Below the pieces are notes generated by a model, which was not told the DNA's origin, did no database searches, and worked only from the letters and a program-made list of their open reading frames with translations. Below, piece after piece: positions 1 to 64,000 of a stretch of DNA of 64,000 nucleotides (its first letter is position 1; each line of letters opens with the position of its first letter). The stretch comes from Turritopsis dohrnii. Taxonomy: Eukaryota > Cnidaria > Hydrozoa > Anthoathecata > Oceaniidae. A program made the translations under genes and the position numbers. The stretch is taken from contig BQMF02000434.1 in the NCBI GenBank assembly GCA_027922465.2, forward strand, positions 124,001-188,000. The letters run 5' to 3'.

Positions 1-1
1 G

Positions 2-1036
2 CTTATGCCAATATTTTGGGAAGGTGTTTCTATTTTGGAACTGGTATGCAATTTAAAAGTAATTGCAACAACTAGCGATGGTGCATCATCTAACCGTAGA
101 TTTTACAGACTACACAGGAGCTTGAACTCTGAAAATGAAATTTGCAACAAAACAATAAACTTATTTGCTCCAGATCGATATATATACTTCTTCTCGGATG
201 CCCCACATCTGTTAAAAACAGCCAGAAACTGTCTTCACAATTCAGGTGCAGGTAGCTACACCAAACTAATGTGGAATAACAGCAAATATTTATTATGGCA
301 GCATATTGCACAAATATATTATCAAGACCTGGACAATAGCCTAAAGGTTATGAATAAGCTGACATATGACCACATCAATCTATCCTCGTATTCAGTAATG
401 ACAGTAAAGTATGCAGTGCAAGTTCTCAGCCAAACAATGGCAAATGTACTGCAGGAGTTTGGCCCAGAGGATGCAAAAGAAACAGCTAAATTTTGCCAAA
501 TGTTTGACTCCTTCTTTGACTGTTTTAATGTTAGAAGTTTAAAGGAACATATTTTGAAAAGAAAGCCCTTTCTCAAACCATACACCGAAGTTGATGATGC
601 AAGATTTGAATGGCTGAAAAATCAATTCTTAAGCTATCTGACAGAATGGAAAAACAATATTGAAGCACGACCAGGAAACTTTACAAAGAAAGATCGATCT
701 AAAATGTTCATGTCTTGGCAAACATTTGAAGGCCTGCAAATTACAATCCACTCAACCATTGAATGCACTAAATTTTTACTGATGCAGGGTTTTGAATACG
801 TCTTAACTGAAAGATTTTGTCAAGACCCAGTGCAAGAATACTTTGGAAACCAGCGCAAATTGGGAAGACGATCAGACAATCCTAACATAGTTCATTTTGG
901 ATACAACGATAACACTATCAGAATTCAGAGAGATGTAAGCTTCACATCTGGAAATACGCGTGGAAAGTATGACAAAAAGAGGTCATGGGAAAATATATCT
1001 GTAGAACCTGTTCCAAAGCGAAAAAGCAAAAGATAG
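2..1036 (+). pseudogene. P-element / THAP9-type transposase, 3' part (5' end outside window)
   Basis: The frame is open from the window edge to the stop at 1034-1036, giving about 344 residues of the catalytic and C-terminal part. No THAP DNA-binding domain is present, so the start lies upstream. Recognisable P-superfamily landmarks, counted from the Met at position 5, are a D-G-A-x-x-N block near residue 25, the F-x-D-A-P-H-L-L-K-x-x-R-N block near residues 63-75, and the late block C-Q-D-P-V-Q-E-Y-F-G-N-Q-R near residue 271, followed by G-R-R-S-D-N-P. The C-terminus is basic. These enzymes cut and paste DNA in the nucleus. No internal stop is visible here, but integrity cannot be judged without the 5' part. 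It converges on the zinc-finger pseudogene that follows, which may belong to the same element. Confidence 0.85.
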
Positions 1037-1450
1037 TCTATTTTAATGGTTTCAAACTCTTTTTCATTGGTTTTGGATTTAAGAGTTTAGACAAGTGTGT
1101 ATGTGTATGTTTCTAAAAATAAATGTTTCAAAATGCTAGGAGCCAAAATTAAACTACCTTTCTGCTTCGACTATTCTGATGGAGTTTTAAAAACAACCTT
1201 CCATTCAACAGAGTAATCATTTCAATGTGTTTTATTTATTTTATTTTTTATTTATAATTTTACTGCATCAAAATTATTTTTCTAAAACCTGGTTCTAATT
1301 TTAAAAGCAATTAAGTTCTTTCAGCACTGTATACATATATTATATATATTAGAAAGAAGTATTTTAAAAGAGATAAGAAGTGATATATATTACCTTTTCA
1401 GTCAGTGGATTTTGTTGATGTTTTGAGTTCTTTTCTCAAAGATTTTTTCT
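1037..1450. other. Intergenic stretch between two convergent genes
   Basis: AT-rich sequence separating the convergent transposase and zinc-finger pseudogene. It contains short AT runs near 1330-1350. I see no gene, RNA or repeat boundary in it. Confidence 0.5.
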
Positions 1451-2973
1451 TCAATCCTTTTTAACTACTTTGTATTTCTCAACATGGTCTTTTGCATACG
1501 AAAAAGAACGAACTTTCAGATATAAATGAAGCAGCTTAAAAATAACATTCTTCATCACTTCATTTGAAATTTTTGTTTCTATATTTTCTGATATGTCACA
1601 TAATGTGTCTCTGAGAAATTGCAATTGGCACAGCTTCATAGCCATTTCTTCAAAAGGAATAGAACGTAAATTAACATTTGATATTCTGGAAGTGAAATAT
1701 TTCTCTGCCACAACTAAAATTTTTTGAAAACTGTCATTAATGTATGAAAGTCCACCACGATCAAGAGCTGTAATGAGTCGTTGATTAAGATCAGTTTTAT
1801 TTGCACATGTACATGCTTGTACCAACATCAATGCTTGTTGATTTTCATCTGTTTTTTAAATCGATGCGGTCAATCAACTACGAGTGACCGCCGTTGTACA
1901 CCTTGTGACCGAACATATCAACATAGACGGATACTTTGGGTCAATAGTTGACCTTAGTTGTACAGCAACGTGACAGAAGATGTCAATATGACAGGATACC
2001 TCAGGTCAATTCAGGTTCGAATACGGTATTGACCCAAATAATGTCAACACAGTTGGCCGCATCGTTCAACACATGATTTTTGCCGAAACCGATGTTAACA
2101 TGTCAATATTTTCTAGGATAACAATGTATTTTACGCCGTGGTGTTCTTGGCTAATTTTAATTTTTTAGAGGTTTTATTTAAAATGTATCCACCAATATAT
2201 TGCAAAGCAGCTAATTGTTTTTTGTCGATACTTTTTGGTGTTCCTATATTCTGATTTTCAGAATATTTTTGTACTTTTATAAAAATCAGCTCTGCTGTTT
2301 TCATCAGAACAATTTTTAAAGCACTTTCGTGGAAGTTACCAGTAGCATTTACTCTATCTACAGCCCTTATTATATTTCTGTAATATGTGCCATAAAACTT
2401 TTCACCTGAGGAAAATAAAACATCTTTCAATATTTCTGGCAATTCTGATATTTTCTACTTCTTTGACTCCATTTATTATCTCCTGTGGATAAACATCAGT
2501 AACTACAACTTTTTGGATCGCATCAATTAAACAACTTCGAAAATCAGTTACAGATATAACACCAGCATCACTACTCTCTACATTATCATCAAAACTAGAC
2601 TTGGTTTCTTTCTTGTGTGTAACTTCAAACCAACTTCACTTTTGCAAATTTTGCTGCAAATCACGCACTTAAAACTTCCCATTTCGATCTATAAAAATAC
2701 ATGCATCTGTAAATATTATATATATTAACCTAATAAATGGATATGAGAGTCCAGCAAGTATATTATAAGTGTCGTCTCGTCATTTTATTTCATTTTATGT
2801 ATATACTACCATTAACTCTGTTCAAATGAGAAAAAAGTTTTATGTCTTACATGAACTGAAACTATCTCCTCCAATTCCTCCAATTCTTCATTTTCTTCAA
2901 ATTTCTGTAGAAATTCGTCAAATTCTTTGTCAAAATAGTTGTGAGTGGTTTGTTCACCTTCGCCAGTAGCCAT
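1451..2973 (-). pseudogene. Decayed single-zinc-finger gene, probably transposon-associated
   Basis: Read on the minus strand, exon 1 (2973-2851) starts with M-A-T-G-E-G and is very acidic. A GTAAGA donor (2850-2841) and a TATAG acceptor (2690-2689) join it to exon 2 from 2688. Exon 2 opens with a C2H2-like finger (F-K-C-x2-C ... L-H-x3-K). A frameshift follows near 2635 and another near 2450. The frame then carries a conserved L-Q-Y-I-G-G-Y-I block ending near 2131, and resumes after an insertion with a C-terminal part (1831-1451). I recognise this type of protein as common beside transposons in cnidarian-like genomes, but I cannot name a function. Its tail-to-tail arrangement with the P-type transposase suggests it may be that element's second gene. 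Two frameshifts plus the insertion make it non-functional. Confidence 0.6.
1853..2139. mobile_element. Insertion of ~0.29 kb splitting the zinc-finger pseudogene
   Basis: The minus-strand reading frame breaks near 2139 and resumes near 1853 in a protein that otherwise reads continuously. The intervening DNA is richer in GTCAA/TTGAC motifs in both orientations than its surroundings. I see no clear terminal inverted repeats or target duplication, so the superfamily is unknown and both ends are accurate only to a few bases. Confidence 0.45.
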
Positions 2974-4401
2974 TTTCAAAACTATGTGCAGGGTCAGGGT
3001 CACGTGACAATACATTTTAACATAAAAATCAAAACAACGCGGCCTTTTTTGAAATTTTCACTCGTTTCTTAACCAGTTCTTTTCCATTAACTATGCTTGA
3101 AAATAATCCATCAATTTCACTCAACCAGATGTTAGGGAAAAAACTATACATTGTCGTATATATGATACTAATCCTTTTCAATATACTAGGGTAGTGAGCA
3201 CATTCAGCAAGCATTATTTTAAGTATATTAGCAGGTAATAGAAACTCGACGCTCGAGAAAGACTTTAATAAGATGAAATTGTGCAAATTTTTTAAAAAAA
3301 TTTAAAACTTTTGCATATCTCGACTTATATCAAAAGTGTCAGTGGGTTTTTTTGAATTATATTTGTAACACACACGAAGCATTTTAAAAGTTTGAATAGG
3401 CTCTTCATCCCAAACATTATTTCATGAGAATCGTCTTTACCGTTGTCTTTTGTGGAAGACTGACCTCGATACACTTAAGATCGAATTTTCTGTTCATTTT
3501 TTTACTTTTGTCCTCTACATACTAGCTTCTGAATATGTCTCCAAAATAAACCACATGAAAATGTTATCGATACAAATATAAAATCACACAACACCACATG
3601 AATTTTGCAATCTCCCCTTTATTATTCACGAGTGTCTGCTCTTACAGCCTTGATAAGGAATAAAGTTTCAATCAAATTGACAACACCTTCCTACCCAAAA
3701 TGCTGCTGAAGTCTTGGAAACATGTAAACAAATATCAAGTTCAACTCGATGAATTATATTTGGTTATATGTGACTATGTAAAAAAACTGAATACACGACA
3801 CAAAATTTCTTCAAACCACCTTTTATGAAAATTACACAGATTTTGTGTAATTTTCATGTCACGTGACCAGTGTTTGCCAAGGTTTTCTTTGCTGCTGTCC
3901 GTATATCAAAAAGGCAAGAGACCCTGGGTTCGAGGTTGAGCCAACAGATTACATGCGCTAACTTACTTATGAAAGTAGATGTTGTCTAGAACCGAAAAAT
4001 TATCGCATGTTATCGCATCTCGATAATAGAAGAATGGCATTAGATTTAACTGTGTACCGCATTATGTAATTCATCTGTATGAATTGATTATGATTGATTT
4101 TATGCAAAAGTATTGAAAAGAAAATATTGAAAGCTGACCTTCAAATAAAAGAGGCCAAATACGATAAGCACCGCTGTTGTTATGTTGTATCTTCGTATTG
4201 TGCTGTTCACAACTGGTGATTACATTATTGTATTATTGTATTAACCTAGTTGTGCTGATGACAGCGCTGTTTTCCAAGTCCTTGCTCATAACTGCTTCAA
4301 AAACATTTCCTTCAGGTGTGGTGGAACAGAATCTTAACTTTCTATTTTCATCATTCGCATAAAGTGGAAAATTTGAAAATGAAAACCAGATTATATTCAT
4401 A
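2974..4401. other. Non-coding stretch left of the Helitron-like locus
   Basis: AT-rich sequence with stops in all frames. A short stretch near 3925-3955 (GGGTTCGAGG) resembles a polymerase III B box but no tRNA fold surrounds it. No gene or bounded repeat was recognised. Confidence 0.4.
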
Positions 4402-4560
4402 CTAGCCGCCCAGGCGGCGTCGCTCGCCACCAATGTTCAGTATGCGTTATGTCGCAGAATTTAACTCGTGTAAAAGTTTCTTACAGGCATTAATTTTTTA
4501 AGTCATTTATTACATTCAGAAAATTTAAGGCAGAAAAAAATAGCAATATGGCTCAGAATA
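4402..4560 (-). mobile_element. 3' part of a minus-strand long Helitron-like copy (left fragment)
   Basis: The reverse complement matches the 3' part of the long units and ends with hairpin GCCGCC-TGG-GCGGC running into CTAG, followed on that strand by T. It stops at 4560 exactly where the plus-strand array begins. The other fragment of the same copy is 35810-37722: placing 4560 next to 35810 recreates the sequence found uninterrupted in other long units, allowing for a few substitutions. This is therefore one older copy split by the array. Confidence 0.8.
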
Positions 4561-6803
4561 TCTATCTATATATACTAATTCGCGTGCGTGTGCAACACAT
4601 TTAACTTAGAGAGTGTTTTGTTTTTGTTTTTTAATGGTCAAAATCTTCTTAATCGTGGTCATATAGCGGCAGTTCGACCACGCAAGACACATTCACATTC
4701 CGCAATTAGTATATGCTCCTCCGTTTTGTTATTTTTGGTTTGCGCAGTGGAAATCAGCCGAAAAACGTCTTTGTAGGAGTGCGAGCAATGCAATCTTCTT
4801 CGTTCGAAATTTGTCAACGATCATTTCGTGAGCAAGAAACTTCGCGAAGAAGACGTGTTTCTTTTTGTATACGAATATTTTAATTTAAATTTGATTGTTT
4901 TAGGCAGCAAATCGACGAAAGAACTGACGAAGAAACACAGGTTTGTATGCACGAAGGTATTGTTATTATTATAAAACGTTTTATTATCGGGTAGCACGTG
5001 TAAGTGAGTTAGTTGTTTGTTTACAATGAAAAATCATATTTAGATATACAGAAGAAGTGCAGTGAAGTTTTTAAAAATTAGCTGCAGAAAGATCGAACGA
5101 ACAAAAGGTATTATTATAAAATTTTTGATTAATAAAAGAACAAGTTAGGTACATGTATTTGTATTTAAATGTATTTAAATGTTTGTTTACGTTTTAGTTA
5201 TCAAATATCGCTATACAAAAGAAAGTGTAGTGAAGAAATGCAGAACAAAATGATGTTTTTTTACACAGTAAGGAATGGTTTTAATTTAGTTTTGAAAGAT
5301 TAAATACTATAGCTTTGAATAGATATCTTATTATATGAGTTCTTTCGTTTAGTCGAATCGAAGACGAGAGTAATTTGTTTTGGTAACGCGCGCTATTATT
5401 ATTTTTATAGTTAGCAAAGAAGATTTGATTTGATTTATTTATTTACAGATCAATTAAAAATGGTCCCACAGCTATGACTGTTTTCCTTTCTCATGGCTGT
5501 GGAAGTAGGGAACGTGTTATGCTGTCAAATTGTATCTATTGACGATGTTTGATGCTTTGTCTGCATGCCTTTCTGCCAGCCATTTATGCCTTTTGTTTTG
5601 GTTTGTTTAAATATGGTTGCAGTAGTAGTAAGTATTGTAGCTGTTCTTTACTGAAATCTTTTTCTTTTAGGTCAGAAAAGAAAAATTGTGGCTATTTATA
5701 AACGAAATTTATAAATGTATAAATGAAACACATGGTATGTTGAGAAGGTTATTAAAGAGAAGAATGGATTATGTATTTCATTGCGATTGTACTACAAAAA
5801 AGAAGCATTGCTGGGGTATATTTTTCTTCAGTTTATATTTGTTTACGGCATTCATTATTTTGTGTTATGTTAATTGCTACATACATACTTGCTAGGTATA
5901 TAAGTTTAGCATTATGTTTTTATTTGTTGCTTTTAATATCTTCTGGGTATTCAATTATGGTTTTGGTGAAAGTAGGGCATTTTGTTGTTTCAATTATTTT
6001 TATTAATTTGATGTTTGGTTGTGTATGCCAGGTAAAAGTCTTTATTCTGTTCAGCTCCAGTGTTGAGTGAACCGGTATTGACTCACAGTATCGGTTGACT
6101 TTATAGACCAAATTTTGTTTTTAATTGTTATCTTTAGGATAAATGCGTACTTGAATTTTCTTTTTGTTTTTTCTTTCTTTTTGTTTTATTTTTTATTTCA
6201 ATATTGTTATAGCATGATTAGGTTTTCGGTATTACAATTCAAGTATTAATTTTTTAGGTAATAATAAAAAAAGCATAAAGAAATGAAACTCATGGTTTTA
6301 ATCATGACGTTGATGGTTTTGGGAAGAACAGACTACATATCATTTCAAAAATTCATTAATGGTTGCAGTCGAGTAATAACTTTGGAACAAAAGAAAAAGT
6401 TGGAAGGTATCAATTTGTTTTGAATTAACATTTTGTAATGTTTGGTTTCGTATGTCTGGGTAAACAGTTCTGTGTTATATATTGCCATTTTTTTACATTA
6501 AAGTTACTTCTCTTCTGCGTATAAATATATTATTCTGAGCCATGTTGCTATTTGTTTCTGTTTTTAATCTTCTGAATGTAAGAAATGAATTAAAAAATTA
6601 ATGCCTGTAGAAACTTTTACACGAGTTAAATTTTGCAACACAACGCATACTGAACATGGGTGGCGAGCGACGCCGCCTGGGATGTTTTTGAGTTGCGATT
6701 CTATGATTTATTTTTTTGTCACGGGGTACGTACACGGGAATGGTGGATTTGACCTAATGTTTTCAAAGTTAAGTTCGGTAAAAAGTTTTTACCCGTGATA
6801 CTA
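4561..6803 (+). mobile_element. Array unit 1 (long)
   Basis: 2243 bp. The 5' end resembles the short-unit type with AACACATTTAACTTAGAGAG; the 3' end has the GGTAAAAAGTTTTTACC hairpin, then GATACTA (final G lost). The interior is an AT-rich series of short exon-like blocks separated by TTTTAG and GTA motifs. It is the closest relative of unit 20 and serves as the empty-site reference for the LINE and MITE insertions there. Confidence 0.75.
6283..6423 (+). other. Candidate captured exon encoding a signal-peptide-like 46-residue ORF (unit 1)
   Basis: Just after a TTTTTTAG acceptor-like motif an ATG opens a 46-codon frame starting M-K-L-M-V-L-I-M-T-L-M-V-L-G-R-T-D, a hydrophobic N-terminus like a secretion signal. 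A GTATCAAT donor-like motif lies near its end, after K-K-L-E-G. The block recurs in every long unit but remains open only in unit 1, unit 2 and, slightly shorter, unit 20. No homologue is recognised; coding status is uncertain. Confidence 0.3.
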
Positions 6804-8932
6804 TCTTATTATACTAATTCGCGATTGTGTGTCACACTTTTATTTTAGAGAGTGACATATTTGTTTTTTTTTCACGGTCAAATCCTTCTTATTTTTTCCC
6901 TTTTCGTCGTAAAACCACGTAGAGCCGAGAACACTTTTTTTGATTTTCCGCGATTAGTATATGCTCCTCCGTTTTGTTATTTTTGGCTTCCGCAGTGGAA
7001 ATCAGCCGAAAAACGTCTTTGGAGGAGTGCGAGCAATGCAATCTTCTTCGTTCGAAATTTGTCAACGATCATTTCGTGAGCAAGAAACTTCGCGAAGAAG
7101 ACGTGTTTCTTTTTGTATACGAATATTTTAATTTAAATTTGATTGTTTTAGGTAGTTTCTGCGAAAAAACGTATCGTGAAGATTGAACTAACAAGTGTGG
7201 AAGCAAATGGACGAAAGAACTGAAAAAAATTTAAGTTTCGGGATCGTTTTCTTTTCGGGTTTATTAAGTAGAGTACATTATTGTTTACAGTGCAGAATGT
7301 ACAAGAATCTTTTACTTATTTACTAACTTTACTTATTATAATACCTTTCCTTTTTTGTTTCTAGAACTTAAAAACGGATGCCTGCAGAAAGATCTTTACT
7401 CAGGTAAAATGTTTTTGTTTTTTTATCGTTTTCGTTGAGCTACCACTTCGTAGAGATTTAATTAAGAAGTGGACATAAATATACGAAAAACTGATTGTTT
7501 TCTTCGTTAGCATATCAGAAGAGAAAGACGAAAAAGAAAGAAAAACTTTACGGGGCGAATAACTTGGATGTGGAGCATCGTTGTTATTGTTAACAACAGC
7601 ATGCTTAGCGAAGGTGATGTTACTTATTATTATTCTGTATTATTATATTGTTCTGTTATTTACAAAAACAAAAATGGTTCCAGAGTTGTGACCATGAGGC
7701 AAGCGTAAGCTGTTGCTGTTGAAAGGCTCTTTGGCTGTAGCTACATCATACATGATCTTTATAGATTTTATTCATTTAAGCGTATTTTTACTTTTTAAAT
7801 GTGATTATAGTGTCTTCTTCTGCATGGTTTATTCATTTAGATTTGTTCCTTTTTCACAAGAAAGAAAGTAAACAAATAAACGTCATTTAGAAAAGTATCT
7901 TTATATTATGAGTTTGGGAATACTTGGGTATTTAGTTTGATCATGTTCTCCTTCGTCATCCAGCTAATAATTATTCACTGTTGTTTCATGTGTAATGTAT
8001 CTCTGTCTGACTTTCCGACTATTATCAGCATCATAATTTGAATTTGTTTTTGATAATGCTCCCAGTGGATGTATATACCTGTATTTGTTTATGCGACATT
8101 CTAATTCATGGAATTTTTCTTATTTTTTATTTTTTCATGTTAATGCATTATTTTGTGTTATGGTAATCGTTTACGTACTATGCCTGGGTAATTAACTTTG
8201 GCATTATGATTTTATTTGTGACTTCCGGGTAAATTTTTGTTCTTAGTTATTGTTTTTTGGATAAATGCGTACTTGAATTTAATTTTTTTTTTCTTTTTTT
8301 TTGTTGTTGTTTATTTCAATATTCTTATAGCATGATTTAATCATTAGGTTTTCGGTATTACAATTGAAATATTATACTTTTAGGTAATAATAAAAAAAGC
8401 ATAAAGAAATGAAACTCATGGTTTTAATCATGACGTTGATGGTTTTGGGAAGAACAGACTATATATCATTTCAAAAATTCATTAATGGTTGCAGTCCAGT
8501 AGTAACTTTGGAACAAAAGAAAAAGTTGGAAGGTATCAATTTGTTTTGAATTAACATTTTGTAATGTTTGGTTTCGTATGTCTGGGTAAACAGTTCTGTG
8601 TTATATATTGCCATTTTTTTTTACATTAAAGTTACTTTTTTTCTGCGTATAAATATATTATTCTGAGCCATGTTGCTATTTGTTTCTGTTTTTAACCTTC
8701 TGAATGTAAGAAATGAATTAAAAAATTAATGCCTGTAGAAACTTTTACACGAGTTAAATTTCGCAACACAACGCATACTGAACATGGGTGGCGAGCGACG
8801 CCGCCTGGGATGTTTTTGAGTTGCGATTCTATGATTTATTTTTTCGTCGCGGAGTACGTACACGGGAATGGTGGATTTGACCTAATGTTTTCGAAGTTAA
8901 GTTCGGTAAAAAGTTTTTACCCGGGATACTAG
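6804..8932 (+). mobile_element. Array unit 2 (long)
   Basis: 2129 bp. The 5' end carries GTGTGTCACAC (a GTGTG/CACAC hairpin) and the 3' end is a complete hairpin plus CTAG at 8929-8932. Its middle (about 7150-7950) is not shared with the other units. Confidence 0.75.
8409..8549 (+). other. Same candidate exon in unit 2
   Basis: An intact second copy of the 46-codon hydrophobic-start frame, differing from unit 1 by two substitutions in its second half (S-P-V-V for S-R-V-I). Confidence 0.3.
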
Positions 8933-10806
8933 TCTATCTTATTATACTAATTCGCAATTGTGTGTCACACTTTTATTTTAGAGAGTGACATATTTGTTTT
9001 TTTTTTTCACGGTCAAATCCTTCTTATTTTTTCCCTTTTTGTCGTAAAACCACGCAGCGGCGACAGACACTTTTTTTGATTTTCCGCGATTAGTATATGC
9101 TCCTCCGTTTTGTTATTTTTGGTTTGCGCAGTGGAAATCAGCCGAAAAACGTCTTTGGAGGAGTGCGAGCAATGCAATGTTAATCGTTCGAAATTTGTCA
9201 ACGATCATTTCGTGAGCAAGAAACTTCGCGAAGAAGACGTGTTTCTTTTTGTATACGAATATTTTAATTTAAATTTGATTGTTTTAGGCAGCAAATCGAC
9301 GAAAGAACTGACGAAGAAACACAGGTTTGTATGCACGAAGGTATTGTTATTATTATAAAACGTTTTATTATCGGGTAGCACGTGTAAGTGAGTTAGTTGT
9401 TTGTTTACAATGAAAAATCATATTTAGATATACAGAAGAAGTGCAGTGAAGTTTTTAAAAATTAGCTGCAGAAAGATCGAACGAACAAAAGGTATTATTA
9501 TAAAACTTTTATACAGAAGAAGTGCAGTGAAGTTTTGAAAAATTGGCTGTGCAACGATAAGACTTTTATTGTTTAATATTTTAGATTAATAAAAGAACAG
9601 GTTTTTAAATGTTTGTTTACGTTTTAGTTATCAAATATCACTATACAGAAGAAAGTGCAGTGGAGAAATGCAGTTTCATGTTTATTTACACAGTAAGGAA
9701 TGGTTTTAATTTAGTTTTGAAAGATTAATTGATTTAGCTTTGAGTGGATGTCTCAGTTATTCTGTCGTTTAGTATGTGTATATGCTGCTGGATGAAAAGG
9801 AAGCCGAGAGAAATTTGTTTTGGTAACGCGCGCTATTATTACATTAAAAATGGTCCTACAGCTATGGATGTTTTTATTTCTCATGACGCTGTGGAAGTGG
9901 GGAATGTGTTATGCTGTCTGATTGTATCTATTGTATCTAATTTATATCGATGCTTGATGCTTTTGTCTGCCTGCCAAAAAGTACAAAATCTACTGGAAAA
10001 TACAGAAAGTTTAGCAGTTTTTCCAAACGAAGAGAGCAGTTTTATGTATTTCACTTAAAAAAAATGGTAGCGAAAGTGTTTTATAAATACCTATGTATGT
10101 TTGTGCTGGAAAGTAAATAAAGTATTAGTAATTTGTTTACAGGTATGAATATAGAAGTAAAGAGTTTAGAAGTGTTTGAAAATGTCTACAGAGGATGATC
10201 AATGCTGTTTAGTTTACTAACATGTGAATTGGCAGTGAAAGGTATCCCATTTTGTTTGAAGTTCAGCTAAACTTAAAATAGTATAAATCTATTTAGTTAT
10301 AACACAGTTGGTATGCTGGATAAATAAGAATAAAGGGTTGTTTAACTGTTGTGAATTAGCCAGAGGAGATTTTAACTCAGATTAAAAATGTGGTTGTTTT
10401 CAATTTTTTATAAACTCTTTAGATATATAAATTCTGTCATTACGTTTGTGTTTTTAATTATTATTCATAAGGTAGATGTGAATGGATTATGTATTTCAGA
10501 AGTTCATTAGTTATTACTGTGCAATGAAATGTTTATGCATTATTTTGTGTCATGGTAATCGTTTACGTACCTGGGTATATATATAAGTTTGGCATTATGA
10601 TTTTATTTGTGACTTTTTATCTTCTGGGTAAATTTTTGTTTTAAGGATAAATGCGTAGTTGAATTTCACTTTTTGTTGTTGTTGTTTATTTAAATATTCT
10701 TATAGCATGATTAGGTTTTCGGTATTACAGTATTACATTTACTATTACGGTGTTTTGTTGTTTTGAGTTATTGTTTTTAGGATAAATGTGTAGTTGAATT
10801 GCATCT

Positions 10807-10841
<35 letters not shown>

Positions 10842-11401
10842 TTCAATATTCTTATAGCATCATTAGGTTTTCGGTATTACAATTCAAGTATTAATTTTTT
10901 AGGTAATAAAAAAAAAAGCATAAAGAAATGAAACTCATGGTTTTAATCATGACGTTGATGGTTTTGGGAAGAACAGACTATATATCATTTAAAAATTCAT
11001 TAATGGTTGCTGTATAATGTAACTTCTGCACGAAAGAAACACAGTTGGAAGGTATCAATTTGTTTTCAATTCACATTTTGTAATGTTATTCAATGTTTGG
11101 TTTCGTATGTCTGGGTAAACAGTTCTGTGTTATATATTGCCATTTTTTATACATTAAAGTTACTTCTCTTCTGCGTATAAATATATTATTCTGAGCCATG
11201 TTGCTATTTGATTCTGTTTTTAATCTTCTGAATGTAATAACAAATTAATGCCTGAAAAGAAACTTTTACACGAGTTAAATTCTGTGACACAACGCATACT
11301 GAACATGGGTGGCGAGTGACGCGTACGTACAACAGGAATGGCAGATTTGACCTAATGTTTTCAAAGTTAAGTTCGGTAAAAAGTTTTTACCCGGGATACT
11401 A
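8933..11401 (+). mobile_element. Array unit 3 (long)
   Basis: About 2.47 kb. Its interior is nearly identical to unit 10, including a chance 104-codon frame at 9744-10058. It contains a GTT microsatellite at about 10807-10838. The 3' junction has lost bases (GGGATACT runs straight into ATACTAATTCGC), so the end is placed to within a few bases. Confidence 0.75.
10807..10838 (+). repeat. (GTT)n microsatellite
   Basis: An uninterrupted trinucleotide run inside unit 3. The equivalent position in unit 10 has only a few repeats, so this is a recent expansion. Confidence 0.9.
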
Positions 11402-13996
11402 TACTAATTCGCTTTGTGTGTCACACTTTTATTTTAGAGAGTGATATATTTGGTTTTTTTTGCACGGTCAAAACCTTCTTATTTTTTCCCTTTTCGTCGT
11501 AAAGCCACGCCAAGGCGAGAACGATTTTTTTGATTTTCTGCGATTAGTATATGCTCCTCCGTTTCGTTATTTTTGGTTTGCGCAGTGGAAATCAGCCGAA
11601 AAACGTCTTTGGAGGAGTGCGAGCAATGCAATGTTAATCGTTCGAAATTTGTCAACGATCATTTCGTGAGCAAGAAACTTCGCGAAGAAGACGTGTTTCT
11701 TTTTGTATACGAATATTTTAATTTAAATTTGATTGTTTTAGGCAGCAAATCGACGAAAGAACTGACGAAGAAACAAAGGTTTGTATGCACGAAGGTATTG
11801 TTATTATTATAAAACGTTTTATTGTTTACAATGAAAAATCATATTTAGATATACAGAAGAAGTGCAGTGAAGTTTTTAAAAATTAGCTGCAGAAAGATCG
11901 AACGAACAAAAGGTATTATTATAAAACTGTTATTTTTGATTAATAGAAGAACAAGTTAGTATTTAAATGTATTTAAATGTTTGTTTACGTTTTAGTTATC
12001 AATTTATTGTTAAACTTTTATTGTTATTGTATTTTAGATTTTATTTTAGATTAATAAAAGAACAGGTATAACCACATGCTTAGGTGAGTTTTTAAACAGA
12101 TGTTGTTTTTTATATATAGGTTTTTTCAGAGGAAAACGAAACGAAGAACGAGATGAAGAAAGTCTACTTTTATTTTACGAGCTGTTTACGTATTTCTTTT
12201 TATAGTTATCAAATAGTTATGGGAGTGCAGCAGTAGAGTAGTGTAGATGAAGTTGAAGTTGTTTAAAAATGGCTGCAGAAAGGATGCTGTTTATTTACAT
12301 TGGTGAAGAAAATGGTTATACTTCTTTTTTCGGAGAGAAATTGTTTGGAAAAGATATAAAGTAATATACGTAAGTACATGAGTCAAACGGATTTAGTAAA
12401 TACAGCGTTAAAAGAGAGTAAAAACAGAGTTAAAACGATCAAATCATTAAGATGCATGTCCCTCGAGCAGTTAATGATTTGTTTTGGTAACGAAGTTGTT
12501 GTTCCTTATTTTATTTAATTCAAAATGGCTTCACAGTTATGAAGTGAAGTTACGAAGTTACGAAGAAAGCATTTTTATGGTATTGGTATTGGTATTGGAA
12601 TTTCAGTAGAAAGCAAAGAGAAAGTGTATCTTTACAATAGGAAAGTATGCTGGAAAGTTAATCGAGTGTTATTAATTTGTTTACAGGTATGAAATACAGA
12701 AAGTAAAAGAGTTTAGAAGTGCTTGATAATGGCTACAGAACATGATCAATATTGTTTACTATCATGATGATGTGAATTGGTATTGAAAGGTAAAGTTAAA
12801 ATAGTATCTATTTAGTTAAACACTGTTAGTATTAGTGGATACATAAAGGATAAGAGGGATGTTTACTGTTGTGTTTTGAATTTTCCAGCAGAGAGGAGCT
12901 TTGAACTGGAAATAAAAAATGGCTCCACGAATGTTTTCATATGTTAAAAATTTTTCAGCTATACTAATTCTGTCATCACGTTTGTGTTTTTAATTATTAT
13001 TTTTAAGGTTAATACATTTTCAAAGTTTCTTTTACTTTGTTTTGTTTTTCTTTAGATTTCGTCATAGCATGATTAGGTTTTTTGTATATGTTTTTTTTAA
13101 TGTTAAAATAGAAATGAAGCACATGATGGGTTATAATGTCGAGAGGGTTACTTAAGATTTACTTACTTAATGACTGTGCAATGAAACTATCTTACAAAAA
13201 ATAAGTGTTGTTGGCTGTATTTTTCTTAAGTTTATATTTTATCGCGTTTATGCATATTTTGTGTTATGGTAATCGTTTACGTACTATGCCTAGGTATATA
13301 ACTTTGAATTTATGATTTTATTTGTGACTTTTTACCTTTTGTGTAAATTTTTCTTCTTAGTTATTGATTTTAAGATAAATACGTACTTGCATTTCCTTTT
13401 TTTTTTTTTTTGTTTCTTTTTTTTTTTCGGTATTATAATTGAAACATTATTCTTTTAGGCAATAATAAAAAAAGCATAAAGAAATGAAACTCATGGTTTT
13501 AATCATGATGTTGATGGTTTTGGGAAGAACTAACTATATCATTTCAAAAATTCATTAATGGTTGCAGTCCAGAAGTAACTTTTGAACAAAAGAAAAAGTT
13601 GGAAGGTATCATTTTTGTAATGTTATTCAATGTTTGGTTTTGTATGTCTTAGTAAACGGTTCTGTGTTATATATTGCATATTTTTACATTAAAGTTACTT
13701 CTCTTCTGCGTATGAATATATATTCTGAGCCATGTTGCTATTTGTTTCTGTTTTAAATTTTCTGAATGTAAGAAATGAATTAAAAAATTAATGCCTGAAA
13801 AGAAACTTTTGCAAGAGTTAAATTTCACAACACAACGCATACTGAACATGGGTGGCGAGCGACGCCGCCTGGGATGTTTTTGAGTTGCGATTCTATGATT
13901 TATTTTTTCGTCACGGGGCACGTACACGGGAATGGTGGATTTGACCTAATGTTTTCGAAGTTAAGTTCGGTAAAAAGTTTTTACCCGGGATACTAG
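11402..13996 (+). mobile_element. Array unit 4 (long)
   Basis: About 2.6 kb, the same subfamily as unit 15. It ends in GGTAAAAAGTTTTTACC, then CTAG at 13993-13996. Confidence 0.75.
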
Positions 13997-14559
13997 TCTA
14001 TATAATAATCCGCGATTGTGTGTCACACTTTTATTTTAGAGAGTGATATATTTACTTTTAATTTACGGTCATCGTCCTCTTATGTGCGCGTAAAACCACG
14101 TAGAGGTGAGAGACACTTTTTTCACGATCATTCCAAAAGCACGTGGCATCATTTGACGTCAGTTTTTTATGATCACGGGGAATCATTGCATTGCATCCCC
14201 AATCGAACGCGACGTTTTTGGGGAAATATCTCAAGAACCAATAGGAATAACTGACGTTTTTTGGGGTCAGCGATACGGGTGATGGGGTGACGCATCATTT
14301 GGGCCTAAATTTTATTTGGTACTGCGGATATGACGTCATCGAAATCTTTGATCAGCGATATCTCTCTAACGGTTGGTCGTAGCGAAACGATCCCATACAT
14401 TTTTTTGATCAGTTTTTCGAGCTCTACAACATGGTTACATTTTCGGTTTCCAATTCCTAAATTGAAATTTCCATCATGGGGATCGTTCACGGGAAAGGCG
14501 ATTTTGACCCATCCTTTTCGAAATTAAGTTCGGTAAAAAGTTTTTTCCCGGGATACTAG
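13997..14559 (+). mobile_element. Array unit 5 (short)
   Basis: 563 bp, typical short unit. It has TGTGTCACAC near the 5' end, an internal CACGTG, a TGACGTCA, and the GGTAAAAAG-type 3' hairpin with CTAG. It shares about 0.1 kb at each end with the long units but has a different interior. Confidence 0.8.
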
Positions 14560-15120
14560 TATATACTAATTCGCAATTGTGTGTCACACTTTTATTTTAG
14601 AGAGTGACATATTTAGTTTCAATTTACGGTCATCGTCTTCTTATGTGCGCGTAAAGCCACGTAGATAAGAGAGACACTTTTTTCACGATCATTCCAAAAG
14701 CACGTGGCATCATTTGACGTCAGTTTTTTATGATCACGGGGAATCATTGCATTGCATCCCCAATCGAACGCGACGTTTTTGGGGAAATATCTCAAGAACC
14801 AATAGGGATAACTGACGTTTCTTGGGGTCAGCGATACGGGTGATGTGGTGACGCGTCATTTGGGCCTAAATTTAATTTGGTACTGCGGATATGACGTCAT
14901 CGAAATCTTTGATCAGTGATATCTCCGCAACGGTTGGTCGTAGCGAAACGATCCCATACACTTTTTTGTTCAGCATTTCGAGCTCCACAACATGGGTACA
15001 CTTTTGAGTTGCGATTCTATGATTTATTTTTTCGTCACGGGGTACGTACACGGGAATGATTGATTTGACCTAAGGTTTTCGAAGTTAAGTTCGGTGAAAA
15101 GTTTTTACCCGGGATACTAG
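14560..15120 (+). mobile_element. Array unit 6 (short)
   Basis: 561 bp. The 5' TC is missing (starts TATATACTAATTCGC). The last ~110 bp are of the long-unit type, showing that ends are exchanged between long and short units. Confidence 0.75.
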
Positions 15121-15401
15121 TCTTATTATACTAATCCTCGTGTGTGCATACCACTTTTAATGTAGTGAGTGTTTGTTTTTTTGTTTTTTAATGGTCAAAA
15201 TCTGATCAAATTGATCGACGATATCTCTGCAACAGTTGATCGTAGCGAAACGATCCCATACACTTTTTTGATCAGCTTTTCGAGCTCTACAACATGGGAG
15301 CACTTTCCAGTCACGATTTTGTGATTTAACTTTTGGTCGCCTATTTTCGACACATCCTTTTCGAAATTAAAGCCGTAAAAAACTTTTACGCGAGATACTA
15401 G
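15121..15401 (+). mobile_element. Array unit 7 (short, internally deleted)
   Basis: 281 bp, about half the usual short unit. The part with CACGTG and TGACGTCA is gone but both ends are kept: TC start, CGTAAAA-AAC-TTTTACG hairpin and CTAG at 15398-15401. Confidence 0.75.
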
Positions 15402-15945
15402 TCTACTTATACTAATCCGCGTAGTGTGTAACACATTTCACTTAGAGAGTGTTTTGTTTTTGTTTTTTTAATGGTCAAAATCTTCTTAATCGTGGTCATA
15501 TAGCGGCAGTTCGACCACGCAAGACACATCCACGATTAGTATAATAGCACGTGGCATTTGACGTCAGATGTTTTTATGACAACGGGGAACCATTGCATTG
15601 CATCCCCAATCGAACGCGACGTTTTTGGGGAAATATCTCGAGAACCAATAGGGATAGCTGACGTTTTTTAGGGTCCGCGATACGGGTGACCGGGTCACGA
15701 AACATTTGGGCTCAAATTTTATTTGGTACTGCGGCTATGACGTCATCAATATCTTTGATCGACGATATTTCTGTAACGGTTGATCGTAGCGAAACGATCC
15801 CATACATTTTTTTGCTCAGTTTTTCGAGCTCTATAACATAGGCACGGTCTCTTTTTGAGATTCGGTGATTTAATTTTTCGTCACCTGTTTTCGTCACATT
15901 ATTTTCGAAATTAAAGCCGTAAAAAACTTTTACGCGAGATACTAG
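15402..15945 (+). mobile_element. Array unit 8 (short)
   Basis: 544 bp with the CGTAAAA/TTTTACG type of 3' hairpin and CTAG at 15942-15945. Confidence 0.75.
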
Positions 15946-16515
15946 TCTACTTATACTAATTCGCAATGTGTGTAAACACATTTAATTTAGAGAGTGTTTT
16001 GTTTCTGTTTTTTTAATGGTCAAAATCTTCTAAATCGTGGTCATATAGCGGCAATTCGCCCACGCAAGACACATTCACGATTAGTATAATAGCACGTGGC
16101 ATCATTTCACATCAGTTTTTTCATGATCACGAGGAATCATTGCTTTGCATCCCCAATCGAACGCGACGTTTTTGGGGAAATATCTCGAGAACCAATAGGG
16201 ATAAGTGACGTTTTTTAGGGTCCGCGATATGGGTGACGGGGTGACGCAACATTTGGGCCAAAATTTTATTTGGTACTGCGGATATGACGTCATTAAAATC
16301 TTTGATCGACGCTATCTCTGCAATGGTTGGTCGTAACGAAACGATCCCATACATTTTTTTGCTCAGTTTTTAAAGCTCTACAACATGGGTACATTTTCCA
16401 GTCCCGATTCCGTAATTGAAATTTTCTTCACCGGGTACACACACGGGAACGCATCGTATTTCTGCAGATTCTTTTCGAAATTAAAGTCGTAAAAAACTTT
16501 TACGCGAGATACTAA
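15946..16515 (+). mobile_element. Array unit 9 (short)
   Basis: 570 bp. The 3' end reads CTAA instead of CTAG, which still fits the Helitron CTRR consensus. Confidence 0.75.
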
Positions 16516-18812
16516 TCTACTTATACTAATCCGCAATCGTGCATACCACTTTTAATTTAGAGAGTGTTTTGTTTTTGTTTTTTTATTGGTCAAAATCTTC
16601 TTAATCGTGGTCATATAGCGGCAGTTCGACCACGCAAGACTTGATTTTCCGCGATTAGTATATGCTCCTCCGTTTTGTTATTTTTGGTTTGCGCAGTGGA
16701 AATCAGCCGAAAAACGTCTTTGGAGGAGTGCGAGCAATGCAATGTTAATCGTTCGAAATTTGTCAACGATCATTTCGTGAGCAAGAAACTTCGCGAAGAA
16801 GACGTGTTTCTTTTTGTATACGAATATTTTAATTTAAATTTGATTGTTTTAGGCAGCAAATCGACGAAAGAACTGACGAAGAAACACAGGTTTGTATGCA
16901 CGATGGTATTGTTTTATTCGTTTTATTATCGGGTAGCAGGTGTAAGTGAGTTAGTTGTTTGTTTACAATGAAAAATCATATTTAGATATACAGAAGAAGT
17001 GCAGTGAAGTTTTTAAAAATTAGCTGCAGAAAGATCGAACGAACAAAAGGTATTATTATAAAACTTTTATACAGAAGAAGTGCAGTGAAGTTTTGAAAAA
17101 TTGGCTGTGCAGAACGATAAGAGTTTTATTGTTTAATATTTTAGATTAATAAAGGAACAGGTTTTTAAATGTTTGTTTCCGTTTTAGTTATCAAATATCG
17201 CTATACAGAAGAAAGTGCAGTGGAGAAATGCAGTTTGATGTTTATTTACACAGTAAGGAATGGTTTTAATTTAGTTTTGGAAGATTAATTGATTTAGCTT
17301 TGAGTGGATGTCTCAGTTATTCTGTCGTTTAGTATGTGTATATGCTGCTGGATGAAAAGGAAGCCGAGAGAAATTTGTTTTGGTAACGCGCGCTATTATT
17401 ACATTAAAAATGTTTCTACAGCTATGAATGTTTTTATTTCTCATGACGCTGTGGAAGGGGGGAATGTGTTTTGCTTTCTTATTGTATCTATTGTATCTAA
17501 TTTATCTCGATGCTTGATGCTTTTGTCTGCCTGCCAAAAAGTACAAAATCTACTGGAAAATACAGAAAGTTTAGCAGTTTTTCCAAACGAAGAGAGCAGT
17601 TTTATGTATTTCACTTAAAAAAAATGGTAGCGAAAGTGTGTTATAAATACCTATGTATGTTTGTGCTGGAAAGTAAATAAAGTATTAGTAATTTGTTTAC
17701 AGGTATGAATATAGAAGTAAAGAGTTTAGAAGTGTTTGAAAATGTCTACAGAAGATGATCAATGCTGTTTAGTTTACTAACATGTGAATTGGCAGTGAAA
17801 GGTATCCCATTTTGTTTGAAGTTCAGCTAAAGTTAAAATAGTATAAATCTATTTAGTTATAACACAGTTGGTATGCTGGATAAATAAGAATAAAGGGTTG
17901 TTTAACTGTTGTGAATTAGCCAGAGGAGATTTTAACTCAGATTAAAAATGTGGTTGTTTTCAATTTTTTATAAACTCTTTAGATATATAAATTCTGTCAT
18001 CACGTTTGTGTTTTTGATTATTATTCATAAGGTAGATGTGAATGGATTATGTATTTAAGAAGTTCATTAGTTATTACTGTGCAATGAAATGTTTATGCAT
18101 TATTTTGTGTTATGGTAATCGTTTACGTACCTGGGTATATAAGTTTGGCATGATTTTATGATTTTATTTGTGACTTTTTATCTTCTGGGTAAATTTTTGT
18201 TTTAAGGATAAATGCGTAGTTGAATTTCACTTTTTGTTGTTGTTGTTTATTTCAATATTCTTATAGCATGATCAGGTTTTCGGTATTACAATTCAAGTAT
18301 TAATTTTTTAGGTAATAATAAAAAAAGCATAAAGAAATGAAACTCATGGTTTTAATCATGACGTTGATGGTTTTGGGAAGAACAGACTATATATCATTTC
18401 AAAAATTCATTAATGGTTGCTGTATAATGTAACTTCCACACGAAAGAAACACAGTTGGAAGGTATCAATTTGTTTTCAATTCACATTTTGTAATGTTATT
18501 CAATGTTTGGTTTCGTATGTCTGGGTAAACAGTTCTGTGTTATATATTGCCATTTTTTTTACATTAAAGTTACTTCTCTTCTGCGTATAAATATATTATT
18601 CTGAGCCATGTTGCTATTTGTTTCTGTTTTTAATCTTCTGAATGTAATAACAAATTAATGCCTGAAAAGAAACTTTTACACGAGTTAAATTCTGTGACAC
18701 AACGCATACTGAACATGGGTGGCAAGTGACGCGTACGTACCACAGGAATGGCAGATTTGACCTAATGTTTTCAAAGTTAAGTTCGGTAAAAGGTTTTTAC
18801 CCGGGATACTAG
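16516..18812 (+). mobile_element. Array unit 10 (long)
   Basis: 2297 bp. The interior is nearly identical to unit 3, while the first ~125 bp are of the short-unit AACTTAG/AATTTAG type: a different 5' end on the same interior. Ends in CTAG at 18809-18812. Confidence 0.75.
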
Positions 18813-19014
18813 ATTTATATATCTTATAAATCTTGTAGTATCTCGCGTAAAAGTTTTTTTACGGCTTTAAATTCAAAAAGGATGTGCAAGAATCCCGCGT
18901 ATATCTTATAAATCTATATATTATATATCTTATAAATCGCGTATATCTTATAAATCTTGTAGTATCTCGCGTAAAAGATATATATTATATATCTTATAAA
19001 TTATAAATTATAAA
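18813..19014. repeat. Scrambled AT-rich spacer with inverted Helitron 3' ends
   Basis: The only stretch of the array that is not a plus-strand unit. About 65 bp (near 18833-18898) is a short-unit 3' end in reverse orientation (GTAGTATCTCGCGTAAAAG...), and a second reversed stub of about 18 bp lies near 18958. Around them are repeated copies of TATATCTTATAAATC. It looks like a rearrangement junction. Confidence 0.6.
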
Positions 19015-19581
19015 TCTATATATACTAATTCGCGTTGTGTGCAACACATTTAACTTAGAGAGTGTTTGTTTTTTTGTTTTTTAATGGTCAAAATCTTCTT
19101 AATCGTGGTCATATAGCGGCAGTTCGACCACGCCAAGACACATTCACGATTAGTATAATAGCACGTGGCATCATTTGACGTCAGTTTTTTATGATCACGG
19201 GGAATCATTGCATTGCATCCCCAATCGAACGCGACGTTTTTGGGGAAATATCTCAAGAACCAATAGGGATAACTGACGTTTTTTGGGGTCAGCGATACGG
19301 GTGATGGGGTGACGCATCATTTGGGACTAAATTTTATTTGGTACTGCGGATATGACGTCATCGAAATCTTTGATCAGCGATATCTCCGCAACGGTTGGTC
19401 GTAGCGAAACGATCCCATACACTTTTTTGATCAGCTTTTCGAGCTCTACAACATGGTTACATTTTCCGTTTCCAATTCCTAAATTGAAATTTTCATCACG
19501 GGGATCGTTCAGGGGAAAGGCGATTTTGACCCATCCTTTTCGAAATTAAGTTAGGTAAAAAGTTTTTACCCGGGATACTAG
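19015..19581 (+). mobile_element. Array unit 11 (short)
   Basis: 567 bp. Combines an AACACATTTAACTTAG 5' end with a GGTAAAAAG-type 3' hairpin; other units with this 5' end mostly have the other hairpin. Confidence 0.75.
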
Positions 19582-20125
19582 TCTTATACTAATTCGCAAT
19601 CGTGCATACCACTTTTATTTTAGAGAGTGTTTTGTTTTTGTTTTTTTAATGGTCAAAATCTTCTTAATCGTGGTCATATAGCGGCAGTTCGACCACGCAA
19701 GACACATTCACGATTAGTATAATAGCACGTGGCATCATTTGACGTCAGTTTTTTTATGAGCACGGGGAATCATTGCATTGCATCACCAATCGAACGCGAC
19801 GTTTTTGGGGAAATATCTCGAGAACAAATAGGGATAACTGACGTTTTTTAGGGTCTGCAATACGGGTGAGGGGGTGACGCAAAACTTGGGCCTAAATTTA
19901 ATTTGGTACTGCGGCTATGACGTCATCAAAACCTTTGATCGACCATATCTCTGCAACGGTTGGTCGTAGCGAAACGATCCCATACATTTTTTTGCTCAGT
20001 TTTTCGAGCTCTACAACATGGGCACGGTCTCTTTTTGAGATTCGGTGATTTAATTTTTCGTCACCTGTTTCCGTCACATTATTTTCGAAATTAAAGCCGT
20101 AAAAAACTTTTACGCGAGATACTAG
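19582..20125 (+). mobile_element. Array unit 12 (short)
   Basis: 544 bp. The 5' end is a mixture (GTGCATACCACTTTTATTTTAG), the 3' end the CGTAAAA type with CTAG at 20122-20125. Confidence 0.75.
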
Positions 20126-20684
20126 TCTTATTATAATAATCCGCGCTGTGTGTCACACTTATTTTAGAGAGTGATATATTTAGTTTTATTTTACGGTCAT
20201 CGTCCTCTTATGTGCGCGTAAAACCACGTAAATGCGATAGACACTTTTTTCACGATCATTCCAAAAGCACGTGGCATCATTTGACGTCAGTTTTTTTAAA
20301 ATCACGGGGAACCATTACTTTGCATCCCCAATCGAACGCGACGTTTTTGGGAAAATATCTCGAGAACCAATAGGGATAACTGACGTTTTCAAGGGTGCGC
20401 GATACGGGTGACGGGGTGACGCAACATTTGGGCCTGAATTTTATTTGGTACTGCGGCTATGACGTCATTGAAATCTTTGATCGACGATATCTCTGCAACG
20501 GTTGATCGTAGCGAAACGATCCCATACATTTTTTTGATCAGTTTTTCGAGCTCTACAACATGGTTACATTTTCCGTTTCCAATTCCAAAATTGAAATTTT
20601 CATCACGGGGATCGTTCACGGGAAAGGCGATTTTGACCCATCCTTTTCGAAGTTGAGTTCGTTAAAAAGTTTCTACCCGGGATA
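20126..20684 (+). mobile_element. Array unit 13 (short)
   Basis: 559 bp. The 3' hairpin is damaged and CTAG is lost (GGGATA followed directly by TCTTAT). Confidence 0.7.
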
Positions 20685-20828
20685 TCTTATTATACTAATT
20701 CGCTTTGTGCATCCCACTTTTATTTTAGAGAGTGATATATTTGTTTAATTTTTACGGTCATCGTCCTCTTATGTGCGCGTAAAACCACGTAGAGGCGAGA
20801 GACACTTTTTTCACGATCATTCCAAAAG

Positions 20829-20834
20829 CACGTG
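20829..20834. promoter_or_regulatory. E-box palindrome CACGTG, representative of the short units
   Basis: CACGTG recurs at the same place in most short units, a few bases before a TTGACGTCAG and upstream of an ACCAATAG box. It is a perfect bHLH-type site, but use as a regulatory element is only inferred. Confidence 0.3.
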
Positions 20835-21020
20835 GCATCATTTGACGTCAGTTTTTTTATGATCACGGGGAATCATTGCATTGCAGCCCCAATCGAACGC
20901 GACGTTTTTGGGGAAATATCTCGAGAACCAATAGGGATAACTGACGTTTTTTGGGGTCAGCGATACGGGTGATGGGGTGACGCATCATTTGGGCCTAAAT
21001 TTTATTTGGTACTGCGGATA

Positions 21021-21028
21021 TGACGTCA
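21021..21028. promoter_or_regulatory. CRE palindrome TGACGTCA, representative of the short units
   Basis: TGACGTCA is the consensus CREB/ATF site. It is kept at the same place (after GGTACTGCGGMTA) in almost every short unit; unit 21 has TGACATCA. Retention may simply reflect common descent. Confidence 0.3.
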
Positions 21029-21249
21029 TCGAAATCTTTGATCAGCAATATCTCCGCAACGGTTAGTCGTAGCGAAACGATCCCATACACTTTTTTGATC
21101 AGCTTTTCGAGCTCTACAACATGGGTACACTTTTGAGTTGCGATTCTATGATTTATTTTTTCGTCACGGGGTACGTACACGGGAATGGTGAATTTGACCT
21201 AATGTTTTCGAAGTTAAGTTCGGTAAAAAGTTTTTACCCGGGATACTAG

Positions 21250-23890
21250 TCTACTTATACTAATTCGCGTGTGTGCATCCCACTTTTAATTTAGAGAGTG
21301 TTTGTTTTTTTGTTTTTTAATGGTCAAAATCTTCTTAATCGTGGTCATATAGCGGCAGTTCGACCACGCAAGACTTGATTTTCCGCGATTAGTATATGCT
21401 CCTCCGTTTTGTTATTTTTGGTTTGCGCACTGGAAATCAGCCGAAAAACGTCTTTGGAGGAGTGCGAGCAATGCATTGTTAATCGTTCGAAATTTGTCAA
21501 CGATCATTTCGTGGGCAAGAAACTTCGCGAAGAAGACGTGTTTCTTTTTGTATACGAATATTTTAATTTAAATTTCATTGTTTTAGGCAGCAAATCGACG
21601 AAAGAACTGACGAAGAAACACAGGTTTGTATGCACGAAGGTATTGTTATTATTATAAAACGTTTTATTATCGTGTTTATTGCTAAACTTTTACTCTTATA
21701 ATAAAAGAACACGGGTTAGTTGTTTTTATAAAATGAAAAATCATATTTAGATATACAGAAGAAGTGCAGTGAAGTTTTTAAAAATTAGCTGCAGAAAGAT
21801 CGAACGAACAAAAGGTATTATTATAAAACTGTTATTTTTGATTAATAGAAGAACAAGTTAGTATTTAAATGTATTTAAATGTTTGTTTACGTTTTAGTTA
21901 TCAATTTATTGTTAAACTTTTATTGTTTTTGTATTTTAGATTTTATTTTAGATTAATAAAAGAACAGGTATAACCACATGCTTAGGTGAGTTTTTAAACA
22001 GATGTTGTTTTTTATATATAGGTTTTTTCAGAGGAAAACGAAACGAAGAACGAGATGAAGAAAGTCTATTTTTATTTTACGAGCTGTTTACGTATTTCTT
22101 TTTATAGTTATCAAATAGTTATGGGAGTGCAGCAGTAGAGTAGTGTAGATGAAGTTGAAGTTGTTTAAAAATGGCTGCAGAAAGGATGCTGTTTATTTAC
22201 ATTGGTGAAGAAAATGGTTTTACTTCTTTTTTCGGAGAGAAATTGTTTGGAGAAGATATAAAGTAATATACGTAAGTACATGAGTCAAACGGATTTAGTA
22301 AATACAGCGTTAAAAGAGAGTAAAAACAGAGTTAAAACGATCAAATCATTAAGATGCATGTCCCTCGAGCAGTTAATGATTTGTTTTGGTAACGAAGTTG
22401 CTGTTCCTTATTTTATTTAGTTCAAAATGGCTCCACAGTTATGAAGTTACGAAGAAAGCATTTTTATGACTTTCACTGTATAAAAATAGTATTGGAATTT
22501 CAGTAGAAAGCAAAGAGAAAGTGTATCTTTACAATAGGAAAGTATGCTGGAAAGTTAATCGAGTGTTATTAATTTGTTTACAGGTATGAAATTTTTACAG
22601 AAAGTAAAAGAGTTTAGAAGTGTTTGATGAACATGATCAATATTGTTTACTATATCATGATGATGTGAATTGGTATTGAAAGGTAAAGTTAAAATAGTAT
22701 CTATTTAGTTAAACACTGTTAGTATTAGTGGATACATAAAGGATAAGAGGGATGTTTACTGTTGTGTTTTGAATTTTCCAGCAGAGAGGAGCTTTGAACT
22801 GGAAATAAAAAATGGCTCCACGTATGTTTTCATATGTTAAAAATTTTTCAGCTATACTAATTCTGTCATCACGTTTGTGTTTGTAATTATTATTTTTAAG
22901 GTTAATACATTTTCAAAGTTTCTTTTACTTTGTTTTGTTTTTCTTTAGATTTCGTCATAGCATGATTAGGTTTTTTGTATATGTTTTTTTAATGTTTTGA
23001 TCTGTTAAAATAGAAATTAAGCACATGATGGGTTATAATGTCGAGAGGGTTACTTAAGATTTACTTACTTAATGACTGTGCAATGAAACTATCTTACAAA
23101 AAATATGTGTTGTTGGCTGTATTTTTCTTAAGTTTATATTTTATCGCGTTTATGCATATTTTGTGTTATGGTAATCGTTTACGTACTATGCCTAGGTATA
23201 TAACTTTGAATTTATGATTTTATTTGTGACTTTTTATCTTTTGTGTAAATTTTTCTTCTTAGTTATTGTTTTTAGGATAAATACGTACTTGAATTTCCTT
23301 TTTTTTTTTTGTTTCTTTTTTTTTTTCGGTATTACAATTAAAACATTATTCTTTTAGGCAATAATAAAAAAAGCATAAAGAAACTCATGGTTTTAATCAT
23401 GATGTTGATGGTTTTGGGAAGAACTAACTATATCATTTCAAAAATTCATTAATGGTTGCAGTCCAGAAGTAACTTTTGAACAAAAGAAAAAGTTGGAAGG
23501 TATCATTTTTGTAATGTTATTCAATGTTTGGTTTTGTATGTCTTAGTAAACGGTTCTGTGTTATATATTGCATATTTTTACATTAAAGTTACTTCTCTTC
23601 TGCGTATGAATATATATTCTGAGCCATGTTGCTATTTGTTTCTGTTTTAAATTTTCTGAATGTAAGAAATGAATTAAAAAATTAATGCCTGAAAAGAAAC
23701 TTTTGCAAGAGTTAAATTCTGCGACACAACGCATACTAAACATGGGTGGCGAACGACGCCTCCTGGGATGTTTTTGAGTTGCGATTCTATGATTTATTTT
23801 TTCGTCACAGGGTTCGTACACGGGAATGGTGGATTTGACCAAATGTTTTCGAAGTTAAGTTCGGTAAAAAGTTTTTACCCGGGATACTAG
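21250..23890 (+). mobile_element. Array unit 15 (long)
   Basis: 2641 bp, nearly identical inside to unit 4. The 5' end is of the TAATTTAGAGAGTGTTTG type, unlike unit 4. CTAG at 23887-23890. Confidence 0.75.
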
Positions 23891-24455
23891 TTAGTATATA
23901 CTAATTCACGTTGTGCATACCACTTTTATTTTAGAGAATGATATATTTAGTTTTAATTTACGGTCATCGTCCTCTTATGTGCGCGTAAAACCACGTAGAG
24001 GTGAGAGACACTTTTTTCACGATCATTCCAAAAGCACGTGGCATCATTTTACGTCAGTTTTTTTAAAATCACGGGGAACCATTACATTGCATCCCCAATC
24101 GAACGCGACGTTTTTGGGAAAATATCTCGAGAACCAATAGGGATAACTGACGTTTTTAAGGGTCGGCGATACGGGTGACGGGGTGACGCAACATTTGGGC
24201 CTGAATTTTATTTGGTACTGCGGCTATGACGTCATTGAAATCTTTGATCGACGATATCTCTGCAACGGTTGATCGTAGCGAAACGATCCTATACATTTTT
24301 TTGATCAATTTTTCGAGCTCCAGAACATGGGTACACTTTTGAGTTGCGATTCTATGATTTATTTTTTCGTCACGGGGTACGTACACTGGAATGGTGGATT
24401 TGATCTAATGTTTTCGAAGTTAAGTTTGGTAAAAAGTTTTTACCTGGGATACTAG
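23891..24455 (+). mobile_element. Array unit 16 (short)
   Basis: 565 bp with a shortened 5' end (TTAGTATATACTAATTCACG) and long-unit-type 3' end; CTAG at 24452-24455. Confidence 0.75.
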
Positions 24456-25019
24456 TCTTATTATACTAATCCGCGTAGTGTGTAACACATTTAACTTAGA
24501 GAGTGTTGTGTTTTTGTTTTTTTAGTGGTCAAAATCTTCTTAATCGTGGTCATATAGCGGTGGTTCGACCACGCAAGACACATTCACGATTAGTATAATA
24601 GCACGTGGCATTTGACGTCAGATGTTTTTATGATCACGGGGAACCATTGCATTGCATCCCCAATCGAACGCGACGTTTTTGGGGAAATATCTCGAGAATC
24701 AATAGGGATAACTGACGTTTTTTAGGGTCCGCGATACGGGTGATAGTGACGCAACATTTGGGCCTAAATTTAATTTGGTACTGCGGCTATGACGTCATCA
24801 AAACCTTTGATCGATGATATCTCCGCAACGGTTGGTCGTAGCGAAACGATCCCATACATTTTTTTGCTCAGATTTTCAAGCTCTACAACATCAGTACACT
24901 TTCCAGTCCCGATTCCGTAATTGAAATTTTTGTCACGGGGTTCTCACACGGGAACGCGTCGTATTTCTGCCGATTCTTTTCGAAATTAAAGCCGTAAAAA
25001 CTTTTACGCGAGATACTAG
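24456..25019 (+). mobile_element. Array unit 17 (short)
   Basis: 564 bp with TC start and the CGTAAAA-type hairpin; CTAG at 25016-25019. Confidence 0.75.
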
Positions 25020-25587
25020 TCTACTTATACTAATTCGCAATGTGTGTAACACATTTAATTTAGAGAGTGTTTTCTTTTTGTTTTTTTAATGGTCAAAATC
25101 TTCTTAATCGTGGTCATATAGCGGCAGTTCGCCCACGCAAGACACATTCACGATTAGTATAATAGCACGTGGCATCATTTGACGTCAGTTTTTTTATGAT
25201 CACGGGGGAATCATTGCATTGCATCCCCAATCGAACGCGACGTTTTTGGGGAAATATCTCGAGAACCAATAGGAATAACTGACGTTTTTTGGGTCGGCGA
25301 TACGGGTGAAAGGGTGACGCAACATTTGGGCCTAAATTCTATTTGGTGCTGCGATATGACGTCATTAAAATCTTTAATTCACGATATCTCTGCAACGGTT
25401 GACCGTAGCGAAACGATCCCATACATTTTTTTGCTCAGTTTTTCAAGCTCTACAACATGGGTACATTTTCCAGTCCCGATTCCGTAATTGAAATTTTCGT
25501 CACGTGGTACGCACACGGGAACGCGTCGTATTTCTGCAGATTCTTTTCGAAATTAAAGTCGTAAAAAACTTTTACGCGAGATACTAG
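25020..25587 (+). mobile_element. Array unit 18 (short)
   Basis: 568 bp, the same subfamily as unit 17; CTAG at 25584-25587. Confidence 0.75.
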
Positions 25588-27373
25588 TCTACTTATACTA
25601 ATCTGCGTGCGTGTGTAACACATTTAACTTAGTGAGTGTTGTGTTTTTGTTTTTTTAATGGTCAAAATCTTCTTAATCATGGTCATATAGCGGCAGTACG
25701 ACCATTGGAGAAAATATTCCACTGCAATCCAACGATCATTTGTTTTGACACGTGATCACCGTTTCGCCGTTTTTATTGGTTGTCGAAATCGGACAAACTA
25801 TACCGACGATGTTCGTTGAGATGAAATCCATTTTCATTAATCGTTTGACGAACGAACAGGTCTTTACGAAGGTATTATTATAAAACGTTTATTGCTTAAC
25901 TTTTTGCTTTTCTTTATTTGTTTTTCTTTTCTAGATTAATAAAAGAACGTAAGTAAATGTATAATGTTTATTATGTATGTATTATATAAAATCATACTGA
26001 AATGGTTTTTATGTGGAAAACGAATAACAAATAACGAGTATACATCCAGCACATGTTTCAACGTTTTATTTACTTTGTTTTAGATTAATAAAATAACAGG
26101 TAACCAATGTGTATGTATTTAAATGTTTGTTTACGTTTTACTTTACAGAAGAAAGTGCAGTGAAGAAATGCAGAAAAAAATGATGTTTCTTTACACAGTA
26201 ACGAAAGGTTTTCATTTTAATTTAGTTTTGAAAGATTAATTAATTGAGTTTTGAATTATGAATAATGAGTTATTCTATCATTTAGTATGTATCTTCGCTG
26301 GATGAACACTGGATGCTGGATGAAAAGGAACGCGGAACGAACGAAATTTGTTTTGGTAACGCGCACTGTAATTTATTTATTTACAAATCAATTAAAAATG
26401 GTTCTCATGGCTGTGGAAATGGGGGAACGTCTGATGCTGTCTCATTTCACCTAAACATGCCTGCCTTTTATTAGATTTTCTATACAATTTAAGATGCTTG
26501 ATACTTTGTCTATCTGGCTGTGTTCCAGCCAACTTTTGTTTTTGTTTGCTTCAATATGGTTGCAATGAATGTGATTATTTTAGCTGTTCTTCTTCCTTTT
26601 ATTACATCAGAAAAGAAAAAGTGTATATAACCATTAAAGAAATGAAGCATAAACCATATGCTATGAATAAATTATGAATTATGTCCTACAAAAAAGAAGC
26701 ATTATTGGATGGATTTTTTTCAGTCTACATTTTATCAAATTTATGCATTATTTTGTGTTATGGTATATGATTGTTTACGAACTATGCCTGGGTGTATAAA
26801 GTTTGGCACTAATAATCTTCTGGGTAAATTGTGTTTTTAGTTATTGTATTTAGAATAAATGCGTACTTGAATTTCCTTTTTGTTTTTTGTTTCTTTTTGG
26901 TTTTTTTTATTTTCGGTATTACAATTGAAATATTATTCTTTTAGGCAATAATAAAAAAGCATAAAGAAATGAAACTCATGGTATTAATCATGATGTTGAT
27001 GGTTTTGGGAAGAACAGACTATATATCATTCAAAATTCATTAATGATTGCAGTCCAGTAGTAACTTTGGAACAAAAGCAAAAGTTGGAAGGTATCAATTT
27101 GTTTTGAATTAAGATTTTTGTAATGTTATTACTTGTTTGGTTTTATATGTCTGGGTAAACAGTTCTGTGTTATATATTGCCATTTTTTACATTAAAGTTA
27201 CTTCTCTTCTGCGTATAAATGTATATTCTGAGACGTATTGCTGTTTGTTTTTGTTTTAAATCTTCTGAATGTTAGAAATGAATTAAAAAATTAAAAAATC
27301 TTTTACACAAGTTAAATTCTGCGACACAATGCAAGCTGAACATGGGTGGCGAGCGACGCCGCCTTGGCGGCTA
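25588..27373 (+). mobile_element. Array unit 19 (long, different 3' end)
   Basis: 1786 bp. It ends in hairpin GCCGCC-TTG-GCGGC then TA, like the minus-strand copies at 4402 and 40219, rather than the GTAAAAAG hairpin of its neighbours. About 300 bp near 25690-25990 is not seen in the other units. Confidence 0.7.
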
Positions 27374-28841
27374 TCTTATTATAATAATCCGCGCTGTGTG
27401 TCACACTTTTATTTTAGAGAGTGATATATTTGGTTTTTTTCTCACGGTCAAATCCTTCTTATTTTTTCCCTTTTCGTCGTAAAGCCACGTAGAAGCGAGA
27501 GCGTTTTTTTTGATTTTCCGCGATTAGTATATGCTCCTCTGTTTTGTTATTTTTGGTTTGCGCAGCGGAAATCAGCCGAAAAACGTCTTTGGAGGAGTGT
27601 GAGCAATGCAATCTTCTTCGTTCGAAATTTGTCAACGATCATTTCGTGAGCAAGAAACTTCGCGAAAAAGACGTGTTTCTTTTTTTTAATTTAAATTTGA
27701 TTGTTTTAGGCAGCAAATCGACGAAAAAACTGACGAAGAAACACAGGTTTGTATGCACGAAGGTATTATTATTATTACAAAACGTTTTATTATCGTGTTT
27801 ATTGCTAAACTTTTGCTCTTATTAATAAAAGAACACAGGTAACACGTGTAAGTGAGTTAGTTGTTTGTTTACAATGAAAAATCATATTTAGATATACAGA
27901 AGAAGTGCAGTGAAGTTTTTAAAAATTAGCTGCAGAAAGATCGAACGAACAAAAGGTATTATTATAAAAGTTTTATTTTTGATTAATAAAAGAACAAGTT
28001 AGGTATATGTATTTGTATTTAAATGTATTTAAATGTTTGTTTACGTTTTAGTTATCAAATATCGCTATACAGAAGAAAGTGTAGTGAAGAAATGCAGAAC
28101 AAAATGATGTTTATTTACACAGTAAGAAATGGTTTTAATTTAGTTTTGAAAGATTAAATACTATAGCTTTGAATAGATATCTTATTATATGAGTTCTTTC
28201 GTTTAGTTTATATGCTACTGGATGAAAAACGAAGACGAGAGTAATTTGTTTTGGTAACGCGCGCTATTATTATTTTTATAGTTAGCAAAGAAGATTTGAT
28301 TTGATTTATTTATTTACAGATCAATTAAAAATGGTCCCACAGCTATGACTGTTTTCCTTTCTCATGGCTGTGGAAGTAGGAAACGTGTTATGCTGTCAAA
28401 TTGTATCTGTTGACGATGTTTGATGCTTTGTCTGCATGCCTTTCTGCCAGCCATTTATGCCTTTTGTTTTGGTTTGTTTAAATATGGTTGCAGTAGTAGT
28501 AAGTATTGTAGCTGTTCTTTAATGAAATCTTTTTCTTTTAGGTCAGAAAAGAAAAAGTGTAGCTATTTATAAATGAAATTATAAATGAAGTAATGATGAC
28601 GGCTGTGCGTACGGACGTATTTTTGTTGCTTAAACTTGTTGTTTTACTTTATGGAATATTTTATGTTAAGAAAAGTACTTTTTATCAAGCTGATTCACTT
28701 GCTCTTACTTCTGCTGACATACATCTGAACTCAACTCAACCACAACATAGAGATTCGTTTTATTTTGCCTCACTGTGGATTTATTACCAAGATGGTTATA
28801 CTGTACCAAAGAGAAATTTTTCATTGATTTTTATGATACAG

Positions 28842-28877
28842 CTTATTTGTGGAGATATAGAAATGAATCCTGGCCCA
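28842..28877 (+). other. 2A-like ribosome-skipping motif
   Basis: Codons 84-95 of the LINE ORF encode L-I-C-G-D-I-E-M-N-P-G-P, an exact fit to the D-(V/I)-E-x-N-P-G-P consensus. Skipping would fall between Gly94 and Pro95 and release a hydrophobic-leader peptide from the endonuclease. 2A-like motifs at LINE N-termini are known from other invertebrates. Confidence 0.85.
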
Positions 28878-29475
28878 ATTGGAAAAGGAAGCATTTTTCA
28901 ACGATTGTCAAATTTTACTAGGCAAAAAGGATTTTTCATTTTTCATCAAAACGTAAACGGGCTTATTAAAAACTTAAACAAACTGGAAATTTTGTTCTCT
29001 GATACAAAGAAAGACATTCATTTTTTCGGAATTTCTGAGACACATCTAAATGATACGGTTCATGACAGTGAGGTTATGCTTGACGGGTATACGTTTGAAC
29101 TAAAAGATAGGAAAACTGGTCGAGGTGGCGGTGTTGGTTGCTACATTCGAAATGATGTTGAATATATGAGGAGAAAAGATTTAGAACCAGATGGAATCGA
29201 GTCAATTTGCATTGAAATTCCTGTAAAATGATCAGCACCATTCTTAATATTTGTCATGTATCGACCCCCGGATTCTTCCGTTCACAAGTCTGACAACTTT
29301 TTAACAAAATTTGACATAATGTTGAAAGACTCAACTGCAAACGGCTTTGAGATAATTGTCTCTGGGGATTTAAACTGTGATTACAACAAAAAGAATGATC
29401 ATGTAGATATTAAATCATTGATAAAATTGAATGGACTGAAACAAGTTATAAAATCGGCAACTCGCACAACAAGTA

Positions 29476-30092
29476 CAGTGTGTATCAAAATGTCTTATCC
29501 ACCAACTTTCAAGGCGTATATGTCATTACATGTCTGATAAAATATTGTGAATTTTATATCACAAGAAAGAGCTTTTCATGCTCTATCCATAAATATAAAA
29601 TGTTTGCCAAAAATATTTGTTTTTCGAAAAGATATGAAAGAAAAACTCAACGATTTGGTTCATTAAATTCTTAAAAGTCAATTAACTCAATTTACAATAA
29701 ATGACATTTGTAAACACAATAAAAAAAATTAAAAATCATCACACAGTAAAAAATTTTCATTTGAAATTTTTTAGATCAGCTGTTATGGGAAATTAATACG
29801 CAAAGGTATACTTAAAATTTTCTAAAGGTTTCATCAGCACAACAAAAGAAAATTACACCATTAAAAATTCATTAGCATGTCAGTTAATTGACTTTTAAGG
29901 ATTTAATGAACCAAATCGTTGAGTTTTTCTTCAATTTCTTTTCGAAGAACAAATATTTTGGCAAACATTTTATATTAATAGATAGAGCATGAAAAGCTCT
30001 TTCTTGTGATATAAAATTCATAATATTTTATCAGGCATGCAATGAGATATACGCCTTTAAAGTTGGTGGATAAGACATTTTGATACACACTG
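29476..30092. mobile_element. Foldback Tc1/mariner-type MITE inside the LINE
   Basis: 617 bp flanked by TA at 29474-29475 and 30093-30094. The ends are CAGTGTGTATCAAAATG and its complement, and inverted arms of about 215 bp (29476-29690 and 29880-30092) leave a ~190 bp centre. CAGT ends and a TA duplication are Tc1/mariner features. It has no transposase. Without it the endonuclease frame runs on into the T-L-I-D motif, which confirms both boundaries. Confidence 0.9.
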
Positions 30093-33000
30093 TACATCAA
30101 AAACTTTAATTGATATAATTGCTACAAATAAAGAGAAAAATATCAAGGATCATATTGTTAACGCTTCATCTATTTCTGGTCACGATACCGTAGGAATTGT
30201 TCGAAAGCAAAATCATGTTAAATTCAAACCAAAAACAATAAAGACACGTGACTTTTAAAATTATAATCCTGATACGTTTCGTGAGGAATTAGCTACTAGT
30301 AATTGGCAGCCAATTTATGAGTCCGCAAATATTCAATCGGCTTGGGATAAATTTAAAAAGATTTTTACCAATGCAGTTAACAACAACGCACCTATGATTG
30401 AAAAAACTGTTCGTGGGAGAGACTGTGCCTGGTTAACGAACCCTATTCGTAAAATCATGAGAGACCGAAATCACGCTCTCGCAAAAGCTAGAAAATCAAA
30501 TAAAGACTCTGACTGGTTGTCTTACAGACAACTAAGGAACAAAACAAACATAGCAATACGCAAAAGCAAATCTAACCACTGGAAAGAACAAGTAAAACAA
30601 AATATTGATCGTCCAAAAAAATTTTGGAATAATATTAAGAAACTGTTTCCAGTTAAAGAGGTTAACTCTCACACTAACATTGTTTTTAAGGAGGGTGCCT
30701 CAAAAACTACCGAAAGGAAAACAATAGCTAACAATTTTTGCAATTTTTTTACCAATATTGGTAAAAAGCTACAACAGAGTATCACACGTCTTTCAAACAC
30801 CTTTCATTGAAGATACCATCACCAATCTGGCGTTAGATCACAGTTTTCCTTCAAGCCAGTAACTCAATCAAACGTGCTAAAAACACTTAAGAAACTCAAA
30901 CGGTCAACCGCGGCAGGCTATGACAATATTCCGACTTCTCTCGTCAAAGACAGTGCTGAAGTGATAACACCACATTTGACTTATCTCATAAATCTATTTA
31001 TCAAAAATGCATCTTTCCCAGAACAAGAAAAAATTGCAAAAGTTACACCTTTGCATAAAGGAGATAGTAAATCCTCGTATGACAATTATAGACCTATATC
31101 AGTTCTTCCAGTTTTCTCAAAAGTCTTTGAGAAGATTGTACACGAGCAACTGTATGAATATCTGGAAGATAACAAGTTATTAACAAATGTGCAGTTTGGT
31201 TTCCGCCGTAACTCATCTACCAACCACGCAGTTACATACTTTACAGACCATATCCGATCTGCTATGGACACAGGCCAATATACTGGCGCAGTTTATGTGG
31301 ACTTAAGAAAAGCATTTGACACTGTAGACCACGGTAAACTTTTAGCAAAAATGAAAATGTTTGGGATAACTGGTAAAGAGTCTGACTGGATTGCTAGCTA
31401 TTTATTTAATAGGAAACAGTTTGTCATTTACGATGGTGTTTCTTCTGAACTCAACACTATTTTATGTGGGGTCCCACAAGGCTCCATTTTGGGGCCACTT
31501 CTCTTCATTATGTTAATGAATGATATAACCTCTGCTGTCCAAAAGTGCAAAGTCATCCTCTACGCTGACGATACTGTTATCTTCACCAGTGCAAAATCTG
31601 TTACAAATATTGAGACACATTTAAATGAAGACTTAGGTAGATTAAGCTCGTGGCTAGATAGTAACAACCTGATAATCAACCTGAAATAGGGCAAAACTGA
31701 ACTTGTATTGTACGGAACTTCCAAAAAACTTGCAAATGTTCCTGAAGTTAAATGCTATATCAGAAACACTCAAATAAATCAAAGTAATACCTACAAATAC
31801 CTTGGAATTGATCTTGATGCTAAGTTGAATCTTGTAGATCACCATAATTCAACTTATAAGCGATTGTCTGGAAGAACGAAACTGCTAAAACGTATCCGTC
31901 ACAATATCTCATCGGATACGGCTGCATTAATTTACACGATGATGATCCGTCCAATTATGTTCTACTGCAACAACTTGTTCCTGAATATTCCTAAACATCA
32001 TGCAAGGAAATATCAGTACATACAAGACCGTGCCAAGTTGATTGTTGATAATAGCAAATCACCAACACGTGGATGACGATCAAAACACTACGTTTTCAGA
32101 GCTGCTCAATTGAAGTTTTCAAAAATCTCCATAACCTTGGTCCAGAGTTGAAAACAGAGTTCACCAAAGTTTCTCACCAATATAACACGAGAGGAAACGA
32201 AAAGAAGTTAAAGTTGCCTGCGGTGAAAGCTGAGTCAGGGCGTAAAATGTTCAAATTCAATGGAGCAAAGATTTATAATATGCTTCCACATTACATTTGT
32301 GACGAAATATCTTTAATAAGATTTAAAAATAACGTTAGAAATTTTCATTTTGAATAGTGTGTCCGTAAGGGTCTTTGCTCTTTTTAATCATTATGCCCTA
32401 TTATTCTACTTTACTCGGTTTACAGTTTTTCACATTTTATACTCAGTTGTTCCTTAACTTTGCTGTAGCATTCTTATTTTATCAAGTTTACTACTTTCAT
32501 GTGCGGTTATTCGTCTTCTTTACTTCTCCCTCGGTTTTAAGCCCTTTAATTTTGCATCATTAACAATATTTTATTAAATTCCTATATATTTTAATTATAT
32601 TTTATATATTTTCAATTATATTTTACCAATTCGCATTATCATTATTACATAGTTTTTTATTCACAGGTCCCCTTGTGATAGCAATGTATATTTTTTACGT
32701 TGGTTAGGGTTAACCTGTATAAATATAGTTTTAATAATAATAATAATATGTATAAATGAAACACATGGTATGTTGAGAAGGTTATTTAAGAAAGAAGCAT
32801 TGCTGGGGTATATTTTTCTTCAGTTTATATTTGTTTACGGCATTCATTATTTTGTGTTATGTTAATTGCTACATACATACTTGCTAGGTATATAAGTTTA
32901 GCGTTATGTTTTTATTTGTTGCTTTTAATATCTTCTGGGTATTCAATTATGGTTTTGGTCAAAGTAGGGCATTTTGTTGTTTCAATTATTTTTATTAATT

Positions 33001-33411
33001 TGATGTTTGGTTGTGTATGCCAGGTAAAAGTCTTTATTCTGTTCAGCTCCAGTGTTGAGTGAACCCGTATTGACTCACAGTATCGGTTGACTTTATAGAC
33101 CAAATTTTGTTTTTAATTGTTATCTTTAGGATAAATGCGTACTTGAGTTTTCTTTCTTTTTGTTTTATTTTTTATTTCAATATTGTTACAGCATGATTAG
33201 GTTTTCGGTATTACAATTCAAGTATTAATTTTTAGGTAATAATAAAAAAAGCATAAAGAAATGAAACTCATGGTTTTAATCATGACGTTGATGGTTTTGG
33301 GAAGAACAGACTATATATCATTTCAAAAATTCATTAATGGTTGCAGTCGAGTAGTAACTTTGGAACAAAAGAAATAGTTGGAAGGTATCAATTTGTTTTG
33401 AATTAACATTT

Positions 33412-33756
33412 CGTCGTCTCAGTTCAAGACAGCCTTAAGTCCATTTTTTCAAAAATTTCTGCATGTCTTTTTTCGAAAAATGGCCTTAAGTCCACCAAAT
33501 TCTTATGGGAAAGTGGTGTTTTTTGCGATTCAAAAAAAAAATAAGGATTTCAGATTTTTGCAAAATCTTAATCCAAAAACAGCCTTAAGTCCATCATTTT
33601 AGCTACAGAAACATACCCATTATTATACTCCTATAATATCAAAAATATGGACTTAAGGCATTATTTTTTCAAAAGTTAGAAACAAATGAAATCTTTAAAG
33701 TCGATTATCTCAAAATGGAAAAAATGGACTTATAGCTGTCTTGAATTGAGACGACG
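33412..33756. mobile_element. 345 bp MITE with an internal repeated 11-mer
   Basis: Flanked by ATTT at 33408-33411 and 33757-33760; units 1 and 2 show the empty site with one ATTT. Terminal inverted repeats begin CGTCGTCTCARTTCAAGACAGC. CCTTAAGTCCA or its complement occurs several times inside. The superfamily is not recognised; a 4-bp duplication excludes Tc1 and hAT. Confidence 0.85.
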
Positions 33757-34130
33757 ATTTTGTAATGTTTGGTTTCGTATGTCTGGGTAAACAGTTCTGT
33801 GTTATATATTGCCATTTTTTTTACATTAAAGTTACTTCTCTTCTGCGTATAAATATATTATTCTGAGCCATGTTGCTATTTGTTTCTGTTTTTAATCTTC
33901 TGAATGTAAGAAATGAATTAAAAAATTAATGCCTGTAGAAACTTTTACACAAGTTAAATTTCGCAACACAACGCATACTGAACATGGGTGGCGAGCGCCG
34001 CCACCTGGGATGTTTTTGAGTTGCGATTCTATGATTTATTTTTTCGTCACGGGTACGTACACGGGAATGGTGGATTTGACCTAGTGCTTTGAAGTTAAGT
34101 TCGGTAAAAAGTTTTTACCCGGGATACTAG

Positions 34131-34694
34131 TCTACTTATACTAATCCGCGTAGTGTGTAACACATTTAACTTAGAGAGTGTTTTGTTTTTGTTTTTTTAA
34201 TGGTCGAAAACTTCTTAATCGTGGTAATTTAGCGGCAGTTCGACCACGCAAGACACATTCACGATTAGTAAAATAGCACGTGGCATTTGACGTCAGATGT
34301 TTTATGATCACGGGGAATCATTGCATTGCATCCCCAATCGAACGCGACGTTTTTGGGGAAATATCTCGAGAACCAATGGGGATAACTGACGTTCTTTAGG
34401 GTTCGCGATACGGGTGATGGAGTAACGCAAAACTTGGGCCTAAATTTAATTTGGTACTGCGGCTATGACATCATCAAAACCTTTGACCGACGATATCTCC
34501 GCAACGGTTGGTCGTAGCAAAACGATCCCATACATTGTTTTACTCAGTTTTTCAAGCTCTACAACATCAGTACACTTTCCAGTCCCGATTCCGTAATTGA
34601 AATTTTCGTCATAGGGTTCTCACACGGGAACGGGGGATTCTTGCACATCCGTTTCGAAATTATAGCCGTAAAAAACTTTTACGCGAGATACTAG
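34131..34694 (+). mobile_element. Array unit 21 (short)
   Basis: 564 bp. The CRE palindrome is mutated to TGACATCA. CGTAAAA-type hairpin and CTAG at 34691-34694. Confidence 0.75.
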
Positions 34695-35262
34695 TCTACT
34701 TATACTAATCCGCGTGTGCGTGCAACACATTTAACTTAGGGAGTGTTTTGTTTTTTGTTTTTTTAATGGTCAAAATCTTCTTAATCGTGGTCATATAGCG
34801 GCAGTTCGACCACGCAAGACACATTCACGATTAGTATAATAGCACGTGGCATTTGACGTCAGATGTTTTATGATCACGGGGAATCATTGCATTGCATCCC
34901 CAATGGAACGCGACGTTTTTGGGGAAATATCTCGAAAACCAATAGGGATAACTGACGTTTTTTAGGTTTAGTGACAGGGCTGATAGGGTGACGCATCATT
35001 TGGGCCTAAATTTAATTTGGTACTGCGGATATGACGTCATTAAAATTTTAAATCCACGATATCTCTGCAACGGTTGATCGTAACGAAACGATCCCATACA
35101 TTTTTTTGCTCCGTTTTTCAAGCTTTACAATATGGGTACATTTTCCAATCCCGATTCCGCAATTGAAATTTTCGTCACGGGCTACGCACACGGGAACGCG
35201 TCGTATTTCTGCAGATTCTTTTCGAAATTAAAGTCGTAAAAAACTTTTACGGGAGATACTAG
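34695..35262 (+). mobile_element. Array unit 22 (short)
   Basis: 568 bp, same subfamily as units 9 and 18 with CTAG at 35259-35262. Confidence 0.75.
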
Positions 35263-35809
35263 TCTTATATATAATAGCGAGTGTGTGTCACACTTTTATT
35301 TTGGAGAGTGATAAATTTTGTTGAATATTACGGTCAAAATCTTCTTAATCGTGGTCAAATTTTTCGTTAGGCCATGCGTTTTTTTACGATTATTATATAG
35401 TAGCAAGTGCCGTGACGTCAGTTTTTTAATCTATCACGGGGAATCATTGCACTGCATCCCCAATCGAATGCGACGTTTTTGGGGAAATAACTCGAGAACC
35501 AATAGGGAAAACTGACGTTTTTTAGGTTCCACGATACGGGTGATGGGGTGACACAACATTTGCACCTAAATTATTTTTGGTACTGCGGCTATGACGTCAT
35601 CAAAATCTTTGATCGAGGATATCTTTTTAACGGTTGGTCATAGCGAAACGATCCCTTACAATTTTTTGATCAGTTTTTCGAGCTCTACAACATGGGTACA
35701 CTTTTAAGTCGCGAATCCGTAATTAAAATTTTCGTCACGGGGGGGACGCGATACTTGACACATCGTTTTCGAAGTTAAAGTTGGTAAAAATTTTTACCCG
35801 GGTTGCTAG
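35263..35809 (+). mobile_element. Array unit 23 (short, last of the array)
   Basis: 547 bp and the most diverged short unit: many substitutions and a weaker hairpin (GGTAAAAATTTTTACC). It ends in CTAG followed by T of the older minus-strand copy. Its divergence fits its being the oldest unit of the array. Confidence 0.75.
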
Positions 35810-37722
35810 TATATCTATATGCAGAAGAGAAGTAACTTTTATGTAAAAATAGCAATAGTACAGAACTGTTTATCCAGACATAATACATAAAGCATAATAA
35901 ATATTACAAAATGTGAATTGAAAACAAATCGATACCTTTTAACTGTGTTTCTTTGGTGCGGAAGTGACATTGGTTAGCAACTATTAATGAATTTTTGAAA
36001 TGATATACAGTCTGTTCTTCCCAAAATCATCAACACCATGATAAGAACCATGAGTTTCATTTCTTTAACGGTTTACGTGCTGTTTTATTATTAAACTTAC
36101 CTAAACAGTATTTCAATTGTATAAAAATGCAGAAAAAGATAATCATGCTATGAAATGGTTGAAATAAAAAACAAAACAAAAAACAAAAAGTAAATTCAAG
36201 TACGCATTTATCCTAAAAATAATTAATTAAAAACACAAATTCAATGACAGAATTTGTAAAGCTTTTGATTGGAAAGTCTATAAAATCAACCAATGCTATA
36301 TAAGTTAATACGGGTTCAACACTCAACACTGGAGCTAAACTACATAAAGACTTTTAACGTGGGATACACAGCCAAACATCAAAATAATAAAAATAATTGA
36401 AACAATGAAATGCCCTACCAAAGTCATAATTTAATACCGAAAAGATAAAAAGTAACAACAGTAAAACATAATGCGAAACTTATATAGTACCCAGACATAG
36501 TACGTAAACAATTACCATAACACAAAATACTGTGTAATCATCACAAAATATAAGAATCCATCCAGCAATGCAATGCTTCTTATTTGTAGTAGCACAGTTA
36601 GTAGTCATATCACATTGTACAGCAATAATTAATGAATTTCTGAAATACATAATCCATTCTTCTCTTAACTATCCCTCACAACATCATAATGTAACCATGT
36701 GCTTCATTTCTTTAATGGTTATACACTTTTTCTTTTCTGACCTCGAAGAAAAAGATTTCAGTGAAGAGCAGGTACAATCCACACTACTGCAACAACCATA
36801 TTGAAGCAAACAAAGGCAAAAGATATAAATGACAGACAGGCAGAGAGACAAAGCACCAAACATCGTCAATAAAATATACAGGGAAATTTAATAAAAAGCA
36901 GACATGGTTGAGATGAGATAAGATAGCATAACACGTTCTCCATTTCCACAGTGATGAGAACCATTTTTAATTGATCTGTAAATAAAATCTTCTTTGCTAA
37001 CTAATGGCGCGCGTTACCAAAACAAATTTTTACTGCGCTCCCCCTCGTCTTCGTTGCACCATAGTCTTTTGACTATGGATGCTCCATCTCCTCTTCGTTT
37101 TCATCCAGCTTCTACATCCTAAACGATTGAATTACTTTAACTCTTACACTCACACATTAATAAGATATCTTTTCAAAACAAACTTAAAATTAAAACCATT
37201 CGTTACCCGTGTAAATAAACATCATTTTTTCTGAAGCCAATTTTAAACATAAACCATTTCACTACACTGCTTTTACATCGTAAACAAACATTTAAATACA
37301 ATGCATAATAAAATACATCAATACAATTAACTCACTTACGCACGTAGCACACCTGTCCTTCTATTAATCTTAAATACAATAAAAGTAAAAGTTTAACAAT
37401 TAACAGTTTTATAATAACAATATTTTCGCATGTATACAAACCTGTGTTTCTTCGTGAAGTTCACAACGAAGAAATGAAAGCCGTTATAAACGAACTAATT
37501 TTTGGAATTTGTCAGCCAATCAAAACTGCGCATTTTATTAGCCAATGAAATCGATCAGCGGCGGGGTTTCCCCATTTACTAATCGTAAAAAAACGCTCTC
37601 GCCTCTGCGTGGTTTTACGACGAAAAGGGAAAAAATAAGAAGGTTTTGACCGTTGAAAAAAAGTAAATATGTCACTCTCTAAAATAAAAGTGTGACACAC
37701 AGCGCGGATTATTATAATAAGA
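35810..37722 (-). mobile_element. Minus-strand long Helitron-like copy (right fragment, 5' end at 37722)
   Basis: Reverse-oriented long unit. On the minus strand it starts TCTTATTATAATAATCCGCG after an A (comp. of 37723) and continues through the usual interior to 35810, where the array interrupts it; the missing end is 4402-4560. It is more diverged than the array units. The signal-peptide-like frame near 36062 keeps the same N-terminal pattern (M-K-L-M-V-L-I-M-V-L-M-I-L) but ends early. Confidence 0.8.
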
Positions 37723-37872
37723 TTTTATGATTATATCATATTATATTCAGTGACTCGCTGATCAGATAATAACATGTTTGAAAGATTCATTTCCTTAAGA
37801 CTTATTTTGATTTTTTGTTTATAAATCTTGAAATATTTCTTGACAAAACATTAAGGTTAAATTCTAATACAT
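37723..37872. other. Short flank between Helitron locus and MITE
   Basis: Unannotated AT-rich flank of the compound Helitron-like locus. It ends in the TACAT that is duplicated around the next MITE. Confidence 0.4.
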
Positions 37873-38037
37873 CAGTGGCGGATCTAGAGGTATGTCGAAA
37901 TTTGTGTAGGAGAGCATTAACATAATTTGTGAATTCAATTTATATTACCAATGGGATTATTTGAACGCTTTTCTTTTATGGTTAGATGGCTAACACTCTC
38001 CTACACAAATTTCGACATACCTCTAGATCCGCCACTG
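37873..38037. mobile_element. 165 bp MITE with CAGTGGCGGATC ends
   Basis: Terminal inverted repeats of about 45 bp begin CAGTGGCGGATCTAGAGG on both strands. The flanks carry TACAT at 37868-37872 and 38038-38042. The CAGTGGCGGAT end is common to a widespread group of hAT-like short elements; a hAT would normally give 8 bp, so the 5-bp match may be the surviving part or another superfamily. Confidence 0.8.
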
Positions 38038-38262
38038 TACATAATCAAATTTTAACAACTGGTGATTTTTTGCAAACGAAAAAATATAAATTAATGAAGT
38101 GGAAACAAAAAAAAAAGCACATTTAATCACGAATTATTTCATGATAGCAATAGAACGATAAGATGTAATATCGCTATTTAATCAATAACCCTCGACGGCT
38201 TATGTTATGTCAACTGCAAAACGAATCTTATTGAAAATATTAAAGATACGAACACACAAGGA

Positions 38263-39648
38263 ATGGAAGAAAATAAAAAGTACACGTTACACAAAACTCG
38301 CTGGTTCGTACTGGGAGCGTATTGCCTTCACTGCTTGAGTGTTGTTCCTACGGCCACATGTTTCACGGCAGTCTCTAACATTCTTCAATACTATTTCGGT
38401 GTGAAACCTATTGCCATACATATGCTTTCGATTGTATTTGGTGTATGCCTCCTGCTTTTTACTTTACCTGCAGCTTACGTTTTACATAGATATGAACTTG
38501 CTGTCATTCTGAAAGTGTCAGGATTTCTTAACTTGGCTGGTGCTACTATTCGTTTTTTCTCAAACCATGAAGATTATGGATATTTCGTACTTTTACTTGG
38601 AAACATTTTCAGTGCGATGTCTTACACAGCATCTGTCATTCTGAATCCTAAACTTGCACAAAATTGGTTTCCTGCAGATGAAAGGGGAACTGCAATTGGA
38701 ATAGGTGCTGGATTTGATTTGTTTTCTACTGGAATTGGTTTCATTCTTGGAACTCAAACTATTCGGAATAATAAGAATAAAGAGAACATCAAATCCAATT
38801 TACGAACGTTGAATATTATTCTACTGGTAACAGCATGTTTCTCCTTTACTGCTTTGATATTTGTGAAAAGTAAACCTAAAACACCCCCGTCGTCATATGA
38901 ACAGGATGTTATAGAAAATCGAAGTGCAGTGCAACAGTCTGTGGATGATGAAGTTGGAATGCTGCATCAGCTGGACATACATGTTGATGCTACTGAATAC
39001 AAATCTGATTTTGTAGAAACCGTGAAAACATTGCTTAGGCATCGAAATCTTGTAAGGATTGTTCACGTCCTTGCATTTATGGAAGCTATAGAAATTTCAC
39101 ACGAAATGATTCTTAATGATATTTTAGTGCACAAATTCCCAGGAACTGAAAAAAACATAGGGATTGTTGGATTTTTATCAATAGTACTTGGTTTCGTAGC
39201 GAATATTATCACCGGTATAATCATTGACAAAACGAGAGCTTTTAAAACCATCAGCTTTGTTATATTTGGATTGACAATGGTCTTCATGGTTGCTTGGATG
39301 TTGCTGTTAGAATTTTGTCATTCATTCATAATCGTTTCCATACCCTTCTGTATGATGATGATGACAGCAACCAGCTACTTTCCAGTTGGAACTACCTATT
39401 TGATGGAAACGACCTATCCAATAGATTCCGGAGTAAGCAGTATGATTTCGAGTATCGCAGGCAGTTTTTACATAATGATCATTGCTATAATTCTATCAAA
39501 TGTTCTTGTTTACATACAAGTCTTGTATGTCAACGTTATCTGCATTTTTGTCATCTTTATCGCAATCATTCTTACAGCATTCATGGCTCCAATAGAAAAC
39601 GGTTGTGTTAGAGAAGGGAAAAGAAATAATGGACTTCGGAAGGATTAG
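38263..39648 (+). CDS. SLC49/FLVCR-like major facilitator superfamily transporter
   Basis: 461-codon single-exon frame encoding an integral membrane protein with about 12 hydrophobic segments, a central hydrophilic loop (residues ~205-250) and a short basic C-terminus. The conserved N-half signature W-F-P-A-D-E-R-G-T-A-I-G-I-G lies at residues 135-148, preceded by L-G-N-I-F-S-A and P-K-L-A, which is how FLVCR-type (SLC49) transporters read. Relatives move small cations such as choline or, as proposed earlier, haem across cell or mitochondrial membranes; the substrate here is unknown. The frame is intact with GGAATGG around the start. The lack of introns could mean a retrogene or a naturally intronless gene. 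It is the only apparent non-transposon gene in the window. Confidence 0.85.
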   Translation: MEENKKYTLHKTRWFVLGAYCLHCLSVVPTATCFTAVSNILQYYFGVKPIAIHMLSIVFGVCLLLFTLPAAYVLHRYELAVILKVSGFLNLAGATIRFFSNHEDYGYFVLLLGNIFSAMSYTASVILNPKLAQNWFPADERGTAIGIGAGFDLFSTGIGFILGTQTIRNNKNKENIKSNLRTLNIILLVTACFSFTALIFVKSKPKTPPSSYEQDVIENRSAVQQSVDDEVGMLHQLDIHVDATEYKSDFVETVKTLLRHRNLVRIVHVLAFMEAIEISHEMILNDILVHKFPGTEKNIGIVGFLSIVLGFVANIITGIIIDKTRAFKTISFVIFGLTMVFMVAWMLLLEFCHSFIIVSIPFCMMMMTATSYFPVGTTYLMETTYPIDSGVSSMISSIAGSFYIMIIAIILSNVLVYIQVLYVNVICIFVIFIAIILTAFMAPIENGCVREGKRNNGLRKD

Positions 39649-40218
39649 ACTGATGAGTTTTCTTAAACTATGAAATATATCTAATTTAGAAAAGTATTCT
39701 ACAGCTAATATAGTTTTTATACTATTATTATTATTAGGATTTAGCAATAGCCGACAATAATTTTAATAATGTTCAGAGAAGTTGAAACTATAACCGAAGG
39801 AATTTGTAATATTTATCGAGTGGGACTTGGACCCAGGAGCCCTTGTTTCGGTCAGAACGTCCATCTTCAGTCAGGTAACTTGTCAGATCAATCACCCGGC
39901 AAGGGAGAGGTTGTGGGTTCAAGTCCCACTCGATCCGATAACTTTGCGCTGCAATTGGAAAGGTACGTTGTGCGCTGATGTCATTACTTAATATATGTAT
40001 ACAGCACATTGATTTTAGTTTGTAGTTTAGATGTTGAGTATAAAAATCAGCATGAATCCAATAGTTTTCGACAATCGCTACTTCCATTAAAAGCTAATTT
40101 AAAAATATGTGTACGTGTACGCAAGGGGAGAGACATTTGTATCTCTAGCGACTACGTTACTCTTACTAGCCATTTAGGCCGTTCCTGATGACTAGGTTGT
40201 GTCGTGATTTATGTTATA
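39649..40218. other. 3' flank of the transporter gene
   Basis: AT-rich sequence that probably holds the transporter's 3' UTR; no unambiguous polyadenylation signal was identified. It includes the tRNA-like hairpin listed separately. Confidence 0.35.
39815..39934 (+). repeat. tRNA-like hairpin, possible SINE fragment
   Basis: 21-base arms (39815-39835 and 39914-39934) pair with one mismatch and enclose 78 bases. The right arm contains GGGTTCAAGTCCC, a good polymerase III B-box and T-arm. The span is too long for a plain tRNA and no clear A box or anticodon loop is seen, so a tRNA-derived repeat is more likely than a tRNA gene. Confidence 0.35.
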
Positions 40219-41065
40219 CTAGCCGCCAAGGCGGCGTCGCTCGCCGCCCATGTCCACCTGCTCTGTATCACTGTATCAATAAACGTCAAATTTCCTTATA
40301 AACGGCTCGTATAACTTGTGTTCAACCAGAAACAGATTCGAAGTCACAACCTCTGGTAAAACCAATCTTTTATCCGTGTAACAATACACTCAAAACGTAG
40401 AGTGAGAAAACTTCAACTTTTTATTAGCTTTTGTTTTAAAAAAGTTACGCGCTCTAACATGGGTGCTATCAAACAGGGGGAAAATGGTTTCTCTGCTTAA
40501 AAAGTTCACACGGAGGAGAGAAAAAAGGCACGTGCTAAATGAATAAATAGAATAAAAAAACGTTCGATCAGAACGCTTAACAATTAAAAGAAGAAATTAA
40601 TTTATTAAAAGAAAAGCAAAAAAAAAGCATTTTGTTTTGATATGATACTCTTTTTTTACCTTTCGGTTTTTAAACATTTTGATTGCTCAAAAAAAAGTTC
40701 ACCCGTCTCAGACAGTCAGGCAAGAGTTAGTGGCAAACCGAACATATGCTGCCACGTTCTGCCACTGCTGCTTTTTGTCCAAAATGTTTAATCAGTTAGT
40801 TTCTTTGTATTTAGTTGATGTATTGTTTTCAAAGCCAAGTCAACGTGGAATATAAAACTAACAATAATGATAAAAACTAAACGTTATTCCTATTAGTTCA
40901 TCAGCCAAAAAAAGTCACGTTCGATTGGGGTTGCAATATGTATTTGCTTCGAACTCACGTCGCACACAAAAAAATAAATAATTTCGCTCACAACTTAATC
41001 TACCATTTTGCGTCACTTACAAACAAACAAACAAACAGACAGAGAATCGGCTATTAATATATAGA
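40219..41065 (-). mobile_element. 847 bp Helitron-like element of a second family
   Basis: On the minus strand it starts TCTATATATTAATAGCCG after an A and ends GCCGCC-TTG-GCGGC-TAG followed by T, the canonical A|T insertion. Its last bases match the 3' ends at 4402 and 27373, and a CCAATCGAACGTGA stretch resembles the short units, but the rest differs. No ORF of note; non-autonomous. Confidence 0.75.
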
Positions 41066-42152
41066 TGTAGTTTGTTGTTTTTTGCGTTACGTACTTTGTT
41101 GATAAGGGAATTATTGCCGTAATTATTATATATTATTATATTATAGTTGTCATGGTAACGTCATTATGTGTATGTAATTTTGTATAGAATTAGGTGCACT
41201 TTTGCGCTGTAAATTTTCATACGTTGATAATGTCCACAGAGATTGGACGAAATATCCGTAGATAATGTCGTTTCAACTTCTCGTTATTATTTATTGCATT
41301 AAGTTATATGGCCACACAAACATATGTGTACGTTAAAAATAAAAATCACAATCACATGGCGCAAATGGGTCTATATGTATCATTGTATCATTTTATGACA
41401 GTCTAATCCTAATTTTGGAGAACCACTGGGCCTATACTTGGGAGACGTTTTGATCTAAGAAAAAGCAAGTAAAAGATGCATTTATTCAAACAATGCGTCT
41501 CTTTCAGCGAAATCTTTTATTACACATTTTTGTAAAAATTATTATCTGACCCTGAAAGGATATCTAACCACTGGACCTTCAAATCCTTCTCTTTTCTCTC
41601 ATTGGCCGCATACGAAATATTTAAGTGATCTTGCTAACTTTAGAAATGTAAAGTGAAAATAGCTGAGGTCGTCTACTAAAATTTATGTAAACCTGAAACC
41701 CAAAAACAAACATACCCCTCGAATAAACAAAAACATGGTCAAGACAATGTGTAAAAATATAAAAGCTAGGTCAAATCTGTATCATTTAGTTTTTATGTAG
41801 TCATGTATCATAAACAATGCAGATAACAATGCAGAGTTTTCATTCGAGCTCATTTCATCCAATGAGTTGTTTACATGCTTCAACAGGATATAGGAATAGG
41901 ACCAGGATATAGGAATAGGACCAAGGTTAGTAGATTGACTGGCACTCTGCTGTAAGGAGATGGATGCCACAACATGATTGGAAATAACGAGAAAAGGCCT
42001 CAGGAGAAGCTACAACTACTACAGCTAAAAAACAGGCAAATATCAAGTAAAAGAGGGTGGAAATTGTCGGGAAAACGAGTAGGGAAGATTACACATTGAG
42101 AGAGATTCTGAGACACAGAAAAATTGAAAGTTTCCACACCAGCTTCATCTAC
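41066..42152. other. Non-coding stretch
   Basis: AT-rich, no gene recognised. A direct duplication of about 16 bases (AGGATATAGGAATAGG) sits near 41885-41920. Confidence 0.35.
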
Positions 42153-42690
42153 TTATGTTTCTGTTAACCATTCTGAATGATGTACATTGAAATCACCATA
42201 GGCCACATTGCTGGTCGTGGGAATGTCACATAGCTCGTTCAATGCTGTCAGAAATGCATCCAAGAGTAGAGCAAGCCTGGGTAAAACGAGAGCGATAAGG
42301 GAAGTAAGTAAAGGTGGTACAATGCAGGAGAGCAATTTGGAAACGCAAGTAAGAATAAACAGTGGATTCTAGGAATGCAAGCAATAGGAAGAGTGTCTCC
42401 AACATAAACACCAAGACCATGCATGTGTCCAAACAAATAAGAGAAAGATAACCGTCAACATGAAAGTCTGACGAGGATATAGAAGGATCAAGGTTAGTTT
42501 TACATAGTGCAATAAAGTCCGGTGAGAGAGAGTAGCATAGCGAGAGAAGCTGTGATGACTTGGATTTGGAAAATGCTCTATCTTTACTGAAGTTGGAACC
42601 CATAATGCATGAGAAATAAGAAGTGGAAAAGCTTGTCATCCATCCAGAATAATATTCGGTACCCAGAAAAAGAATTCTTAGAACATTCAA
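42153..42690 (-). pseudogene. LINE endonuclease fragment (third LINE family)
   Basis: Read on the minus strand in more than one frame, it gives S-P-D-F-I-A-L-C-x-T-N-L-D-P near the start, H-G-L-G-V-Y-V in the middle, and Y-G-D-F-N-V-H-H-S-E-W-L at the end. These are blocks of an APE-type LINE endonuclease (E-T-N-L, G-V-Y-V, G-D-F-N-x-H). Frameshifts separate them and no reverse transcriptase follows, so it is a dead fragment. Confidence 0.65.
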
Positions 42691-43436
42691 GATCTGGAAG
42701 GACTCAACGCTGTAGCAAATGCAGAGGCCTCAGGAAACGCACTCTTGATAAAAGGCAGGGACATCAATCCCTGCAATACCTGACATTACACCACAACTTG
42801 ATCCGACTTCTCCGTTGGCGCTTTAGATTTTCCTTTTTCCTTTTCTCCTGCAATAAATAGATATTTCCCAAATTTTTGTTTAAACAACATAATTTGACTA
42901 AGCCCACAAGTAACAATGTCTAAAAGACTTCATTATAGCTTTTGACATCCCCTATGCAAAATGAAAATAATAAATAGTAATAAGTACAATAACAGTTTAC
43001 GTGGAAACGAGAGGAAACTTAATACTTAGACATTAGAAACCCATCTCTCCGGGGACGTCAAACCTGGGGTCTATTGAATGAATCCACAAAATCTGTCAAT
43101 TCTGTGAAAGAGTTTAAATCTAATCATGATGAACATGAAATACTTCTTTTCAAGTGTCGTTTTTGTGTTACATATATTCAACATGTAGGTTACATCTGAA
43201 TTTTATTTTATTATTGGTCAGCGCCGCAACGTAGCTGATCTTTCATTTCCGCGTGCTCGTCCATCCGTCAGTCAGTCAGTCAGTCAATCCGTCTGTAAGA
43301 TCGCGCCCGTTATTCCTAACTTTAAATTTTACAGTTCAAAAGCAGAAAGTTTAAAGCACGACGTGGATTTTTGGAAAATATGTCGCTAATGTGTGACGAA
43401 GTAAATATATTACAATGCAAAAAGATATATAAATGA
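42691..43436. other. Non-coding stretch with a TCAG microsatellite
   Basis: No gene seen. A (GTCA)n run lies at about 43266-43286. Confidence 0.4.
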
Positions 43437-44030
43437 CAAGAGGCCCCAAGGCCTGAAAATCAGCGCTTTCAGGAAAGTTGAACAGTGATAGACTGTTAAG
43501 CAAAATTGAAAATCTTTTTGCTCACCAGGAAGCTCAAAATAGGAATTTTTGAGATACAACTGGTGTGACAGTGAATAAGAAACCCCAGTTCAAATCTGAA
43601 ACAGATATTGAGTTCATAAAGCAATATAACATTGTAGTAAAATTTAATTCAAAACAATCATAGATATTAAATATGCAACACATTCACTCAAATACTTATG
43701 AATGCACCACTAATGTCTACACATAAAACTAATTATATAAACAACAGGACATGAGGCCTAAAAGTTAGTGATTTCAGCAAAGTTGAAAAATGTTGGACTG
43801 TGAAGCAAAATTGAAAAACAATTTTGCAGCAGGAAGGTCAAAATATTGGCAGTGATTCAGAGCGGTCCATAACACATTCCAGTTAAAAAAGCAGACAGGT
43901 ACCCTCCCAAAATTGAGTGCATATACCAGCATCATTACAACAAAACATAATTCAATAAAATCTTTGTCAAAAAAATTAAAGATGCGAAGCATTCACTCAA
44001 ATATTTGTTAATGCCTTATTTGTACATACC
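43437..44030. repeat. Diverged tandem repeat, two copies of ~300 bp
   Basis: The stretch starting GAGGCCCCAAGGCCTGAAAA and the one starting GAGGCCTAAAAGTTAGTG (about 43750) match along most of their length (AAAGTTGAA, GACTGT-AAGCAAAATTGAAAA, CATTCACTCAAATA). Substitutions and small indels are frequent, so the duplication is old. No coding potential. Confidence 0.6.
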
Positions 44031-46728
44031 TGAATATGTAAAATTAATTTTATTAATTAATTTTTTAATTTTCTTTTTATAAAAAAGACCTTCATGTATG
44101 GATTTCTCTAAACTAACCTATAGGAGATCTTTTCCAAACAAACTATGATTTTTTCTGAATTGAAAGTGAATACAAATCTGATTTCGATTAAAAGAAGCTT
44201 GTATTAAAGTCAAAATAACTTACTAAGTCTTTAGAAAAGCTGCTCTTGAGTATACTTCAAAAGATTTAATGCAGACCTTGTGTTTTATGATCACAAAAAG
44301 TTCAAAAGTAAACCTCTCCCTATGCAGATGAATTCATAAAAGAAATGACTATACAGTGTGTTTCAAAAAATTGGCAACAAAAATTTTCATCGCATTTTTA
44401 AAGAAAATATCCACTAAATTTTTATAAATTTTATATCAACGGGATCCTTAGTTTTTGGTCTTTCTTGTGATGTAATTTTTGTAGGAAATGGAAAAGTAAA
44501 ACAAGAGAAAATCGAAAAATAAGTATGGAAAAACTCATAGATTTCTTAACAAAATTCTCATTCTTCATAGAAAATAAAAAACTAAGCAAAACAACTGCTG
44601 ATTATTTGAGATTAAGAAAATAAGAGATTGCTGGCCAAGCAGAAACACAGAGTAAAAAATAAAAGATTATACGAAACATGAGTGACTAGATAAGACTATG
44701 GAAAGAAATAAAAAATAGACTTATATAATGATTTCATATTATTATATTTGTTCATTAAAATATTGAATAAATAGACATTCCGGATTTCAAGTGATAATTA
44801 GGGTTTATAAACATTATGCATCCATTGCTTGATAATAAGTGCATTACAACCAACACAGAATATTGTTGATTAATTCAATTTTGAGTATGATGTAATGAAT
44901 GCGTAGGTAATGCATCATAATGTATAAAGATAGTTCCCTTGGCTTGGAAGTAGCAGAGCTCTCATATCTCCTGACCAATATAATAAGACAAAACACAAAA
45001 TCAACCCTAAGTAGCTAGCAAGGAAACACAGCAGTATATAATCACAGTATCAATTATAACGATCATAATATTGAGAATTGCATTGCTTCTCTGATACGCA
45101 GTCTTAATCCGTGTTTCCAGAAACGTAAACTCCTCTTTATTTTATGGAGGCCGCACTCACCCTGATAAATAAGTTGTAATTTTGAATCAATAAACAACTC
45201 TGAATTAAGCCACGATCAACAAATAGCCTCTACTCCAGCCTTAAAACTAAGACTTGTGTTTTTAGTGGTATCAGCCTACAACTGGGGACAAAAATTTATG
45301 GACTTACGGACGAACACAGATGCTGATGAAAGATCAGCTGCTGCTGCGCTGACCAAATAGTACATCTTTGTACTTTGTTAAATGAATCAAGAATTCTGAG
45401 GGTAATGATATGATGAAGTATTAACTAAGAATAAGTAGTAGTTCAAAAGTTACACACATCAACAGTACACTCTACTATTACATCATAATTATGCATTGCA
45501 TAATTTGATGTTTTTAAATTGAAATATCAGCGAAAGGATAAGAAATTTTCAAAAACTATAAAAAGACTTGTTAATCAACTTTTAGAGCTCCATCAATCCC
45601 AAAAAATAATTTTTCATCACAGGACCCTCTAAACGTGGGGGCGAAACGCTGCTGAAACTTATCAACAAGAACCAAGAAGTAGATTATTTTTTTTCTGACA
45701 GTCGAATTAGGTTTAACAGATAATATAATAACAATATAATCTTATATTGAAGTGTATTGAATCAAGACATTAACAGTCATGTATCCTAATTGGATAGGAG
45801 GAAGAAAAAGTCAGGGAAGTTGTTGCAAGATTACATCTCTTGTCACTCAATATATATGTTTCTTTTTCTCCAAAACAGTATGTGTATTTAAAGATAGGAT
45901 GCTAGCTTACATACCATACCTTAAGGGAAGACTAGGTGATTCTTGCTGAATTATTCTATTTTATTGTGTTCACTTTAATTTTGTAGCTTGAAATTTTAAA
46001 TGAATGAAAAGTTATTATTATTTAAAAGGCCACTAGCCAGGAGACCCATCTACTCTTAGCCTGCTTACTCAACGAGCTGCATGTAGCTGAGTCTCCTATC
46101 TAAAAGACCATAAGTTACAACCTTCTTTCTAAAACATGTTTCGACATTTCTGTTGTCATCATTAGTATTAAATTACAAGCTGAATCATTGACGAGTACCG
46201 TATATGTATAGTATATACAAGAAGTTAGTAACAGCCTTATTCCATGTTAATTTCATGTTAAGATACAAAGGTTGAATATTAATTAATTAGACAAAGTGTT
46301 ATAAAATACGTACGGTAAATGTATATAAACATAATTACAGTAGCAATAACACACATCAGCACGTAAAAAGACCAGACCAGAAAAAACAACAATAAAACAA
46401 AAACACAAGCAAAAACAGTTACTACTACCTTGTTCGTACTTATTAATGCTGGCGAATTTCTTGCAGCACTATTAGTTAAGGGAGTTATTATTGCAATTTT
46501 GCCAATAAATCGCAAAAATTTGCTCCACCATTAATGAGGAAAGGAATTTTATTTTTTCAAACTTGTCGTACAAGTTTCTCCAACAAATTCCAAGATGTTT
46601 GGCAAATTTGCAAAAATAAATCCCGCAAATAACGATGTTTTTGAGGTTCAATTCACAGAAATTTGTCCCGTAATGAATTCTCCCACAAACAATTAATATG
46701 AATAAGGTAACATATTTTACTTGCATAT
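44031..46728. other. Non-coding stretch
   Basis: AT-rich, stops in all frames. A TGGTATCAGC stretch near 45266 recalls the primer-binding site of some LTR retrotransposons, but no paired LTR, gag or pol follows. Nothing else recognised. Confidence 0.35.
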
Positions 46729-47244
46729 ATACCGTATTTCCTCTAATGAACACCGCCCTCTGATAAACGCCGCCCTCCAAACGCAGCACTTATAGCTTAA
46801 CATTTGTAATAAATGCCACCCTCTAATAAACGCAGCCTTCTAATAAACGCCGAATCTTTAAAAGAGGCGTTTATTAGAAAACAGACTAAACAAGAATTAG
46901 TCTAAACAGTTCAATAGTTTTATTTGTTTTCTGCCAAAAAATTCTTCCACGTTTGCATGAATATTTATTGCTATAATAGTTTCAACTCAGAAGAGAACGG
47001 CGTCAGTAATATTGCTCTTCTTTGACATTTTTGTGAACAAATCGTTTATGTAAAACAGTTTCACGCAATCTTTTCTAACCTTTTTTAGGATAAGAGGACA
47101 TTGTTGTTTAAGTTTGCTTTTATCTCATTTTTCATTTTGTAGTAAACACCGCCCTCTAATGAATGTCGGCCTCCATTAAACACCGCATGCAAAACCTGGC
47201 ATTTGTAATAAATGCTGCGGCGTTTATTAGAGGAAATACGGTAT
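46729..47244. mobile_element. 516 bp inverted-repeat element with ATACCGTATTTCCTC ends
   Basis: Begins ATACCGTATTTCCTCTAAT and ends with its complement. Inside are repeated variants of AATAAACGCCGCCCTC in both orientations near both ends. No target duplication longer than an AT is certain. A non-autonomous DNA element; superfamily not assigned. Confidence 0.7.
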
Positions 47245-47842
47245 TTGAATCAGGATTAATTCAACCTATATTCAAACCTTACTTTAATTTTAGTTGCCAT
47301 TTTGTTAGGTTCCAGTAGTCCTTAAAATATTGATATTTTCATTATTGGTATGGAAACAATCCTCTTTGAAGGAGTGTCCACCTACAAATTTCTTCCCCAT
47401 CTAGAAGTTTCTCTTAGCAAGACAAGTTGCTTAATTCTGCCTTGTGGAATTTTATTTGAGGGATCATTTGCATACTGTGAAAACTTTCATGTGATATGCT
47501 GGAATTGTTTGTATACGCATGGATGCCTGTGTCCAAAATCTTCTAACTGTGTGTAGTGAACTTGCTACCAGAGATACTTAAATTGTCGGTCTTTTGTTGG
47601 TAAAGTGGATTAACTCGTTCAGGCAGCAATGATGTCTGATGACCAGCGATGACCAACGATGATCAGCAATCTTCCAAATTCTGAATGCGAAAAGATTCTG
47701 GTCAATGACCAGATAGCCGAAATGACTTTTAGTTTGATTGAAAGTATGGGACGTGCAGTGTTTTAATTTGGAACAGTCGGATTTGATTTGCGTATTTAGG
47801 AAAATTGACGTCAAAAGCACATATTTAGTCGTTGTCAGTTTC
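47245..47842. other. Flank between MITE and LINE 3' end
   Basis: Contains a cluster of GATGACCAGCGATGACC-like short repeats near 47630-47665. No gene recognised. Confidence 0.35.
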
Positions 47843-47988
47843 TATATTATTATTATTATTATTATTCAAGAAATTACAATTCGCAGGCAGATCAGGTGCC
47901 TCTGTGAATTGCTCATAAATCGAGGAACTTCATTGGAATGTCCTTCCATGCGTCGTCCAATTTTGACTTGAAATCGTTTATGTCACGT
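47843..47988 (-). pseudogene. 3' end of a split LINE: last ORF codons, 3' UTR and (AAT)n tail
   Basis: On the minus strand the sequence next to the transposon continues the reverse transcriptase frame broken at 61046 with R-D-I-N-D-F-K-S-K-L-D-D-A-W, ending at the stop at 47915-47913. A short 3' UTR and an (AAT)n tail at 47845-47866 follow. The frame is exactly restored if one GT of the target duplication is counted once. Confidence 0.85.
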
Positions 47989-49478
47989 CCCAGTGGGCAC
48001 GCGAACGTTGGTTCAACGTTGAATCAACGTCACATCAAAACGTCGGAACAACGTTGAATTATGATTGAATTTGAAAGGTGAGACAACGTTATTTCACAGA
48101 CTAAGTTACAACGTTAAAATACCAACGTTGATTCAACGTTTTATATTCAACGTTGTGTTAATGTTGATGAGCAGACGTTGATGCAACGTCACTTCCCAAC
48201 GTCGGAACCAACGTTGGATTATGATTGAATTTGAAAGGTGAGACAACGTTATTTCACAGACTAAGTTACAACGTTAAAATACCAACGTTGATTCAACGTT
48301 TTATATTCAACGTTGTGTTAATGTTGATGAGCAGACGTTGATGCAACGTCACTTCCCAACGTCGGAACCAACGTTGGATTATGATTGAATTTGAAAGGTG
48401 AGACAACGTTATTTCACAGACTAAGTTACAACGTTAAAATACCAACGTTGATTCAACGTTTTATATTCAACGTTGTGTTAATGTTGATGAGCAGACGTTG
48501 ATGCAACGTCACTTCCCAACGTCGGAACCAACGTTGGATTATGATTGAATTTGAAAGCAGAGACAACGTTATTTCACCATGGCAGTTTCAACGTTGACAT
48601 ACTGATGTTGATTCAACGTTTGATGTGTAACCTTGACTTAATATTGGTTTAAAACATGATTTCGATCAGCTTGAAAGAGAACTTCATTTTACATTAGAGA
48701 CAAGACATAACAGCAAATTCCGTTTTAGCATGTTTCTTAACAAATATATAATAAATATATACAATGACTTTCATACACGTTTTCTTTTTTCATTAGAAAC
48801 CTGATCACTTGCTTTAGGGCTGGAGTTCTCAGCTTCAAAGGTTCTTATTAAGTTCCTTGCTTTTTAACTGTGTTTTTTCATTTGGCGTGACACGTTTCTA
48901 TTATTATCATCACACAAGAATTTAGTACATTTCAGAAAAAGAAAGTTGTTGCTGTTTTTTCATTCTTCAGCCTAGTAACTTCCTGAGCAATTCATTATTT
49001 TTAAGCCATTTTCAGCCTCAGGTTCCTTATAAACGCGTTCCTTACAAAACAAAAAAACATAAAACATTAACATATATATACATGTGTATATAAACTGAAA
49101 ATAATTTTAAAAATCGAGATCAAAAAACCGAGGAACCGAATATAAGTGACGATCGTTGTTGAGGCATTTCTAGATAAACTTCAGACCTTTTGATTCATTA
49201 AAAAGAATTATGAAAACACGATTGTTTGATTCATTAAAAAAAGAATGTTAAAAACACGAGTGATGGTATCAGATAAAAAATAAAGTGGTATCAGATAAAA
49301 AAATAAAGTGAAATAACGGCCAGCGTTAGCTTTGTTCTTTTCTCTTCACTCCTCCTTTCCTTTCCGGCGCATACTTCAAGAATTTCTTCACTTCGTCCTC
49401 AACTACACTTTCGGTTGTTGCACTTGATTTTACAACGGCATCTAAAAATTAATCACAATCATTGTTAGGAAATCGCGA
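47989..49478 (+). repeat. Left terminal region (type 1) with AACGTTG palindromes and 160-bp tandem repeats
   Basis: The first ~650 bp is built of CAACGTTG-like palindromes at short intervals. A 160-bp unit starting ATGATTGAATTTGAAAGGTG repeats in tandem (48061, 48221, 48381, partial 48541). The region to 49478, including the last DUF4806 exon, is repeated in inverse orientation at 51773-52884, where only one 160-bp unit is present. Such subterminal repeats are usually transposase-binding sites. Confidence 0.8.
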
Positions 49479-50779
49479 ATAGACCATATGAGGAAAAAAA
49501 TGCCGAACTGTTTCAGAGCTTGCAAACAAGTCTATCCCAAAAAATCAACATACTTATAAGGCATTTATAACAGTTCGTCTTTCCGAACGCAAATTTCTCT
49601 TTGTTCTTTCCTTTTAAATTCATATGCGACATCACCTTGTTGGTCAATAATCTGAAAAAAAATAATAATAATAGAGTATGACACACAACAGACATTGCTG
49701 TAGCACCTCACAGAAATAGAAGAAGATAATAGAAGCTTACTTGCTCATTGCTCGAGCTACCGAATCTTTAACAGATACTCCACCAATTCTTGCAAGTCTA
49801 TTAGTCTAAAAAGATAGCACACGTAGTCATATCAGGTGGAACTACATTTTCTTTTGCATTGAGACTAAAGCTAAATGAGTTTACCAATAGTACTTGCTCT
49901 TCTTCATCTAAACTTGCTTCAAATTCTTTTAAGTCTTCAACATTATCGAATGGGCGGAGATGAAACTCAGACTCTGCTGGGTCATACCTCTTGCCTAATT
50001 CTTCTATCGCCTGATTTATTTGTGCCAAACAATTTAACACTTTTCTTTGAAATTCTATAAAAACAAATTGACATGTGAATGCTCAACTGAATTCGAAATT
50101 GACTGAACTAAAGTTTTAAAATTGCCCTTACTAGCTTCAGATAACGGATAGATTTGTTTCGACTTTTTGGCAGACAGAATTTTCTTTGGTGTGGAAGCAG
50201 ATTCTGGCACTGGCACATTACTTGATTCTGCAGCTTTTGAAATAGGGCTTAACACCCTTTGGATTGTTTGTGGCGATCTTGATGATAGTGGCGTTTCCAG
50301 AAGTGGAAGAGGTCTTTCATTTTGAATGGCAAAGTCTGCTAAGGTGTATAAAAGGTTAAATATTCATAACTCAACTCACAAATTAACTTCAAAAGTAACA
50401 ATATAAATATTTACCTTTCTTTGGAACACTATCATCTTCACTTGTGATGTTGCAGTGATTTTCACAGTCAGTAAGGCTATCTATAACGGAAAGTCAATAA
50501 TCATTCTTCATCAGATTGGATCATGATATAGCACATAGGATGTGTTTGAATAATCGATATAAATTGTTATTATTTACCTGAATTATACTTAATTTTTACC
50601 AGGGGAAACTTTTTCCATTGCTCTGTAGGACTTCGCATTTCTTTGATAGCCCTCAATGGATTTAAACCAACTGGCCACAAAACAAATTCTTGTTGAATCC
50701 AGTGAGAAGGGATGGCTCCTTCCTCTTCTGTGTCCCCTTCTAACCAAACAGCACAAGTGTATTTTGAGAAGCTTCCCAT
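49326..50779 (-). CDS. DUF4806 accessory protein of the transposon, seven exons
   Basis: Minus-strand exons at 50779-50578, 50480-50415, 50338-50132, 50054-49885, 49805-49741, 49651-49554 and 49441-49326. All introns have GT and AG ends and all phases agree, giving 307 residues with no stop. The N-terminus (M-G-S-F-S-K-Y ... S-H-W-I-Q-Q) has the V-x-W-L / H-W-I pattern often found in these proteins. The middle is acidic and Ser/Pro/Lys-rich. The DUF4806 domain spans exons 4-6 (L-N-C-L-A-Q-I-N, R-P-F-D-N-V-E-D-L, R-I-G-G-V-S-V-K-D-S-V, N-L-K-G-K-N-K-E-K-F), and the C-terminal tail is basic. Proteins of this type accompany tnp2-like transposases; the exact role is not known to me. No lesion was found, unlike the neighbouring transposase. 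Confidence 0.75.
49479..49553. other. Intron 6 of the DUF4806 gene (part outside the terminal repeat)
   Basis: Intron 6 runs from 49553 to 49442. Its last 37 bases lie within the inverted repeat shared with 51773-52884, so the boundary of the duplicated segment falls inside this intron. Confidence 0.6.
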
Positions 50780-51026
50780 TTTTGTGAATGTTTACTTCAA
50801 TCTAAATATTTACAAAACAAAGTGAGAAAATTATGTGAAAAAAAACTACCAAAGTTTCAGGAATTTCAAAGTAGTTAGGAAACACAATGATGCTATTAAA
50901 GTTGAAAGCCTCAGCTATTTGATTTGGCAATGAAAATGTTACTGCAAAAGTTTGGGGACAAGCAAAGCATACTCAGATAGCATTCATAAGAAAGGTTTGA
51001 GAATGTAGTTAAAAAATAATCAAACT

Positions 51027-52884
51027 CCCAATGGGCACGCGACGTTATTTCAACGTTGAATTTTGGTTGAATTATGGTCGGTCGGTCGACAACCTATAAT
51101 CAACCTTGGTTCAACGTTGTAAAAATTACGTTGATTCGACAAACGTTTTTTCAACGTTGGTTCAACGTTGTTTTGGCAACGTTAGATGAACGGAATAATT
51201 ACCAACACTTAATCAACGTTGAAATTGCAACGTTGATGTAACGTTTGAAAACCAACGTTGAAACAACATTGTATCTTTTAACGTTATTTCAACGGATGCA
51301 AATACAACGTTGAACCAACGTTGCGGAAATGACGTTTCATCAACGTTGTTATGTTCACCGTTGAAACAACGTCTGAAAACTAACATTGATACAACATTTG
51401 CAAATCAACGTTGAACCAACATTGGATCGATAACGTTATTTCAACGGAAGAAATTTCAACGTTGAACCAACGTTTGAAAAGTGAGGTTGATGCAGCGTTT
51501 GTAAATCAACGTTGATACAACATTGGATCAATAACGTTATTTCATCAGATGGAAATACAACGTTGAATCAATGTTTTAAGAATTATGTCACATCAGTGCT
51601 GTCAATGTCTTAAACTCTGTTTAAGTAGAGCAGAAGTTAATGCTTGAAACGTGTTAAAAACACCACCTTGTGAGTTCACATAAACTTCACGCCATATCAC
51701 ACAAAAAAAAGGTTATTCACCTTGGGAATCATTAAGAAAATTGTTGTTTAAAGGTTTTCTATATAAAGTATACGATTTCCTAACAATGATTGTGATTAAT
51801 TTTTAGATGCCGTTGTAAAATCAAGTGCAACAACCGAAAGTGTAGTTGAGGACGAAGTGAAGAAATTCTTGAAGTATGCGCCGGAAAGGAAAGGAGGAGT
51901 GAAGAGAAAAGAACAAAACGAACGCTGGCCGTTATTTCAGTTACTTTATTTTTTATCTGATACCATCACTCGTGTTTTTAACATTCTTTTTTTAATGAAT
52001 CAAAAGGTCTGAAGTTTATCTAGAAATGCCTCAACAACGATCGTCACTTATATTCGGTTCCTCGGTTTTTTGATCTTGATTTTTAAAATTATTTTCAGTT
52101 TATATACACATGTATATATATGTTAATGTTTTATGTTTTTTTGTTTTGTAAGGAACGCGTTTATAAGGAACCTGAGGCTGAAAATGGCTTAAAAATAATG
52201 AATTGTTCAGGAAGTTACTAGGCTGAAGAATGAAAAAACAGCAACAACTTTCTTTTTCTGAAATGTACTAAATTCTTGTGTGATGATAATAATAGAAACG
52301 TGTCACGCCAAATGAAAAAACACAGTTAAAAAGCAAGGAACTTAATAAGAACCTTTGAAGCTGAGAACTCCAGCCCTAAAGCAAGTGATCAGGTTTCTAA
52401 TGAAAAAAGAAAACGTGTATGAAAGTCATTGTATATATTTATTATATATTTGTTAAGAAACATGCTAAAACGGAATTTGCTGTTATGTCTTGTCTCTAAT
52501 GTAAAATGAAGTTCTCTTTCAAGCTGATCGAAATCATGTTTTAAACCAATATTAAGTCAAGGTTACACATCAAACGTTGAATCAACATCAGTATGTCAAC
52601 GTTGAAACTGCCATGGTGAAATAACGTTGTCTCTGCTTTCAAATTCAATCATAATCCAACGTTGGTTCCGACGTTGGGAAGTGACGTTGCATCAACGTCT
52701 GCTCATCAACATTAACACAACGTTGAATATAAAACGTTGAATCAACGTTGGTATTTTAACGTTGTAATTTAGTCTGTGAAATAACGCTGTCTCACCTTTC
52801 AAATTCAATCATAATTCAACGTTGTTCCGACGTTTTGGTGTGACGTTGATTCAACGTTGAACCAACGTTCGCGTGCCCACTGGG
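51027..52884 (-). mobile_element. 1.86 kb internally deleted copy of the same transposon, reversed
   Basis: Starts with the complement of the host element's right end (51027-51640 matches 61045-60179) and ends with the complement of its left end (51773-52884 matches 49478-47989). Between them are only 132 bp of other sequence (51641-51772). The flanking dinucleotide is CT on both sides (51025-51026, 52885-52886). It is thus an ends-only derivative inserted in opposite orientation into its own full-length relative, between the DUF4806 and tnp2 genes. Inside, the last DUF4806 exon survives at 51807-51920. Confidence 0.85.
51807..51920 (+). pseudogene. Stray last exon of the DUF4806 gene in the deletion derivative
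   Basis: An inverted copy of exon 7 with its TTTTTAG acceptor; the frame reads through the original stop because AGC-TAA is changed to AAC-GAA. It is a relic without the other six exons. Confidence 0.75.
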
Positions 52885-53004
52885 CTGTTTTAAAAGTATC
52901 TTTTTTGTTTTGATACAAAAAATATGTTACAGTATAGAGAAAGCAAATAATAAAATATCGTAACTATATAAAATACAACAGCTTTGATGTTCAAACATAT
53001 AACA

Positions 53005-54825
53005 TTATTTTTCATAGTCATGTAAAATAGAAAACAATGCAAAGCCACTTTGATGGGGAAGAACAACAACTTTTCTTCTGAACTCATCGATACCATGTAC
53101 CACATTACGGAAATATTGCTCGTGAAATTGCTTGATGAAACAAATGGAAAACACCTTTGAATCAGCTGGTTCTGTAAATAGACTCTCAGCATAGCGATCT
53201 TTTAGCACCCAACACATGTACTGGTCATCAGCAACTTTGCTTTTGATAAATATAAATTGACCAGTACCATTCAAATAGCACGATTCCTTAAATTTCATTG
53301 AGATTTTCTCTTCACGTTTAGACAAACAGAGTTTGTCAAGTTCTGATCGTCTTTTTGCTACCTGCACTACGGGCTTATTTGCACATTTCACTAATTTTTT
53401 AATTTTCCCTAGATGATTTTCAAAAGGGAAAGCAGACATACTATTCAAACTTTTGTTAAAATACTGGACATCATCCGGCAGATGAATAAGTCCATGGACA
53501 TTGTACACGTTAAATGTAACACCATAAAGTTCACTTGCTTGTTCAACAAAATATAGCAGCAACTCCTTACTATATTGTAAGAAATGAGTGCGGACTTGAT
53601 GATTGGAGTCAAGAAGAATGCGTATTGCCAGGGATAACGTTAAAAAATGCTTATAATAGGCTGGAGTCAATATTGGTTTAAGTGCTAGAATACCAGTATA
53701 TAGTAAGAATTGGCGAAACTCTGTTGCTTTCCATCGATCCATTTCATTTAGTCCTCTAGGTTGCCGAGCAAATATGCTTGGCATTTTCCCTGCAAAATCA
53801 TGTAACTTATCAGAAATAAGAATCACTTGAGCTGCTGAGAGACGGCATATACGAGGTCCTGATTTCAAAAATGTAACAGACGTCTAGTTACACCTAAACA
53901 AACCATATGCATGTAGTCCAATACAAACATGTTGATACAATCAATGCCTTCAGTGGCTATGGGACTTTCATCTTTCTGATGATTTCCTAAATATACTCCC
54001 CTGTTGAACTCTTCAACTTGTCTTGCCGGAAACTCCTGACAACCATTAAAAGTAATTCTGTGACTCAAATATTCACCCTGGATAATGCAACGTTCGCATG
54101 AATGATACCCAGTGTGATTAACAATGCATTTTAAAAATGCCCGAGCAGGTGCATCACATATAAACATTTCTAAGGTTACTTGAAAATGTTGGTCCAAATA
54201 GTCAAAGCCATTGTTTTGAAGATGCTTGATCTCCCTCAACATTCTTTCAGTGAAATCACCAACCCCATCAGGCTTCTTATCACCATAAAAAATTGCAACA
54301 ACAAATACAAGTGTTTCAAGGGGAGAACAAAGAATAGGCCAAAATTGCTTGCTATTGGATTTACACAATGGCAGACCATCTATGTTAATTGATATCTTAA
54401 CATTATTGTCTGGAAAACAATTACCATTCTGTTCAAGAACTTTTAACAGGCCCTGCTCAATTCCAAAATAAATGAAACTTCCACCACACAAAGGTTCTGT
54501 GGTAATATTTCGTGGCGTTCTCAACAATGTCCTTGCATCCTTAGGCAAATTCACCAGATCAGTTCTTAGTATGTTCAGTAAGTCATTAATGCACTGACGG
54601 GTCAAAATGTGACTAGAAGCCCAGTCAGCTAACTTTTCTTGGATGCTTTCTTCAACAATTTCTTCATTTAAACTATCATCTGAATCAGATGGAAGAAAGG
54701 ATAATTCCTCGTTTATGTCACCAACAGGGTCCTCATCAGAATCAACAGACATAACCTCATCAATATCATAGCATTCAGAGTCACTTGAATGATCACTTAT
54801 GATGCTTCCAGTTGTCTCGGCATCA
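53005..54825 (-). pseudogene. tnp2/EnSpm-like transposase, main part, with a 1-nt frameshift
   Basis: The frame enters from the Harbinger boundary at 54825 with an acidic Asp/Ser stretch, then the catalytic region. Counted from the Met at 54752 it has N-I-D-G-L-P (Asp125), C-D-A-P-A-R-A-F (Asp200), a zinc-knuckle-like H-x-C-x2-C (217-222) and L-D-Y-M-H (278-282). A missing T in a T-run near 53867 shifts the frame after R-R-L-L-H-F. The second part (53868-53005) continues with W-K-A-T-E-F-R-x-F-L-L-Y-T-G, N-V-H-G-L-I-H-L and F-P-F-E-N, as in animal tnp2-like transposases. The first ~28 residues lie at 57325-57240 beyond the Harbinger element. Insertion plus frameshift make the enzyme inactive. 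Confidence 0.85.
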
Positions 54826-54982
54826 TTAGCAACACAACGCGGACGTCAAAAAACTCCCGGGAAACCCCAAAAAGAAACTGGGCTCCACTATCTTTGTCGC
54901 GTGTTGTTTTATAAAGTTTCGTTCACGACCTCAAAATAGCCATTTTGACGTTCTGAAGAAGACGTGAAATTTATTTGTAAAC

Positions 54983-55785
54983 ATGGAATCAGAGCGAAGG
55001 TAAATAACCATAAAATTTATTGTTTTATGTGTATTTCTGGTATTCTGAAGGTGATGATCAAGAGCATTGCTGAAAAATATTTATCGTCTGTTTTTTTAGA
55101 GTAAACATGCATTGGAATGAAGAAAGAGATGTCATGATGATGAGAGAGATGGCAGCTAGGGGAATTTTTGAATATAAATCAGGAAGCAGAGAGAGGGGGA
55201 ACGCATGGCAAGAAATTGCTACAGCATTAAACATTGAAAACAATTTCAACGTGACTAATCGAGGAGTAAGAGATCGGTTTACTTCTATAATGAAAAAGTA
55301 TAAAGCAAAGGTAAATAAAGAAATTACTGGAACAGGGATTAGGAGGTCAAGAGCTTACTGAATATGAAATGATTACAGAAGATCTTATAGAACGGTACGA
55401 GGAAAGTGAAAGAAAAACTGCTGAGGAAAATAACAACAAGAAATCAAAAGCTGGAGAGGATAAAGAAAAAGCTCAAGAAATCAGAGATGCTGCCATGGAA
55501 AGAGTTGGGGAAACAAGAAAACGTAATAAATGTGAAGATGATGAACCCAAAGAAAAAAAAAGAAGGTCAAGTTCCGATCTACTAACTTTTCTCCGTGAGA
55601 AAATGGACAACGATAACGAAAATCGACGACAAGTGATGGAAAGAGAGCGTCAGCAGACTGAATTGTTGCTTGAAAACCAGAGATCAATGAACATGTTGAT
55701 GCAGCAACAACAACAACAACATCAACAATTCATGGCTCTTCTTTTGCAACAAATGAACAGTAATAATAACAATGGTAACCAGTGA
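54983..55785 (+). pseudogene. Harbinger Myb/SANT-like DNA-binding protein with a 1-nt frameshift
   Basis: Exon 1 (54983-54999) encodes M-E-S-E-R; a GTAAAT donor and TTTTTTTAG acceptor lead in phase to exon 2 at 55100. Residues W-N-E-E-R-D-V-M-M-M-R-E ... G-N-A-W-Q-E-I-A ... R-G-V-R-D-R-F form a trihelix/Myb-like domain. An extra base near 55336 shifts the frame; the second part (to 55785) continues with E-Y-E-M-I-T-E-D-L, a highly charged coiled-coil region and a glutamine-rich tail (Q-Q-Q-Q-Q-Q, M-N-S-N-N-N-N). The partner protein normally helps the transposase enter the nucleus and bind element ends. The frameshift should abolish the C-terminal half. Confidence 0.8.
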
Positions 55786-56058
55786 GAAAAAGAAGATGGT
55801 AAACATTGAAATGTAAAAATACTTTTGTTGTTAGTTAGTGTTAACATTAGGGATAGTTTTTATTATTTGTTGTATTCAAGACTAAAAAGTAAAAAGCTGG
55901 TTGTTTTTAACGAATCAGATTTCTTTGTGCATTGAACAATTCCAAAAATACCAAGAATTTTTCCAAGAAGTACAACTAAACAAAATCTAGGAACTTTTTG
56001 TTTTTAAGACAAACTTTCTTCCACATAACAGAATTTTACAGTATATATATGTCTCAAG

Positions 56059-57189
56059 TTATTGAAAATAGTCTTCAAGGCTTGGTGGGTCAACTTCAAA
56101 ATATTCAGAAATTTTATTTCCATATAAACATGTTCGTGCATTTTGTAACAGTGCACAAACTTTGAAAATTTTCCCAATTGCACTGAGGCCTAACTTCATT
56201 TGGGACTTCAGTGTAACAAATTTGAAGTAGTTCTTGATTTCCCCAAATAGCCATTCAACACTAATTCTTACTTCACTCATTGCTTTGTTGTATTGTATTT
56301 GTTGATGATTAAGATTTCCTCTCTGATAAGGGGCTTGAAGATGAACTTGGAGAGGATATGCAGGGTCTCCATATATACATAAGGGGTTTCCTTGATACCA
56401 TGCTACTCTTTGAAGATCTCTCAATAAATCAGACTCGTTTAACATTGTGCTATCATGTCTACGACCTTCATATGGTCCACTCAGATTACCAATCAGTCCA
56501 TTGGGTAAAGCAAGGCTCTGGAATTTAATTGCATGGACCCGTTTGTGCCCATTATATACAATTCTTTGGTCTGTATCAGGTCTAGAAATCCTTAAGACAG
56601 TCCCATCTATGAAGCCAAAACAATTATCAAGAGGGGCCCCTTTATGGTGAATTGCATGTGCATAGTTTGCAAGGGCATTTGGTTGCAAAAACCCTTGCTG
56701 CCAAGACTTTAAATGATGACCATGATTTTCAAATACGAGATCCAGGACTTTGTTGAAAATAAGACATAATTCAGTTTGATTTCTTCCAAAAAGTGGAATC
56801 ATATCTGTATATCGACAAGGATATTCAAGTCGTTTTAAAAATATACACAACGCCTCCAGACCAGTGGCAACAGTTCTTTGGTCACATATCAATTTGTCAG
56901 GAATTCTTAGAACATTCATCAGTCGTTCCAAGTCGTTTTTAGCAATCCGAAATTCAGTTAAACATTGAGTATTATCAAAGTTTTCTATATCAAATCGCTC
57001 AAAAAAGCTGTAGGGATATATCTCTCTGGAGTAGGCATAATCATAAATAAGTAAAAATTCTGAATCATCAATTATATCTTCAACATAAGCGTATAAAGAT
57101 ACATCACGCAGATTTTTCAATCCTCTTTCCGGCATGTTGTTGTTTACTTGGTAGCTAAAACTACATTTAATTACAAGACGCGACATCAT
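56059..57189 (-). CDS. PIF/Harbinger transposase (DDE_Tnp_4)
   Basis: 376-codon intact frame. Catalytic triad in recognisable contexts: F-I-D-G-T-V (Asp195), Y-G-D-P-A-Y-P (Asp275) and R-I-S-V-E-W-L-F-G (Glu312). The N-terminal region (85-150) holds the helical domain with L-x-x-L and P-L-F-G-R. A start at Met19 (M-P-E-R-G-L) is equally possible. It cuts and pastes the element in the nucleus with the Myb-like partner, whose gene here is broken, so activity would need a partner from elsewhere. Its length is typical of the family. Confidence 0.9.
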   Translation of the reverse strand: MMSRLVIKCSFSYQVNNNMPERGLKNLRDVSLYAYVEDIIDDSEFLLIYDYAYSREIYPYSFFERFDIENFDNTQCLTEFRIAKNDLERLMNVLRIPDKLICDQRTVATGLEALCIFLKRLEYPCRYTDMIPLFGRNQTELCLIFNKVLDLVFENHGHHLKSWQQGFLQPNALANYAHAIHHKGAPLDNCFGFIDGTVLRISRPDTDQRIVYNGHKRVHAIKFQSLALPNGLIGNLSGPYEGRRHDSTMLNESDLLRDLQRVAWYQGNPLCIYGDPAYPLQVHLQAPYQRGNLNHQQIQYNKAMSEVRISVEWLFGEIKNYFKFVTLKSQMKLGLSAIGKIFKVCALLQNARTCLYGNKISEYFEVDPPSLEDYFQ

Positions 57190-57239
57190 GAATTATTTAT
57201 CAGACGACGTCTTCAACCCCGTACGCGTCTCGTTGCTAA

Positions 57240-57325
57240 AACTCCCTATTATCAGCTGTACAAGTTTTATTGATCAATTTTTCGACTGCAATTTGTCGCT
57301 TCCTCCAATTCTTTAAGTAAGACAT
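57240..57325 (-). pseudogene. N-terminal codons of the tnp2-like transposase, cut off by the Harbinger element
   Basis: A minus-strand ATG at 57325 opens about 28 basic codons (M-S-Y-L-K-N-W-R-K-R-Q) that run into the Harbinger end. The frame could resume at 54825 with N-D-A-E. Basic starts of this kind are usual for the family. An upstream intron or start cannot be excluded. Confidence 0.6.
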
Positions 57326-58064
57326 TTCACATCGCCTTATTCTACAGATTTGAAATTTAGTAATGTGAGTGACTACTTATAATTCGGAGTATGGTTGAAG
57401 TTCCCTTTGAGCACCTTCATTGGCGCGCAATGTTTGTGAACTTTACTATTCAAACTGCCTACGGTAGCGCTTGACTATTGCCGTCAAATCAGCGAGGCAA
57501 AAAGGTGTCAACAAAACTTCGATTTTGTTTCTTTGCAAATAAATCGATTATGCTTTCTTAATAGTATTTTACAGAACGACCTTGCCAAACAAAATCTCAA
57601 ATCATGTCATCGTTGTTTGCTACGCTCGTCGACAATCACGAATTTTAGTTAATTGCTGCGCTCGGCGATCAACGTTCAAATGAACTCAAGAACTTCTTTG
57701 CACACACGTTATTCTCTGATCAAGATATAAATCGGACAAAATTATGGATATATTATGGATTTATCATCTCGTGACATTCAGTTTTCAACACATATGCCGT
57801 TTGTAAAAGTTATGTTTTTGTTATGTTTCTGAATTCTGATCATGGGTATTGTCGAAGAAGTGTCTCTAAAGAATCCATAAATCAACTTTGGAAATTGAAG
57901 ACAATACAAACTTGATAGATGTGCTGGATAATCACAAATATGAGAAACAATCAACAGAATTATTGATGAATGAAGAAAGTGACCACTATTAAATTGTGTT
58001 GTTTGCTTAAAAACATTCAAAACTAACTCAGACTTTCTTAGTCACACTAACAAGAAAGGACATC
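57326..58064. other. Spacer between tnp2 start and C2H2 ORF
   Basis: Non-coding region between two divergent genes, a likely place for their promoters; no TATA box or other site is convincing. Confidence 0.4.
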
Positions 58065-58442
58065 ATGAACAAACTCTGCTACATCTCTGTGGCTAAAAGC
58101 AAGAATTGTAGCGAATGTGGCACAATATTAATACACCAAGAAGAGCTTAACTCTCATTTGCACTTTGTTCACAAGCAGTATTAGTTTTCATGTGACAAGT
58201 GTAATAAAGCATTTGTGCATGGATGTAATAGTAAAAATACCCATGTCAAAAGTTGTGGTGTGAAAACAGTTATTTTATGCTCGTATGAAAATTGTTGTAA
58301 GTCGCGTTATCTTTCTGAACATATCATATCACACAAAACAGAGGATGCCCTTTCTGTCACCATAGAAATTGTTTGTTGCAATAGTGAAAGTGAAATCTTG
58401 GACAATTTACGTAAAGCACATAAACACGAAGTTTGTCTGTAA
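58065..58442 (+). pseudogene. C2H2 zinc-finger ORF inside the transposon, one in-frame stop
   Basis: From the ATG at 58065 a frame of 125 sense codons runs to the stop at 58440, broken once by TAG at 58182-58184. It reads C-S-E-C-G ... H-L-H-F-V-H (a C2H2 finger, residues ~15-36), then after the stop F-S-C-D-K-C-N-K-A-F ... H-V-K-S-C, and a Cys/His-rich C-terminus (C-S-Y-E-N-C-C, H-I-I-S-H, R-K-A-H-K-H-E). The stop aside, the fingers are regular, which suggests a recently disabled third gene of the element. Alternatively the TAG could lie in an intron, but no splice signals fit. Confidence 0.55.
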
Positions 58443-58645
58443 CCATATATACCTATTGCAATTCTGTAAATTTTGTTTTTCTAATATTTCTGTGTTCCAT
58501 GATAATACTTTACATGCTTTTTGTATATATTTTATAAAATGACAAAATCTTACTTTGTTGATCTCCTACACTTACTCAGTTTTTATACCGAATATGTGTT
58601 CACTTCTTTGTGTTTAATCGAAAAGCCAGAAGTAAGTTTCTTATT

Positions 58646-58722
58646 TTAAGAGAGAGTAAAAACAAGTTGTTTTTGAAAGAAAACAAGCTCAAAATTTTTA
58701 TAAACTTGTTTTACTCTCTTAA
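58646..58722. repeat. 77 bp inverted repeat
   Basis: TTAAGAGAGAGTAAAAACAAG pairs with CTTGTTTTACTCTCTTAA across about 35 bases. It may be a short hairpin or a MITE remnant. Confidence 0.55.
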
Positions 58723-58937
58723 TGTAAGGAATTTTCTTTCCATTTGATAATGAACAACTGTTATATATTGTGTTCAGGATTCGCTTCTCTTTTACTAAAT
58801 GAATATATACAAAAGACTTTATTGTTATTATTATTATTATGAACGAATATTTTTACAGGATAAAACCAAATCAAAAACATGTAAAATATATACAATAATA
58901 TACATTATTTACATAATTCTGTTCTTACTTTGGGTCC

Positions 58938-59138
58938 TGCCAGAAAAAAGTTTGCCTAATGGCAGATGGTCTAAACAATGCTAAACCATTAGACGATTTA
59001 TTTATATCTTAGTTGTTAAATTTGACCTGTGATTTTCGATCAGGAGAAAAGATGCTAGAACTACCATGTTTGTTTATCAGCATTATCCAATTTTGTGTTT
59101 TAAAGACCATCTACCATTAGGCAAACTTTTTTCTGGCA
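58938..59138. mobile_element. 201 bp MITE-like inverted repeat
   Basis: The 5' arm TGCCAGAAAAAAGTTTGCCT and about 14 further bases pair with the 3' arm with one mismatch. No certain target duplication and no coding. Lies in the non-coding right part of the transposon. Confidence 0.65.
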
Positions 59139-59740
59139 ATTTGATTGAGTGCTCTCAAAATTTTATAGTGAATAAGCTAAAACCATTTGTGTTTTCAAAA
59201 TGATCAAAATAAACTATAAAAAGAAGTGACCTTTTCGCATTAAAAACAAGACTACCCTTTATCCTTTTCAGTCATAGTTTCCTTTTCTACTTGTGTGGTG
59301 TTATTTATAGTTAGTGTTATTTTTTATTAATGTTTTGTATCATCCTGTAAATATTTCATTATTCTTGTATATATTTAATGCTCTGTGGAAAGAAGATGTT
59401 AACAAATGTCAACAAAAGTTATTTGTTTCTTAACAAAAAAACTTCAACTCCTCCCAAACATCAACTACTCGTGATTCTGTTTCGGTTGCATCCTTTCTAG
59501 GCTTTTATCATAATGCTGAACGGAGTACTATAAGGAAAAGTTGCTTAAGTTGCCTATTTCTTATTCTAAGAAAAACTGGCTATTGAAATGAAGGAATGAA
59601 TTGAATTCAAACAAAAATTTAAACACCAAGGTCCTGTTTATTCCCAGTTCGCCAGTAACTTTCTGCTTGCTGCTTGGCAATATCTTTACGCGCTTGTCAA
59701 TATCATTTCACGCTTGTCAATATCATTTCACGCTTGTTCA
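59139..59740. other. Non-coding stretch of the transposon
   Basis: AT-rich with no gene. The end has TCATTTCACGCTTGTCAATA repeated three times in variant form (about 59675-59740). Confidence 0.4.
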
Positions 59741-59863
59741 TGGGACGTCCGGAAGACGTCCACTGTAGCCTATTATGTCTTGAAATTGTCACTCATACTG
59801 GACGTACGGTGGACGTCCAGTTGCATGCTGGGGACCATCGGATGATCAATGCCCACTGGGCAA
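59741..59863. repeat. Terminus-like fragment with GGACGTCC palindromes
   Basis: GGACGTCC-type motifs recur (GGGACGTCCGGAAGACGTCC, TGGACGTACGGTGGACGTCC) and the stretch closes in TGCCCACTGGGC, the same closing motif as the host transposon's ends. It looks like one end of a related element with a different subterminal motif; the other end was not found. Confidence 0.45.
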
Positions 59864-60178
59864 ATAGTTTCAAGACCTTCACCTAATGATTCCTCAATTA
59901 TGGGTTTTATCATTCAGAATGCATTGTTATTATTTTAACCTATAAGTTTGTGCCCCAGACGCGTCTAAAGTCAGAGTTTAGAGGACGCCCATTCAAATAT
60001 TTTTCAAGTCTGTCTTGTGCACACTCATCCGATATGAATATTACTGAATATCACACTCTGTTTAATTTTTTTTTTGTATAGTGATATATCAGTCAATATT
60101 CAACACACTTAACAATACTCTTCGTAAAAACTAAATCAAATGAGACCATTCACCTTTCTTCCACACTTTCGTTTAGTT

Positions 60179-61045
60179 TAACTTCTGCTCTACTTAAACA
60201 GAGTTTAAGACATTGACAGCACTGATGTGACATAATTCTTAAAACGTTGATTCAACGTTGTATTTCCATCTGATGAAATAACGTTATTGATCCAATGTTG
60301 TATCAACGTTGATTTACAAACGCTGCATCAACCTCATTTTTCAAACGTTGGTTCAACGTTGAAATTTCTTCCGTTGAAATAACGTTATCGATCCAATGTT
60401 GGTTCAACGTTGATTTGCAAATGTTGTATCAATGTTAGTTTTCAGACGTTGTTTCAACGGTGAACATAACAACGTTGATGAAACGTCATTTCCGCAACGT
60501 TGGTTCAACGTTGTATTTGCATCCGTTGAAATAACGTTAAAAGATACAATGTTGTTTCAACGTTGGTTTTCAAACGCTGCATCAACCTCACTTTTCAAAC
60601 GTTGGTTCAACGTTGAAATTTCTTCCGTTGAAATAACGTTATCGATCCAATGTTGGTTCAACGTTGATTTGCAAATGTTGTATCAATGTTAGTTTTCAGA
60701 CGTTGTTTCAACGGTGAACATAACAACGTTGATGAAACGTCATTTCCGCAACGTTGGTTCAACGTTGTATTTGCATCCGTTGAAATAACGTTAAAAGATA
60801 CAATGTTGTTTCAACGTTGGTTTTCAAACGTTACATCAACGTTGCAATTTCAACGTTGATTAAGTGTTGGTAATTATTCCGTTCATCTAACGTTGCCAAA
60901 ACAACGTTGAACCAACGTTGAAAAAACGTTTGTCGAATCAACGTAATTTTTACAACGTTGAACCAAGGTTGATTATAGGTTGTCGACCGACCGACCATAA
61001 TTCAACCAAAATTCAACGTTGAAATAACGTCGCGTGCCCATTGGG
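60179..61045 (-). repeat. Right terminal region (type 2) with AACGTTG palindromes and a 254-bp duplication
   Basis: Inverse counterpart of 51027-51640. A 254-bp segment starting TCAAACGTTGGTTCAACGTT occurs at 60341 and again at 60595; the deletion derivative has only one copy. Palindromes of the CAACGTTG type occur every 20-40 bases. The 86-codon frame across it is a by-product of the repeat. Confidence 0.8.
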
Positions 61046-63300
61046 GTGCGTTTACTACTTCTTTCGGAAGGTCGTTCCAGATGGTGATTGATCGATGGTA
61101 AAAAGAGTTGCTTTGAATCCCTCTTACGCCATCTTTAGTTGTATTTATTTGCAGCTGGAAATCGTGCTTTCTACTTTGACGGGTTCTGAGTTTGAAAGAT
61201 TTTGGTAACGTTTCCTTGTCGTAGATGTGGATGTGCTTGTAGAGTTCTATCATGTCTCCTCGTTTTCTTCTATAAGATAGAGATGGTAAATCTAACGTTT
61301 TTAATCTATCTGTGTATTCTAAGTTTTGAAATCCATCAACCAATTTAGTTGCTCTTCGTTGTACGTTTTTCAGCACATTTATATGTTTTTGTAAGAACGG
61401 TGCCCAGATTGCTTGGCCATATTCAAGATGTGGTCTTACAAATGAGGTGTACAACTTCTTAAAAAGCGGACCATCAAGAAATGAGAAACTTCTACGGATT
61501 AAGCCTACAATTGCGTTTGCTGCTTTTACTTTCGTAGATATGTGTTCTTTAAATTTTAGCTCAGAATCAAAAATGACCCCAAGATCCTTTTGTTCGAAGA
61601 CGTGCTCGAGCTCATGTTGGTTAAGACTGTATCTTTGGGTATGCGTTATATTCTGAAACTTCCCTAAAGTCAACACGTGGCATTTTTGGGGATGGAATTG
61701 AAGGAGCCATTTTCCAGACCACAATTCAAGTGAGTCGATATCCGATTGTAACTGGATCGCATCCTCTCTTGTTATTACTTGACGGAGTATTTTAGTGTCA
61801 TCGGCGTAAAGAAAAGCATCGGATCTTACCGCGTCAGGTAGGTCATTTATGTAAATAATGAATAGCACAGGTCCAAGAACACTTCCTTGGGGAATACCAC
61901 TTAGAACTGAAGCTGAATCTGATTCCACACCGTTCACCTTAACCACTTGAATACGATCGGTTAGAAAGACTTTAATCCAATTCAAGATATTACCTTTGAT
62001 GCCATATGACTCGAGTTTTCTAAGCAGTCTCTGATGAGGAACTGTATCAAATGCTTTTGCGAAGTCAAAGTAAATGGCATCAACTACTCCTCCAGCTACT
62101 ATTATCTCGATGCATTTGTCAAGGTAAGGCAGAAGTTGTGTTGTCGTGGATCGACCATTGATAAAACCGTATTGCTTAGGGGACAATAGATGCTCACATT
62201 TCAAGTGTGTCATAATAGCCTCTTTAATGAAATGTTCCATAAGTTTGCATACAATTGAAGTCAAGCTTATTGGACGATAGTTTTCTGCTCTGTTTCTTGG
62301 ACCCTTTTTATAGATAGGTGAAACGTATGCCTTCTTCCAGTCATCAGGTATACAGCCGTATTCCATCGTTCGGTCCAGAATGAAAGCGATAGGTGCTGAT
62401 ACATGGTCTACTAATTCAATTAAAAGCCGCGGATGCATCTCATCAGGTCCACATGATTTGTTGGGATTCAGTTTCAAAATTTCCCTTCGAACCATTTCAT
62501 GATTTATCTTTAAGTTAGAAAGGCTAACATTGGTCTTAGTATCGAGGACAGGTGTAAAGTAATCCGGTTCTAGTGTAAAGACACTAACAAACTGCCTTTG
62601 AAGAATGTTTGCCTTTTCTTTGTCCGTAAACTTCAACGAGTGCTTGTCGTTATTATTCTCCAGAAGAGGCGCAATACCAGTTTTTGTTTTCAACTTATTG
62701 CGGACGTGCAACCAGAACGCTTTAGGATTAATCTTTGATTTGGCTGCAATGTTTCGCTCAAAACGACGTTTAGATTTACGCAACATTGACTTTACTTTAT
62801 TTCGGGCCTTTGTGTATGACTGACGAGCATTGTCGTTATTTGCTGTGTTGCTTGAAGCCATCTATCGTCTGTATAATGTATGCTTGTTTCGAATAGCATC
62901 TCTTACTACCTTATCGATAGGGATGCTGCCTTTGTCTTTCCATAGCTGTCTTCCAGACATCTTTTTTGGGACAAAAAGATCATGCAGTTCAAGAACTTTC
63001 ATTTTAAAAGAATTCCAAATATCCTCAGGTGTTTTCTTATGTCCTCCGGTTATGAATTCCTCCTTCCAACAAGTGACAGTTAGATGATCTCTTATTGAAT
63101 CAAAGTCTGCGTTTTCGTAAACATATCTCTCTCTCGGCTCCGAATGGTCTAAGTAACAGTGATATTTGAAAGTTATAACGCTATGGTCACTTTTTCCTAA
63201 CGGGGCATGGTAATCGATATCAGATATTTGCATGGCTTTGTTTGTAAACAATAAATCAATCAAGGATGGATTGTCTGTACCACGTCTACGTATATTTTTG
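61046..63300 (-). pseudogene. CR1/L2-type LINE ORF, 5'-truncated and split by a DNA transposon
   Basis: The minus-strand frame begins near 63300 within the endonuclease (S-L-I-D-L-L-F-T-N, G-K-S-D-H-S), so about two thirds of that domain and everything upstream is missing, as usual for LINE copies. An in-frame TAG at 62864-62862 separates it from the reverse transcriptase, with N-K-S-C-G-P-D-E, Y-R-P-I-S-L-T, D-F-A-K-A-F-D-T-V, G-I-P-Q-G-S-V-L-G-P and Y-A-D-D. The RT is followed by a thumb and C-terminal domain up to W-N-D-L-P-K-E-V-V-N-A, where the frame runs into the inverted end of the 13 kb transposon. The remaining codons are at 47988-47913. It was already truncated or became dead later; order of the stop and insertion is unknown. 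Confidence 0.9.
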
Positions 63301-64000
63301 TGCCATTATGACAAACATTATGAAAATCAGACAAAATCCAATACAAATTATTTCAGATTTCTTTTATAACTAAAGAAAAAGAAAAGTTTGATAAGAATTT
63401 CCATGAACTGAATTTTACCTAATAAAGTTAGAGTTTCATTGGCCATTATTCACCCACCATCATGAAATAGAGAAATTCACTATTACTATTTTCACTTCAG
63501 GTATAATATTTGATTTCTAGAATGTCTGAGTTTCTGAAGGTCTGTGCAGTTATACATAACTTTTTATGCTTTTTATTTAGTAATCATCAACTGCTTGGCA
63601 TTAGATCTTCATTTAAGCTTACCTGATGACTACTTTAGTTGGTAGAAACGAATGTTCACCTGCGTGATTAACCAAACACGCAAACCTGTAAGAACGTGAA
63701 GCTGGAAAGTCCAACTTGTAAAACTGAAATTTGAAGCTTAAATAAAACCGATTAAAGTATCAAAGTTGTTGTAGTTGTCCTTGCCCATATGATTTCTGTT
63801 GTTGCGTATTGTATTACCGTATGTAGTTTATATGCTGCCACAAAAATGTCCCTAATTAGGAAAAGGATTTAATTGATTGTTGTGGAAACGCAAGGTTTTG
63901 TTTTTATAACGTTTACCTTTATTAAGCTGAGTTCTGTTCGATGAATCCTTTAGGAATAAATGCACATATAATACGCTATTCGGCTCATAGAAATTTGTGT
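63301..64000. other. Non-coding stretch at the window end
   Basis: Host or unknown repeat sequence 5' of the truncated LINE. AT-rich, with no gene or bounded repeat recognised. Confidence 0.4.

Follow-up and report, generated by a model that had tools for sequence, protein, structure and literature searches.

The window, a 64,000-nucleotide stretch of Turritopsis dohrnii DNA (contig BQMF02000434.1), contains a row of 23 Helitron units in a single orientation (+), which occupies positions 4561–35809 (31,249 bp) and lies within an older, inverted long Helitron. Profile searches of the plus strand of this interval found 23 five-prime ends and 22 three-prime ends of two related types; the 23rd three-prime end is of the native long type and closes u19. 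The features are listed below. Here and throughout, a slash between bases marks a junction.

4402–4560 (−), older long Helitron, 3' part; native end, GCGACGCCGCC hairpin, CTAG at 4402; joins 35810–37722
4561–6803 (+), u01, long; B-type 5' end, captured A-type 3' end, ends CTA; extra TCTA at start
6804–8932 (+), u02, long; native 5' end
8933–11401 (+), u03, long; native 5' end; body common to u10
11402–13996 (+), u04, long; truncated 5' tip; body common to u15
13997–14559 (+), u05, short, subfamily A
14560–15120 (+), u06, short, subfamily A; 5' tip without TC
15121–15401 (+), u07, short, internally deleted (281 bp)
15402–15945 (+), u08, short, subfamily B
15946–16515 (+), u09, short, subfamily B; ends CTAA
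16516–18812 (+), u10, long; B-type 5' end
18813–19010 (no strand), AT-rich filler (~200 bp); contains an inverted 3'-end fragment, 18836–18896 (−)
19011–19581 (+), u11, short; 5' half B-like, 3' half A-like
19582–20125 (+), u12, short, subfamily B; different 5' tip
20126–20684 (+), u13, short, subfamily A; without CTAG
20685–21249 (+), u14, short, subfamily A
21250–23890 (+), u15, long; B-type 5' end; body common to u04
23891–24455 (+), u16, short, subfamily A; TTAG replaces TC at the 5' tip
24456–25019 (+), u17, short, subfamily B; query for the genome search
25020–25587 (+), u18, short, subfamily B
25588–27373 (+), u19, long; B-type 5' end, native 3' end (GGCGGCTA)
27374–34130 (+), u20, long; native 5' end; interrupted by two later inserts
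~28590–~32750 (+), non-LTR retrotransposon (RVT_1, ~4.2 kb) in u20; TATAAATGAA flanks on both sides; ends read by eye
33412–33756 (no strand), 345-bp TIR element in u20; CGTCGTCTCAGTT... ends, ATTT flanks on both sides; ends read by eye
34131–34694 (+), u21, short, subfamily B
34695–35262 (+), u22, short, subfamily B
35263–35809 (+), u23, short, of the most divergent type with 10% private states; its CTAG stands directly against the target T
35810–37722 (−), older long Helitron, 5' part; A/TC at its 5' end, 37722

The row is bordered by A/TC on the left (4560/4561) and by CTAG/T on the right (35809/35810). When the two flanks (4402–4560 and 35810–37722) are joined, they form one minus-strand long copy of 2,072 bp with A/TC and CTAG/T borders of its own. 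The joint was aligned to all eight long units of the row; it is gap-free in u04, u15 and u19 and shows a one-base indel in u01, u02, u03, u10 and u20, and thus there is no target duplication at the insertion site of the array. The sequence-only reading had described a head-to-tail array of 23 units and about 31 kb at a single A/T inside an older reversed copy, with these outer junctions and a visible empty site, and had proposed that 4560 and 35810 be checked for abutment in full-length copies. Its coordinates and counts held in the profile searches, and the eight-unit alignment agreed with it, as did the ends, hairpins, borders and unit alignments with its identification of Helitrons in head-to-tail order. 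Insertion between A and T without target duplication, as at this empty site and at borders elsewhere in the genome, is that of canonical Helitrons. The TT insertion of the Helentron/Helitron2 type, recorded for DINE-1 (PMC2374699), is not seen here, as the borders are A/T.

Ends and relationships of the units

The 5' TC of canonical (Helitron1 type) elements is present in 19 of the 23 units, the tip being altered in u04, u06, u11 and u16. At the 3' end, the CTRR motif takes the form CTAG in 18 units and CTAA in one; three more end in CTA without the last base, and one has no such motif. Nineteen of the 23 units carry a hairpin with a 7-bp stem; it stands 11 nt before the 3' end in 17 of them and, in two that lack the final G, 10 nt before it. 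The hairpin noted from the sequence alone is therefore real, but it does not stand just before CTAG. Its outer pair is G-C in subfamily A and C-G in subfamily B, with both sides changed in four of 12 distinct rows of hairpin sequence; the covariation score was matched by 16 of 500 shuffles and the number of pairs with a double change (one) by 473 of 500. By hand tally, the 22 internal junctions comprise 14 exact CTAG/TC, two CTAG/T without C, one CTAA/TC, three CTA/T, one GATA/TC and one filler of ~200 bp. Direct passage from CTAG to TC, previously given as the rule, consequently applies to 14 junctions but not to the other eight. With 23 ends of each kind, the row also differs from a truncated-Helitron satellite of the Xiong type, which has several 5' ends and one 3' end.

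The units are a mixture of short and long non-autonomous elements and not clones. Pairwise identity among the 14 full short units is 74–94% (70–77% against the deleted u07), and they are thus not near-identical satellite monomers. Nor is the row classical satellite DNA, homogenised and with neighbours most alike: adjacent similarity gave p=0.076, and the nearest relatives of window units within the row lie at a mean offset of 8.7 units (8.0 at random, p=0.69). No in-register block similarity within the row was significant (p=0.34). The bodies of u01/u20, u03/u10 and u04/u15 are about 96–98% identical in matching windows. Among 172 windows of 250 bp from the eight long units, the best match was at another sampled locus in 95 and in the row in 22, with 12 ties and 43 without a match; the row supplied the best match in 9/17 windows of u10 and 7/18 of u03.

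Recombination also occurs, and clearly so, as PHI gave p=0.0005 in all four unit sets and the quartet u03/u04/u10/u15 switches topology within its 5' part at a single point. The long units that open a run (u01, u10, u15 and u19) have B-type 5' ends and the others (u02, u03, u04 and u20) native ones, a pattern spotted post hoc with a chance of 1 in 70. Two candidate patterns were rejected. The similarity of 11827–15203 to 21729–25101 resembled a higher-order repeat; outside the u04/u15 body, the short units are not mutual closest relatives. The extra TCTA of u01 and u03 and the missing TC of u06 were considered as halves of an end split by nested insertion, an idea dropped because TCTA recurs at three other loci (L003, L016 and L024), at L016 without a matching remainder.

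One-way rows elsewhere in the genome

The genome search covered 436 Mb. Loci were chosen as best matches to u17 or u01, not at random, and 'nearest' refers to the loci that were read. Of 20 loci around close u17 relatives, 18 contain one or more head-to-tail pairs of complete units, so that the description of such an array as rare did not survive. In the u17 match table, 19 further non-window loci were scored, and a hand count gave same-strand contacts at 15 of them, some of the matches being partial. Across 28 other loci, 86 head-to-tail contacts were found versus two inverted ones, both from one unit (L031), and 24 of the 28 have at least one contact. One-way rows are ordinary in this genome, as shown for the sample, occurring at most of its loci. 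Head-to-tail junctions with the starts of other families also occur (e.g. L018:3189, L021:5797 and L019:5528).

Among 84 short units, 74 have their nearest sampled relative at another locus, five in the adjacent unit and five in a non-adjacent unit of the same locus. Adjacent relatives exceed chance (5 versus 1.1, p=0.018), as do same-locus relatives (10 versus 4.9, p=0.038); dimers recurring across loci do not (2 versus 4.3 expected, p=0.88). The best relative of u17 itself is on another contig (96%), the best in the row being u21 (93%). In 67 of 75 short units the 5' and 3' end classes of the same unit are concordant (OR 73.5), while the 3' class of the preceding unit agrees with the next 5' class in 55 of 81 cases (OR 4.1, p=0.005); these counts include the window and exclude units of class N or '?' (17 of 92) and contacts involving such a class (26 of 107). 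To some extent, duplication, conversion or recombination also acts locally, as seen in the adjacent and same-locus relatives, the weak cross-junction correlation, the adjacent similarity within the row (p=0.076) and the row matches of u10 and u03.

Away from recognised contacts, TC is preceded by A in 23 of 29 starts and by G in three, with TC absent from the remaining three. The three G-preceded starts resemble unrecognised or damaged junctions. Among 62 three-prime rows likewise away from such contacts, 31 carry CTAG and every one of these continues with T; another 15 are CTGG matches in internal sequence, and the last 16 lack CTRR. Part of the 23 A/TC starts and 31 CTAG/T ends adjoin other elements and not host DNA.

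RepHel genes are abundant, as 150 of 1,830 candidates were scored and all exceeded the cut-off, with many open frames near 1,600 aa. Around the six of these 150 domains that were examined, no ends of the present type lie within 1.5 kb, and no RepHel gene is linked to such ends among six loci and one longer stretch. C95, which has a RepHel domain with two long units close by, was rejected as an autonomous partner, the units looking separate from RepHel; no open frame of at least 250 aa lies wholly inside the stretch examined. A captured gene in the long bodies was likewise rejected, since eight open frames gave no Pfam match over the cut-off (two weak matches, in one frame) and a homologue search for one long-body frame found none. 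Viral contigs searched with two end patterns gave no matches, and neither an Rfam search of the window at the gathering threshold nor a tRNA scan found anything. An MFS gene was noted on the stretch; it gave two matches, one of them bearing a name that opens with 'Feline leukemia virus subgro'.

Origin of the row

The row probably consists of canonical, A/T-targeting TC...CTAG non-autonomous Helitrons brought together by many separate whole-element insertions next to residents, a reading given a probability of about 0.6. The first element entered an A/T of the older inverted Helitron without target duplication, as the precise empty site shows. Further elements of several subfamilies would have arrived from a dispersed pool, the CTAG of one unit coming to abut the TC of the next. 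The A/TC 5' border of a resident is itself an A/T, and insertion there would restore A/TC, so that the landing site would renew itself. The row was later reworked by exchange of ends among elements, by deletions and by the retrotransposon and small TIR element. One-way rows at most sampled places suggest that the transposons keep landing beside one another.

For the orientation, the favoured mechanism is a RepHel nick at the A/TC 5' end of the resident, which might act as acceptor for an incoming Helitron circle; the direction would then be fixed. More broadly, other Helitrons, among them members of other families, may prefer to land at the 5' end of a resident copy, which would also set their orientation: the transposase nick at A/TC would accept the circle, and each insertion would restore the site. 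This proposal is tentative and somewhat doubtful. If it is true, the genome fills with one-way, full-length rows of mixed families. Against serial insertion stand the eight of 22 window junctions that are not exactly CTAG/TC. Growth at the 5' end would also predict younger units leftward, but a strict left-to-right age order was rejected for the sampled loci (27 of 46 adjacent pairs as predicted; sign test p=0.30, Wilcoxon p=0.51), and the gradient in the window is not significant (Spearman 0.43, p=0.12; 0.29, p=0.34 without u23).

Nearest relatives at other loci (74/84) and ends linked within units (OR 73.5) far more than across them (OR 4.1) speak for separate whole-unit insertions and against a concatemer, mobile dimers and crossing-over. 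A rolling-circle concatemer inserted whole, its differences arising by later mutation, would account for the uniform orientation and the many exact CTAG/TC junctions, and head-to-tail Helitron junctions have been compared to rolling-circle replication concatemers in the account of PMC5876387. It is nevertheless very improbable, given the several subfamilies with differing bodies and 3' hairpins, the relatives elsewhere and the 23 ends of each kind, unlike the arrays with multiple 5' ends and a single 3' end that Xiong et al. are said in PMC12628747 to have described. Multiplication of a few founders by unequal crossing-over or other duplication within the array would fit the strong recombination signal, the excess of adjacent and same-locus relatives, the three similar body pairs and the row matches of u10 and u03. 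It is judged unlikely, since in-register blocks (p=0.34), close nearest relatives (p=0.69) and recurring dimers (p=0.88) are all lacking, u17 is closer to another contig than to u21, and 95 of 129 matched long-unit windows are closer to another sampled locus.

Helitron circles might instead recombine by homology into residents, adding tandem units and swapping ends. Direction would then need no extra cause, and both the B-type ends of run-opening long units (1 in 70, post hoc) and the single switch point in the 5' region of the quartet would be consistent with it. The 5' class, however, tracks the unit's own 3' end far above that of the previous unit, and junctions exist with families whose 5' sequence differs past the AT-rich tip; this origin is quite unlikely. 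For direction only, and overlapping with serial insertion, insertion beside residents may have been undirected, with inverted neighbours lost through inverted-repeat instability. The remnant at 18836–18896 and the inverted unit at L031 could be survivors of this, but a single inverted unit against 86 head-to-tail contacts at 28 loci, with remnants noted unsystematically, leaves it improbable. An assembly artefact is scarcely credible, as the units are distinguishable, the borders precise and the pattern recurrent on many contigs. The inverted unit and the inverted remnant are observations in their own right that the other orientation can arise.

Serial insertion next to residents would be a route from transposon to long repeat array without amplification of one founder. 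The expectation that the row would reveal how Helitron satellites arise is borne out in part; its units are heterogeneous, their nearest sampled relatives lie mostly elsewhere, and no single founder was amplified. The case bears on how Helitrons choose targets and how tandem arrays form. One-way, largely base-precise rows of distinct two-ended elements allow concatemers, crossing-over and targeted insertion to be separated by sequence, and the genome offers a ready assay of whether a resident 5' end attracts and orients new insertions.

Comparison with known systems

Helraiser/Helibat1 of bats, as described in PMC4778049 and PMC5876387, has a 5' TC, a 3' CTAG, a palindrome 11 nt before the 3' end, an A/T target and bypass of the 3' end that creates new ends, and Helitron circles are described as joining CTAG to TC (PMC5876387). 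The Turritopsis units resemble it in all these respects. They differ from the element of those accounts in being non-autonomous, in that their hairpins are different ones, though equally 11 nt from the end, and in that the sampled elements lie mostly in one-way rows. The tandem Helitron arrays described from plants and bats (PMC5876387; PMC5148889) are likewise head-to-tail, with a proposed rolling-circle link. Many arrays of Xiong et al. (2016), as cited in PMC12628747, combine several 5' ends with only one 3' end, whereas 23 of each and mixed subfamilies are found here. Maize Helitrons are reported to favour insertion near other Helitrons (Yang and Bennetzen, 2009, via PMC12477314), a comparable landing of Helitrons beside Helitrons; the contacts here are base-precise at most junctions and one-directional. 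The oyster Cg_HINE Helentrons (PMC7492417) also tie rolling-circle elements to tandem repeats, but their satellite-like repeats are described as lying inside one element, whereas here whole elements are the repeats. Recombination by HUH relaxases between two nick sites (PMC5714925) offers a possible parallel, with an HUH enzyme linking two copies of the site that it nicks, although the enzymes of that source are from plasmids and can serve this row as analogy only. The row is composed of canonical Helitrons and belongs, as a variant form, with the known tandem Helitron arrays.

The row and its empty site

In the row at 4561-35809, searches with profiles made from the repeat ends found 23 five-prime Helitron ends, all on the plus strand. 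They also found 22 three-prime ends that belong to two related types, and u19 has one of a third type (units are numbered u01 to u23 from left to right). The left border of the row reads A|TC and the right border CTAG|T. By length, the units divide into 14 of 544-571 bp, a deletion form of 281 bp and eight long ones (u01, u02, u03, u04, u10, u15, u19 and u20) of 1.8-2.6 kb, except that u20 reaches 6.8 kb because of later inserts. When joined, the flanks 4402-4560 and 35810-37722 form a single long Helitron, inverted and 2,072 bp in length, as the sequence-only reading had proposed. The joint aligns free of gaps with u04, u15 and u19, and with a one-base indel in u01, u02, u03, u10 and u20. The 4560/35810 joint is a precise empty site, with no duplication and no loss beyond one base of an AT run.

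Other features of the window are as follows.
37873-38037: short element whose inverted ends of 47 nt (CAGTGGCGGATCTAG...) stand 71 nt apart
38182-39648: MFS transporter open frame adjoining the array; the name of a distant match starts as in the family of feline leukemia virus receptors
40219-41065, minus: Helitron of another family, about 847 bp, with an A|TCTATATATTAATAGCC... start, a GC-rich hairpin and CTAG|T
48016-48621, 51214-51571 and 60235-60840: tandem repeats in which the palindrome CAACGTTG is frequent; the periods are 160, 25 to 152 and 101 to 254
56059-57192, minus: DDE_Tnp_4 transposase
61002-62861, minus: reverse-transcriptase open frame, 619 aa

Ends, hairpins and junctions

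A 7-bp stem is present in 19 of the 23 units. It lies 11 nt from the unit end in 17 of these; in two others, which lack the final G, the distance is 10 nt. Of the two short-unit subfamilies, A has G-C as the outer stem pair and B has C-G. Covariation was scored on 21 rows, excluding u13 and u19, in which MAFFT placed u17 and u23 one base off. A double change occurs in 4 of 12 distinct rows. The covariation score was reached by 16 of 500 shuffles, but the count of stem pairs with a double change by 473 of 500, so that covariation support for the stem is modest. The hairpin native to the long family is a different one, rich in GC, and also lies 11 nt from CTAG in the separate Helitron ending at 40219. 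Of the eight long units, seven no longer have this native 3' end and run on into an A-type 3' end, as 3'-end bypass (PMC4778049) would give. Three small palindrome-like types (GTGTGTCACAC, TGTGTAACACA and GTGCATACCAC) occur about 25 nt into the 5' tips, on differing bodies.

The 22 internal junctions of the row comprise CTAG|TC (14), CTA|T (3), CTAG|T without C (2), CTAA|TC (1), GATA|TC (1) and filler (1). At other loci of the genome, the 73 junctions from the first profile set were CTAG|TC (54), CTAA|T (6), CTAA|TC (5), CTA|TC (4), CTAG|T (3) and other (1). In one Helraiser assay, roughly half of the recovered circles were described as having aberrant junctions (PMC5876387); thus, variant unit junctions are not foreign to the Helitron mechanism.

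Rows elsewhere and how they may form

The genome assembly searched (435.9 Mb, 891 contigs) contains the window. Among the best 40 of 4,527 candidates, the closest relatives of the first 900 bases of u01 are on other contigs (96 and 95%). Among the best 40 of 4,922 candidates for u17, the closest (96%) is likewise on another contig, and at least 121 matches were found, many of them same-strand neighbours. Twenty-eight loci were read. The u01 search supplied seven, of about 3.9 kb each; another 20, of 6.9-9.9 kb each, were taken from the 39 non-window loci of the u17 search, and L041 completed the set. A head-to-tail pair of complete units occurs in 18 of the 20 u17-search loci. With native ends included, 86 head-to-tail contacts are spread over 24 of the 28 loci, and inverted orientation is limited to a single unit with two contacts, in L031. 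A binomial test on approximate figures (87/88) gave p = 6e-25, a rough guide only because the contacts of one locus are not independent of each other. Where no contact was recognised, 23 of 29 starts have A before TC, and all 31 CTAG-bearing ends among 62 three-prime rows have T after CTAG. The 5' type of the 40219-41065 Helitron stands head-to-tail behind other units in L017, L018 and L034. For Helitron_like_N (PF14214), at least 150 matches lie above the cut-off (best 150 of 1,830 candidates), and in many of them the open frame comes close to 1,600 aa; the genome carries many possibly active Helitrons.

The units of the row are not clones. Pairwise identity among the 14 full short units is 74-94%, and they can be sorted into subfamilies A and B, two chimeras (u11 and u12) and an outlier, u23. 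Long bodies pair across the row (u01/u20, u03/u10 and u04/u15) at about 96-98% in matching windows. Recombination between units is evident: PHI gave p = 0.0005 in all four unit sets tested, and the u03/u04/u10/u15 quartet supports one grouping by 12 sites to 1 over the initial 200 bp, and from about 500 bp onward the other alone. B-type 5' ends occur on all four long units that open long-unit runs and native ends on the other four, a pattern spotted post hoc with a chance of 1 in 70. The row does not look like the product of block duplication, with no significant signal in in-register similarity (p = 0.34), nearest-relative distance (p = 0.69) or adjacent similarity (p = 0.076).

If rows grew by copying of neighbours, nearest relatives would be expected next door. 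For 84 short units (14 from the window and 70 of the 89 complete units from other loci, chosen by size), the nearest relative was at another locus for 74, even with just 27 other loci in the comparison, adjacent for five, above the 1.1 expected by chance (p = 0.018), and non-adjacent in the same locus for five. Among 172 windows of 250 bp from the long units, the closest match was at another sampled locus for 95, in the row for 22 and tied for 12; 43 had no match, 39 of them in u20. The row was favoured most by u10 (9/17 windows) and u03 (7/18). Moving dimers would make ordered pairs recur across loci; no such excess was seen (2 against 4.3 expected, p = 0.88). Homology-driven recombination of circles into residents would make the 5' end of a unit track the previous unit. 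The 5' class tracked the unit's own 3' class (67 of 75 units, OR 73.5) much more closely than the neighbour's (55 of 81 contacts, OR 4.1, p = 0.005), unclassified or native ends being omitted (17/92 units, 26/107 contacts). Some junctions join a unit to an element of another family; at L018:3189, for example, an A-type end passes into a TCTTCTATATATTAATAGCC start. Insertion of whole units beside residents, with recombination on top, fits these results best.

Insertion at A|T alone leaves orientation free because AT is its own reverse complement; nonetheless, the rows run one way. A RepHel nick at the resident's A|TC may serve as acceptor for an incoming Helitron and so set the direction of the row; some HUH relaxases are described as joining two nick sites (PMC5714925). 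The main rival is that inverted neighbours are unstable and hence lost. No age order along rows was detected: of 46 pairs, 27 had the older member on the right (sign test p = 0.30, Wilcoxon p = 0.51).

Comparison with known tandem Helitrons

Tandem Helitrons are already known from bats, Drosophila, rice and maize, and from Metarhizium with three tandem copies (PMC5148889; PMC5876387). PMC12628747 credits Xiong et al. (2016) with arrays of several 5' ends and one 3' end, and PMC12477314 credits Yang and Bennetzen (2009) with the observation that Helitrons prefer to insert close to other Helitrons. In the literature searched, which included few subscription papers, no description was seen of a genome whose normal condition is one-way rows of two-ended, mixed-family Helitrons.
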